Source: Morchella semilibera
Lineage: Eukaryota > Ascomycota > Pezizomycetes > Pezizales > Morchellaceae
Assembly: GCA_009192285.1 (NCBI GenBank)
Contig: WBVU01000012.1
Location: 868,001 to 932,000, forward strand
Reading direction: 5' to 3'
Length of the DNA stretch: 64,000 nucleotides
Below are positions 1 to 64,000 of this stretch, piece after piece. The first letter of the stretch is position 1. Each line of letters begins with the position of its first letter. Made by a program: the position numbers and the translations under genes. The notes beneath the pieces were generated by a model. It was not told where the DNA came from and made no database searches. It saw only the letters and a program-made list of their open reading frames with translations.

Positions 1-267
1 CAAATCACAACCAAATCACAACCAAATCACAGAAAACCCAAAATCAGATATAAAGAATTCATAATCACATTCCTATCCTATCCATCCTACCCATCCATCC
101 ATCCTATCCTACCAATCCATGCAATCCAACGCCGCCCCAATGCTGCTGCTATGCTAATCCCACGCCCACCGGCACACATACAAAACATGAGACGAAAACA
201 AAACAAAAGAAAAAAGAAAAAAGAAAACCCGCACCTAATACCCCCAGACAAGAGAAAAAAACAAAAC

Positions 268-819
268 CTAATACTCAGGCGCCTCAGGCTCTGGCGCCGC
301 AACCTCGTCCGCAGCCGGGGTAGCAGGAAGTGGCGGCGGCGCGGACGCACCACCAGGGCCCTTGGGCCCGCCGCGCGGTCCGCCACGCGGGCCGCCACGC
401 GGGCCACCCTTCTTCGGCTTGCCACCCTTCTTCGGCTTGCCACCACGGGGCCCACCGCGGGGCCCACCGCGGGGCCCACCCTTCCCGGGTCGGCCGCGGG
501 GCCCACCGCGGGGACCGCCACGGGGACCACCCTTTCCGGGCCGGCCGCGGCGGCCCCCCATGCCCTTTGGCGGCTTGCGGCCCATAGCGCCGCGGCCTGG
601 GATCTTGCGCATTGGCGAGGGCAGGGCGTCGGGCATTGCCCAGCGGGCGGCGAGGACGGGGAGCTCGCGGGGGGCGACTTTGTTGTTGCTGGTGGCTTTC
701 CGGGCGGGGGGGGGGGCTGCGCCGTCGTCGTCGTCGCCGAAGGAGACTTTGACGTTTTTTGCGGTGGCTGTTACGGCGAGGAGCGTCATGAGGAGGGCGA
801 GGAGCTTTGGGGCGTGCAT
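268..819 (-). CDS. Secreted (GGPR)n repeat protein, basic
   Basis: A 183-residue protein with a clear signal peptide at residues 1-20, ending in a hydrophobic run and TATA. An acidic DDDD patch (about 29-32) follows, then a Pro/Ala spacer. Residues 97-152 are tetrapeptide GGPR repeats in three blocks separated by RPGK and GKPKKGGKPKK linkers. The tail is Pro/Ala/Glu-rich. It is not collagen, because glycine does not fall on every third residue. The ATG sits in an A-rich context and is the only good start before the signal peptide. Long open frames on the other strand over this stretch reflect GC-rich repeat composition. The gene is divergent from the collagen-like gene at 2536. The function is unknown; RGG-type repeats can bind nucleic acid or anionic polymers, but that is inference. 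Confidence 0.75.
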   Translation of the reverse strand: MHAPKLLALLMTLLAVTATAKNVKVSFGDDDDGAAPPPARKATSNNKVAPRELPVLAARWAMPDALPSPMRKIPGRGAMGRKPPKGMGGRRGRPGKGGPRGGPRGGPRGRPGKGGPRGGPRGGPRGGKPKKGGKPKKGGPRGGPRGGPRGGPKGPGGASAPPPLPATPAADEVAAPEPEAPEY

Positions 820-2535
820 TTTTTGGTTTGGTTTGGGGGTTTGGGGGTTTGGTTGTGGTGTGTAAAGAATGGAAGGTCTCTGCGAGCACAGCTGCGAGAT
901 CTGAAGGAGTGAATGAATGTGTGTGTGTGAAGGAGTGTGGGTGAGTGAATGACTGGAGGAGAAAGGCAGAGGTGGGCAGGAGGTGGGTAGTTATACGGCG
1001 ACTGAGGCCTGACCGGTGGTGTTGGTTTCTTCATATCATGATCATATCGGTTGACAATTCGCTAACTAGAGAGAGAGACCGCAGCATCCGTAGAGTACCG
1101 GCCGGACAGACATTGCACTCGACTCCCCTGGACCCTTTCCCCAGACCGGTGTTAAAGATAGAACCCACACACCGGGGATCTGCGCAGGGATCAGTCTGGG
1201 CCGGTTAGCGAGCAGGTTACTTGCAGTAACTGTCGCCCGGTGGACGGGTGTTATTAACATGCTTATTATACATGCAGCCGGAGAGGAGAGTGCGGCGCGG
1301 GTTTAATTGTGCCTGTGTCGGTCGCCGGTGGTCCCGGGGCTGTGTGGAGATCTGATAAGACGGATTAGTAATCTGTGGGTCATGGTGGATCACTCGGTTT
1401 GGCTGCGAGTGATGGGAATTGACGTTGACTACAGAGGCGTCTGTAGAGATAGAGTCACGTAGGTTAACTACATGTAATCCCTGACTCTGTGTATGTAATT
1501 GTTGCCCTACACATACTGGCCCAGGTGTCATTGTGGTCCAACAAGTACTCAAGTACGTGTATCAATGGGTAGAGGCTTTGCAGTGTCTACAGATATGAAC
1601 CGGTGACAACCATAACTGTCCTTGTGTGTATGGAAAGCACCATTCAATCCCATAGCTCTAAGTAAGGACTGTATCCGTCCCGGCCTCGACGAAAAACACG
1701 GTCGGTCTACACCACCAGGGTTAGGTCTCGCCGCATCCTATTCCTGGCCCAGCGTGGGGGCGGGCTGATGTAAGCGGCAGATCTCACTCATGCATGTGTT
1801 CCGAGTGATGCCTTGTGGATAAACACCAGCCCGGAAGACTTCTGCGTACAATACTCACATCTACCGACCGACGGGCAAACCCCGCACAGCAAAGTAAAGC
1901 AATGTACCAGCCGGACGCGCGTCCCGATCGGAATACAGGGCCAGGGGTGTGTCTCCCACCGCAGGCACAGAGTTGCCGGTGCATCTGCGATGTGTGCGTA
2001 CCGACTTACTGCAGCAGGCCACAGCCCGTCCGGCACAGCTAAGCTTTGGTCCTGTGGCCGGTATAGTTGATGTTTGTGTTTGCCATGGTAGGTTTTTCTC
2101 CGTTGCTTCAGAACTACCGCCACGTACTGACTGCTGATAGACCTGCACCCCCGAACCGGTCCCAATCCGCAACTCACTACCCCCCGGCCAGCGACACACG
2201 CACACCGCGCGTTACAGCGGCGTGACAAGGCCGGTCATGCATTCATGCATTCTGCACAGTCGATACCGGGGAGGGGAAACTCAACACCACGCCGCTACGC
2301 TACGGTCAGGGTCAGTACTCGCCCGGGGATATCGTATATAACGCTCCCTCCCCGCTCCAACATCTCTCCTCCCATCATCACTCACCACATTCACTAACAC
2401 CGTCTCTTAAGCAGTGCTTGAGACCCCACCTTCCTTCCTTCCTTCCTTCCACCACTACACTACAAAGTCTTGAAAGCAGCGCTTAGACACCACACTCCTT
2501 CCTCCCCAACCAACCAACAAACCAACAAACCAAAA
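820..2535. promoter_or_regulatory. Shared 1.7 kb upstream region of two divergent secreted-protein genes
   Basis: This region lies between the starts of the minus-strand (GGPR)n gene and the plus-strand collagen-like gene, so it must carry both promoters. The plus gene has TATATAA at 2335-2341, preceded by GTCAGTACTCG at 2311-2321. The minus gene has a weaker TATAAC (plus-strand GTTATA near 990). ACCGGT palindromes occur near 1012, 1145, 1596 and 2152. Two CGAGTGAT cores face each other at 1389-1396 and 1406-1413, and a third is at 1802. I see no convincing gene inside. Confidence 0.6.
2410..2505 (+). promoter_or_regulatory. Duplicated 5' leader box of the collagen-like gene
   Basis: Two related ~30 bp boxes lie at 2410-2438 (AGCAGTGCTTGAGACC...) and 2475-2505 (AGCAGCGCTTAGACACC...). 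Both end in CTTCC-type repeats; a CTTC run occupies about 2431-2450. They start 69 and 134 bp after the TATA box, so they probably lie in the transcribed leader. A third copy is at 38894-38926, upstream of another secreted-peptide gene. Confidence 0.55.
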
Positions 2536-3174
2536 ATGCACACACCAACCCTCCTCGCCGCCCTCGTCGCAGCCCTAACCCTCACAACCGCCGCAACCCC
2601 CCTCCCAGCCCAGGGGGCCGCCCTCTCCACACGCAGGCTCGGCCCGCTGATCACGCGCCCCCCCGGCGCAGGCGCCGACCCCTTCCGCCGCCGCCCGCGG
2701 GGCATCTCGGGCGGCAACAACGCTGCTGTGGGCGATGACGATGGTGACGATGAGGATGGTGACGAGGAGGAGGAGGAGGGCGTGATTGTGGCAAGGTCGG
2801 CGGACAGGAGGAGGCCGGCGATGGGCGTGCCTGGTGGTGGGCGCCCGCGTGGCTCGAAGCAGCCGGACTCGAGGCGGGGGCTGGCGCGGAGGTCTGGCGG
2901 TGGCGGCGGCGGCGGGAAGAGGGCGAAGGGTCCTGGGGGGCATGGGGGGCCTAGAGGAGGTGGGAAGGGCGGGCCGAGGGGACAGGGTGGGCCGGGTGGG
3001 CCGGGTGGGCAAGATGGGCCGGGTGGGCAAGGTGGGCCGGGTGGGAAAGGTGGCCCGGGCGGACATAAAGGACCCGGTGGGCCTGGCGGGCCTGGTGGGC
3101 CTAAAGGGCAGGAAGGACCAGGCGGACCAGGCGGACAGGAGGGGCCCGGGGGACAGGGCGGCGAGGGTAACTAG
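2536..3174 (+). CDS. Secreted collagen-like protein (Gly-X-Y repeats)
   Basis: A 212-residue protein. Residues 1-20 form a signal peptide. A middle section carries several dibasic sites (RR at 33-34 and 118-119, RRR at 51-53 and 91-93, KR at 128-129) where Kex2-type processing could occur, and an Asp/Glu run at about 67-81. From residue 143 to 211 there are 23 uninterrupted Gly-X-Y triplets (GKG GPR GQG GPG ...), with an imperfect stretch before them. The ATG in context CAAAAATG follows a TATA box 195 bp upstream. Proteins with collagen-like repeats are known from some fungal surfaces, for example Metarhizium MCL1, where they help adhesion or shielding; such a role here is inference. No intron is needed. 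Confidence 0.8.
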   Translation: MHTPTLLAALVAALTLTTAATPLPAQGAALSTRRLGPLITRPPGAGADPFRRRPRGISGGNNAAVGDDDGDDEDGDEEEEEGVIVARSADRRRPAMGVPGGGRPRGSKQPDSRRGLARRSGGGGGGGKRAKGPGGHGGPRGGGKGGPRGQGGPGGPGGQDGPGGQGGPGGKGGPGGHKGPGGPGGPGGPKGQEGPGGPGGQEGPGGQGGEGN

Positions 3175-3846
3175 GCGGAAAATTTATTTAGAATGTATTA
3201 GATAGACAATATACGAATATATAAACCTGGTCATGATTAAGTGTTCAGTTCATGTGTGCATGCGAGTACCTGGTATCTCGTGGTTCGTAGAAGATGGTCG
3301 GTGGGCTAAGGGGATTCGAATGTATCTATAGAATTACTTATAGCAGAGATTGGATAAAAACACAATGGACATCAATCTAATATCCGTATTGGATTGGTGG
3401 CTGGGACCTTGACGTTTCAATGTACTTTGATGAGCCGGCGGACATGTCATCAACGGATCACGAGCACTGGTGGGTGGCTATACTCGTCTACCAGCACAAG
3501 AACCAGAAAACGCGAGTGATATCTTATACTTGGGGTGTAGTTGCAGGTTCTTGGCAGGGACGTCGAGTGATGTCCTGTGATCTCCGCACGTCATGTCACC
3601 CCTGCATTGATCATCTTTTTTTTTATTACTCCATTAATTGTATTTGCACTGACCATCACGTCCGACCGTTGAGACACACATGGCTATCGCAAAATTAATT
3701 ACCAGGTCCCGGGGGCGTATCATCTATAGCTACCTAAAACCAGCAACAAACCTCGCGCGATCGAACAAAGGAAAAGAATAAACCAAAAGACAAAGACAAA
3801 GACAAACAATGAAACAATGCGCAGACACCTCACAATTAAGATCTAC
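3175..3846. other. Intergenic, converging 3' ends
   Basis: This is an AT-rich 3' flank with no convincing gene. Two direct CGAGTGAT motifs lie 51 bp apart at 3513-3520 and 3564-3571. The right end (about 3780-3810) is rich in CAAAGA repeats, which read as a T-rich 3' tail for a possible minus-strand gene to the right. Confidence 0.5.
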
Positions 3847-4132
3847 TCAAACGGGCTCCTCCCCGCCTCCCCATGCCAGCTGCAGCGGTGGTGGCGGTGG
3901 CGCCGCATCTTGCTGCGCGAGTTCAGCGCCTTCTGGTTCGGCGGCGCGCTCTGCGCGGGGATGGGCTCCTTGCCGCGGGCGGGCGTCTCGGGGGCGTGGG
4001 CGGGCGTCTCGGGGCGTGGGCGGGCGTCTCGGGGGCATGGGAGTGGGCGTGCGTGCGGAGGCGGGACGGCGCGCCGGGGACTTGCGCTGTGGTGCGGCGC
4101 TGGGGGGTTGTGGGGGGTTGTGCGGTGGACAT
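3847..4132 (-). CDS. Possible Pro/Arg-rich repeat ORF (doubtful)
   Basis: A minus-strand TATATA (about 4261-4267) precedes a GC-rich block coding for Pro/Arg/Ala-rich sequence. Starting at the ATG at 4132, the frame gives 69 residues and stops at 3923. A second frame, open from 4392 to 3847 but without an ATG after the TATA box, covers the rest. The block contains a minisatellite (GGGCGTCTCGGGG units, about 3981-4038) whose units differ by one base, which shifts the frame between copies. There is no signal peptide. It could be a short basic protein, a frameshifted gene or simply GC-rich non-coding DNA. The T-rich downstream tract resembles the 3' flank of the gene at 268-819. Confidence 0.25.
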
Positions 4133-5110
4133 TGCGTGTTGTGCTGTGGGGCTAGATTGTGGTGGTGGTGGTGTGTGTACTGGGGTAGTTGTGGTGGGCG
4201 GGTTGGCTGTGCAGATGGTGGTGGATGGTGTGGGGCTAGAGGATGCGGGCGGGGGGGCGTTATATATGCCCCCTCTAACAAAACATAATGATAACCCGTG
4301 GGATTCAAGTGGGAGTATCTACGCATCTTAAAAAAGCAGACTTGAAAAAAAGTAATATGAAACATAAAAAAAAAAAACCTACGCCCAAGCACATGGTCTG
4401 TGGAGGTGTAATCCTGCCGTAATTAGGCTTTCTTCTAACCCCCTTTGTTCATATGGCCCTTGTAATGCTCTGTAAGCAGTACAGAGTCTTAAAGTCATAC
4501 AGTTATATCAAAAATGGGGATGTAGATATAGATACCATAGCAATGCGGTATCGTTTATGCCATAGCTATGATAGGGTTTCCCTGCACGCAACATTCTTGT
4601 ACCTAGAAACGAATGAAAGTATGATATAAATAATAATAATAATAAAAAAAGCAATGCGGTATCGATCGTGAAAAAAACTTCGGGGTTTCGACCATTATAG
4701 CATAGCAGTACCGCAGTGTCTGGCAGATAATGTACTAGATACACCCGCTTTTTTGGTACTGTATAGAAAAAAAAATTACATACTTAAGTAGCTTTATCGA
4801 CGGCATCAAAGCCCATTCTCCGCAACATCTATGGGGGCGGATTTTACCTCAATCTGCATGTAGTCCTTGATTTGCGGGAAACACTATATTATATATGTAT
4901 GGGCAAAGACAAAAGAGGTTTTGGTATTTCCTGCCATTGGCTGGCCGGCAGGCACTATCTTCAGCCGGGCTAGTAAAAAGATATGTGAAATCACCGTTGA
5001 TGTCTAACGAAGGGAGCGAAAAACATGCGGAAAAAATAAAGTCGCAAAAGATTTTGCCCTGAGTAGTGTGAACATCACTGCCAACTACCCTACCCAGGGC
5101 TCTTTGTTTG
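4133..5110. other. Intergenic around the retroposon
   Basis: Apart from the minus-strand TATA near 4261 and the retroposon at 4539-4664, this is AT-rich sequence with homopolymer runs and no gene I can support. It ends at the 3' side of the tRNA gene; A-runs around 5020-5050 would read as T-runs for the minus-strand tRNA and could terminate Pol III. Confidence 0.5.
4539..4664 (+). mobile_element. Short retroposon insertion with 15 bp target-site duplication
   Basis: The 15 bp sequence AGCAATGCGGTATCG occurs at 4539-4553 and again at 4650-4664. Between them are 96 bp ending in an (AAT)n-A7 tail. A direct repeat around an A-rich 3' tail is the mark of target-primed reverse transcription, so this is a SINE or a 5'-truncated LINE copy inserted on the plus strand. 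The insert has no ORF. Confidence 0.7.
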
Positions 5111-5200
5111 GGCTCGACCCCGGGTTTGAACCGGGGACCTCTCGCATATTAACTTAGGGTGTGACCCTAAGCGAGAATCATACCACTAGACCAGCCGAGC
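5111..5200 (-). tRNA. tRNA-Pro(AGG) with an 18-nt intron
   Basis: Read on the minus strand, a full cloverleaf folds. The acceptor arms GCTCGGC and GTCGAGC pair with one G-T, the D arm is present, the anticodon stem is CTCGC/GCGAG with loop TTAGGGT (anticodon AGG), and the T arm is CCCGG-TTCAAAC-CCGGG. The discriminator is C and no CCA is encoded. An 18-nt intron at 5147-5164 follows the base after the anticodon, the normal position for nuclear tRNA introns. Its CCCTAA can pair with TTAGGG of the anticodon loop, as tRNA splicing expects. The mature length is 72 nt. Confidence 0.95.
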
Positions 5201-5666
5201 TTGTTGAAGTGTGAGACATAGGTTGTTTTAAGCTTTAGTCACCTAGCTAGAGGTGATCTTTTATCAAGGAGGCGCGATTGGTGTCGACAAGAAAGAACCA
5301 ATACTACTGCACTTGGCTACTCGATATTCATATCCTCGGTCAATTCAAACTGGGGTCAATATGAGTCATATTAAAAATTTCAACGTCTGCGCAAGAAAAA
5401 ATAACTGATCTACATACACGAGATATTCCTTGACATAAACAAATAAGATCTAATACCAATGCTCGGCCCTCTATTGTTTTCCGCCGTGGGCCAACACAAC
5501 GGGAAAAGCCAATGGCAAGCCGCTGGAGGAAAACGTCATCGAGGGCATTAAACCTCGCTCCTCCTACCCCCCTTACAAGCTCCTCGTCTCCCCCATCAGG
5601 TACGTGCGGCACCATATTTCCCCGAGGAAATAATATCGTGTACTGCATGTTATGATTCCAGCCGTT
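5201..5666. other. Region downstream of the coiled-coil gene; frame stays open
   Basis: After the TAG that ends the 5667-6011 gene, the same minus-strand frame continues without a stop to 5340 (about 108 codons). It contains an ATG at 5648. The encoded sequence matches nothing I recognise. It may be 3' UTR, a second short gene or the tail of a gene broken by a stop codon. Nothing else stands out. Confidence 0.35.
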
Positions 5667-6011
5667 CTAATTCCTATATCCCGTCCACTCCTGGCTATCA
5701 GAGACATCCTCATAGGAATACAAATCCCGGTGTTCATGGCCCTCGTATCTGTCGTAATGGTGCGGTCGCGAACGATTTAGATAATCCAAGTCGTCCTGCA
5801 TATCATCACGATCTTTTTTCAGATCAATAATATCTAGATTTAGCTTGTCATGCTCTCTCGCGATACTAACATATTCCCTTGAATCGGGGCTATAAGATCT
5901 TGACTGGCGAGCTAAGAGATCGCGCCTGACCTCTCTCCTGGAGATTTTTGAGTCAAGCTTGCCTATGCGTTCTTCGAACTTGCGAATTTGTCTCCTGAGG
6001 GTGCCAGGCAT
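5667..6011 (-). CDS. Small charged coiled-coil protein, unknown
   Basis: A 114-residue single-exon ORF. It is rich in Arg, Asp, Glu and Lys, with leucines spaced as in a coiled coil over about residues 5-85, and a Tyr/His/Asp-rich tail. There is no signal peptide or membrane segment. The start AAAAAATGCC has a good context, and TATATA lies about 35 bp upstream (plus 6045-6052). It is the first of three short minus-strand single-exon genes (here, 7393 and 9155) of similar style but without obvious sequence similarity. I do not recognise the family. A TAG separates it from further open frame downstream. Confidence 0.6.
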   Translation of the reverse strand: MPGTLRRQIRKFEERIGKLDSKISRREVRRDLLARQSRSYSPDSREYVSIAREHDKLNLDIIDLKKDRDDMQDDLDYLNRSRPHHYDRYEGHEHRDLYSYEDVSDSQEWTGYRN

Positions 6012-7392
6012 TTTTTTTATTGATGTTTAAAGATAAAGTTAGTTATATACCGTATTGTTTGCTGTAGTTAGATGTAATGAGATAGTGCCATAAAGAGTCA
6101 TAAACCTACGTATTTATATCTTTTATTCCTCTTTCATCCTGTCGATATTGTTGAAAGTGGGAGGTACAGGTTGTATTTCAAGAGAATCCAAAGCCGGGCG
6201 GATACTCTAACTCTTCAAGGGATGTATATTTCAAGATATCTTTCAGACGGAGGCCGGGAGATAGCCCCAATAGGCAGTGCAAATGAATTCAAGCGCGCAA
6301 TAAATGTAGTTATAGTGGAAGGATTTGTTGTCGTTCAGAGGTAGTCTGTAGCGCGCCCCCAGTTATCGAGGCGGGCCGTTGCTGTAATTTATCGCCAGGT
6401 CCTCAGGCTTGGGCCCGGGCCCCTTCAGAAAAGTATTCACGGGATGTCTTCCAGTTACTTATAGATGTGGCTACTTTACCGCCCGAGCGGGTAAAAATAA
6501 GGCATGTTTTTGGCTTATAGAATTAAGGGCCATACCCTATCGCGTAGCGACTGCCCTGTAAGGCTCTATTAAGGTGAATATTAGTGAGAAAAAATAGGTC
6601 TCCCCAAGACGAAACACCTTCTTCCCGGCCCCCGACGCAGACATCATCTCGTCTGGGTGTGCCGGCGCGCTTCCAAAAGTAACACGGGGCTAGCACGTCA
6701 TCCTCCACTCACCTTCACCTCCACCTCCACCTCGAGTATCTTCCTAGCTACCCCACAAGCACCCCGACACCTTTTCTAACGTCCATACAGACTCCTACAT
6801 GTAACCTCATGCCCAAAAAAGTCGCCAGATTGACGCCTATGACACGCCCAAAATGATGCTTACAAGGTAATCTATGCCCAAAACAACGGCTTCTGCAGGT
6901 TGGGAGGTGGGCGCGCAGGTAGTCGCGCGTGCATATATAGTATGTAAATAGAATAAAATACAAGATGTACTGTTTGCTATGTACCCAAACTGTCCAATGT
7001 TACCAACGTAACGTTAAATTACTAGTGGAGAAGGCGTCCAGGTTCGGCAAAAGGTACAAGACGAGACTAAAGAAGTAATTGTTTTGGTCCAAAAGCTGCG
7101 TCTAGTGCGTCTGCTACGCAGCAGGACGAAACCCAGTTTTTTTTTGCTGCTAAACGGTACGTATGGCGCCGACAAGCGACTTCTTTGTTTGACCTTGCTT
7201 CATTGTACATCTAGACCCACCAAAGGTAATAATCACTCAGGCCCGTCTATACATTGTAGCTACATGTAATCAAAACACTTGTTTGAAGTGGTTAAAGAAA
7301 TACACAAGTCGTGTACGTACTCTTCCACCCACTCAGCCACACACACACACTCACACAGACACTAACTAACACAATACTATCTATCCCCTAAC
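6012..7392. other. Intergenic
   Basis: I see no gene. There is a short CACCTC repeat near 6715-6733, and TACATGTA palindromes at 6796-6803 and 7261-7268. The sequence directly upstream of 6011 holds the TATA box for the coiled-coil gene. Confidence 0.45.
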
Positions 7393-7959
7393 TCATGATG
7401 CCTCTAAATCCTTCTCAGGCTTGAGATTCTCTTTTTCGGATTCCCCTTCGTCGGTTATATTGTCGACTACGGCTTCGGCTTCGGCTTCGGCTTGCTCTTC
7501 GACTTGTTTTTCGATTTGTTCTTCGTCCTCGTCCTCTTCGTACTCATCCTCGCCCTCCTCTCCTTCGACAACTTCCCCGAAAGTATTCAGCGCATAGCCA
7601 CAGTCAGATACTCCATGCATGGCCCTCTCCATTTCCCTTCTCATCCTAAACACGGCTTTGCTATGGTCATAGATATCGTCGAGCACCGCCTCACTATCAT
7701 TCTCTGGCACTAGATTATCCTTTTGTGCCTGCTTTATGTTACTTATTAAGGCACGAGCTCTTTCTATCTCCCGAACGAGCCTAACGGCTTCATCGAGGTA
7801 AAGTTTGGACAGAGCCTGGATGCCACTGGCAATACCAGCAAAGTGTTTGTCGCAATTAGCGGGGGAGACGGGACGAACTGCGTGGTTATCAAGCGCCGCT
7901 TGGACACGGGTCTCGTAAAGATAGTCAAGGTTATCAAGGATACCATTGAGGGTCGCCAT
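7393..7959 (-). CDS. Small helical protein with acidic tail, unknown
   Basis: A 188-residue single-exon ORF starting CAAAATGGCG, a good fungal start context, with TATA-like GATATAA about 140 bp upstream. Residues 1-125 are predicted-helical with leucine-rich spacing (NLDYLYETRVQAALDN at the start). Residues about 132-165 are almost entirely Glu/Asp with Glu-Gln and Glu-Ala repeats, followed by a Lys/Glu tail. There is no signal peptide or membrane span, so it is probably cytosolic or nuclear. I do not recognise the family. The acidic run makes the opposite strand look open as well; that frame is a shadow. Confidence 0.65.
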   Translation of the reverse strand: MATLNGILDNLDYLYETRVQAALDNHAVRPVSPANCDKHFAGIASGIQALSKLYLDEAVRLVREIERARALISNIKQAQKDNLVPENDSEAVLDDIYDHSKAVFRMRREMERAMHGVSDCGYALNTFGEVVEGEEGEDEYEEDEDEEQIEKQVEEQAEAEAEAVVDNITDEGESEKENLKPEKDLEAS

Positions 7960-9154
7960 TTTGGGATTTGAGGTTTGTTGATTGATCGCTTGAGTGGGAG
8001 TTTTGCCGATTTTGGGTAGTTTTTTGTGTAGGATGTGGATTTAGAGCCGATATTGTAGTGATTGTTTTATTTAATAACGGGTGGGGAGCGGCGTGTTATA
8101 TCCCGTTCTATACAGTTTCAAAGCAAAATTCAATGGTTATTTCTTTCATGATTCACAACTTGAGCTAGTTTGCTTTCATGCTAGGGTATTTGAAACGACT
8201 TGTACTTTAAGATACATGCAACCGAAACCTAAATAAACTTGGAATAGGGCCAGATCTTAAGAACAACCGACCCGAAATCCAATCAGGTGGCCCAATAATT
8301 ATAGGCTATACCATACACTAAATACCCCAATTCCTAGACACTCCAGGCACATACATAACGTCATATATGATAACGTATGCGCGCCAATGGTCACTAATAC
8401 TAGTACACGAGCTCAAGCCTCAATTGCAACCTCAGTAATTATGCCCATAAGCTAAAACTAACAGCGGACAATTGTTGATTGAGTTTTTGTTACAGTAACT
8501 CAAATAAATTCAAATTACGCATGAGGATAATATATTTGGCTTTTTGCTGGATTTTACAGCGATAATGCTTATTGATGTAAACAAAAAAAAACAGTGATGG
8601 TGCAGCACAGATCAGGAGGAGTATGATGTAAACAAACAAAAAAAAAGAAAACAGCACTGAGGAGCTTTCCGAGTGATATATTGTGATTGAACGAAATCGA
8701 GCGAGTGATACCTCGTGAAGGAATATCAAGCCTGCGATTGTTGTTGTTGACAGTTCATTAGTTAACCAAATCTGCGATAAAAAAAACCCGTACAGAAGCA
8801 ATATATTATTAGGCCACGTTTAAGTATCTGTATATATCGCACAAATAATCTAACAGAACCCTGTATAGAGTAGTTTAGTATATATGTATTGTATTGATAG
8901 TTTTTTAAATGAAGATACATAAATTTAAGGCTGCGCTTAGACCAGAGTACGGCCTTGATTCAAGAGCACGGTTGTAGAAATCTATGCCTTTCAAATCATT
9001 CGTTGTCTGTGCAAAGACTTCTAGGTACTTTACATTCCTCCAAAGAAATATTTACCCGTAAAGTTGTATTACTATCAGTGGTATAATACATACAACAATC
9101 TTTATAGCTACAACCTTCATTCTCCAAAAATATCAACTTACCCACACATAGCTT
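7960..9154. other. Intergenic with tandem A-rich repeat and paired motif
   Basis: No gene is supported. Two copies of TGATGTAAACAAA followed by an A-run lie about 50 bp apart near 8574 and 8622. Two direct CGAGTGAT motifs lie 32 bp apart at 8670-8677 and 8702-8709. Confidence 0.45.
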
Positions 9155-9667
9155 CTAGGCCCCAGCCTCCCCCCTGATAGCCAAGAACTGATCGTAAATC
9201 CTATCCATGACCTTTCTTTGCTCCTGCCACTCTCTGACTATTTCTGCTAGTTTTGCTTGCACATGTTGCTTTCTATATGTTGCGGTTGAGTCTTCCGCAT
9301 CCCAGTCCACAAAGTTCCTATTCCTATCCATTCCCTCCTTGAATTCGCTCTTTCCTACGGCCTTTCCATCAAATGTATAAGTATCCCACCCACTATAATC
9401 CTCATCCTCGACCGGCGTGAGCGCGTTTTTTTCTGCGTCAAGGTCAAGAACTTCCTGCACAAAGTCTATCTTAGTGTACAACGTGCCGCCGCGGGTGATT
9501 AGCGGGAAGTTTTGCCAGACAGCAGGAGGGGATCCCGAAAAGAGGTATCTGTTGATAATATCCCAGCAGTAAACACGATCATTTGGATGAGTGTTAGGGT
9601 CTTTGACCCGGGATAGAAGCTGGAAGACTGCATTAATCTTATTGAAAGGTTGGGGCTTTGACGACAT
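9155..9667 (-). CDS. Conserved-looking small protein, unknown
   Basis: A 170-residue single-exon ORF with normal-looking composition: Trp-rich (VYCWDIINRY, SGWDTYTFDG, NFVDWDAED) and helical at the C-terminus (about 130-168, KLAEIVREWQEQRKVMDRIY). The start AAAATGTCG has a good context. There is no signal peptide or membrane segment. The even amino-acid use over the full length argues for a real gene. I do not recognise a domain. Confidence 0.65.
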   Translation of the reverse strand: MSSKPQPFNKINAVFQLLSRVKDPNTHPNDRVYCWDIINRYLFSGSPPAVWQNFPLITRGGTLYTKIDFVQEVLDLDAEKNALTPVEDEDYSGWDTYTFDGKAVGKSEFKEGMDRNRNFVDWDAEDSTATYRKQHVQAKLAEIVREWQEQRKVMDRIYDQFLAIRGEAGA

Positions 9668-10784
9668 TTTGATTCTATGTACCCAGGTGATAGTAAGGCC
9701 TAGTTTTGCGCATCGACTGGATGTTTGTTAGACGAAAGAAAGAGATATTGGTTGTTAAATAAACAGATTTTTGAGTTTGTGGCGCGGGATAGTTCTTTGT
9801 CTAATGCGATAATAGGTTAGTAAACTCTATTTATCATAGAGAGGTGTATATCTAGTAAGGAGTTGACCGATTATGTGTCGGTTTATAATACAATCCTGCT
9901 CAAGGGGAGATTTTAACAACATTAGAATAAAGAAGATGGTGAATCCGTTTTGGGGTGGCCCTGAAAGTTCTCGAGCCCACCCGTCTAAAAGAGTAGATAA
10001 GGTCCCCTTGAGGCTAGAGACCGGAAACATAACCACGCCTTTCGTTTCCTATATTCAAATTAACATTATGCTAGTCAAAATCAAGAACAAAGGACTTTCA
10101 TACCCTTTTTTCTGTTGACTCGGAGACCGCTTAGTTACCATAATGACATGAACTACCATCGAAATAAAGCTACGTTGCCTATCTTGATAGATGGGGCTTT
10201 GGCTCCCCAACTTCTTATAGCCAAATCGACCCCAACTATCGGTGGATAGCAGATAATTCCACTTAAGGCTTTTGAAGCTACGACATATCACGGCGGACAT
10301 GCGCAGCAGTTTAGATATATGATCGAAGACGCGTCCTAAAAGATGGCCTCCAGTCGTGGTATCAATTCAAAGGCCTTAAGATATGCATGTCTTCCTAGTA
10401 AATTATAAATTTATCAGCAGGGGTTTCAGGAATTTCGGGAATTTTGGTTGGTAATACCCTTGATAACAAGCTCCGCAGCGCTACCTCTGAGAATGGAGCC
10501 TTATCATTTATCACAAGAAAAAATCATATTCGATATTGCCCCATGGCTCGCGCTCGGCTCATCTGCGGACAGATGTACGTGCCGAAGCCCAGGATAGCTG
10601 AGGATCGCACATGCTGTTACCCGTACCTCTCCCAGACGTGCACATTACAGACGTCATGCATGGTCGAGCATCAAACAAACACTCCTCTCAAAACCACAGC
10701 CAAAAAACTTTCCAAGAGACCAGAGTTTCCATCGAGTATCAACGCCTACCGAGTATCCACCTTCAAACCGCCTATTGCTGAGGA
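9668..10784. other. Intergenic; may hold upstream exons
   Basis: The plus frame is open at 10444-10809 and overlaps the start of the next gene in another frame. An extra 5' exon of that gene could lie here, but I cannot find a convincing splice pair. Nothing else is recognised. Confidence 0.35.
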
Positions 10785-12052
10785 ATGGACTTTCCAAGGG
10801 CAAATATGAGGAAGTACGACGGTACTTTACTTTCGCCACCATATGTTGGGAATAGGCAAGATAAATCTGCTTGTTTAAAGCCAGCAAGTTCTGCTAGCAT
10901 AATTACAGAACAGCACCACCCTAAAAGCCGTGGAAGAGATCTGGATGCGGATATATCCAGTCGTGCTGTTGAAAGAACGATTACAGGATTAATTCAACAA
11001 TTAAAGCCAGAGAAAAAGGAGTGTGAGAGAGCAAGATCAAAAGGGGACCGCGTGTTCACACAGGTCGTAAAGGATACAGGTAAGGTGATCAAATGGTTCC
11101 TTATCTGTCAGCATATGCACCCACCAACGCTTCAATAGGTATTGTTGAAGTCTTCTTCGAAATCGACTTGAACGGGCGTAAACGTAAATCTGCCGACATA
11201 GGAATTGACTCAAAAAACAAACTCGGCTGCACCTTCCGGAAACTTGATTTGCTACCAGATTCAATTTATGTCGCGTTGGATTCAAATTATCGGCGGATGT
11301 TTGTGTATTTCGACAAGGGCTTAGAAATGGTATATGGGCCATCTATTGGGAAGTGGGTACTGGACTCCACTACGTATAATATCGAGGAGTATGCAGAAAT
11401 TCAGCCTCCAGAACTACCTCAAGACAAGTATCACCAGGAGTACGAGAAATGGCTTCTAGCCAATCCACACCTTAGTTGGGCACCTTGGTCTAGAGCTGGT
11501 GTATATTATTGGGGATTCCGCCCCTCGATGGAACTTGAATATACATTGAAGGATGCAAGTGTTGCCAGAGATACTTACAACCTACCACCTCATGTCCAGC
11601 CTGTTTTGGCCAACCTCCTCAAATCGTTTGGAAATATCACCCGCGCGCAAAGGATACTTCTAGGAGCGATAGATCGTGACTACAGATACCACTGTCAGGA
11701 GATGATCGCTGCTTGCCCTGAGGAAAGAAAGAAATTCTGGACAACCGACGACCAAGAGTGTTTCTCTCTTCGAATCTGCACAATGAATATCCCTATTGAG
11801 CAAAACTTTGATGGAGGCGATATCAAAGCTGGGTGGGCTATAATTGCACCAATGGGTGATTTCCGCGGCGGCAATATATGTATCCAGGAGATGGAAAGAA
11901 CATTAGTATGCAAGCCTGGGGGTATCTGTTTAATTAAGAGTGGCAGGTTAGATTTCTTTACCACGGAACCGGTGGGTGTCCGATATTGTCTGGTTTCTAC
12001 CACCCAAGAAACACTAAAGGGGGAATATTTTGACAATTCGTGGGATTTGTAA
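10785..12052 (+). CDS. TET/JBP-like 2OG-Fe(II) dioxygenase fold, catalytic residues degenerate
   Basis: Two exons, 10785-11079 and 11139-12052, join through a 59-nt intron (GTAAGG...CAATAG) to give 402 residues. The first exon is plausible because the frame is kept across the junction, but the start is uncertain. The C-terminal ~100 residues resemble the double-stranded beta-helix core of fungal TET/JBP-type dioxygenases: a GGDIKAGW motif, GDFRGGN, a PGG turn, then GVRYCLV with the 2-oxoglutarate-binding Arg. In active members the first motif is HxD...GW; here it reads NFD...GW. The distal His is replaced within RLDFFTTEP. Both iron-binding His thus appear lost while Asp and Arg remain. It may be a pseudoenzyme or a decaying gene. 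Family assignment is from memory of the motif pattern and is moderate. Confidence 0.55.
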
Positions 12053-14990
12053 TAAAGCCTAGGGACGGATTTTACCCTACCTGTGTATGCATATATTGCA
12101 AAATATATGTATCATTCTTAAGACAACACCCCCAATTCCGCCCTTCGTAAATGATCCATACCGTTTTATTGACAGAACCCAACCCAAAGGCCCGTTACTA
12201 TCGACCAGATAACATGGCGTATTTTGAAACAGACAATAGAGATAAATCCCCAGATCTTACACTTCAGGGGCCAGAAATATGCCCCGATTTCCTTCCTCTA
12301 CAACCATATTCCCAGAAAGATCCACAAGTCTGACTACCCTCTACTAATACAAAATCAGGGACCCGGGTCACGCATTGATAAAGGCGGGCAAGACCCACTC
12401 GCTCTGGGGTTATCCTCCTGGCTCTTTCAGAAAGTCCTATTGGATTGTCCCGACATTGGATTTGTCCCGACTATGGTAACTCTTTAGCGTTGTGCAGGGA
12501 GCGGCATTTTTCTTTACTATCAGGTATGGTAAAAGTGTTCATGGGTCTTATATCAGGTTCTATGGCCCGTTGTACTGATACTTTTATCAGGTCTTTGAAA
12601 TATAAGCTAGCGTATACGTAGACATTTGATTAAACTTTAAAACTCTAGAAAATGGTACCTCTGCTGGCGTTGATCATCCATGCCATCTGGGACTCTATTA
12701 TAGCCGTGAGAGAGTTCAAAAAAATAGGTTGAGATGCAGTCAGTAAAACCCTCTAGTCCTCCCTCTATCGTACGGTCTGGCTTGGATTTACTACTTGAAT
12801 TCAAGAATCTTCCCACTCTCCAAGGACCAGCCCATACGATATGAAGACAGATATACTTCCTTGCATGCTTGTAAGTACATGTATAGTACACGCTTCGCAA
12901 GTACCCAAACTGACCTCTAAAAGCGTAGGAACGAGCCTATACCGGGACAGGTGGTTTTAATAAGCAATAGATCTAGATTAGCCACATGCACCCCCCACAC
13001 CCACCACCACACCTCTTCCCCACGATAATCTCCGCCTTCAAACTAATAGATGATCACATCAGCAGGCCAGCGACGTAAAAAAGAAATAAAGAAAGGTGGG
13101 GGGTAAAAACCGTACACTAAAGCCCAAAATAACCAACAAAGTTCTTTCTCGGTAGCATCTGTCTTGGGTTATCAATCGGCAGAAGGTGGGGGGTAGTTGC
13201 CCGCATCTTCTACGAGGACATCCACTCGATCGAGACACAACTCCCTCCCGCGCGCTTATAACGGAGCCAACTCTACATACTTTCTTGGATCCTTCCTAGC
13301 TAGACTATACTCCCGGGAGATACCTCTGATAGTAGGTCGGCACAAGCGCCTACCACAAACACACAACCGCGATACAGACGTACGGGCGCTACCGCTAGAG
13401 CCCCCGCTATTTATTGCAACCATCAAACAGGCGCCAGGTAAATTTCGAAAGCAAGGATCCACCCTAACTAAATCTCTAACAGTTGTCCACCTGAGCCTAT
13501 GATTTGAGATCAGTACTTGGATACACATGTGAAACGGAACTCTCAGCGAACTAGAACCCGGTGGCAACCATCACTGGCACATGATAATGAATCCTGTGCA
13601 ACACACAACCTAGCACGTCATGCCCTGCATGAATGGCCGCAAAGGAAGACTTCTATGACGCCGACTACAAAAGCATATAGTTTAACCAAGGTCATAGATT
13701 TATATCGTGGAGGTTGGCACCCGAGAAACGGACGGCACGCTAGTTACGGGGGGGTACCATGCACATTTACAGGTAAATACGATATTTCATCGGACCTTAA
13801 GAGGAATAAAAATCGACCTCAAGAACATACCGCAGCATTCAATAGACATGACTGAAGAGTTGATCTCACACATCACTACTACTCACAAAGTATCACTCGT
13901 ATGTGCCATCATATACTATCACTCGATAGAGAGTCAGCCCCTGTTCGTTGCAACATTGTTTACAAATACAAGCGCGTACGGCCTCTTGAAATCAAACACG
14001 TATTATTCGATTTTACCTGTTCAATGTGTAGCTATGCGCTCAGCCTGTACTCCCACACATGAACAAAGAAAGTTTTCGATACGTGCAATCCTTTCAGAAA
14101 ATTATCATGGAGCCCTACGCATGCGACCGTTAAAACACAGGTCACTACTAAAGCCCCATTATCGAGGTCTTCATACATGCGGTAGCAGGGTGTGTCGGAC
14201 GCGGATTGTTGCTTGCCTACGCTGATAAGTTAAAATGATTCAATTGATCAAAACCTGTGAACTTATGTTTACTAGATTGAACTAAATAAACATGACAGCA
14301 TAACTTGGGAAGCACTTAAAAAGAAGTTCTCCGGTTATCTGAAGGTACTAACGCCCAAGTAGAAAAGGTAGAGGCCTTGTCATCAAGTATACAAAACCTC
14401 TAGCTAGATCACGAAAAGACTTCCCCTCAATATAAAATAGCCTCCCCTCTTATACATGGAGATCTCGAGAGCCTTATCCAGCTATACCAGAGGACGGGTA
14501 TATATTCATTTCTCATGGCCCTCTTAGTTAGTTAGTGTCAAGCCAGTGGGTGAATTTCAATATCGCTTCTCACTACATATATATACGTTACCCAGAGGGG
14601 TCAGGACCGGACCATCGCCATGTACAAGTACATCCTTGGAGGATGTTTGGAAGATGCTATTTATCTTCAAAAGGTCGGTGAGTATCCGATCACAGCGGCC
14701 AACAAGAGATTTAGAAAAGAGTGTTTCAGAATATCTAAAGTAATAGAACATTTAATTTGAAGGATTTATTTCTACTACTGTTAATGTATTTCTAGTCCCC
14801 GCACGCCCCTGTGCTCATGTTCCATAACCCCCTTGATGTCTACCTTACGCGTAAACGACGATAATAGGAAAAATAAATCTGGCTCGCCTAAAGACCCCAC
14901 CTTCTATATATCCCAACGCCCCAAGAAACAAAGCATGAAATCAAACCCAATATTCGGTTAGTGTATATATCGTAAACCAGTTCTATCCCT
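12053..14990. other. Intergenic, 2.9 kb
   Basis: There is no convincing gene. The longest plus-strand frame (13707-14225, 172 codons) has no recognisable motif and is within chance length. TACATGTA is at 12876-12883. Two CGAGTGAT motifs in direct (minus) orientation lie at 13892-13899 and 13918-13925. Confidence 0.45.
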
Positions 14991-15890
14991 TCAAAATTCC
15001 CTAACACCCCTCCCCCTCACTAAGACTCTCACAACACCCGTAAAACCTCTAGCCTCTGCCAACTTTCTGGGTGTCAGACACCACTCTCCATCTGCATCGA
15101 TATCCGCCCCCCCGCGCATTAATACCTCAACGACCCCTACAACACCAGCCATTGCCGCCACATGCAACGGCGTATATTTCCACCCATTTCTCACATTGAC
15201 CTGCGCCCCTCTACCCAGAAGCATTTCCGCCACTGTTGCAGCACACGGCACAGCCCCTGAAACTGCAACATGTAGTGGCGTGTCGCCTTTATTATTCCCT
15301 ATATCTAACGGGGGCCCATACTCCAGAAGCACCCTAAGTATCCGTGTTTCCGCTTCCCAGCCGCGGAACGGAAGTGGCAGCCAAGCAAACTTTCGTTTGC
15401 CCGCTAGGCTATTGGCACGAGTTACTGCAGCATGGACCGCAGTATCCCCGAAGGAATCCTGGATATCACACCTGGCGCCTGCTTCTAGCAGAAGCTTCAT
15501 AATCTCCTCGTCACCGCGAGCGATCGCATGGTGAAGGGCTGTGGCACATGAGGGGGATTGAAGATTGTGTGTGTGGGTTGCAACTGTGTCGAGATCTTTA
15601 TTATCGGGGTGTGAGAGAAGGAGACGTATGAGCGGTACGTGACCATTCATGGAAGCCCACTGGAGAGATGTGAGGGTTTCTTTTGGAGATATTGATACCG
15701 GGAGGCGAGCGTAGGTGTGGAGAGTGGGTGTTAGAAGAAAATTAAGGCGTCGATTAGTGAGTATTAGACTGTGGATATGGCTGGCACGATCCAGGTGTGT
15801 TGAGACCAAGAGGAGAAGCTCATTGGGAAGGGAGAGCAGACTAGTCGATGACGCTGGAGACATCTCTGAATGTGATAGTGAGGAGCCCAT
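14991..15890 (-). CDS. F-box-like protein with ankyrin repeats
   Basis: A 299-residue single-exon gene. Residues about 18-55 fit an F-box (LLSLPNELLLLVSTHLDRAS ... LTNRRLN). From about residue 72 to the end there are five to six ankyrin repeats with TPLHVA-type cores (TALHHAIARG, TAVHAAV, TPLHVAVSG, TPLHVAAMAG, TPRKLAEARG). Such proteins usually act as SCF ubiquitin-ligase substrate receptors, with ankyrins binding the target. I chose the second Met (ACCATGG context) over one six codons upstream in a poor context. TATATATA lies about 80 bp upstream (plus 15970-15977). Fungal genomes carry many such genes and the target cannot be inferred. Confidence 0.85.
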   Translation of the reverse strand: MGSSLSHSEMSPASSTSLLSLPNELLLLVSTHLDRASHIHSLILTNRRLNFLLTPTLHTYARLPVSISPKETLTSLQWASMNGHVPLIRLLLSHPDNKDLDTVATHTHNLQSPSCATALHHAIARGDEEIMKLLLEAGARCDIQDSFGDTAVHAAVTRANSLAGKRKFAWLPLPFRGWEAETRILRVLLEYGPPLDIGNNKGDTPLHVAVSGAVPCAATVAEMLLGRGAQVNVRNGWKYTPLHVAAMAGVVGVVEVLMRGGADIDADGEWCLTPRKLAEARGFTGVVRVLVRGRGVREF

Positions 15891-16072
15891 GGTTCTATAC
15901 GTATACATGCACTAACGAAATATTTGAGAATGTAAAAGTGGGAAGTTTGAAAGTGGCAGCGATGTAAGCTATATATACATATGAGGGACAGACTCATACT
16001 TACTAGTGGAGTACATGTCTTGGTTAAACTATCATGGGGACATATTAAAATTATATCGTGTAAACTATGAAG

Positions 16073-16073
<1 letters not shown>

Positions 16074-16104
<31 letters not shown>
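16074..16104. repeat. (GT)n microsatellite
   Basis: About 15 uninterrupted GT units. Confidence 0.95.
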
Positions 16105-16107
<3 letters not shown>

Positions 16108-18937
16108 GGTGCGTGGGTGGGTGGGCCAGAATCGGTTGATCGGGAGCCCGTTTATAAGTTATCGGGCTTGCAGGCAAAATTTCATCCGATGGCTTATTAC
16201 CCACCGCTGTACATTACTATTCTACACTGCGTTAGTACTCAGCCAGCATCCCAAATTATCAGAAGAGCCATCCAAGCGCCCCAAAGATAGCACAGATACA
16301 GAAAAAACACGTATGTGGGAACTAAGCAACACCCTTCCACAACTATGACTCTAGATCTCCTCGAGTAAAAACTTACGTCGTACTTACATATAGTGCAGTT
16401 GTAGTACGTACCTTTTACTACTATATATCTTGTACTTCTTGTACGAGTACCTACGTCAGTAACTCACTACCAGACGAACTTGTTTTTTTTTTATGCACCC
16501 CTAACCACACCCTCGGTACGTACCCGCACCCGGGGTCACTCAAAGTCAGCTGTCAAATGCGGGACAACGGTTTGTGCAACTTACATAGAGAATGTAACCC
16601 CCCCCTGAAACAACGCGAACTCAGTTAGCGTGGAGACACATGTGCCCAACCCCATCATCTTATTAGGATCTCAACAGTTGGCCCGGGAAATAAAGCAACC
16701 GCAAATTCCAAAAAAAAAAAGATCTACATGTATGTATCACAATCCCCTACATATGTACAACGGACTTCGCGAAGTTCCAAGGAAAGAAGGCCGTTTCCTT
16801 CGAGAAGTAAAAACAAGGAACAGGAAACTCCCTCCCCTCCCTGCATAATTCCTTCGTTTGCGCTTAACCAGAATAAGCCACCTAGGCTGAACAAACTTCT
16901 ATCTAAGCGAGCAAGAAGCGAAGGTGGCTTACTGTTGTACACTCTTGGGTAAATAGACGCCGGTGCTTTTACGTCCCGTGAGGTATGAATCCCACTAACA
17001 GCGAGATAACCCATCTATCGTACGACTAAGATATTAAGTAGATACACGCGATACTTTTTATACTCTGGTCCAGTTTAATTGATCAAGCACGTACCTGGTT
17101 CATCTCCCCCTGAATAGCGTAAATTAGCTGGCTCTCTGTCTGTCATCCAGCCTATTGTCTCCCGGCTGGCCAGGCCAGTTATCCTTTCTGTTGCGGTAAA
17201 CATTTATTGTGTTCTTATGGCCACCGTTCCCCCGGTTTAATCTTGGAGTACCAAGGTATGTATATTACTATATTCTCTACATATGGACACTCAGCCCTAG
17301 CATTACAATGATCCATCCCGGTATTCCCCACTCTAAGATGAACCCTGTCTCGCTTGACAAGACATTCCCGCCCCGATAAGGCATTCAATCGCAATACACA
17401 TGAATACCGATAGGTACTCTACTAATGTACATCAGACCAAGTCCAAGCGCACGGCGAGAATGTGATCAGGGCTCAATTAGTACCTCCCCCTGGGGCACCC
17501 TGGACCGAACGCACGCGATATCTCCTAAATCCCGAGGAAAGCTGCCCCGAAAAAAACAGGGATAAACGTGCACACCCCCAAGGGTCCACCAGACAGGCCG
17601 TTATGTACACATCTTATGACTTTGCCTCGGTTCTCTTCCTTCCTATCTGTCGCAAACTATGGCTCAAGAAGCTGTGGGGGGCATGTGTGTAACTTCGGCG
17701 TTTCCTATAGAATTGGCCAATCAGTTCACAGGAGCCAGGATATTTATTACTATAATGGTGCTAGTGCACCCTAGGTGGTTCCAATACAAAAATAAGTTCT
17801 CCGAGGTTGAGACACCAGCCCCCTAGAGCTGCTCGTGCGCCATACGTATTGACTTACAGGAGGCGGTGGCTGTGAGTTCCGTCCATCAGCTTTGACTACG
17901 TCCTTGTTTGGGGGCAAAATACATGAACGTCTAGATGCACGGGGTATTGCTTTCAATGCTGATCAGCGATGATCATATCGAGAAATCTTAAAACAAATCA
18001 TGCTAGTCAGCACATCAAAAGATCTACGCATACAGAACGAAATATTATGGCTACGTCCGAGTTTTATAACCTCTGGCCTATTACCCCCGACTTAAACACC
18101 AACTCAATCCCCGTTCCCGTATGATCCATTTCGAGTTCATAACTGAGAATCTCGCCAGCTTGCCAAACACTAATTTGCTGCACATACAGTCAATTGGGGG
18201 GCCCGATACCAAAGGGCTGACTAATGAAGAGTTTCTTTCGGCCGTGGCCAATAAACTGGTTAAACACCACACAGGTAGTCCATATCCCAGTCCAGTTCTT
18301 CATTCAACTTGCTTGTCATTGATCTGCCTCCACCCGCACAAACCTTCATCATCTACCACTAATGTTGCACCCAGTGGAAGTCGAACCAACACCAATCCAG
18401 AACTGGTGACTTGTATGTACAACCAAAATCAGCCAAGTCACCGGCAGTTACATTTGCGTAGAACCAGCACCCCAGAAACAGAATCTATCAGCATACAGCG
18501 TATATACCCGTAGTAAGCTTTCTAGGAGTACACAATTCCAATATGTCGTGTCCTAGTATAGTAGAAGTCTGAAACAAATCCAGCTCGGAAGAGTAGCAGC
18601 ATCTGTGAGCTTCTTCAATTATTAAGTTGCCTACAATACACTAGCCAGCAATTTTTTTCCCGCCAAACAAGCGTGAACCTACATGTAGCCTATAAAGACT
18701 ATCGAGGATAATTGTCGTCATTGTGCATGATAGGGTGGGGACTAGAAAAGGGGTGATACCCCGATGAATGATGAATCTCGAGAGAATGAGCGTATTGGGG
18801 AGAAAGGAGCAGACGGGCTGATGGAGCCTTGCTACGAGTTTCCTTTGTTATCTTTGTTATCTGATTTGATTTGATTTGCTGGCGGGAGGAGTATGGGGAG
18901 GAAAATTTTTATCTACTCCAGAAAGAGGGAGGTAGTG

Positions 18938-19084
18938 GTTGCCATAGCCTAAGGCTACATACATATATAAATAATGGCGATTTGCATTTTATTCATGAAA
19001 TATCACTCGTTACAACTAACACCGCTCAGCTACATGCATCCACCCATACTTCATAAATCCATGCAGCCCTTAGGCTATGGCAAC
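18938..19084. mobile_element. Inverted-repeat (MITE-like) element
   Basis: A perfect 17 bp inverted repeat, GTTGCCATAGCCTAAGG at 18938-18954 and its reverse complement at 19068-19084, bounds 147 bp of AT-rich non-coding sequence. The similarity continues imperfectly about 7 bp inward. No clear target-site duplication is visible. Confidence 0.5.
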
Positions 19085-19138
19085 AATCTTCTCCCTCTCC
19101 CCGGAACAGATGAATTTTCCTCCCTTTAACCTCCACCG

Positions 19139-19332
19139 CCGAACGCGCAGAAAACAAAGAAAACACAATCACACTACTCTATCTCTCTTTCTCCCTCTCT
19201 TTCCTCCTCCTGGCGCGCTCACTATCTCGAGGCTCATCATTCACCAGAGATCACCGCTCTTTCCCATCCTCCCCACCCATATCATTCTTCTCTCCTCCGA
19301 ACACACAGAAAACAAAGGAAATCACAATCACG

Positions 19333-19408
<76 letters not shown>

Positions 19409-19422
19409 CCTCCTAGCGCGCT
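19139..19422 (+). repeat. Tandem duplication; second copy has expanded (CT)n
   Basis: An ~81 bp unit at 19139-19219 (CCGAACGCGCAGAAAAC to CTGGCGCGCT) recurs at 19297-19422 with scattered substitutions. In copy 2 the internal pyrimidine stretch has become about 33 uninterrupted CT units (19336-19402). Confidence 0.75.
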
Positions 19423-20751
19423 GCTTAGCTACATGTAATTAGTACATACATGTAGTTTATGTTCGTAGATTGTGGTTTATGTCTTAATCCAAACCTATGA
19501 TTGGTTACATGTACATGTACTTAGTTACGGACTTTTTCCCTTCGTCTGGCAAAAAAATGCTGCCCACCCCCAAAAAAAACAAATTTTTATATGTGGCTTT
19601 ATAAACAGATCCTGTTATCTCTCTTATCAAATAATAGATCTCCATACAAATCTAGTCCCTGTGTTATATGGTGGGCAGCATTGCCAGACGAAAGGATAGC
19701 CAGACAGCACAGAGTACATGTAGTTTTCCAAACCTAACCAACCACATCAATTCCCACCCCACTGTACACAGCCCAACGACACACCTACTACCACGAATTC
19801 CAATGATGCAGCCCCACCGGCCCGATCTGTAGCACCAACCTTCTCCTACCCGTCTTTCCCTCCTTCCGAGGTCTACCGAAAGTAACGCTAATCGGGCGGT
19901 GATTGGCAGTCACGGAAGTTTGATGCTATGTGATAAAGGTAGAATCTCATGTGGTGAATCAAGAGCCCCCCACCCCCCGAACCACCACCCCAAGGGTTGT
20001 TATAATGAGAGAGAGACGGGTGTTAACCTTCAATGGTGATCCGTTACCCGTGTCCCATTTATCAAAGACAATACTGCCACTATCTTTGATTTTTACAAAG
20101 CCGTCTTGGACCACCGCCTGCTCTAATAGACGAAGTAGGCGGCGGCGGCGGCCTATAGCTATAGTGGGACCCAGCCTGCAATACGAAGGAAGCGGGGTAC
20201 AGCGACTACGGTACTTTGTTACATGTAGTTATGCCTACCCAGGCCCATACTGTGAAAACAGCGCGTCAGAACTTACTTTTCTCTGGATATGCTGATGGAA
20301 TTGTGCCCACGAGGTCCCCGAAGGCCCACGAGGCTCTTGACTCGGGGTTTCTTGCCGTTGAGAGGGGACTTCACAGATATCGCGAACTGTCAAACGAGCT
20401 GGTAGTGCCAATCTCCTCCGGGTGAGCCGTCAGCTTTACAGAGTTGACCCGAGTACCTGAATAAAATGTCTACACTGCAGTCGTAAGTAGTCAAAAACCA
20501 AAGAATCAAATCAGATATTGGATACCACGATACAAATCTATGAAGAACAAACCGGCCCTAATGCATATGTCTGCTGCATAGGAATTTAGAAGGCTGGCAT
20601 ACTCGTCATTGGTAACTGAGCTCTCATGTCTGATAACAAATATTCCCGTATAAACTTAACTGACACATGTACCCTCCTACAAAATTTTCAAGACCTACAA
20701 ACTCACAAACTTATTGCCATAAGAAACTTTCTTAGCTTTACCACCCTAGAC

Positions 20752-22087
20752 TTAGACTCCAGACATAGATATATCCCCTTCGTGATCTAAACATTCACCA
20801 CCTTCACTCGCAAGATAATACACTTCCGGGGACTGGGAGCTCTCCTCTTTCTTGATGATTCTCTCTTCTAGGGCTATCGGACTCTCCTCCTTCTTTATAC
20901 GCATATAGCGAGTCCCGGCAATACGCTGGCGCTTTGAAGGCGCGGGTGTTGGTGTTGAAAACCACGATTCGTGGTCATCTTCGTCTTCATCAGCGTCGCT
21001 GTAGTCGAAGGCTGAGCGCTGGCGTTTTGAGGGTGTGTCTTCTTTGTCTTTACCCTTTAGCTTTTGATAAAGCCCCATTTCCTTTTTTCCGCCGTCCGTA
21101 TCTACCATCGTTAACCCATTGCATTGCTTGCCGCTTTTTTCCCATGTCCTTTCCTCTCCCCAAGCCTCAAGATCTTCCTCAAATACCCGCTCATCGCTAC
21201 CGTCATCATCATCGCCCCTCCTGGAATCCCAGTCCGAAGAAATATCACCCGCCCCTTGAAGGTCCTTATTCTTTATTTCATCCTCCTTCTCGCTTTCTGA
21301 GACATTCGATTCCTCCAGTTCGTCACTTTCCTCGCCGGCTAATTTGTCTTCATCGTGACGGTCCTCAGAAAAGCACCCTAACTCTTTTGGAGAACCGACC
21401 AAACTGGTCCCGCCACCCTCCCCTTCAGAAGTAGGCTTATCTATCGGAGCTATTTCAGCCGTGTCTGCCTCGCTTAAAGCATCTTCTTCACCCTCCGTCA
21501 CCACATCTTCCTCGTCTTCCTCATCTTCATCCTCATCTTGCCCATCTTTCCTAGTATCCTCCCCCTCTAGCTCATCATGTTCATCTTCTGAAGATGAGTC
21601 TTCGTCGAATTGAACCTTTTCAAGGTCGAATGGATTTTTGTGACGGCGAATAAGCTCTTTCACGACCTCTGCGACAATCTCTCTGCCAGGTGGCCCTAGC
21701 TTTCCCGGAACAAGCTCGAGATTTCGAAGATGTCTCTGCCGAAGCTCGACATCCTCACACACGTGTGCCGTTCTCACGTGCTGACGCAGTGAACCCGCAC
21801 AATTATCGGCAATCCGTTTACCGCAGATTCGGCCTTGCTTGCTGATGATGATTCGGCAAAGACTTTCCCGAGGATAAATGGACAATTTCCCTTCAATTGG
21901 CCATGGGGGGCAATCCCTGTCACGGTATATCGCGTTCAAGGCTTTGGAAGCGGTCATGTGTTTCCCTAAAGAGCAATTGTAAGCCAACGTCGACTTGTAA
22001 AAAATACTACAATCAGGGGTGCTAACTCGTTTGATCAAGGAATTCGCTATGGATTTTGTGCACTCGGGCGGGAAATTTCTCAGTCAT
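20752..22087 (-). CDS. Highly acidic nuclear protein with zinc-finger-like N-terminus
   Basis: My model has two exons, 22027-22087 and 20752-21965, joined through a 61-nt intron (GTTAGC...CTTTAG), giving 424 residues starting MTEKFPARVHKIHSEF. The next in-frame ATG is at 21957. About residues 55-90 hold CX9-10C...HX4H (CRIIISKQGRICGK ... LRQHVRTAH), like a degenerate C2H2 or BED finger. Residues about 140-330 are dominated by Asp/Glu/Ser, including long DEDEDEEDEED runs. Two PSKRQR motifs look like nuclear localisation signals. Two IKKEES/IKKEESS motifs fit the SUMO consensus. It is probably a chromatin or transcription-linked protein; the exact function is unknown. The donor GTTAGC is weak, so exon 1 is tentative. 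Confidence 0.6.
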
Positions 22088-23147
22088 TGCTCGGGGCTTG
22101 TAATTGAGTCGGACAATCTGCCTGTGGCTGGTAGCTTACAATTCCGGGGGGATGTATGGATAAATATTAACCACATTTAGCTTCACTAGAACATTCGGTG
22201 CCATCCTAAGGGGTTGGAAAAATTGAGGATTGATGACTCAGTTAACTATATCAAGTCTCCGAACCAGTCTGCGTGCCGACAGCTCTCATGGGGCTACATC
22301 TGGTGACAGACGCTACGTGTTCCTACGAACTGTCCTTGAGGCCGCATCAATGAAGTAATAAAAAAAATAAAAAAAAGTCCTTGAGGCCGCAAATCATGGC
22401 TTAGAGCGCCGAGTGACAATACATGACTCATGCCGACATAAGCAAATCTAGTCCGATATTAAATCCCCCTAACTTAAACGAACAGTCATACAGTTCGACT
22501 CTAAGCTATAATATCCGATGTACTGGACAATTGTTTCTCCCTCTCTGATTATCTGATCTCAGCCCCGCCCCATATCTACTTATCGATAAGAGGGTGGCTG
22601 GTGGTGACTTCAGCGTGACTCGACTCGGTAGATAGGTGCCAGAAAATAGAGTCACGGAATTGAGTCACGGAATAATGGTTGTGGCTGGGACCGGATGACT
22701 CGACGTGTAAATGATTAGTAATCAAGACGCAGAGATTCTAATCGTAGCGAGCAGCTCAAGTACTTGAGTAAGTAGGTTTGAGTGTCGATCACTTGTCTTA
22801 ATCTCTATCACCTACTAGACCGAGACCTTTTGTTTCCTCTATTAAATATGTATCTAGAGTATTGCAATTCGATTTCTCGCGCGAGTGAAAGCCTATTTAT
22901 CATCTATAATATATGCATGCCTGATTGACAATACATACATGTATATATACTCCACTTCAGTGGTTGATCCTTTCATGTACTTCGCTCGAGAGCATAAGTT
23001 GATCACCTTCTTATTGCTAAATATTGTTACCACTATAATCGACTACTTGGCCAACGCACAATACCAAGCTCGTCAATACGTGTACCTTTTTCAAACCCTT
23101 CTATACCACGCCATATGATTTTCTTTTTTATCCGGATTTAGATCTTC
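22088..23147. other. Intergenic
   Basis: There is no gene. It holds a tiny retroposon at 22332-22391 and one TACATGTA near 22936. Confidence 0.45.
22332..22391 (+). mobile_element. Minute poly(A) retroposon with 15 bp target-site duplication
   Basis: GTCCTTGAGGCCGCA occurs at 22332-22346 and again at 22377-22391. The 30 bp between them end in an A-rich tail (AATAAAAAAAATAAAAAAAA). This looks like an extremely 5'-truncated LINE/SINE insertion with the same architecture as the one at 4539-4664. Confidence 0.6.
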
Positions 23148-23642
23148 TCATACCAAAATCCCTGAAAGCCCTGTCTCTTTCCCCTTTATAATACTACCTT
23201 CACGGCCCAGCCTATTAATTGTATCTAGCATAAATGTTTTAGCATCTCTATGATCACCCGAGGCACCTACATCTTTACGGGGATCTCGATGGACACTAGC
23301 TCCTTTCCGGCGGGCAGTCCCAGTAGCTATATTCTCAGGCGCCATGTCGCGGTCAAATTACCAGCGACTCCCGGGGTTTGGTTTTCCAAGGATAATATCA
23401 TGTTCCCCAAAACCATCAGGCTCTGCTGCGCTCTTTGTCGCTCCCTTGCCTTTGTCTGGCTTACGATTAGGTATCTGGGTGCCGCGTATTTCTCTTAGCT
23501 TCTCGGCGGCGTTTACTTGGATAGTTTCTTCATCGCTGATTCCATTTCTTCCTTGGAGATGTATTTCGACATTGTTGAGCACTGTGTTTTGGTTTAGTTT
23601 GTATCCGCGAGCTAACAAACACCGCTTGAAGTTGGATTCTGG
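23148..23642 (-). pseudogene. Decayed coding exon, unknown product
   Basis: The minus frame runs from 23642 to 23148 with coding-like composition over about 164 codons, but a TAA at 23358-23360 interrupts it and no ATG starts it. The left edge follows CTCTTTAG, a good 3' splice site with GCTAAC about 38 nt upstream, so this may be an internal or last exon. The stop lies just after GSRW and would be CAA (Gln) before a C-to-T change, as repeat-induced point mutation or deamination would give. No domain is recognised and the upstream exon was not found. Confidence 0.4.
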
Positions 23643-23645
23643 CTA

Positions 23646-25405
23646 AAGAGCTGTATAGCTGCTTATAAGTACATAACTGTTAGCACCATCTTGCCCTCTG
23701 ATTGCATTTGAAAAAAAAAAAGGGGACTATTCAACATTCTATTTCTTTTTCATCACGGGCACGAGATTGAGATATCTATGAACCCTAAATATCAGAAACG
23801 AATTGAACTTTGAATAGTATTAAAACAGAGATCTTCGTTGTATAAGCGCCTCCCACAAACCTAAAATATGAGTTATCTCGAGGGAATCGAGTGATAAACT
23901 ATGAATCTTATTTTCATTATCCTAGTCTAGGTTAACGTGATGTTATTAGAAATCAAAAGACCAATATATGATATTTCGAATCTTCTATAGCGTTACCACT
24001 GGACCTGAAGGTAAAATAGAAAAAATCGATATAAACCTCTTATCATGCAGCTGGCCAGGAGCGGTTCACGGCCAATATTCAAAGTCTCCTATCAACGTAC
24101 TCTGAAAGATATTCTGCTCCACCTTAACCAAAAAAATCTACTAGTCAGGCTTCGCCATATTATCGTATCGTGGGGGTGTTTGTGTATTCAGGAGATATGA
24201 TTAATATTTTTTCCCCTCTCTCTTAAAGGTATTTACATCTTTATCTTAATATCTTATGTTCTCAAGCACAAAGGGCAAAATTACAAGTTAATGTTTCAGG
24301 ATTCAATAGAGCTTTCCGAACTTATAGTAGGAGGTCGCCTCTTGCATGCAGGCGATAAAGCTTATAAATGCAGCATATGCTTAATAAACAGTCCGTAATA
24401 ATACTTCCGCTCTTGAGAGCCCGACTCTACAGACACCTTCACCCCTAGGTCCTCCACCGACTGTGATCGATCGCTGTCTATATCCTGCCGGGACCCTGAT
24501 ATTCGCTTTCCTCCCTCTCTAAGAAACTCTGCTCGCCTGAGAAATCACGTGGTATTGTGCTTAGTTGTAGTCGTACATGTTGGAGTATGTTGGTATATGG
24601 ACATCTCGAGAAACGGCTGAAAACGCCTAGAACAGCATTATAAGCGGACCATTTTCGACAAGTGATTATGGCTCATTTAAACACAGCCCGTATTCAAACG
24701 TCAAAGGACGGGAGGACTTGCATGAGTTGGTGAGATATAAGCTTGTCGGGAATTATTTTCTGCTGAATTGTTCCACCAACATCCCGAGCCGTCCAGAATG
24801 TAATCATATCAGACCGCTTTAAGTCCTCTTTATGTTGCCAAAGAACCGCTCCCGTTGCGATCTAGAAGCTTGGCAAATGGCCTCGCATATGCGGAAAGCC
24901 TGCCGTATGCAGGATGCCCTTCTATACATATGATAGAATTATCCCACAGTCAGCCTACATCCTCTCCGGTCACCCTAACCAGCATACCGCCCCAGAGCGC
25001 CGCGGAATCTGACGCAAACACCACCTCAGATCCCCGAGATCTTTCAATACTGGCACACGATCCGCACTATAACGGGCTACGGGAGGGAAGGCTGCGTTTT
25101 CGTAATATTAGCATGGCTTTCTTCTATAGTGCAACTATGATATAGTTCCGGCCCATGCAACATAAGCGTTGATATAGGAGTAGAAAATCTAGTGAGCGGT
25201 TAATCTTACCACAATTTACCACCTTTTCAGCCCAGTCATAATTTTCAAAATATACCGGGGTTTTCCTCGGCGAATTCATTGTTTCTAGATATTTCTAGCA
25301 GTTCGTACCTCTGGTCAACCCAAACATGTTAGGGATTTTTGGTTGACCCGGGATTCTCGCGGCAACCTAGAATTCCACAGCACAATTTTCCAAGCCACCC
25401 TCAAC
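23646..25405. other. Intergenic, AT-rich
   Basis: No gene is supported. One CGAGTGAT motif lies at 23888-23895. The short plus frame at 24855-25145 has no recognisable content. Confidence 0.45.
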
Positions 25406-26011
25406 CTAGCAATCCTCAATGTCACCCCCAAATCCCTGAACCTTTCCGATACTAAGCTTCGAAGTCAGTGATACAGTGCCCCTCTTAAACCACTTTTTCA
25501 CGGAGTGTTTTTCCTTATTCCCTCCTGGTAGACTGGTCGCACTGCGATTATTAGGGTTGCTCCACCACATCCCGGACTCGTCATCGTAATAGTATTCCAC
25601 AATATTATCCACACTCCGCGATGATCGCAAGCGATTCAACGAGGTTGAGTCGACCCTGTGAGTTCTGTGATTCTCCCAGAGCTTCCAACCCCCATAGTAG
25701 CGCGGGTTCAGTGTATCAGGAAGTATATCAGATACCCACTTGTTACACCTTACCCATCTACTGTCATTCCTCCTCCAAACCATCTCTTCTTCCTGAAATC
25801 TTGAGATACCGTTCTCGCTTACGCGTGAGCTACTCGAATTACTGACCTGCCCAACGGGAGCGCCGTGATTTCTGACGGGTACAGTGGGGCGACCAGGGCC
25901 GCTATCGCCATCGGTAATGCTCCACACCCTGTCTTCATATATCGTCGGAAGACTTGGCGCTGTCGATCTATCTAGAGCTCTTCTTAGACCGCGGCTAGGT
26001 CTGTTCGACAT
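25406..26011 (-). CDS. Orphan protein, basic, disordered N-terminus
   Basis: A 201-residue single-exon ORF with a good start context (CACCATGTCG on the minus strand) and a TATATAGG box about 100 bp upstream (plus 26114-26120). Residues 1-75 are Ser/Arg/Pro-rich and probably disordered. Residues 78-150 are rich in Trp, Tyr and Arg (MVWRRNDSRWVRCNKW, YYGGWKLW, YYYDDESGMWW). A Lys-rich segment (KHSVKKWFKRG) follows. There is no signal peptide. I do not recognise a family; the aromatic pattern suggests a folded middle domain. Confidence 0.55.
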   Translation of the reverse strand: MSNRPSRGLRRALDRSTAPSLPTIYEDRVWSITDGDSGPGRPTVPVRNHGAPVGQVSNSSSSRVSENGISRFQEEEMVWRRNDSRWVRCNKWVSDILPDTLNPRYYGGWKLWENHRTHRVDSTSLNRLRSSRSVDNIVEYYYDDESGMWWSNPNNRSATSLPGGNKEKHSVKKWFKRGTVSLTSKLSIGKVQGFGGDIEDC

Positions 26012-27570
26012 GGTGATAACTATCTGTGCTAGTAGGTGCTAGAATCTGAATGCTGGTATTCTCTCAGTGTGTACTGATCTCCGACTTTCTCTTGGACGAT
26101 TTCCAGGTCTTCCTATATAGAATTGTGTATCTTTCATCTCTATAATGACGACGAAGATGAATTTTGCGGCTTGAAATCGAAACGAAGTCTTCTCGTGAAA
26201 TAGACTTATCACGTGATCATGACATTTTGAAGGTGTCCTCCGACGGAAGCGATGTTATGATCAAAACGCGTCTTTATTCGGACACACGACACGCCAGTCA
26301 CACGGGACGTTGAATTATGCATCTTCTCCAAGGTGCTACCGACAACTGTTCAAACACAACGGTACATGTACCTAAGTACGTACATGCATGTCACCACACG
26401 CGCCTGACTCCGAATCCCGTCGCCCTGGCTAATCATAAATCAGCGCCCCAATTGTAATTGCTATTCCAGAGGAGGGAATCTTTACTCATCCCCTGAGAAT
26501 TTGCAAGTTCGAAGGCAGGTATATATTTTTGCCCTTAAGATCCTCGCTTGCCCCAACCTAGGCAAGGGGTCGGTCACATTAAAGCCCCGCACGCGATGTC
26601 ACTGTCAAACGTCAAACGTCAAACGTCAAACGTGCAAACGTCGCTTCTATCACCGTGTCATATCGTGCTGTGGCGTAGTACATTCCTTGCATGCCTCAAC
26701 TCCAATAGCGCTTATACTCCCCTGGGTGATTACATGTTAGCACCAGAGACATCACGGTCCATCACTCGACGAGGGCCAAGATCGTCACGTGAGCGTGCAG
26801 CCGCAACTATAGATGCAGACACGGCGGAGTCCCAACGACCGACCGATGGCTGCAGGCAAGGATACACTATGACGGGTTTCGAGAGGGGGATTCGCAGAGT
26901 CGCAGAAAGTGAGGCAGGTTTGGGGGAATGAAGGAATCACGGCAAGCCTGTTTAAGACGGGACGGAAGAAGCCATGCTGCGACGGTTAAGGATTTGAACC
27001 ATGGACGTTCGTATCAGGTGACTTCCATAGGAGTCCAGGCACGGAATTCTATCTCCAATTCCGAAACTCTACCGATTGTTCTTTTCCGCGCAATAGCTGT
27101 GAGAAGATGAGGCTGTGGATGGGGCGGGTGTTTGAATCACTCGAAGATATGAACCAAAAAAAATTGTTTGACCTCTCATGTTTTCATTTCTAATTAGAGT
27201 TATCGAGAAGTCGAACAAAGCGTTTCGTAAGGGAAAAACATGTATCGCAGTCCAAAGCAGCCAACTAGTTAACCCATAACAATTATCCTCCACGCAATGC
27301 CAAAAAAGGAATGTGAGACTGCTTTAGAACAAAAAATATAAGAAGAGAAAACATGAATGGTTCCTAACAGATCTTTTTTTTTATGTTTTAAAAAGGTTTT
27401 TCTGAAGTATAAAGGAATCGCACAAAAGAAAGCATGAGGATGCAATCATTAGGAAGAATAAAAATTAAACCATTCATCAATCTCACAATCCTATCACCCC
27501 GCCCATCGAAGTTCGTGGCTGGCTACTATAGAGTAGTAGCTGTAGGCCGGCCATTGTAGGCGAAAGGCGC
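26012..27570. other. Intergenic
   Basis: Four copies of the 7-mer GTCAAAC lie in tandem at about 26604-26631. CGAGTGAT motifs are at 26761-26768 and 27136-27143, and TACATGTA near 26363. No gene is supported. Confidence 0.45.
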
Positions 27571-28050
27571 TTAAAAGAGCTTGACAAGAGGGCCACAGAT
27601 GTTGGCATTGACCAAGTTAAATCCCTGCAGACATGTCAGTTACTTGCTCTGTTCTGTTTGTGGGAGAATGAGGAGGGGTCTTACATTGCTCATGGCCTTC
27701 TGGTCGCAACAGTAGACAGTCTGCTCCTTCTTGCAGGCCGCTGCGAAGATGTTAGTATGAGGTCGTTGGCTCGTGGTACTGAGAAACTTACAAGAAACGG
27801 CACAGCCCAAATTGGCAAGATCCTTGATGCTAAGAACTTCAAGACCAAGGAGGCCGCCATTCGCGCCATCCTTGCTGGAGTCGTTGCAACAAACAGTGGT
27901 GTCTTTGCTGGACAGGTTGCTGCAGTTAATGTTGCCAGAGTCTTTGATAGTGGTGGTGGTGTGGTCATCGTGCTCATCACCAGCAATGGGAGCGGCGACA
28001 ACGGCCATGGCGAGAGCGGCGGTGGCAATGAGGATCTTGGAGAACTGCAT
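27571..28050 (-). CDS. Class I hydrophobin
   Basis: Three exons, 27792-28050, 27685-27740 and 27571-27624, are separated by introns of 51 nt (GTAAGT...CTAAC...CGCAG) and 60 nt (GTAAGA...CTGCAG). The spliced protein is 122 residues. A signal peptide occupies about residues 1-20, then an Asp/His/Thr-rich spacer. The eight cysteines follow the hydrophobin order C-X10-CC-X27-C-X5-C-X7-CC-X16-C. The LGC...C...CC...NANIC region resembles Neurospora EAS. Only splicing brings in the last exon with the eighth Cys, so the unspliced frame misreads the end. Hydrophobins coat aerial hyphae and spores as amphipathic layers. TATATAAC lies about 155 bp upstream (plus 28204-28211). The C4-C5 loop is very short. 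Confidence 0.92.
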
Positions 28051-31000
28051 TTTGATTGATTTGGTTGTTTGGGGGTAAACTTAAAAAGTTATTGAAAGTG
28101 TTGGAAGAGTGGAGTGGATTGTTGGAGTTGGAAGTGGATGCTTTGGATGTTGAGATGAGAGTGGTGAGGATGAGATTTGACTTTGGGGCGGAGAATGTCC
28201 AGGTTATATAGAAAATTGAGGCCTTAGAAAGTTGAAGATTTCCCAAGTCCATAATGCCCAAAGTGCTGATAGCGAGAATGACTGAGCCGTGTTGCATGAC
28301 TCGAGTGCCGGGAAAGGAACCCCCCCCCTCAGACTGCATGTCTCATACTCTCCTCCGTGCGAGATTCCGAGATCGGCATTTTTCTTAGCCAACTCCCTTA
28401 GCCCGGCCGTATCATTTCACAGTGTCAGACCTCTGTGCAGAATGTCTCAAAATATTTCTGCAGGAACTCGATATTCTTGTGCCAGCTGTTCAACTACTAG
28501 AAAGTTGCAAGACTCTATGCGCATGTCTTCACAATCCATCTCCTCAGGAAGAGCTAATGTTTTTTTTTTCGTCTTCTTGCTCGCCGAACAGATTACCCCC
28601 ACCGGACCTCTGGCCAGCAAAGAGATGATCACTAACCTAACCAAAAAGAATATCTGTTGACTTGAAAACCCGTTAAGTCCTGTGGAACTCTTGATCATGC
28701 ATTGAATACTCTAGCATTGAATTCATGAAGTCATGCGGGAAGGATTTGCTACTTTCTCCGGCGAAATTGAGACCCATTAGCCAAGATGAGATGACTGCCA
28801 GCAAAGCCACCAACATTCTCGATGTTCTAAATATCTCGGATCGTGTACTCTATTATTGTATCAGTTTTCTGTGCGAAATAATCTTCGTTGGCATCACGTA
28901 CTCTAGTTAACTAATGAGGGTACATACTACATCAAAAATGACTCAAACTGATTGTTATCATTCTTATTTTCAGGAGAGGCATTGAACACCTGCACAAAAT
29001 ACCAGCGGGACTATGCAGTTGTACCACTTGGTTACTGATGTCGTAGGTACATCATAGGGCAAGAGCTGAGGCCCCGTGTAGCTAATGTTAACCTTCGGCG
29101 ACGATTACCCGATCCGTTTATGGTTAGCCGGGCCGCCCTAATTAGTAACTCGCATCGCCTGAGCACTTGAGAAAATAAAAATAAAAATAAAAATCATTTC
29201 TTTATTCGGCCAGTGTAAATAATTTCAAAAACCCCCAGAATAAATCTCTTTGAGCACAGAAATCTACATTGTCTGGTCCCAGTGAGTGTAACTGAAGGTT
29301 GGATTAGAGTTTCGCTTCTATCCACATATTAAGGCACTTTGCATTGATAGTGCAAAATGCCTGCAAGCCGTGAAGATTTGGGGTTGCACACTAATCAACC
29401 AGCGCCCACGACATATTCCCACAGTAGTTAGTCAAAAAAAACTAGAGCTCTTCCATCCAATACTTTAGTGCCAGACAACCTGGCAGATGTAAAAAAACTT
29501 GTCTACTCAACGACGATCACGGCAAATACCGTAAGTAAAGTTGTGAAGATCTCCCCTACGAGGCTGTTGTATCCTTCGGGGGCGTTCAGAGGCGCACCTA
29601 GCTAAGAAAGCCACACTTAATATCAACAACGACAACTATAGTAGGTTACTTATTACACAATATTAATGTCATAAACATCGGTGATTTTATCGAGGGCCGT
29701 TGTAATAAATCAACGGAATTTCGGCAAAGCGTAAGATTTTTCATTAATACTTTTTTTCACCCTTTTTCTTTCAGCTATCGGTTTCTACTAATATGATTGA
29801 AAAAGAATTTACAAGTCCGGACCGATCCTGCAGGGTTAAAAGCACACCCAAGAATGGACATGCTAGCTCTGAATGATTCCGTAACAGCCCAAATTGGGCC
29901 GGGTGTCCGACAAGCAATACCAGAGAGCTGGAGTGGGAAACCCCTGCCCCCCCCGCACCAAAACCCAGCCCCGAGAACCCAGGATACATGGCCCGGTTCT
30001 GTGGGTTTCTGAGACATTTAATAAGAGCATTCAAACCATACATGCTTGGCATCAGCCCGCAATCGGGACATATCGGTATTTTTATTTTTATATCATACTT
30101 TCTCTCCAAATAGCTTTAGTAAAAAAAAAAAAAAAAATACGGATTTTATTTTATTTTCCCAAAGAAATATATGGAGAGGTCGCCGAATATTGAAGAGTGT
30201 CTTGTTGAGTGCGTATCCAGGAACTTTCGATCTGTTGGTACAAGCACTCTGCACCCCCGACGATCTTCCCGGCCACATACGTGTATGCCTCCCCAAGATG
30301 TACCCGGCAACCAAGCTTAGATGCATATCCTCCCAAACAGGAAGAGCTTGTCCCAGATAGTTTATGCTGCTAAAGCTTATGCTCTAGCGTAGAACATGAT
30401 GTAACCAGATAGAATGACAGAACGTGTTCGTCCACCTACTCGTCCCGCCCATAACTCGAGCTAATTACGAACCGCTTCTATCCAGGTTATTTTCCCTGTC
30501 AATTTGATATCACACGCGGAGAGAACTTTTGAAATAGATTACCAAACTCCTCCAGCACTCATTCGTAAAAACGGCATCGAACCCAACTATTACCACTCGA
30601 TAGAGTATAACTCGAACGCAAGATAGCCGACCGAACCAGATCATCGATTCGTTACCAGAGAAGAGCACTTTGTGTGTAGGTCAACTAAGACAGAAGAGGG
30701 TACATGCCCGATGTCCCCCGCATATATTCCGGTGAGCGCGCCAGGTACTTCTTCTAGCTTGTATGTGAAGTGAGACCTAGAGACACTCCTGATATATCCA
30801 CGTGATCTATAATATTCAAGCAAGTATGAGTGCTGGCATTGCCAATTGGAACAATCATTCAGCTGTTAAATCAGTCTGCGGTCAAAACGACTTCAGGGGA
30901 AGAAGAAGGAGAAGAAAATTTACATTGCAAAAGCGCCGCATCAGCTGAATTATTACGTGTGAGACGGCTTAGGCGTACCGGCAGGACCTGCGTCGATCCG

Positions 31001-34000
31001 CAATTACTTCTTTGACCCCAACTATGAGCCATTGCGCAAACTGAGTCTAAATACATATGTAGGTACATTGGTATGTGGAGTTCCGGTTGGTTTTCTGGTT
31101 TGGTTGTTGAGAGGGAGGCCCAACCGTCTAGACCGTGGGCCAATGATGTACGATGCACGCTGCACCTAAGTTCTGTTAAGGTTGCTCCCTGCCAAGTCTT
31201 TGGTGTTGTGGCTTTAGATTGACATTTGCAGCTTCCCCTTTTGTCGACTTGGAGTTTGACAGGTCACTCACTTTTGGTGACCAATGGGGGAGACTCCTTC
31301 CCGTGTTCGTGCCTTGTCCGCTTAGAACATCCCAACGCATTTCAAATGCCAGGAATAACTCGGAGTAACGGAGCGTGACGCGACGTGACAATGTAAAACA
31401 CATGTACCAACACACCCAACCCTCGTATCGAGACATGTAAGTACATGTACTTATGCACCAGATTCGGTTACATGTCCCAAAAGAGAGACATGTAGCTAAA
31501 AGAACAAACTTGCGCGCAGAGTACCATCAGACGCGAGCTTATTGTCTCGGTGATGTTGAATGTAGAAATCCAAGGCAAACCTCCGTTGACTGACTCTGAA
31601 GTCTTAGATAACACTTTTAGAGTAGAAGTAAGCGATCGGAAGGGAGTATGTCCTGGTCTTGGGATGCGATGAATCGCAAAAGAAAACATTAGCTTGTAAC
31701 GAAATTTCGTAACTTTGAGAACCTCCTTACCGATGTCATCACTTCGATTAAAGTTGCTTGGTCAATAGTGCCTCTGAAGCGCGGATATTCCCTCTGCTAG
31801 CATAGGAGGTAACACGAGATGATACACGTAGTCAACCTTTGTTTAGCGACACCTCCGCGTATTGCTAGCGCCCCCTAGCGCCGTCGAGCAAGTTACGAAA
31901 CTACATGTACTATGTAGAACTTCTGTATCTACGTAGAAAACTCACAGAATCGAGTGAGAGTCTATGAACGCGAGTACTTTGACACTCAAACAAAATCGTA
32001 TTGTGTATAGATACTACTATACAATTAGATCAACCTCACCCAGGAGACCATTCTCAGTCCTAAACATAAAATACAACGGAACACTCGACGGCGTCAGAGG
32101 CTACTAAGGTTTTATAGCGCAATGGTTATAGACAGCCACGTCCACAAAGTTTTGGCACCCTGTAAAAACATCTGCGATTACAACAAACAAAATACCTCGG
32201 TCCCTCCATCGAAAGGTAGGGTTGCGAAGGGTTGTGATAGACGGCAGTACTATAGGGATATGTAACTATGTATAAATTGTCATTATAGTCACTCTTATCT
32301 GGTTGTTTATATCACGAGCTTCGAGACTGGGGTGCCAGAACTTGGGCATGGTATCTTGTACGCCCCTCAGAACCAAACTAACCATCACGTCCAACATCAG
32401 TCAATATAGCTTGGAGTGCTTTGGTTTGGCTCTGATAAAGTCTCTAAATGCTTCTTGACCTCTCTCTCGTTTTTAACACCATCTTCTTTTATTCAAGCCA
32501 CTTTCAATGCCTTCCTACGCTTACAGTAACTACGAATATTTGCTATCTCGCCAATTACCAAACCTCTACGTAAACTACATGTAGTATTATGGATGTTAGG
32601 ATACTACAAGCTACGCGCAAACTGTGAATTCCCCGTTCTACTCCACTCCACTTCTTGTAGGACAATTCACTCGTGACGCTACCAAACCCTAACCCATGTC
32701 TCACAACCCCTGCTACCAATCGGTCGCACTATGCGCAAGTAGTTAACGCAGCCACGTCTACTCCACTGTGTCTCCACAGTTGTGCGGTGCCAACGTGAGC
32801 CGGTCCGATCTAGGTAAACCGCGTATTACACATTACATATGTGTATTATTATTAGGGGGCAGAATAAGCCAGCTGTTTCTGGGAGACAACCCTAGACCTC
32901 CGTCCCCGCACTGTAGCGTTTCGTTACCGGGTCCGGGGTTACTTTCGGGTGTTGGGGTCCGGGTTCTAGGGGGCTTCTGGAGGTGCTTGGGCGGGAGTAA
33001 TTAATTAATTCTTTGGTATTTGGTACTACTCTACGAGTAGAGAAACGGGCTCGTGAGTAAGTGGTAGGGTAATTTTTTTTTTGTGGGCGAGCGGCCGGAT
33101 GGGTCTGAGTTGAGTGTTAGGTGAGTATGTGTTTGTCTGTGCAAAGATTGGAGGGAAAATGTCGCTCGTGTTTTCGTGCCGCGTGATGTTGGGTTTTCGC
33201 TCTACTCAGTCAAATATTACAGTGATTACAATTTATTTATTCAGCACGAACGGAATGTTCTTCGCCGTTTCGGGGCTTCTCCTTTTACGCAGGAATCACT
33301 TCGTTGTATTTGTTGGCGCCGCGGGGGAAATGTTGAACCAGCGCCCCCCGGGTTTTTTGCTTGGTACGAAGTTTGATGTACATGCGAGCTGTGGGTTCAT
33401 GGGTGGTCACTCGTATAGTCGGGCCGGAATGGGTTGAGAGGCACTTGCAATTCTGATGTAATGCATAGCTGTATGTCGAATGCGATGCAGGTGCTATGGT
33501 TAGATATCAAGGTCAACCCCCCACCCTCCTCTCTGACTAGAGTCGTGATCCAGCTTGCAAGGTTCTGAACCCCCTCTCTTCTTCTCTGCCGAGTCTTGCC
33601 AGGACCCCTCCTCCAGGTCTCGCCAGGCGCCCCCTTCATCATCCTTCGCACACAGATGCCCCTCCCCACGACCTTTTTGAATCTCTCCCATCTTCAACGC
33701 GGATTGTAGCTTTATCATCCTCATCACTAGATTCGTTCGCCAGGGGGGATGTGCGGCCAGCTACTCCCGTTGACTGGCCTGGGTATACGTGAGAAGCTTT
33801 AGTTGGGATAGGTAAGCTTGAATCTGTATCATTATACTGCTGGTTTATGGTGTAGTTGCCGGGTACGCCTTTTCAGCCTACGGTTATGATGATAGTGGGA
33901 GAGTATCGGAGATCGACGTTATGGGCGCTGTGCTTTAGTGTTAATAATTGATGTAGATAAAGTTACCATTAGATTAAGACCTTAGTGTTCCTTGTACTCG

Positions 34001-36489
34001 CGGTTGAAACACTTCGTGTATGAATCCTCTGAACCATCATGGGTGCAGTTCTTCTTGTAGGTGTCTGTTGTCAACGTGATATTTCTCGCCACGAATTATC
34101 ACGAAGCTTCAGCGAGCTACCAACTGTTTATGGATGAAATTGGAACGAATCTGATACTTTTATAGGAATGGGAGTAAGATGGCTCGATGTTGGTGGAATG
34201 GTCGCGACATAATGCTTCATGTCGTCCAGAATAGGATATCCTTAGACCCAGTCATGTAGATTAACATACTGAATGGCGTAAAGGAATACGTAGGAATAGG
34301 TACCGAGATGTTCGGGTAGTAGAAGGGTATACGGCATATGGAAGGGGAAGAGCTCTGCCGGCTGGAGGTGGTGTCGGCTGCGAGTGCAGTTATCGGCGAA
34401 GATGAACGGGGGACAGGAAGGGGAGTGAGAGACTTGACAAGGTACTCGGCAATACGAGTACAATCTCTTTTGGTTCTTAGCCGGCCGGAGGAAGGATACG
34501 AACGATCGACCAAGTTTCGTCTCCGGAGAGGATGTTGGGACAAGGTTCGACGGGTGCCGTTTCTTGAATCAACATGTTATTTCTTGTCACTCATCTGACT
34601 AATTGACAGGTGCATATTCTCTTCTTGCTCCTCCTCGCCCATCAACTACCACTATGCCCCTCACTTAGCGCGGAGTGAGGCGATAAGCTTATCACCAGCC
34701 CCAGCTCCCCACCATGCAGCACGAGCGACATCCCTCCCGGTCTTGCGGACACTGTAAAGGCTGGTATAGTCTTTGGTACCTCGTTTGATTAAGGCGAATA
34801 GATCCTTATCGAGTCTGTTCCTTCAGGTACTACCCGATGTTAGACGACCCCCCTGGTGTATTCAAGACCGTTATCCATCAATCTTCTTATCCACCCCGCA
34901 GCCAAAGAACCCATCCTCCCTATCAGATCCAGTGCTAATTATTCGAACCCAGAGATTCTTCCCCACCGAGGTCGAGATGGATGGTAGCTCTCCCACAACA
35001 GTGGGGATGCAAGACCTATTAAGTGCTACTGACCCATCCCGCCAAGGACAAGACAATACAACGCAAAGAGGGGCAATTATCTCGTAATTCGTGGGGAAAG
35101 ATTGTATTATTAATCATGGTTGCATTCAATATCCGCTGACCATGGCTCTTGGACCCGAGTAATCAGCATCGATTGGCCAAACAACCCCATATTGAACAGT
35201 GGGAAGGACTGCCGATAGGTAGTCTGGAAAAGTGCACTTTTCATATCCTTCTGATTGATCAAGATACTTTTACGGTACCGTATTCATCACGGAGCCATAC
35301 ATATTTATCATACCCACCCTCTATTCCGTCATCCTCTCACTGGCCCACTGTCCGGAGGAAGAGCACAATTACAACATCTCCGGGTCTTGGGGAGGACTTT
35401 GGGTATGAAATGGGAAGAACCTACCGGGGGTTTCAGTCGGGGAGTTGGTCTTGTGATCCGTAGTATTTGATGTTGCCAACCCACCCACATGAGGTTGCGG
35501 AGCTCGTTGATCAGATGGAGGGGGAATATATGAGATGTCATACAAAGGCCTGCAGCTGCTAGGGATGTTCGGAAGTCTTCCGTGGGAGTTTGGATTATAC
35601 TCAAGATTTCGTGTTTGGTCATGATGTATCACTCGGACACGGGACTGGTGCTGTTCCTAGGACCTAATGGTACCCAAGACTTATGATACTGCTCAATCTG
35701 TTGTTTATAATTAATCTTACACACTTGTAGCCTTATTGAGACGTGAGTTAATACAATTGGCACCTAAAATGCCACAGATCAGTGCCAATCAAGCATAATT
35801 TGGTGGGGACGGCTTTAGAATTGTGTTAAGTATCTATTAGGTGGTATTTAGTCCCTTTAGAGTGGGTACTGAGTTATTTATGGCAACCGATACTTGTTCC
35901 TCTAGTTAGGGTATGAAGCCCACCACAGTTGTATCAGGTAGGGTCTCTTTTAGGATAACCGATAGCAGAGTGCGTGGTGGATGTGGGGTACATACATGTT
36001 ATTACCAGCGGCTAGCTGCCAAGGAGCTACAGACTCGCCACCATCATCGATCACTCATACCACCACCACCACCACCACCACCACCACCACCCACATAATA
36101 GCGGAATCCTCAGGATTGATCCTTTAGGAGTAAAACACAAATGCCTAATTGATCAATATACATAGCTATGTTACTGGCTAGTTCTAGGTTGCTGCGCACC
36201 ATGTACCACCCGCGCAAAGCTGGCGGGGTAATTGACGATGGGTATGTCGACGCGGAAAAGAGTTTCAGAATGCATATTTGTGGTTATATATACTGACGGC
36301 GAATAAGGTATGTCCTCACTGACACAGACAGAAACTCTGGGTGGACGTGTCTAGTCTTCCATTGTCACGGTGGACCCTGGATAGCTACGGAAATTGGAGT
36401 CATTATGGAATGGCTGAATTGTGAAGGATTAATTGGAGTGGTATAATCAAAGCTAAAGAGAGCTGGCATACTGACCGCTGGCTACTCCA
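28051..36489. other. Gene desert, 8.4 kb
   Basis: I could support no gene here; open frames are short and without motifs. It contains homopolymer runs (A17 near 30121), a (CAC)n tract at 36061-36093, TACATGTA near 31441, 31905 and 32578, and CGAGTGAT at 35628-35635. Decayed transposon sequence is likely, but no protein fragment is recognisable. Confidence 0.45.
36061..36093. repeat. (CAC)n microsatellite
   Basis: About eleven CAC units. Confidence 0.9.
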
Positions 36490-37473
36490 TCAACGGACTC
36501 TCGCCCAAAGCCATTGTTCAAAGCCCTCACTTCCAACCTCTTTTGCACTATCAGTCCTTGTCACCCACTTTCTCGACATCCCCGCCAACCGATGTCTCTC
36601 CGGCGACTTAACATACAATAATAACTCCTCGTCGACCGTATCCTTACCATGGCAATCCGCCTTCACCTTCACTCCCAAGCTCGCCAGCGCGCTTGCCCTC
36701 GCCATGTCCCCATGCGTAACACAAATCTGCAACGCATCATAATACGTCCGATACTGGTTCGCATCCTGGAGTCCCTCCTCGGCCAGTAGCCCCAATATCC
36801 TCTTACAATACCCCAGCGCCCTATCTGGATATCTCATCATCAGCGCCCCAGCGCCAACAAGTGCATCCAGTCTCGCCGCCTCCCTTCTTCTCGCATCGCT
36901 CGCCGCCACTGCCGCTGCACTCCCAGAACACACACCGCACTTACACTCGAAGCGGAAGTCGCGCTGCAGCCGCTCCTGGCGCTGCGCTCGCGAACTGTTG
37001 GTCGACTCCTCGTCTATATACGAGACACAGATCTGCTCGCCGACGGCGATGTCCTTCACGGCGTGGATCATCTCCTGCCGCGTCTTGGCGTTCCAGCAGT
37101 AGTTTGCGTTGGGAATACAGCTGTGGTTGAAGCGGCTGCAGGTGGGGAAGATGCCGCACTCGACGGCGTCAGCGCCGCAGGGAAGGGCGTTGGTGCGGAA
37201 GGTGCCGGCGAAGGAGGGGCCACCGCTGCTATCAGCGGCGTGTGCGTTGCTAAGAGAGGTGAAGGTCTGCACCTGTGCGGGGGTGAGCGCGCGTAGCTTA
37301 GCGGCGATACTGGCGTTGATGGCCGTGGTGTTGGAGAGGTTTGCGGGGAGGAGGAAGAGTGCGGGTTCGGAGATGATGAGGGTGCCGCGCGTGATGGGGG
37401 CGGTGGCAACGGCGCCGAGGCCGGAGTTGGGGATGGCAGTGATATTGAAGAGGGGTGTGGGACTGACGGCCAT
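36490..37473 (-). CDS. SET-domain protein (SMYD-like lysine methyltransferase)
   Basis: A 327-residue single-exon gene. The SET domain starts near residue 10 (GLGAVAT, the SAM-binding turn). It contains the NHSCIPN motif at residues 116-122, the pseudoknot and catalytic segment GEQICVSYID at 145-154, and a post-SET cluster CKCGVC at 177-182. The C-terminal half (about 190-327) is helical, as in SMYD and related fungal SET proteins. There is no MYND finger in the insert between SET halves, as is common in fungal members. The substrate is unknown; histones or translation factors are possible. I chose the Met with ACAATGGCC context, because the 48 codons upstream are low-complexity Pro/Thr/Ser/His. 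Confidence 0.88.
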   Translation of the reverse strand: MAVSPTPLFNITAIPNSGLGAVATAPITRGTLIISEPALFLLPANLSNTTAINASIAAKLRALTPAQVQTFTSLSNAHAADSSGGPSFAGTFRTNALPCGADAVECGIFPTCSRFNHSCIPNANYCWNAKTRQEMIHAVKDIAVGEQICVSYIDEESTNSSRAQRQERLQRDFRFECKCGVCSGSAAAVAASDARRREAARLDALVGAGALMMRYPDRALGYCKRILGLLAEEGLQDANQYRTYYDALQICVTHGDMARASALASLGVKVKADCHGKDTVDEELLLYVKSPERHRLAGMSRKWVTRTDSAKEVGSEGFEQWLWARVR

Positions 37474-37650
37474 TGTGGTGGTAGTGGTGGTTTGAGATAT
37501 GAGGTGGTAGTGGGGGAAGTGGGGAGAGCCTAGCGGTAATATAGGGCTTGAAGGAGGGGCCAGGCAGTCGCTTTGGGGGGGGGGGGGGGTGGAGGTTACG
37601 GGGGGCCTAAATATCATATGAGGCTTCCATAAGGCTGAGAAACTTGTAGA

Positions 37651-37699
37651 TTAGACCCTTGCGTAAAAGACTCCAGAGTCTTTTGCGCAAAGGACCTAA
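37651..37699. repeat. 49 bp imperfect palindrome
   Basis: The arms ...GCGTAAAAGACTC and GAGTCTTTTGCGC... face each other around CA. The outer bases TTAG/CTAA also match. It could extrude as a hairpin or be the remnant of a fold-back element. Confidence 0.7.
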
Positions 37700-38893
37700 T
37701 ATATATCCATATCACATCGCGGCCGAAATGCACTTTTGACCTCTTAGTTTATTATCCCCAAGCAGAGCCTGCAGATCACATGAATCAAAAAAGCAAATGT
37801 TTGGATTGGTGGCCTAATCACGGGAGGGTTTATCACAAAACCTAACCCTGGCGGCGGCGGTAATGATTGATATACTAGTTCAATAAAACGCCTAACACCA
37901 TAGAAAACTAGGGAAATGGACGTCAGGGGAGCAATATCTTAGCTGGGGATGTGAGATTTGTTAAATGTTCTAGGGTGCGGGCCGTTGCTTGTTTATTGGT
38001 GATACCAGGGTACTAGTGCCGCAACGGACGATAAAAACACCCTCTAGTATTAACAGAGGCCCCATTATGGCTGCTCCTATATTTGGTAGCGAGCAGCGCT
38101 AAATTATTTCGAGTGATACTTTATGAAGATAACCTGACCCTGATAACACCACACATAGCTTTGGGGTAGTGCAGTCTAAGAAGCTTTATGAATCGAAATC
38201 GTGTTTACCTGATTCTTCTGAGGTTGCGCGTCGCGAGCCTCGGATGCGTAAAATTTCAGTGTGTGTGGTGTTGGTTGTCGGTCCCGATCGGTCGGAATAC
38301 GCATAGAGCCTCTAAAGGCCCCGGGTGTCCCGATCAGCGCACCCGTTCAACTCGGGTTACCGAATGCGGCCCTGGGGTCTCACCGGGCGATCAGGTCTCG
38401 TGTAGCCAGGCAGGCACTGACCGGTCACCGGTGTAAGTGCAACCATAAAACATTTCGGGTTTTGACCGGTGCAGTGTGTCCTGTTGCCTGGAAATCAGGT
38501 CGATTTAATGACTGGTGGGGTCAGTATAGGTGAGGACCAAATACACTCAATACCAAGCGCCCAAGCCCAGTCGATAAGGATAGGTATATCGATATCATGT
38601 ATGTACCGCGCCTGCTTTGCCGCCTTACCGATATAGCTTGGTAGCGATTCGGTATCCAGAAGCACTACCACACACCGGTGCGCGTCGAGCTTCACAACTC
38701 GCGCTCGCGCCTTGTCTGTCCGGTGTTCCTTGCTTTACGCGGCGTCATTGGAGCTAGGTAGACAATGCAATGTTTCATGCCATCTCATCTGTGTCTGTAA
38801 ATATCAACCCTCTGTATATATAAAACCTCTCTATGTCCCCCCCCTCTCTCTAGCGTATTCATCCCAAGCAAGCATTCTAGTCCAAGAGTCTCT

Positions 38894-38985
38894 AGCAGTG
38901 CTACAGACACCGCATTCCCTTCCTCCACATCCATTTCTATATTCTAAACTGCCGGTCAGTACTCGGCTTTACTTAATTATATATA
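38894..38985 (+). promoter_or_regulatory. Leader box plus second TATA of the small secreted peptide
   Basis: 38894-38926 (AGCAGTGCTACAGACACC...) repeats the leader box of the collagen-like gene. GTCAGTACTCG at 38955-38965, 12 bp before TATATATA (38978 on), repeats exactly the 11 bp box that stands 13 bp before that gene's TATA. Confidence 0.5.
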
Positions 38986-39025
38986 TACAATCGTTATCCT
39001 TATCCACACCAAGCCACACCGCACA

Positions 39026-39139
39026 ATGCAATCCCGCTACCTGCTCCTCCTCCTCGTCGTCGTCTTGACACTCCATCTCGCCGTCGCCGAGAACAGCGGG
39101 GGTCCAAGGGGCAAGCGACAGCGCGGAAAACGGAATTAG
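39026..39139 (+). CDS. 37-residue secreted basic peptide
   Basis: A strong signal peptide (MQSRYLLLLLVVVLTLHLAVA) is followed by only about 16 residues, ENSGGPRGKRQRGKRN. These are Gly/Arg/Lys-rich like the repeat proteins at the left of the window, with KR dibasic sites. The TATA box lies 41-48 bp upstream. After the stop, another frame stays open to 39250 and encodes further Gly/Arg/Lys-rich sequence, including KACKGTKEVCQGSG, ending GKKRRGRRGRRN. The gene may therefore be frameshifted, or may be a truly short peptide. It was too short for usual ORF cut-offs. Confidence 0.5.
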   Translation: MQSRYLLLLLVVVLTLHLAVAENSGGPRGKRQRGKRN

Positions 39140-40404
39140 TCCGAGGTCGAACGCAAGGAAGGCGTGTAAAGGGACCAAGGAAGTGTGCCAGGGTTCTGGG
39201 GAGGTTGATATCGGGAAGAAGAGGAGGGGGAGGAGGGGAAGGAGGAATTAGGTCTAGGTGGTGAGGTTTGAGCCGCGGGGGGAGGGGAGTTTCTTTTGTA
39301 TTTTGGTGGTTGTTTGAGTGTGTGTGTGTGTTGTGTAGTCTGGTTTATGAAATATGAAATTTGAAACGATCATGAGTTTACAGATATTGGCGAGCTTACC
39401 TGATCTAGTGCAATGGGGTGTGAAACCGATATGTTGGCCCATAAATTGAGCTCAATTGGGTATGAGCGGGTGACCTAGCTATGACTTGAAGAATTACACC
39501 CGTACCAGGGATTGCGTGCGTGTGTCAAGCCGAGCCGTGTTTGAGTAAAGTAGAGTAAAGGGCAAGATTAGATCATCTTATCTCCAATTATGCAAGATAA
39601 GTTACCATAGGTAAAAAGACCCATCACCACCGTCATGCATTGAGAGGCTGTGTATGTGAGCTAGGGATTGTGGGGGGGGGGGGGGGGCTAGATGGATATG
39701 AGTAGAGTGGTTGTGGTGGGGAGAGGTGCTTTGGCTACACATAGGGTACCGGTGGTGGTGCGTTTGGTCCACTCCCGATGGACTAACTTTCATCCTCTTT
39801 TACCTTTACTCATTTATACACAGGTGTGTTTTCTTGGTGTAGGGGTCGGTCACATCACAGGTCGAATGGGCGCTGACATATCGTGTGCATGTGTGTATAT
39901 GGGATCTCGATGTGACTGGGTATAAATGCTGCAGGTGCTAAGATTTGGGGGAAGATTCTGACATACATAGACATGTATATTCCACAGCGACTATGGTATA
40001 TATGAGACGGTACTATGGCTTTGGAAATACTTGGTCTCGAGTTTTGGATAGAGGCGATAAAAAATAAATAGTTCAATCACAGTTTGCTATACTCATGGAG
40101 CTTGGAGCTACGAAAATACGTATGATGTATATGAGATAATATGTCTCTTAACTACTGGCTTTATTGGGTGTGGCATGTTTATGAGAATGTCCAGATAAAT
40201 CGTTAAGTTCAGTAATAGGTTCCATCTAATCATTGAGCTCTGACTTTAGATTTGGTTTTTATGTAATTTTCGTATTGATAATGCCTTCCTATGCGAACTG
40301 ACCGCGATATAATTACAAACGCCGTGATCCCACAAGAAACGTACCCCAAACACCAAAACCTAATACAACCGTAAAGTCGTACCTATTCTCCACAGTAATT
40401 CCCT
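39140..40404. other. Intergenic with SINE-like repeat copy
   Basis: It holds the SINE-like repeat at 39628-39790 and a G16 run near 39672. No gene is supported. Confidence 0.45.
39628..39790 (+). repeat. SINE-like dispersed repeat, copy A
   Basis: It shares with 61508-61635 the order GTCATGCRTTGAGAGGCTGTG, a G-run, TGGTYGTGG, GAGAGGT, a GTGG...TTTRRTYC...CCAC hairpin and GGACTAACTTT. The hairpin resembles a tRNA T-arm / Pol III B box. Divergence from copy B is substantial. Confidence 0.5.
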
Positions 40405-40824
40405 CTAGCGCTTCCCCTTCCCCTTCTTAGGCGCGGGCTTCGGGGCAGCCTTCTTCGGCGGAGCCTTCTTCGGTGGCGCTGGCCTCGGCGCTGGCTTCGG
40501 CTTGTTCTTCTGCCTCTCCTGTTGTATCCGGTCATTTGCATTGTTTGCCTTATTTGCTCCCTTTACAACCTTATTCGCCGTTTTTGCTACCGTCTTTGCC
40601 GCGGCCTTCTTTGCACCCTTCTTTGCAATCGCCTTTGCAATAGGTCTTGCGATGGTGCTAATGAGACGGGGGATTAAGAACCAGAATGGCTCGGGCTCTG
40701 CCGAGGGTGTTGGGGAGGCGACGGGGGCGGGGATGGGCATAGCGGCGGGCATAGCGGTGGGTGCCGCGAAGGCGACGGCGGAGGTGCCGAGGAGGAGGCA
40801 GAGGACATATCTGAATGGGAGCAT
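40405..40824 (-). CDS. Secreted cationic protein with dipeptide pro-region
   Basis: A 139-residue single-exon ORF. The signal peptide is residues 1-20 (ends SAVAFA). Residues 21-46 can be read as 13 consecutive X-Pro or X-Ala dipeptides (AP-TA-MP-AA-MP-IP ...), the pattern removed stepwise by dipeptidyl aminopeptidases such as yeast Ste13 and by the enzyme that matures honeybee melittin. Next comes an amphipathic, Lys-rich helical segment (about 47-92, starting FWFLIPRLIST), then a Gln/Asn/Lys linker and a histone-H1-like Pro/Lys/Ala tail (106-139). A secreted antimicrobial or nucleic-acid-binding role is possible but inferred. TTAATATAATC in the upstream region may be its TATA. Confidence 0.75.
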   Translation of the reverse strand: MLPFRYVLCLLLGTSAVAFAAPTAMPAAMPIPAPVASPTPSAEPEPFWFLIPRLISTIARPIAKAIAKKGAKKAAAKTVAKTANKVVKGANKANNANDRIQQERQKNKPKPAPRPAPPKKAPPKKAAPKPAPKKGKGKR

Positions 40825-43800
40825 TCTGGCTGGTAGGTTTGGGGGGGACTACTGGCTAGCAGTAGTGGTAGTATAAACGAGTGTCGAAGGGTTGGATTAT
40901 ATTAATACGTAATAGCCTTTTTTTCAGCCTGCTGAATCGAGGACAAGGAGGTAAGGACAGTGGATGTGGTGTGTTAGCGTGAGTTCACCAGAAACTACGC
41001 AGGAGTGTGGATTTTCTTCTCGAGATGGTGAAGCCGGTTTATATGAGAAGCTTGGCCTGGCTGGAGTGTCCGGTGCGACTCTGCGCGGTGCTAGTACTGG
41101 TTTTAGCTGCGGTGAGAGGCACGGATTGGGGTATTTCTGTGTTTCGTCTTATATCTGCCATCACCGAGACCGTAATGGAGGGTGTTTGTCGTTGTATTAC
41201 CTCACCGGAAGGTGTTTTTTGTGATGAATTTTTGGGTTTTTGCGGGGGTTTGATAGCTGGTAATAATCTTTACCCCCCCCCCCCCAATGTTGTGTACGTT
41301 AGTTGCACGGATAATGATAAGTTAAGCTTAAAAGTGCCTTGTCCTTAGGCTTATTGAATATAAGGCGAATTTATTCCTCGCTACCTAGGATGGACTAACT
41401 ACATGTAGGGATATGCAGAGACCGCTGTTGGGGTTCGCGCCCAAAAACCTTTCAGGCTCGACCCGGTTTGAAATAGTAGCATCGCTCAAAAAGGTCAACT
41501 TCAGCCCAGTCATCTCACGATCATAATATGATCATCGACCTCTCTATATCAAGATGAGCCCCATCCATGGCTAGCTGAAACAAAAATATGGCTTACTGGG
41601 CATATAGATGGACACAGGTGATAGTACTAGTTTACTAGACATCACTCGGTAAATCCTTGATATCTTGCTATGATTGCTTTCTAATAAGTGTTCGGCGAAG
41701 CTTCGGTAGGGAAATTTCTCTTGGCAGTACGTAGCAATATGCAATGAATAGAAGAAAGCTCGGGTGAGAGATTCGGCTCCACGGTGGGTTGGATGGATAA
41801 GGTGCCTACTGAAGAATATTCCATTCTTAGATACCGATCAGCAGTTTCTAGTAGCCGGTGTGATAACTCGTATTCGATACAGGGTATTAAAATTACCCTT
41901 TCATGTGTGTACTGGCTAGCTGGTACTGCGCCTAGTAATAGCACTGGTGAGGGCTGCAAAGTCATAACTAAGCATTGGATGGGTAGCTTGGCCGGTCTTT
42001 ACTAAATTACTAATCCACCAACAGTTATGAAATCGTAGGTGGAGTTGTATTCTATTTCGAGTAGGTACGAAGGTTGCAACCTTACTGATATTTTGACCGG
42101 AAGATGGCACGGGCGTGCCAAGTCCAACGGTGTGACCCGACGTTGGACCTCCCCTGTCGGTGGTTTCAAAGACGGCAACACCATGGTGAAACGGCTTTTC
42201 CATGAGGCCTCATGTATAGTAGGTATTATCAATGATTTCTTCTTCCTATTTCAATCCAATATATATAGAAGAGCGTCTGGCAGAGATAACTAAACAAAAA
42301 GCTTAGAAAGGAAGCTTAAAAATCAAGGTCGCAACTTCCGGGTACCTGGTCGGGCACAAATGTGAGCATTTCAATGTATAATGAGAGGGGATATAAGGGA
42401 TATCAGGACATAGGTCGATTCATGTGAACCTCCAGCGGCCAGTAATTTATCCAGAAAATGTCCTTATCATAGCTTTCTCAGATATTGAGCTACATAAGTA
42501 CATATTCTAGAAAGGCCATTCCCCCTGGCAAGCTCCAATATATCGGGAGATATTGTGACCCTCACCGCAGTAATAGACCTTGTCGGGAGCGGTTCTATGA
42601 CAACGGAGACTAGTTGGTCCTGGGAGCCACCTGTTATTCCTTACGAATGAATAATTGTTCGAAAAAATATCCCCAGTTTGTTAGTCAGGTACGTTCCTCA
42701 ATACCTATCTGGCTTCGGTTAAGCTCATGATCATACTATCCGCACCTACCTAGAGAGAAACTTCTCTGAAAATCCCACCACGACTACATGTAGTAACTAC
42801 TACTATATGGCCCATCCTTGATAACGGCGCTAGGGATACTACTTCTTCAACTTGCATATATCGATCAATGCTAGTAGTTGTCGCGATTGGAATACCCAAG
42901 AGGTGAGCGGGCCGGGGCCCCAAGAGGAGTAAAATCTCCCACTGGTATCATCATTAAATCAGCTATCAGCTTGGATTTGGCCTGTGATATTTTCAAATAG
43001 ACTGGGTTGTAATTGTGCTAGCTAGGCCAAGACTTCTGCAGGTTGGGAAGGCTTACTCATTTATGAGTATTCCGGAGTTCTTCAACGGTGGGTACATTTG
43101 GAAAGATAATTGAAACAATGAACCCATTGACATAAAGTACGTACTTAGGGTTTCCCTGGCGGATGTATATCGCTTACGGGAACAGTTCCTTACCGGGAGA
43201 TTCGACAGGTTTTACAGGGTCTTGGGGCAGTGAGAGGGTTGCCCTATAGGCCTAGCTATCGCTAAACGATAGTTCCGAATGGGGAAATTGGTGATTTGAT
43301 CATGACTGCCGGTATCATAATATTTGGGGCATGGGTGGACCTTGACTGGTAAGCTCTTATAGTTAGAGGTGCGTTTGTGTGGTTTTCTATCACAGTACTT
43401 CACCGACTAACAAATAGCGTCAACTATTCCGTTCTTTTCACTTAATAACTTTATGTGTCGTTTTATCACCCCCTTTTACTCTAAATACTGGTTTACAGCG
43501 AGGGCCTCTAGGCCTGTTTCTAGGCTTCTTCCGGATTTTGAGCTGCCCGACATTCACACGGCATAAATCGCACTCCTGGATGGACCGTCACAGGCTCGAA
43601 TTCAGGTTTGGGCTCAAGCGTACGCGTGGCACGCCTAGTTTATTATTGAATGCCTGGATAAACCTTTTGCAGTTCTGCGTGTGGTTGAATTATGATAAGC
43701 ATGGAGATCACGCCTGGTATTCGGTTTAGGGACCGTATTCTATATTGCGGCCGGCCTTTTGGGAACCCCCGGCTCCCTTATAAAGCCTGTGTGGGCTCTG

Positions 43801-43855
43801 CGTCCTATGTATTTTGGTGAGGCGGGGGGCTTCTTGGTGGCTAATTTCCTGTCAC
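40825..43855. other. Intergenic, 3 kb
   Basis: No gene is supported; a plus frame at 41007-41348 has a hydrophobic stretch but no convincing features. TACATGTA is near 41400 and 42784, CGAGTGAT at 41641-41648. At 41451-41472 a sequence resembles the 3' end of the local tRNA-Pro (GGCTCGACCCGGTTTGAA). Confidence 0.4.
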
Positions 43856-44153
43856 GGGCCGTTCTTAAGCCATTGAGGGGTGAAAAAACACAGGTAAGAT
43901 AGTAAATCGGTAAGTATATGCTACTGTGTAATTTGGTAGTTCCGGGTAAGTACTGTGATAGGTTTGTTTCTCCCCACCCTTTGTTTTTTGGTTTATAATT
44001 TTTGGTGTGGGCCGTTCTTAAGCCACTGATGGGAGAGGGAATACAGGTAAGTTGCCTAGTAAGTCGGTAAGTATGCGCTACTGTTTAATTTGGTAGCATC
44101 ACAGTTCCGGGTAAGTACTGTGATAGGTTTGTTTCCTCCCTCCCTTTGTTTTT
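43856..44153 (+). repeat. Tandemly duplicated left terminal repeat
   Basis: Two copies at a 153 bp period; copy 2 carries an extra CATCACAG segment that copy 1 lacks but the inverted right copy has. Confidence 0.75.
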
Positions 44154-46146
44154 GCATTTTTTTTTTGAAAATGCCCATTTGACCTCTGCCCCCCGCACTT
44201 TCCTCACCCCGCGCCCAATCACATATGCACACAAACTTCAGGTTCTCATGAACTGTCTTTGTCTGAGCTAGGGCTGAATCTCTCTTCAGTCTGGACCGGG
44301 TTACCGAATGATCAATTCGGACCGTAGGGTGAGTTAGCTCGGTCGCTTAGGGCCTGGGCTAGTAGTACCCGGGCTACAAGCATGGGCTCAAGGTACAGTG
44401 GCGGACACACAGAACCGACCATCAAACTATCCTTCACCAACTGACTCTCAACACCACAACACCTATCCAGGGAGAAAGTCCTTGTGTAAAATAGTTCTGT
44501 TCCCTACTCTCAGCAGTCCTACAGAAGGGATTTCGGAATAAACCGAAAATCACTTTCCCATAGCCTCTAGAACAACTTGATCAATTGAGCTTGCAGTAGA
44601 CAACACAATTGAAGTCTCCACAAACTGTCTCTATTGATTGGTACTTCATACATGCATGCAGTCGGTATGTTCTATGAAACGCAACTTTTTAAGTTTAAAG
44701 CTTATGGATCAAGGTAAGAAGCTTGATCTAATCCACCTCAGAGAGCATTGGTTTGAGTCTTTTTTTTTTTACACTTTTGGCATGCCGTGCTATTATGGAA
44801 TTCGAAGGGGACGGGGAATGTATGGTAAACTTATGCTTAGAGCCCTATATATAAACAGCCACCGCACAATAAAGATTTTTTACCCATATTTCTGCGCTTA
44901 GTGGCCCGCCATCTCTCGTGCTTAAGTACCCCTCAACCCAGAAGCGGATCGCATGGATCATAAGAAGTCACTCGATTGTCTTGGCGAAGTCTCTAAGCCG
45001 TTTTGAACCAGGCCCAATAGACGAGTGGAATCCACGAGGGCTTTGACAGCCAAAATATATTAAAGCTTTGATCCAAAGATCTTTCTATTGTATCTCAGCT
45101 TTCGAACTTATATCGAAAAGGGAATGGTTAATTGCCCATTTTCTCTGTCCTATCAGTTAACCGTGGCCGAGTTCTCGAGATCTCTATTCGGCGCTAGCCG
45201 CCGTAGCCCGATAACTCGCACTGAGTGAGTAGTGAGCAGTGAGTAGATTTCTAGCTTAGCACAAGCGTTAGAGGCCCTCACATATCGAGCTCAATGAAAT
45301 GTCTTTACTCACATGCTGAGCCTAGAGCTGGCTAGCGATTGATCTTAGCTAAAGCCTACCCACCGAGGCCAAAAGGACACCACGTAGGTTTGTGGAGCGG
45401 ACCTTAATTCTACTAGCTATAATAATTGTACTATGATTACCTCATATTTCCTATTCATTTGGGTCCTTACAGGCGAGTAAAAGCGGCTTCTGTTACTACT
45501 GGTCACTATCCCTTGCCCTGCCTGCAAAGAGCGCCCCCGCAAAGTGGTAGGCCAAAGTACAGGCATCTATGAATAGCTTCACAACCTTAAAATATATTAA
45601 AATTCTGTTTGAGATGAGAGCATTTAAGAGGCTCCACATTTGAATAAGAATTCATGGCTTCTGTAATTGTCAAGTTATTTGGGTTTTGGTGTATTGTCTT
45701 TAGGATTAGGTGCGTGCACTTACAAAGAAGAGTAGATAGCCACATTGGACGGGATATATATATATATGGTCACAACCATATATAGAATCTATTGTATTAT
45801 TACTTTTGATGAGATACTTAGGAAGTCTCTTGGATGCTATATCTGCTCCTGTACCAAAGAGAGTTTTAATATCTTTTGTGGTTGCGAAGTTCTTAAAGAA
45901 TTGTACCTGTGCTCTTGCCTGTCACTATTTCACACCATTATTTTGGTGGGGGCGGGGTACTGTGCGCCATCACGAAGATTTCTTGGTAGTGGCTGTACAA
46001 ACAAAAAAAACAAAGGGAGGGAGGAAACAAACCTATCACAGTACTTACCTGAACTGTGATGCTAACAAATTTCACAGTATCACATACTTACCAACTTACT
46101 AGGTCTTACCTGTGATTCCTTCCCCCCAATGACTTAAGAACGGCCC
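43856..46146. mobile_element. 2.3 kb element with ~150 bp terminal inverted repeats, no transposase seen
   Basis: The left end has two tandem copies (period 153 bp) of a ~150 bp sequence starting GGGCCGTTCTTAAGCC at 43856 and 44009. Both contain CAGGTAAG, a TCGGTAAGTATG segment and TTCCGGGTAAGTACTGTG, and end GTTTG near 44153. The same sequence lies inverted at about 46001-46146, ending CTTAAGAACGGCCC at 46133-46146. The interior has no long ORF, so this is a non-autonomous or decayed DNA transposon. TA lies a few bases outside both ends but the exact boundary is unclear. Confidence 0.65.
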
Positions 46147-49100
46147 GCGCCAGAAAGTATAAAAATCTGGCTTGGAGCGGGGTAAAATTTACCCCACAAC
46201 GTTAGATACTTAAAATTTTAAATTAACTACCCTATCACCTACCACTGTTCATGACTACCTCTCTCTTGCAGGTAAGTGTGAAGTTGTTGATACGTGAGCT
46301 CTTTTTATTGTGTCCGGTAATAGTTTAAACTCTTGTAAGTCAAGTCAGTCTTGATATAAATAACTGACTGTTTCTTAGGGAATTTTAGGTTTTTCTCCTC
46401 AAAAAGTGTACTATAATATTGTAAGAAGCATACGCCGAACTCAGAGAGAGTCTTGTTGCTGCTTCTCCTCTGAATTAGTACCGATCATAGAAGACCCAAC
46501 GGCAAATGAAACAGGAGCCTATGATGGGGGGCCATTCCTCCCTCGAGTCACCTTGATCAGCCCCGCTCGAGTCCTGCCTCGAAGCTCAATACGATGGTGT
46601 TGACTATTACAGACAGAGAGGGGCGGTAAAAGCTCAAGGAAACCTCAGAGAGCCCCTGCCCCCCCCCCAAGCACCGTAGGCTGACGGCCGGTGGTAGGAG
46701 CCCCGAAGAAGCGGACTTCGGTTTTTATCTTGCTTCTCTAAACTGCAGCATGCGCTCAATTCTTCAAGAGCTCCTACATTAACAATCTGCCGGGAAAGTG
46801 CGAAGAATTTGTGGATGGTTAGAATGGTAGAATATTAGAATCATGAGGCATCACTCGCATAGCTCAACCGCGCCAAGTGACTGATAATTGAAGTTGAGAT
46901 TTTATCATCGTAAGCATTTGTGACCGCAAAAAGGCTCGCCCGGGTCTTTATGAACTTACGTATCATGGCTGGCCTGACTAGAGGAAGCCGAGGCCGGGCC
47001 TGGTTATAAACAGCATTCGGCAAGTAGTTTTTGGTACATCCTTTATGATCCCGGCTTTACGTCCCGAAGTCTGATCCCATTTTCCTTCTGAAGAACTACT
47101 GCAGGCGTACAACAGGACCCCCTTGCCTCATCCATTACTTCTTTAACACCGGCTCCTCGGACCGATGATAATTCTATGAAGACAGAGTCCGACTTCAATG
47201 GAGGCTAGGGCTAGCCTGGCTAAAAAATATCCGACCCCAAATAGGGTCGGAACGTGTATATAATAATCTAGGTTTATGTGGAGTTAGGATAGCCTACCGG
47301 CTCGACTTGAACGAGAGCTCTCTTCTTTAGAACGAAAACATCTCTAGCTAACCGGGCGGATAATATATTATGCATGTGGTACTCAGCAGAGAGCTGCCGC
47401 TGGGTGGTTTCTTTTACTCAGACTACCGTCTTAAGCTGAACACACTGTAATACTATACCTTCCGATCGGGTTAGTACTACGTCCCTTTACCACCATGCTT
47501 GTGCGAAAGCTAAACCGGTTTCTCTCCCGGTACTTACATCCTCACACTGGCCTTTGTATTTCTAAGGCCTTGAACAGTAGATAGTTGAGAATGCTTTTCT
47601 GAAGCAGAATTCTGGAGGAGGCGGTAATGAGTACCACCAAAAATGTTTCCATGGGCGATTACGTGTAGTAACGAGTCAAAACCGCGGGAGATCTTTGCCC
47701 TCGATTATGTCCACGACCGCAGATCCCAGCACCCGCACCACCCTAGGCCTGGGTTCCCAGCTCGAGGCGGGGGGATTAACCCAAGTAAGCGGTCTCGCCG
47801 AACATGTAATAGATCCAAGTTAAAGTTTGCAGAAGCTTGACAGACTCTATACAGTGTCAACCTCCATCAAGCATACCCCGCCCTTGGGGGCAACCATATG
47901 ACTGCAAACGAAACACCCCTTCCTGAGCCCAAGGTAGCACCGAAAAAGATGCCGGTCCCTTTTGAAATCTTGGGACGATCTTATATGTATGTATGTATCT
48001 TGGGACTGTAAGGTCGGAGTTAACTGATAAACCAGACAGTAGTGAGTTTCGGCCTTAACTGATAGAGTGGCATCGAATAACGCCTCTGGGGCTTGTGAGT
48101 TTGAGGTTTGGGGTTTGGCTCTAAAGGGGGCCCATTAAGTGTTCCAAATAATTGCAAAGTACCTGGTTGTCGGTGGGTGCCGAGGATTTGAGAACCTGAA
48201 AGTGCACCCTCGAAACTCATATAGTGGGGGTGGAGGTCTCACAACCCGAGCTTTTAGGTTTCGTCTCACATTGCTCGCCTGCAGCTTGCTCCTGAACCTT
48301 AAGTCCTCATATAGTTTCTTATTACAACATCTGGCTGGTTATCCTCATGAGATTCTTGACGTTGTGTATGGAATAGCCTATGTCCGATGGGCTGGAGAGC
48401 AGAAGAGCTCGGCGAGTCCTAATAGTACGTTCCTAGCTAAGGAACCCGGCCAATAAATTAGCAGTTAGACACAGAATTTGGCTTTGTTTGAACAGAAACT
48501 ACTGATTGTGTATTCTAGTCCTAGGCCTAAAGAAGACCTACGAAGACAATAACAAACCCATATTTATCAATATTTAGTTGAATAACACCAACAGATTATT
48601 ATGTGGACTGGAGACGCATTGTAACGACACCCCTAGAAGTAGAACCACCCAAGATCTTTGCTCGAACCTCGAAAATAGATACGGCCAGAATGTTCCAAAG
48701 AGTCGAAAACTCGGATCGAGGTGACTGTCAAACCCTAACCCTGGTTGTTTGGAAATGATCGGAAGTGTTGTAAGGGTAACACCTTGCTAATTGAGTTGCA
48801 GAGAGTAGCTCTGTGCAGGTTAATTGGCTATAGGTAAATCTAGGGTAACCCTGGATGTTGGGCCAGTTCATGCAGATAGGTTGCGCGCAGATAAGTAATA
48901 CTCTAGAGTCAGAATTGGAGTAGGGATATCAGCTTCCTACTATTCTATTAGCTCTAGCAATCGTTAAGGATCGAGATAGCAAGACAATGAGCTGAAAATG
49001 ATATTAGAATTTAAAACAGCATGTTGTAGTGACAAAAGATTGCAACTTTCCTGCAGTCTTGTCAGGCTGGGCCCAGACCCCGTAGATTCGAATCTTCTTT

Positions 49101-51871
49101 TTTTGGAGTACTCGCATAGATAGGGTTCTTATCACTGCGTGTGTTGTCATTGCATTTGCAGTCCCGAACCCCAGGTAGGCGATTCAGAAGTTGTAGTCTT
49201 TATCTGCTTGCTTATTAAGTAGGGCGTGCCTGGCTACCAGCATCAAGAGCACAACTGCTAGTATTCAGCGCGCCCAATAGGTTGAGCCGCGCCGGCTCCT
49301 GAAGAAGGGGGGCAGACCCAGTTACTCACCACCTTTTGCACTTGTTACGCCCTTTGCACTTTGAATTTTTTTCATCCAGTGGGTACCTATGACCTTAGGG
49401 TGTCGGGTTTGAATCACTGTCTTTGGTTGCCTCCACGAGCTATCGGATATAGAGCTATGTGTGTATACATGTAGCTACATGTAGTTATGGCTGCAAATCC
49501 AGAAACCCGTGCTCACGCAAAAAGTAAGACTCCGCTGGGATAGGCACAAAACTCGACGCCACTCACGTGTTAGTATCCTTGATATTATTAGCCATGCTAG
49601 TAGGACATGTTCCTGGATACCCCTATTGAAGTGGAGCCCTATATGTTGATACGATTCAGTTAGGTAGTTAGTGTATCTGGATCTGGTAGTTAGGAAGCCC
49701 TGGTCTGTAATTTAATTAACTTCCATGGATCCACCGCGTGGTATGGTGTGTATGTAGATCATCTGTTTCCCACGCGTGATGGTCGTCCCAGATGACACGC
49801 GTACAAACCAAGCAGCACCACAAGTCCTTGTAAGCTAGGTGGAAAGGGCGTTGTGGGGTGCATTGTGGACTGGTGCTAATGTACATAGAGTAGTAAATGT
49901 AGTGCCGGTACATCTACAAGTATCTAGCTAGGTTCCCTTAATAGTACACCAGATGACCGACGGCGGGTTGACCAAAAACTTACCTAGGTTTCGGCTCCAG
50001 TTTATCAAGGCGTGGAAGAGGTAAAAAAAAAAAAAAGGGTGAGATCGTTTGGTTTTCTGTGCCGCTTGGAGACACGCGTTCTGTTATTTGAGCTTCCGGA
50101 TGATTTCCGCTGTTAAACTGCGGTGGCTAGGCTCCACGGCCGTACGGCGCGGGTGTCGGGTCGGAATAGTATGGTTTGTGGTAACTCGGAATGGTATGGG
50201 ACAACAAGATTAAGGAATTTTATGCCTTGTTCTTGTTAGACCTTATGCACCTAGGAATTTGGATGTTAACAAGGGGTGTCGGCAATAACGAATTGAAAAA
50301 AAAAAAAAAGAAGAAAACGAAAAGAGAAAATTCCTTCACTTGCAGCAGATCTTCGATGCTCCCTCCAGATTTCCTAGGTATAGCATGAACCATGCCAATA
50401 GGGCTGAGTTTTATCGTGAAAATTTAGATTACGGTGCGACTATCTACCTACATACATGTGTACCTACATACTAAGTGTGAAGATAACAGGGCTACGATAA
50501 TAATGCGGCCCCACACTTTATACCTAGGTATGAGGCTCGTTAGCAAGGGTACCAGATACCTCTAAGAGTAAAACGGCGCGGAGCGCACACAAATTATTGT
50601 ATGTATATACCGAGAGAGAAGGCGGCGGAAAATTGCTTCCCAAATGACGTGAAGCCCTTCGCAAAATTCCCTCATCTAAAGAAATTGCGGTTGCGGCTAC
50701 TCCTGCATGTACCGTCGAATTATATGTGGTCGGTAATCTCGGCAGGGTATGTTCGTTCCTGCATCCTAACATGAGAACTTGAACGGTAACTAAAGTGGCT
50801 CGCAGATTCCTTGCGGAAGAGGCACGTTATTAGGCGGATATCTGCTAGATCCATGATCCAGTACAGTAAATCTTTACTGGATAGCTATTGATGTTCTTCA
50901 AGGATATAACGTAACTCAATATCACAGACCTCCTGCTGTCTTCTTTCCGACGGGTTACCGCAAAGTCCAACCGGTTGTATGGAATCCCGGGGCCTATCAG
51001 GTAACGAAATCTTCCCTGTCTTGCTTGCATGTCCATATCGAGAAGGGGTTTCCCCTTGGCAAAACATACCTACTACATGTATCTACATGTACTCTTTCAC
51101 ATAGCACATGAAAGAGTGCACAGATGTACCTTTGCACTTTGGAAAATGGAGAATATTTCATTCCTCCAGATTACAAGGGGTTTCTTATCGATTGGTGAAA
51201 ATATCATGACTTGGGGGAGACCCCTGGCTCACAAGGTAGATATCCTTAACGTGGTCGGCGCGGAGCAGATAATTGCCAGGAACCGACTCACTTGGACCCT
51301 GAGTAGAGTAGCTAGTACTACCAAATATGTGGATTGTTATCGTCGCCTGAGCGTCTAAGGATCCCCGCTTCTCTAGTAAAGAGGAATCGACTGGTTCGCG
51401 TGGGGTTCGTGGGGGGGTGGGGTTTTATCTTTTTGGAGGTGTCTGGTGAACCCTGGGCTCAGGCCACGTGCGGAATATTAGTGACAGGGCAAAAGACGTT
51501 GGTTTGATCGGCTAGGACTAACTGCACCTGGTCTTGAGAAACAAAATACTGTTTCTTGTAGTAGTGTGAAGGTTTTTAAGTTTTTATAGATGCTATCACC
51601 TACAGTGTTTTAATTCTTGTTTTCACCTAGGAGATATGTGGCTATTGGACACGCCGCTGAGAAGCATGGATGGATCTATGAGCAGAATCAATGCTGAGTC
51701 AACTTAGGGACAAAAGTACATAGTGTTACATGGCTTTACCCTTTTCCTAATGGAATTGTACAAAAACGCCACGAGGGAGTCAGGGCACAAGGGGCGAACC
51801 TGTTTAGCTAAGCCTCAACTCTTGGAGTCTGAGGGCAGTTGGAGGCGTTGTTCTAGGCTTGAGCTTGAAAA
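46147..51871. other. Gene desert, 5.7 kb
   Basis: No gene is supported. CGAGTGAT is at 46850-46857. TACATGTA is near 49468, 49479, 51075 and 51086. A tRNA-like remnant on the minus strand lies at 47295-47358. The longest frames have no recognisable content. Confidence 0.4.
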
Positions 51872-52750
51872 ATGGTATCAATTCGAGTCAGGTACAATGT
51901 TGCTGTACCTGTCCTAGGACTAGGAAGCGACAGGGACCCGATCCGTCAAGCGGTTGAATGCTTTATGCTGGGTGTACTAAAAGAGTGGGTGTGGGGCCTT
52001 CAACTCTTAGTGGTTCTTACCGCATGTCAGGAACAAAAAACCCACATGCACTTTAAGCTTGGCAGGGGGATTGCAGTAAACAATCAGTTACAACAGCATT
52101 GTAAAATTCGTTTCTTTGCCGTTATCCATAGACTGCGGGCAGTACTTGGGCAGCCCAAATCGCGGCTACATGCCCATATCCACATCCACAATCACACCTG
52201 GCATATAGATAAAATGGACCAAGAACAAGGAAATCAAACATTCAAGGCCCCCACATCCGTGCCGCACACCGTTAGATCTCATCAATTCTCACGATCAGCC
52301 GGCGGCATTGGACAAAAAGAAGCAGGTGAAGATTTTTCTTTTCTCTACAGGCTGACTTGTTTAAAAGGCTCAATGTCCGCGACCTTGAAGACTTTCTATT
52401 CTCATCATTATCGCACACTGTCTCTTCTCGCAGATCACATCCCTCTACTTGGGCTTAACTTTTTAGGTGAGTTGAAACGGCCTTGTCTTTCATTCTTTTC
52501 TATGGAATTTCCTTTGCGCCCTTTCCCTTTCGCCTATGAAGCAACCGTGCCTTGGGGAGGTAGGAAACCAGCCATCCAGCGGGTAGAACAGGGTATTTCC
52601 ACTGGGAGTCCCTTGTTGTATTCTATCTTAGGGTTGCTCATTTCCCTATCAGCCAGTCCTGGTAGCCCGCTTATATGTTGCCTGTGTGTGGTGTGCCATG
52701 GGCTGTTAAAAGTGAGCATGGGCCTTGGCGCCGCTCCCGAGTGTGAATAG
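51872..52750 (+). CDS. Unassigned long ORF upstream of the SUN gene
   Basis: There are 292 codons without a stop after an ATG. An open frame this long is not expected by chance in 64 kb of random sequence with ordinary base composition. However, amino-acid composition is unremarkable, no domain, signal peptide or repeat is recognisable, and pieces such as GTGAAG...CTCTACAG inside it could be introns. It could be a real orphan gene, a fossil of mobile-element coding sequence, or an accident within the promoter of the next gene. Confidence 0.25.
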   Translation: MVSIRVRYNVAVPVLGLGSDRDPIRQAVECFMLGVLKEWVWGLQLLVVLTACQEQKTHMHFKLGRGIAVNNQLQQHCKIRFFAVIHRLRAVLGQPKSRLHAHIHIHNHTWHIDKMDQEQGNQTFKAPTSVPHTVRSHQFSRSAGGIGQKEAGEDFSFLYRLTCLKGSMSATLKTFYSHHYRTLSLLADHIPLLGLNFLGELKRPCLSFFSMEFPLRPFPFAYEATVPWGGRKPAIQRVEQGISTGSPLLYSILGLLISLSASPGSPLICCLCVVCHGLLKVSMGLGAAPECE

Positions 52751-53196
52751 CGACTCTTAGAAGCCGCAACATACTCAATGCACATACAGGCACCATTTGA
52801 AGGCGGCAGAAGACCCCTGATACCACCTTTCATCACTATCATACATACTATTACCCAATACCATGCTTACTTGTCTTTACCACATGTATTTCCCTCAGAG
52901 TACTTCTACCTCTCATCTTCCTCGTTTCCTTTCCTCTCTTCTTCTTCACAGCAATTCGCTCTCGTCCTTCTTTATATTGCTATTTGCTAATTAATTGTTC
53001 TCTTCCTACAGGAAAGGATTCACTCATTCCCTTTCCAAATACATTCCTTTTTAAGTCAAGCAGCGTAGAAGATTTTTTACTCTTCACGCTTACCCTTCTT
53101 ATTTGCTTATCCCTCATATTATATACGGGGCTGGCTTTTTGCTCGAATTACTTAAACCACAACATCTTCACAATTTATTCACGAAACTCCAAGAAA
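52751..53196 (+). promoter_or_regulatory. Pyrimidine-rich upstream region of the SUN gene
   Basis: CT-rich tracts (about 52900-52960) like those ahead of strongly expressed fungal genes precede the ATG at 53197. TTCCTACAG at 53006-53014 could be the 3' end of an intron in the 5' UTR. Confidence 0.4.
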
Positions 53197-54495
53197 ATGC
53201 AGTTCTCCAAGTCAGCTTACTACGGCCTCTTCGCCCTTGCCCTCAGCGAACTCTGCACCTCCGCAATTGCCCAGCCTCACGGTGGCAGCCAGTTCAAGCA
53301 TCGTGCTGTTCATGCTCGTGGCGAAGTTCGCGGGCGTAATGTCAAGACAGAGACAGAGACCGTCACCAAGTATGTTACAGTCACATCTCAACCCTACGGG
53401 CACTCCGCTTCCACTACAGTCGCCATAAATGTTGCCTCACCATCTCAGTCTGGAGGCAACCACGACAGCTATTCCAGTGCGCTCACATCTATTAGTATCC
53501 CATCAACCACCACCGCTGTCCCGACTCTCGCAACCTCTACGTCTGCTGCAGCATCAGCATCATCATCGGTTTCATCCGGCGGATATAACCTCGATATCGA
53601 CCCATCTACCGGAAAGGGCGTTGACTCCAACCCCAACACTGGGGTGACCTTCCCCGATGGCGAGCTTGATTGCGATGTCTTCCCTTCGGCCTATGGCGCA
53701 ATCCCTCTTACCTGGGCTACAAAGCAGGGTTGGTCTGGCATTCAAATTGATGGTGGGAACGGGGACGCCATCGGGGAATGTACTGAAGGTGCTCTCTGCT
53801 CTTACGCCTGTCCAGCAGGTTACAGTAAGTCCCAGTGGCCCGCTGATCAGCCTGCATCTGGTGAGAGTCATGGAGGACTTCTCTGCAAAGGTGGAAAGCT
53901 TCATCTTACCCGCCCTTCATATCCTCAGCTCTGCCAGGCTGGTGAGAGTGGTGTTACCGTCAGGAACGAGCTCGGAAAAATTGTCTCTGTCTGCCGTACC
54001 GATTACCCTGGATCTGAGAACATGGTTGTCCCATTGGCCTGTGAACCCGACTCCGAGAAGCAGTTAACCGTTCCCATTTCCTCCGTCTCGTACAAATGGC
54101 AGGGCAAGTCGACATCTGCCCAGTACTATGTCAACAAGGCCGGTGTTGGTGTTGAAGAAGGTTGCACCTGGGGTAAGGCTGGGGAGGGCCGCGGTAACTG
54201 GTCTCCAATGGTAAGATAATCTTATTTGAATTTCTACCAAAGCAATGGCACTAATAAACTGTAGATCTTTGGTGCTGGCGAAGACGCTGGTACGGTGTGG
54301 TTGTCCATCAGCCAAAACCAGCTCAACAGCGAGCCTCTTGGCTACAACGTCGCTATTATCGGTGGTAACAGCGTCTGCACATATGAGGATGGCGTGTTCT
54401 CCACTGCTGGAGGATGCACAACGGCCGTCAAGCCTGGACAGAGTGCCTACTTTGTCCTGTACCCTCTTGGCTCTTCAAGCAAATCTTATGCTTAA
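53197..54495 (+). CDS. SUN-family cell-wall protein (Sim1/Uth1/Nca3-like)
   Basis: Two exons, 53197-54210 and 54265-54495, flank a 54-nt intron (GTAAGA...CACTAATA...TGTAG), giving 414 residues. The signal peptide ends near residue 25 (TSAIAQ). A Ser/Thr-rich linker spans about 55-130. The SUN domain fills the rest. It has the family cysteine signature exactly, C-X5-C-X3-C-X24-C (GECTEGALCSYAC ... GLLC), and the NWSPM-IFGAGED segment spans the splice junction. SUN proteins are secreted, wall-bound and act in septation and wall remodelling; some have beta-glucosidase-like activity. Without the intron the frame ends early at VR-stop. The long in-frame ORF upstream of 53197 is leader, not protein. 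Confidence 0.95.
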
Positions 54496-56252
54496 ATCAT
54501 TTTTAACTTTTATTTATTTACGTTTGCATTTCAAGGGAGCGTAGTGCATGGTCAGGGACTCTTATGTTGTGCATCATTAACCGTCACTCGTCGACCGTGA
54601 GTGGAACTGGCGGTGACGTTTTTCTTAGACTTTTTTATATTTTGCTGTGGGCGGGATGGATTTGTTTATTTCGAATTCCCTGGCCCAATGGCCAAGTCGG
54701 CATCTTCATGCAATTTCCTTTGTTCTTTGTCCTTTGTCTATTTCATATGCTATATACTTTTTATCGTTTGAGAGAAGGGTGAGCATTTATTGGCTTAGGA
54801 TGGGAAGAGAAATCGGGGATGGGGTGGTGGACTTGCAAGACGAGATTTTCAATTCTTTGTATAAAATTCACATACAATCTTTTTATTTCCTTTACCTCAG
54901 TATAGCATAGTTTTTAGTCAATTATACATACCCAATTCGATTCTCTAGTAATTGCGGGGTCGTTGGTTGTTTCTTTATCCCTTGCTTGAAGCGAGTTTCA
55001 CAGTATATACATGTATCTCTACATGTAGTCTTAAAAATTATTAGTACCTGCAAGTAATTAATCATGCATGCATGCATGGTCCATCAATCATAACCTTCTC
55101 TATTTAAGTACAATGTAACTTACATGCATGAAGCAATGTCGCGTGCCGTCCAGTACACATACATGTACCCCGGGTACATAGGTACATTCCTCATTATCAC
55201 CACCCACCACCCCACCCAATAACACCTGTATTACTAGGTATGGGGGGGGGGGGGGGAGCTCTTTACCGCTGTTTCTACCAGGTGGCGGAGGATCTTGTGT
55301 GTGGGGCGCGCGCGGGGGGGGGGGGGGGAGATAATGTGTATGATGATGATGGTGGTGATCGATGACGGCGATGATGGTTCATTAACTCCCTAACTGGACT
55401 AGACTAGACCTAGACCAAGACCTAGACAATAAAATACAAAAATGCCGTCGAGAAGCACAAAGAAGAAAAAGAAAGAAAAGAAAAGAGTCTCCCCACTCTC
55501 CTCACTGCTGCCCGTCCCGCACACATACATACATGTAACCGGTACATGGTACATACACTGGTAGAGTAAGCCACAGCAGGTGCCTGGAGGGAGGAGGAGG
55601 AGAGAAGTTCCCCCCCCCCTCTCTCTCCCCACAAACTAATGTTAGGATGTCGATATCGTACGGTGCCAGTGGGAAAAAGAAATGAAAGACCTTTCTTTTG
55701 TTTTGTCGCTCCCCCGCTTCCTTCGTTCTCTCTCTTCCCCCGCTCCGCTTCCTGGCTTGCTTATGCTTATCGAGAGGGAGAGACAGCAGTGAGACAAAGA
55801 AGAGACAGATAAGATAGACAGGTGACCCGACCCTTGGGGAAAGCAATTCACTGATCACACAAAGGCATAATACAAAGGGCTAATCGAACCAGCCCAGCCC
55901 AGCCAGCTAGAAAAGAAGGAAGAAAGTAGTTTTACAACATTGAAACCGTACCTCAATGAAAAAAAGAGAGAGAAAACCCGGGGGAGAAAAAATAAGAGAG
56001 GATTGATTATCGTAACGTAACGTTGCGTAGAGTAAATGGCGAAGCAGCCTATGCCATGCTGCCTGCCTCATGCTCAATGCCTATGCTGCTAGTAAAAAGA
56101 AGCAGCAGAACCTACATCATAGTATGCGGGCCCATATGTAGGGGGGAAAACTACACCGCACCGCAAAAAACAAAAAAAACAAGCAAAAAAAAAGAAGCCC
56201 ACAACCAAAACAAAAGAACTAGGATAAAAATAAAAATTAAAAAACTACACCT
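54496..56252. other. Intergenic, low complexity
   Basis: The 3' flank of the SUN gene, then G-runs near 55241-55255 and 55315-55328 and purine/pyrimidine-biased stretches. TACATGTA is near 55008, 55020, 55160 and 55530. No gene is supported. Confidence 0.45.
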
Positions 56253-56654
56253 CTACGCACCCTCCCCTACACTCTTCTGAAATCTCCTTGCCACCTCCTC
56301 CACGCCCCAGCTCGCCAGTCTAGCCTCCGCCAACCTATCTGCCCTAGCCACCACTGTCCCCACCAGCATCTCACGCTCCTTCCCCGCCTCGACCGTCGCA
56401 GTCTGTATGACAGCTGCGCCGGCGGCCGTCGCGATCGTGACCCGCAGCGGCGTGCCGAGCCCCATGCGGCACGCCGTGTCGTGCGCCTGAACGAACGCCG
56501 ACGATAGGGACGACAGCGCAGGGCTGTTGGGCGAAGGGTGTGTCGACAGGATCGGGATCGAGTTGGCGTCGGTCAGGTGTGTGGTGAGTGGGCCGGAGAG
56601 GGTCGTGAAGTGGCTGGTGAGGGAGGCGGATGGGGAGGGAGGTTCGGCGGCCAT
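56253..56654 (-). CDS. Probable Roadblock/LC7-like protein (Slm4/Ego3 or LAMTOR type)
   Basis: A 133-residue single-exon ORF from an ACAATGGCC start; 54 codons upstream are open but low-complexity. The pattern fits the Roadblock fold: an N-terminal helix (SLTSHFTTLSGPLTTHLT), a strand with SIPILSTHP, a helix SALSSLSSAFVQAHDTACR-like, a strand pair around TPLRVTIATAAGAAVIQTATV, and a C-terminal helix with LVGTVVARADRLAEAR. Fungal proteins of this kind belong to the vacuolar EGO/Ragulator complex that anchors Rag GTPases for TORC1 signalling. The match is by eye; another small helical protein cannot be excluded. It is divergent from the golgin-like gene. Confidence 0.5.
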   Translation of the reverse strand: MAAEPPSPSASLTSHFTTLSGPLTTHLTDANSIPILSTHPSPNSPALSSLSSAFVQAHDTACRMGLGTPLRVTIATAAGAAVIQTATVEAGKEREMLVGTVVARADRLAEARLASWGVEEVARRFQKSVGEGA

Positions 56655-58991
56655 TGTTACTGGGGTTTGTGGAATTAGAAGAAAGGGGGGAGGGGGACCT
56701 GTTGGTGTGATAGGGTGGAATGTAAGGATGGGATGGTAATGAGTGCCACGGATGTATGTAGGTACGGTGTTGTGGAGGTGGTAGTGGTGCAGGAGTATAT
56801 CACTGGTAATGTTCAACGAGCGCTGTGAGCGTATCGTATCAGATGAGTGTAGATTTGTGCCGTCGACGTGCTCGATGATCCCCGTCCCGTTCGTTGTAGT
56901 GGCAGCAGCAGTAACAGTAACAGTAACGACTGGAGCTCCGGCCCGACCTATATATATATGTAGTCGCGCGTGTAGGAGAGAGTGAGAGAGAGAGAGAGAA
57001 TGAGCTCGAAGATTGGATACCCGAATATATCAGCAATCAGGGGGGAGAGGAATTTGGGGGGAAGGAGGTTGGGTCACTACTAGCTACATATATTGTATAC
57101 AGCACCATAAATACATGTACTTATATACCGGGCTCTATCTGTCACTTCTTATAAACGGTGTTTCTCTTCTTTGGGGGGGGGGGCGCAAAAGAAAAAAGTT
57201 TTCACTTTATCAGTCAAATCTCATGAAGGGCCGTTGCTTTTTTCTTCTTAAGAAAAAAAAGAATTCTTTCCTTTCTTTTGCAGCTCGCCTGGTCCTTGTT
57301 CCCTGCTTTTTTTTTTTTTTTTTGGGAGAGATAGTCTGTGCTTCGATCCACGGAGGAATTGGGGCTTGTGTCACGTGAGAGAGTGAGAGTGAGGGTGAGA
57401 GTGAGAGTGAGTGAGGTCCTGCGCATGTGTGATATGATATATATATAGATTGAACATCTTCTTGAATGATACAGGACAGGGCCTCTAGTTAGCGAGATGA
57501 GATGCGTGTGTTTTTTCTTTTAATTTACTGCGTGCGCGCGCGAGTAAGGTCGCGCAGTTACATACTTAAGTACCTAGTGAGTTTGACAGACGAGACAGAC
57601 AGGCGGTTTGCTAGCCAGGGCTGGCTTGTTAAAAACTTGCTTATGATTGAGAGTGAGCCTTGCTGCGGGTTTCGGTTTGTCTCTCTCCCTCGACTATTTT
57701 TTTTTGTCTTGTCTTGTCTTATTCTGTTTTTGTTTTTGTTGCTTTTTCATGTCTTGTCTCGCGTAGGTAGGGCAGGACGAACGAACGCCTGTAATCTAAA
57801 ATGGAGACATCTCGCGTGCTCTGGGACAGGGGAGAAAGAGCGAGGTGAGGCGATTGTAGCCGATGATGGCGGGAGAAGAGAAAGGTAAGAGGAGAGGGGC
57901 TTATCTGATTGTTGAGATGGTGCATGAGATGAGAAGGCATGTATGGTGGGGGTTATCAGATGGGATTGTTGCAGGTACTGAATTCTTGGCCTCATGCAGA
58001 GTCGGCGAACATAAAAGCGACGGATATTCGTGTCGGAGCTTTTGAAAGACGGGAAGAGATGAGACGAGACGAGCGAAAACGCGTAAGCATCAATGGTGTA
58101 TGTACTTGTTTTGTCGTGGTACTCGGACCGTAGAGCTCGAGCTCGAGCAATAACTGCGGCATCTCCTATAGCCACTGTCGTTCTGGTCTGAAACGATAAG
58201 ATGGTGCTGCTGGTGGTGGTACGTGCCATCGATTATTCTTGAGGTTCAAGATCGAGGAACAAGACGCCAGCCGTGAATATAAATCCGAGATATCATAGTT
58301 TGATACGTCGCGCTTTGATCCTACTGATATATTAAGGTAATATATAAATTATTGGCCATGGGCTGATCACCGATCTGTCGAGTCCGGAATAATAATCAAA
58401 GTTTACGCGTTACAGGCCGGCCTTGTAAAGTATGGCGCAATAATAATGATACATACAATAATGATTACATATGTATATAATAATATATCATGTCGGGTCT
58501 GTGCTGATTCTCTCCCCCCGTCGTACAAGTGCGCGCATGTACTTGTACTTACATGTACTTACTTGACTCTCTCTCTCTCTCTCTCTCAAGGGCAAGACCA
58601 CATGCAGGTACCAGTGCGACAGATCTCTGCCCTTTGTGTGTGTGTGTGTCTTGACTGCCGACTTAGTCCAGTTCAACAATCAGTGACTGCCGACTGGTCG
58701 GTTCAGTTCAATTCATTGCGACATCAATGTCAACAGTGATAGAGTGTTTCGCTGTCTTGGCAGTCAGTCATGTGATGATTGCATATTTGAGCCTCACAAC
58801 CGGGTAATCTCCATTCTAATCTAATCTAATCTACCAATCCATCAATCAATCAAACCAGAGAGGTGTCTGTCGTCGACATCAAAGCTATCACGATACATAT
58901 TTGGCTACAGAAAATTATTTAACTCCCCTCCTCCATCCCCTCAAGATCCACAGCTACATACATCTATAAACCTCAAAAACACCAATTCAAA
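56655..58991. other. 2.3 kb between divergent genes
   Basis: Both promoters lie here. It holds GA- and GTGAGA-rich microsatellites (about 56978-57000 and 57378-57414), CT and TG tracts (58567-58587, 58636-58650), TACATGTA near 57112 and 58550, and TCTAATC tandem units near 58815 just before the plus gene. No gene is supported. Confidence 0.45.
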
Positions 58992-60659
58992 ATGCCAGAC
59001 GACGAAGCCGCAAAAGCAGAGAAGCTCGCTGCTGCAAAGAAAAGAGTATATCAGCTACATCATCCTCCATTATCTACTCAATTTCTCTAGTGCTAATAGC
59101 CTACCCAGATCGAAGCCCTCAAGAAGAAAAAGGGAAAAAAGACCAAACCGGAAGCTGACTCCCCCTCCAGCAGTCGTCCCGGCACTCCCGACGTCCCCGA
59201 GGACACTTCCACCTCCACCCCCGCGCCTACCGCCTCCCCCACCACCACCTCTCCTGCACCCACATCCACACCCACCTCTCCCCCCGCTACCGAGACCGGT
59301 CACCCTGCACCCCTCCCAGGAACCTCCCTTCATACACGCCGGATCTCAACTTCGCTGCGACGCCCCTCCGTCACCGGCGCCGAGGTCCGCCGGAGTCCAC
59401 TGTCGCCCACAGACCTCCCCGACCTCTACCGTCAGCAGGCGACCACTATCTCAGAGCTCACGGAGCTTGTTGAGAAGCATGAAGCTGAGCTTGAGCGCCT
59501 GCGCGGGCAGGCAAAGCGGCTGACGGGCGCGGAGGTGGAGAGGGATGAAGCGGTACAGGCGCTTGCTGGGGCGAGGACGGAGCTGAAGGAGGCAGTGGAG
59601 AGGGCAGAGGAGGGGGCAAAGGGGAAGAATGAGATGGAGGCGGCAGTAACTAAGTTGGTGAGTTTCTCGTATACCGGGTGGTGTGGGGGGAGGTAAGGAA
59701 GCGGTGGTAGCTAATTGACCGTATATATATAGGGAAACGAAGTCGCAGACCTAACACGGCAGACCTCGCACCTGACCTCCCAGCTCTCCAGCAAGGAGAA
59801 ACAGATCTCCGACCTCAAGCTTCAATCCTCCACCGCCTCCACCTCCCAGGACAAAGAGTCGCTCACGGCAAAAGAGGAGCAGATCGAAACAATGGAGATG
59901 GAGATCAGCAAGCTGCGCGGCGACCTCGAACGCTCAAACCGCTCCCTCGCTGACACTCAATCCACCCTCACCAGTGTACAGGCCACCCTTAGCACCCTCG
60001 AGACCACCTCCGCAACCCTCACCACCGACCTTGCCACCACAAAAGCAGCCCTCGAGTCATCTGCCGCTGCCCTCGCCGCCGAGACCACAGCACGCGAGGC
60101 GGCGCAGGCCACTCAGAAGAAGCTAGAGGTTGAGGTAGCTACCGCGAAGACTCAGGCCGCTACGATCACCACCTGGGAGCGCGACTACGCGACCCTGAAG
60201 ACGATGTACCGCGAGGCGGACGCGCGGTCTCGCGAGGCGCTGTCCGAGCGCGACGAGCTGCGGGCACGTGTTGCGGAGCTGGAGAAAGAGTGTGCGGCGT
60301 TAAAGACGGGCGGCGGGAAGGACGACGATGATGTGGCGGAGATTGAGGATGCGGAGAGGAAGAGGCTGAGGAAGAGGGTGCAGACGCTGGAGAAAGAGGT
60401 GTATGCACGTGGCAATGGGCAGTTCCAGACCGTGGATCTGGGCGGTGGTGAGAGCGCTATGGGAGGCGGAGGTGGTGAAGGATATGGTGGGGGTTTTGGG
60501 TCGCAGCAGCAGCAGGCGGAGGAGGAGCGGAGGAGGATCGAGAGGGAGCGATTAGAGAGGGTGAAGGAGGTGAAGAGGGGGTTGGAGCAGTGGAGGGGGT
60601 GGAGGTTGGATTTGTCGGCAATGGGCGGGCAGGGAATGGGAATTGTATTTGATGTGTAG
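58992..60659 (+). CDS. Golgin-like coiled-coil protein (fungal M-protein-repeat type)
   Basis: Three exons, 58992-59045, 59109-59657 and 59733-60659, with introns of 63 nt (GTATAT...GCTAAT...CCCAG) and 75 nt (GTGAGT...GCTAAT...TATAG), encode 509 residues. The start MPDDEAAKAEKLAAAKKR leads to IEALKKKKGKK across intron 1. Residues about 35-110 are Ser/Thr/Pro-rich and disordered. About 115-400 form a long coiled coil (heptads rich in Leu, Glu, Lys, Ala). A Gly-rich linker follows, then a conserved-looking tail VKRGLEQWRGWRLDL ... GIVFDV. It resembles the fungal 'M protein repeat' proteins, thought to be Golgi tethers. Only part of the last exon is visible as an ATG-initiated ORF, so the N-terminal half depends on the splicing shown here. 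Confidence 0.85.
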
Positions 60660-61507
60660 GTAGCGTAGGTAGAATTTTTTTTTATTTTTTATTTTATTTT
60701 ATGGTAATGATTGATATGAGTCCCAGTTTTGAAGCGCCATGGAGTCTCACTCGTGGTCATGTGATGCGTTTTGCTTTGATAGACGAAACTACACTACATG
60801 TATGTAGAGTGTACTTTGCGATGTGTAGTACGCGACCGCCCAGATACTCTTTTCGAACGGAGGGCCTCTGCATGGGGGACTACATAAGTACATGTAGCTA
60901 GTACCCTCACCGCGAACGTCCCCAACTACTTCATGTAGTAGCACCGCAGCGGGGCCATCCTGCGGACAAGGTACATGTTCCGTCCATTGAGACTGATGTC
61001 AAGAAGGGCTCAGGCTGATTAAACAGAGCTGTATAAGTATACATAGCGGGTGGGAACAGGTATGTATGTATCTCCACTCCAGCTGCGTATGCGTGCGGTA
61101 GGGTAAAACGCGCCGGGCTTGGAAGGGCATGGGAAAAGAACATCAGGTTACTACAGGTACTTACGTGGTGGGGTTTCGTGGCCGGGGATGAATACAAGGT
61201 ACATGTATTTCTCATAGATGCATACGGAATTAGTTCTGAATAGTAAAGCTCAATGCGCGCTGGAGGGGGCATCTAAACTACAAGTTGGAAGTAAGGGGGT
61301 TAGTGGTGGGGATTAGGGCCATGATGGACATTGGTATGGTGGTTGGTGTCGGGGGGGATCTGTTGGTGGGGCTTTTTTTTTTTTTTTGTTTATTGGATTA
61401 ATTGTAGCAGCCTCTCAATTAATGGGGGCTGTACAGAGTCTGGTAGAATTGTTGTGTCTTGCGTGACCCGATAGTCCTGTTGGCCCTTGAAGTACCAAAA
61501 ATAGTTG

Positions 61508-61635
61508 CCACAGTCATGCGTTGAGAGGCTGTGGGTTGGTGGTTGTGGGGGGATGGAAATGGGGTGGTCGTGGGGGAGAGGTTCCCTAGCCGCGCATGGG
61601 GGTGGGTTTAATTCCCACCCCCGGAGGACTAACTT
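61508..61635 (+). repeat. SINE-like dispersed repeat, copy B
   Basis: The better preserved copy. GTGGGTTTAATTCCCAC at about 61602-61618 is a T-arm-like hairpin matching the Pol III B box GGTTCRANNCC in all but one position. TGGTCGTGGG 40 bp upstream is A-box-like, and a T7 run follows the shared GGACTAAC. Confidence 0.5.
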
Positions 61636-62022
61636 TTTTTGCCCCTCCCTCCCTTTAAGGACCAATATAATGGCTCACGCAAGACCCGGCAGTTCTACCA
61701 GGCTCTATACAACGTACTCCGAAACTACTTTAACGCAGCTGGCGTTGGGGACACTCAGGCAGCAACTGGTCCCGACGCCCACTACTAAGCCCAGGCCCAT
61801 CAGGGGAGAAAAGTTTGCCACAGCATCCGGACAATTTGTTTACATGTATGTAGGTATATCTAGCGTTGGATACATTCTCCATTCCTATTCCTATGTAGCC
61901 AACCCAAAAACGGTTGGCCGCTTTGCCGCCGGTGCTCAACTCTACAGGACATCCGTAGCAGCGATACCAACACACACTAGCACTACACCCCATCCCTATG
62001 CCCCTAGCTAGAGCCTTACGCG

Positions 62023-62053
<31 letters not shown>

Positions 62054-62478
62054 ACATTTTGAACCTTCTTCCACTGCATTCTAGACCGCAGCCTTACGTT
62101 ATATGTGATCAATCCTGATTCTACTCAGTTCTGTTGACATCATATTAGAGGGTCTTTTTATCTGCCGTGTACGTGTGTGTGTATGACAGTGGGGTAGGCG
62201 GTTGACGGGAGTTGGTGAGAAGTTTTCGCTCTTTGTAGCTTGAGAGAGCTATGTGGCAACTCAAAGGTTAGCTGCGTGGCGAGAACAGGCCTGTGGCTAT
62301 ACCATAACTGGATTTTCCAATGGGTCTTTCTTTTTAAGTCTCTTCGCTGGTTTCTCTGAAACGTGGGGTAGTTGTCGAGGCGCCCTTCCGTTAGATGCTC
62401 CGTAGGGTGAAAGGGGGATAGAAAATTGTTCTAAAAAAAAAACCGTGGGTTTTGAGTCAACAATAATCATTGGTGGGT

Positions 62479-62504
62479 CGAGTGATATTTTGGGCTCGAG
62501 TGAT
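62479..62504 (+). promoter_or_regulatory. Paired CGAGTGAT motif
   Basis: Two direct cores 18 bp apart; the second continues GCCTTGTGA, the commonest form of the window-wide motif. Confidence 0.45.
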
Positions 62505-62857
62505 GCCTTGTGATCCATTGATGTTTATTTATTTATTTATTCTTCATACATGCATGTTGATCCATTGATTATTACCAGCGTACATAAAGAATTGTGTACA
62601 TGTAGTTTTGTATTATCTGATAGTTTTGTGTGAGAGTTATGAGTGCTGTTGTTTCTACAGCTGCGGGCTTTCGAGTGTTGGAAACAGCTATAAATTTCTG
62701 CCAGGAAACTACATGTACATGTACATACATATCCTAGACCGGTTTATGCACTTTTCGGAGGGCAGTACCCTTAATGACAGTAGCCCACGGCACTCGAATA
62801 TAATATTACAGTAAAAGAATACAATGCCACGACTTTTTCTCATAGATACATTGTGTA

Positions 62858-62988
62858 GTACCGCAAAGGTCCGTTGGATAAGGCCAGTCCCTTTCCGGGT
62901 TCGCAGCGTAAGCCACACCGTTTTTCTGTGGCTTATGCCGTGAACTCGTAAGAACAGGCCGGTGTTATCCAACGGACTTTTGCGGTAC
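62858..62988. mobile_element. 131 bp fold-back (MITE-like) element
   Basis: Terminal 24-nt arms at 62858-62881 and 62965-62988 (starting GTACCGCAAA) are inverted with one mismatch. An inner stem TAAGCCACA/TGTGGCTTA (62909-62917, 62927-62935) is nested at the centre, with weaker pairing between. TA dinucleotides flank both ends at slightly different distances. There is no coding capacity. Confidence 0.7.
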
Positions 62989-64000
62989 CATAGTAACCTG
63001 CCAGCATATATACTAAAGACCTCATCACCTCAAACAAAAGAAAAATTATAGAAAATAGAAACACATAGACCATCTATCATCTGTGCAAGTCATATGGCAA
63101 AATGCATGATTTTTAGGAGTGTGTATTAGTGTCTATTGACTAGCGGTAGCCAACTGACATTGGAGGCAGGAAGCTGCTTCCAATCACACCAGAATCATAG
63201 ACAGGGGGGGCCTATGGCTTTTGCAGTATTGAGTCAATTCCAGAAATAGCAACACGAAAGATAGCATAATGAAGAGGACAGCGGTCTTAGGTAAGGATGG
63301 AAGGAACTAGAGCAGAAAGAGTAGTGAAATAAAATCAGATTCTAGGTTGCCATTACATGTAGTTAAGAAGATAGAGGTTCTCAAGTTGTATTAATGAATT
63401 AACAATTATGTAAATAGTTTCCTTCATAAAATATCACCCGGGCCGGAACGGGCGATTTAATACCCAGTATTCATTGCTTGTATTTCAACCCTGGTGATGA
63501 AATCCGCGTACCGGCACTTTCATTAATTTTGTGGGTGAAGAGCCCCCTTGTACTGTTAATCTATATGCATGTACCTTGTGGTGCAGGTGCTCTAAGAGCT
63601 TTAATGATTTAATTCAAAGAATTTAGAAATGGAAGTTTTAATTAATTACATGTAATTGACAATGCATAAAGGTCAAAAGGACAAAGGAAATTCACATCGT
63701 GTGGCAGCTAGTAACAAACAAAAGTAAATTCGAGGAATGTATGAGATTAGACAAAAATAGTACCCCGCCGTGTCTTCTTTATGATCCGGCGTCTCCGCAG
63801 TCTTGGTGATCCGTTCGTGTTTCGTGCCGTTCTGGCTACCTCTGGGGATATTGTCTCGCGACTCGAAGTACTTGTCTTCGTATACATTGATTCCTCCTCT
63901 CCATCATACCAGCCCTCGGGGAAGTGCTTCCGTACATTTATGTCCTCTCCAATATCGAGATGGTGACGCGTACCAGATGGGTCTATTCGAACGCCATACA

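Follow-up and report, generated by a model that had tools for sequence, protein, structure and literature searches.

A rigidly spaced 17-bp motif dispersed through a fungal genome is a candidate binding site for one abundant protein

In yeasts, the sites of general regulatory factors such as Abf1, Reb1 and Cbf1 are short, non-coding and present in high copy number, and often have poly-A/T tracts nearby; that of Abf1 consists of two parts separated by a fixed gap and includes an RTGAY/RTCAY block. The CTCF sites of animals, which number in the thousands, are asymmetric, intergenic and ~17-20 bp long, and are read by one protein; to our knowledge, CTCF is not known from fungi. The CENP-B box of centromeric satellites is a 17-bp bipartite site read by two helix-turn-helix domains. 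Here we describe a bipartite motif scattered over a 64,000-nucleotide stretch (the window) of a 56.8 Mb fungal genome, which we consider, with a probability of roughly 0.55, to be a double-stranded DNA site bound by a single abundant nuclear protein that recognises a specific sequence and has a general regulatory or chromatin-organising role.

Abundance, spacing and tolerance of the motif

A sequence-only reading of the window had listed 19 occurrences of the 8-mer CGAGTGAT, 13 of them followed by RTGA exactly five bases on. Our recount reproduced every position and strand as well as the 13/19 (Table 1), and shuffles contained 1.24 matches on average and 4 at most. A genome-wide count near expectation had been named beforehand as speaking against the motif; the actual count lies far above, with 6041 copies of CGAGTGAT-N5-RTGA, evenly divided between the strands (2997/3044), and 7 of the reversed pattern used as control. 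Allowing up to one mismatch, these numbers become 11482 and 394, that is, ~6,000 strict and ~5,000 one-mismatch sites at a density of ~1 per 5 kb. Copy number, rigid spacing, clustering and tolerance at positions 5 and 7 are genome-wide results, and the non-coding location and absence from transposon-rich blocks come from a 304 kb sample; eight 3 kb loci (L001-L008) were excluded from every count.

Table 1. Occurrences of the motif and of its 8-mer in the window
Positions	Strand	Feature	Basis
1380..1396	-	strict motif CGAGTGATN5RTGA	word and motif search
1406..1422	+	one-mismatch motif ending in TTGA; inverted relative to the nearby 1380-1396 site	motif search
1802..1818	+	one-mismatch motif, GTGG tail	motif search
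3513..3520	+	8-mer only; degenerate partner of 3564 site	word search
3564..3580	+	strict motif	word and motif search
8670..8686	+	strict motif; forms a direct pair with 8702 (starts 32 bp apart)	motif search
8702..8718	+	strict motif; pairs with 8670	motif search
13883..13899	-	strict motif; forms a direct pair with 13909 (26 bp apart)	motif search
13909..13925	-	strict motif; pairs with 13883	motif search
18993..19009	-	strict motif	motif search
22410..22426	+	one-mismatch motif (CGAGTGAC); absent from the earlier list	motif search
23888..23904	+	strict motif	motif search
26752..26768	-	strict motif	motif search
27136..27143	-	8-mer only, without RTGA; possibly a chance match	word search
31951..31967	+	one-mismatch motif (CGAGTGAG)	motif search
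33397..33413	-	one-mismatch motif (CGAGTGAC)	motif search
35619..35635	-	strict motif	motif search
38110..38126	+	strict motif; ~645 bp upstream of predicted SET-domain gene	motif search
41632..41648	-	one-mismatch motif, GTAA tail	motif search
44958..44974	-	one-mismatch motif (CGAGTGAC)	motif search
46841..46857	-	strict motif	motif search
54574..54590	-	one-mismatch motif (CGAGTGAC); a short way downstream of predicted SUN-family gene	motif search
62479..62486	+	8-mer only; degenerate partner of 62497 site	word search
62497..62513	+	strict motif	motif search
63424..63440	-	one-mismatch motif (CGGGTGAT)	motif search

The distance between the two halves scarcely varies. In the 304 kb sample, RTGA follows at +5 in 44 of 59 8-mers and in none at +0 to +4 or +6 to +8; genome-wide, the seven spacer lengths from 6 to 12 together yield 499 matches against 54 in the control, and many of the 100 matches listed also carry a match at +5. 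Of the spacer consensus RYHYY proposed earlier, the outer bases held among the strict sites of the sample (R first in 39/44, Y last in 40/44), and the three middle bases turned out to be weakly conserved. RTGA is directly followed by T or C in 35/44, and the refined motif reads YGAGTGAB-R-NNN-Y-RTGA-Y (17-bp core site).

Substitutions are tolerated very unequally along the site. Genome-wide, 2429 sites are altered at position 7 (37 in the control) and 127 at position 5 (18 in the control), a 19-fold difference; the remaining positions were assessed in the 304 kb sample, where position 7 accounts for 13 and position 0 for 6 of the 29 one-mismatch variants. Because variants pile up at these two positions, and given the genome-wide gap, neutral decay of an ancient repeat is disfavoured, such position-specific tolerance being expected of a protein-binding DNA site. 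Alignment of 49 8-mer copies from 264 kb further revealed that conservation begins at the C and fades past position 17, with no common flanking sequence; sharp boundaries and unconserved flanks of this kind likewise characterize sites bound by proteins.

Placement relative to genes, transposons and neighbouring sites

Gene calls were made with a home-made gene finder and are predictions only; 64.5% of the 304 kb sample is non-coding. The 19 words of the window had been placed outside coding regions, which agrees with our gene finder (19/19 in DNA called non-coding), and all 44 strict sites of the sample are likewise in predicted non-coding DNA. Two retrotransposon-rich 40 kb blocks (C3 and C5) contain none of these 44, against 12.8 expected by non-coding length, and 2 of the 29 one-mismatch sites.

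Site placement relative to genes is weakly patterned. The 800 bp preceding called starts contain 15/44 strict (9.2 expected) and 23/62 relaxed sites (13.0 expected; p ~0.003); the strict excess is confined to short intervals lying at the same time downstream of a further gene (6 vs 1.1 expected), with 9 sites vs 8.1 expected in upstream-only DNA. For 23/44 strict sites, vs 38% of random positions, the closest gene end is 3', which points away from a promoter link, and 24/44 strict and 31/62 relaxed sites are separated by more than 800 bp from all called genes of at least 150 aa. Convergent intervals hold 9 clusters (6.1 expected). In divergent intervals, 12/13 strict clusters are on the strand of the nearer gene, a bias that emerged from one test among several and is less marked with one mismatch (17/23) or without genes <150 aa (10/12 strict, 15/23 with one mismatch). 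Strands relative to the neighbouring genes split 7 same and 7 opposite in tandem intervals. An apparent strand bias relative to the closest 5' gene end (same strand 17, opposite strand 4) is not claimed, the split within 800 bp upstream being 10:5 for strict and 13:10 for relaxed sites. Poly-A/T tracts of at least six bases are not in excess within 100 bp of strict sites (10/44 vs 28% expected), nor are the sites associated with the TACATGTA word (median distance 1020 vs 799 for random positions).

The five close pairs reported from the window are real, with spacings of 17, 51, 32, 26 and 18 bp, four of them being direct and one inverted, but two full motifs are present only in 8670/8702 and 13892/13918 (8-mer positions), the other three having one degenerate partner. 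Genome-wide, there are 84 direct pairs (76 once 8 duplicates on near-identical contigs are subtracted) vs ~10 expected, 20 convergent pairs vs ~5, and 16 divergent pairs (15 without duplicates) vs ~5, all expectations assuming uniform density; were only half the genome available to the sites, the enrichment would be half as large. Same-strand neighbours are clustered, with 18-19 and 25-30 bp as the preferred spacings. The shorter spacing occurs in 19/76 direct pairs, with p ~3e-7 under independence, an assumption that does not hold for several pairs stemming from the same local array. A few local tandem arrays consist of nearly identical units (e.g. C1:5477752-5477837).

Candidate explanations

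From these sequence patterns we infer protein binding, the architecture of the protein, its cooperativity and its role. The putative protein would read two equally oriented (G/R)TGA blocks spaced 10 bp, or one helical turn, apart, the first lengthened by a 5' CGA; this arrangement suggests two similar DNA-reading modules on one helix face, as in a tandem helix-turn-helix, paired-type or multi-zinc-finger protein. Its sites would occupy non-coding DNA poor in transposons, proteins on adjacent sites would probably aid each other's binding at direct spacings of 18-19 or 25-30 bp, and its role would be genome-wide rather than regulon-specific: it would mark intergenic DNA, as a factor of general regulation or chromatin organisation. 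The earlier proposal of a transcription-factor or replication site finds support in the general sense of a protein-binding site (6041 vs 7 copies, fixed spacing, position-specific tolerance).

The footprint of a mobile or repeated element, be it a terminal tip, a target site or a decayed short repeat, would account for the high copy number and the few near-identical tandem arrays. It is nonetheless scarcely credible against the unlike flanks, the 19-fold tolerance gap between positions 7 and 5, a spacer rigid in length and free in sequence, and the retrotransposon-rich blocks devoid of strict sites. Moreover, a 1 kb piece of the window containing a pair matches the genome once, namely itself, and neither this piece nor the 49 aligned copies share the longer flanks expected of a transposon terminus or MITE. 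The sequence-only reading had also raised a recombinase/transposase binding site and the tip of a degraded repeat; neither the latter nor a transposase site embedded in some larger element finds support in flanks, tolerance or location. An RNA element read on the transcript, such as a UTR or processing signal, would suit the asymmetric sequence and predicted non-coding location, but we hold it to be very improbable: strands are balanced both genome-wide and in tandem intervals, and inverted pairs are in excess as well; divergent intervals, for their part, favour the strand of the nearer gene (12/13).

A conventional transcription factor controlling a very large regulon, for which the site would serve mainly to activate or repress particular genes from upstream, is possible though doubtful. 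The upstream excess of relaxed sites, the homotypic clusters and the nearer-gene strand in divergent intervals argue for it, whereas sites are also found in convergent intervals and far from genes, tandem intervals show no strand bias, that upstream of starts is weak, and ~1 site per 5 kb is a high density for a narrow regulon. The weak influence of gene orientation on site placement would fit a chromosome-maintenance site instead (replication-initiator, meiotic/pairing or CENP-B-like), possibly read by a domesticated Tc5/pogo-type transposase helix-turn-helix protein. Tandem helix-turn-helix domains read 17-bp bipartite layouts, and the genome contains 44 matches to PF03221 (HTH_Tnp_Tc5), many in long open frames; yet nothing direct ties any such protein to the motif, domains of this type are commonly part of transposases themselves, and the site density exceeds usual origin spacing, all of which renders this explanation improbable.

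Comparison with described systems

Like the yeast Abf1, Reb1 and Cbf1 sites, the motif is short, high-copy and non-coding, with thousands of copies (6041 genome-wide; non-coding location from the sample, 44/44), and like that of Abf1 it is bipartite with a fixed gap. It differs from all three in its two (G/R)TGA blocks 10 bp apart plus 5' CGA, which depart from the Abf1 consensus spacing as we know it (CGT ... RTGAY), and from yeast general regulatory sites in its weak promoter excess and lack of poly(dA:dT) association. The telobox (AACCCTAA) is also over-represented in the non-coding part of the sample (23 vs 4.8 expected), but is shorter, less numerous there and identical to the telomere-repeat sequence. 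With the CENP-B box and the sites of Tc5/pogo-derived proteins the motif shares its 17 bp and bipartite layout; unlike the CENP-B box, it is dispersed rather than located in centromeric satellites, and its sequence is another one.

PMC2897762 describes general regulatory factors that replace one another between yeast lineages, and some motifs that are nucleosome-depleted only in Yarrowia lipolytica. Such turnover is known in yeasts, and no described filamentous-fungal factor with the present site was found among the open-licence papers listed; within that coverage, the earlier statement that no known family has this sequence is uncontradicted. In PMC5063351, a similar word stands inside long printed SINE sequences.

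The likeness to CTCF-type insulator sites lies in thousands of asymmetric, intergenic copies of 17 bp; the sequences are unrelated. A fungal system of that kind, in which one multi-module protein would partition or organise euchromatin throughout the genome by way of ~11,000 asymmetric 17-bp sites, be excluded from transposon-rich DNA and bind cooperatively at the 18-19/25-30 bp spacings, is an unlikely elaboration of the protein-binding reading. A rigid 17-bp word present 6,000-11,000 times in 57 Mb of fungal DNA implies that something probably reads it everywhere, and the motif offers a direct handle to the candidate protein and to the question of a CTCF-like architectural factor in fungi.

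Abundance and anatomy of the bipartite motif

All 19 copies of the 8-mer CGAGTGAT that the sequence-only reading had placed in the window were recovered at the same positions, against 1.24 expected from shuffles, and 13 of the 19 indeed carry RTGA exactly five bases further on. The whole-genome motif search that it had proposed, over 56,756,124 bases in 23 contigs, returned the full pattern 2997 times on the forward and 3044 times on the reverse strand, compared with 7 for the reversed control (the same pattern read backwards); allowing up to one mismatch gave 11482 sites versus 394. Near-identical site coordinates (within about 0.02-1.5 kb) on contigs C9/C10, C12/C13 and the first 1.1 Mb of C21/C22 reveal near-identical duplicate stretches in the assembly, at least about 4 Mb as judged by matching coordinates, which raises these genome-wide counts by some 7% or slightly more. 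The common coordinates suggest that the assembly has kept duplicate haplotypes as separate contigs or that the paired contigs share chromosome arms.

For closer inspection we used a 304-kb sample made up of the window, 80 kb from C1 and four 40-kb blocks, one from each of C2, C3, C4 and C5, which holds 44 strict sites (CGAGTGAT-N5-RTGA) and 29 one-mismatch sites (0 and 4, respectively, for the reversed control). Alignment of 49 copies of the 8-mer from its first 264 kb uncovered no flank conservation upstream of the C or past about position 17. Across the 44 strict sites, the spacer opens with A or G in 39 and closes with C or T in 40, and 35 have T or C directly behind RTGA; the motif is thus YGAGTGAB-R-NNN-Y-RTGA-Y. 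It contains two (G/R)TGA blocks in direct orientation, 10 bp or one helical turn apart. RTGA follows at spacing five in 44 of the 59 sample 8-mers and at spacings 0-4 and 6-8 in none. Genome-wide, the seven pooled spacings 6-12 yielded 499 matches (54 in the control); among the 100 listed, many hold a spacing-five match as well.

Genome-wide tolerance was counted at positions 5 and 7. A change at position 5 is hardly tolerated (127 sites versus 18 in the control), whereas position 7 is changed at 2429 sites (37 in the control), to C or G and never to A among the 100 matches listed, all on C1. A decaying repeat predicts a similar loss rate everywhere, at odds with this difference; unequal tolerance would instead be expected of a binding site.

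Clustering of sites

Pairs were scored genome-wide as full motifs separated by 0-30 bases. Direct pairs numbered 84, or 76 without 8 duplicates on near-identical contigs, where about 10 were expected, and inverted pairs, with about 5 of each kind expected, comprised 20 convergent and 16 divergent cases, the latter falling to 15 once a duplicate is discounted; some pairs fall within one three- or four-copy array, which makes the pair p-values too small. Confining the sites to half of the genome doubles the expected numbers, upon which the direct excess persists and the inverted excess falls to about twofold or less. Distances within the 76 direct pairs are uneven, with 0 at 17 bp, 19 at 18-19, 6 at 21-24 and 29 at 25-30. 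Read by eye, the five spacer bases are mostly unlike between direct-pair partners, which argues against recent tandem duplication as the origin of most pairs. One array on C1 is apparently a local tandem duplication.

Coordinates of the window, the array and neighbouring features
Feature	Location	Description
Window	C11:868001-932000	
Motif array	C1:5477752-5477837	four head-to-tail copies, 23-bp unit, nearly identical
Predicted small protein	window 268-819	secretion-type N-terminus (by eye), very Gly/Pro/Arg/Lys-rich
Predicted small protein	window 2536-3357	secretion-type N-terminus (by eye), very Gly/Pro/Arg/Lys-rich
Site cluster	window 1380/1406/1802	flanked by the two predicted small proteins
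TACATGTA (8-bp palindrome)	window 1469, 6796, 19430, 19447, 19506, 49466, 51074, 55008	examples from 38 places

Placement relative to genes and retrotransposons

Long open reading frames are scarce in the window, and Pfam searches on ten of its frames found three proteins, one with a SET domain, one with ankyrin repeats and one of the SUN family; that family is fungal, which marks the source as a fungus, probably an ascomycete. Genes were predicted from sequence alone with a home-made finder, whose exon/intron/intergenic dynamic programming took its training from the 304-kb sample; it output 66 genes and 157 introns (median 88 bases, donor GTAAGT) and left 64.5% of the sample non-coding. By these models, 44/44 strict and 28/29 one-mismatch sites lie in non-coding DNA. 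The predicted non-coding part of the C3 and C5 blocks, 44 kb in all, holds no strict site (12.8 expected), versus 44 in 152 kb elsewhere; the C5 block has two one-mismatch sites. Nine retrotransposon proteins emerged from 10 Pfam-tested frames, drawn from 20 open frames listed at four of the eight C3/C5 loci, and a direct-repeat search at three of the eight (L017, L025 and L026) returned many diverged repeats.

Gene-relative tests relied on the same models, with strict-cluster intervals taken from the blocks other than C3/C5. Convergent intervals hold 9 strict clusters where their length predicts 6.1, tandem ones 14 (13.7 predicted) and divergent ones 13 (16.2 predicted). The 800 bp upstream of called starts contained 15 strict sites out of 44, where 9.2 were expected, and 23 out of 62 in a relaxed set, where 13.0 were. 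The strict excess stems from short intervals also downstream of another gene (6 versus 1.1 expected), upstream-only DNA holding 9 sites against 8.1. With these models, TATA-like words gave 30 upstream versus 22.7 expected and CCAAT-like words 17 versus 19.1, so the upstream test has low power. For 23/44 strict sites, the 3' end of a gene lies closer than any 5' end, versus 38% of random positions (p about 0.06), which counts against an upstream preference. Strand was even in tandem intervals (7 same, 7 opposite); in divergent intervals it matched the nearer gene for 12/13 strict clusters and 17/23 with one mismatch, or 10/12 and 15/23 without genes below 150 aa, a hint only.

Other words are also enriched. 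The palindrome TACATGTA, similar to the palindromic site of Iroquois-type homeodomain proteins, was counted 108 times over 152 kb of predicted non-coding sequence, about 14 times what a Markov model predicts, an over-representation exceeding that of the CGAGTGAT motif. Its copies are mostly dispersed, scarce across the 80 kb of the two retrotransposon-rich blocks (3 copies), and showed no co-localisation with the motif in the 304-kb sample. The short telomere-repeat words AACCCTAA and GGGTTAGG are about fivefold over-represented well inside contigs (non-coding DNA of the window and the C1, C2 and C4 blocks, pooled).

Candidate readers and comparison with yeast factors

Overall, these observations fit a putative double-stranded DNA site, whose reader would be a protein presenting a pair of similar modules to the same face of the helix. 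A density of about one site per 5 kb makes a genome-wide role more likely than a narrow regulon. Domesticated transposase-type helix-turn-helix proteins are one candidate class of reader: PF03221, the Tc5/CENP-B-type domain, has 44 genome matches, some duplicated on paired contigs, which are diverse in score and often within long open frames, and some of these proteins may be domesticated; nothing, however, connects any PF03221 match to the motif.

According to one study (PMC2897762), yeast general regulatory factors have been swapped between lineages, and some motifs are nucleosome-depleted in one species only. The motif described here shows no poly-A enrichment near its sites and a weak promoter link, which speaks against a mere counterpart of the yeast model and would allow for a role in genome architecture or maintenance.
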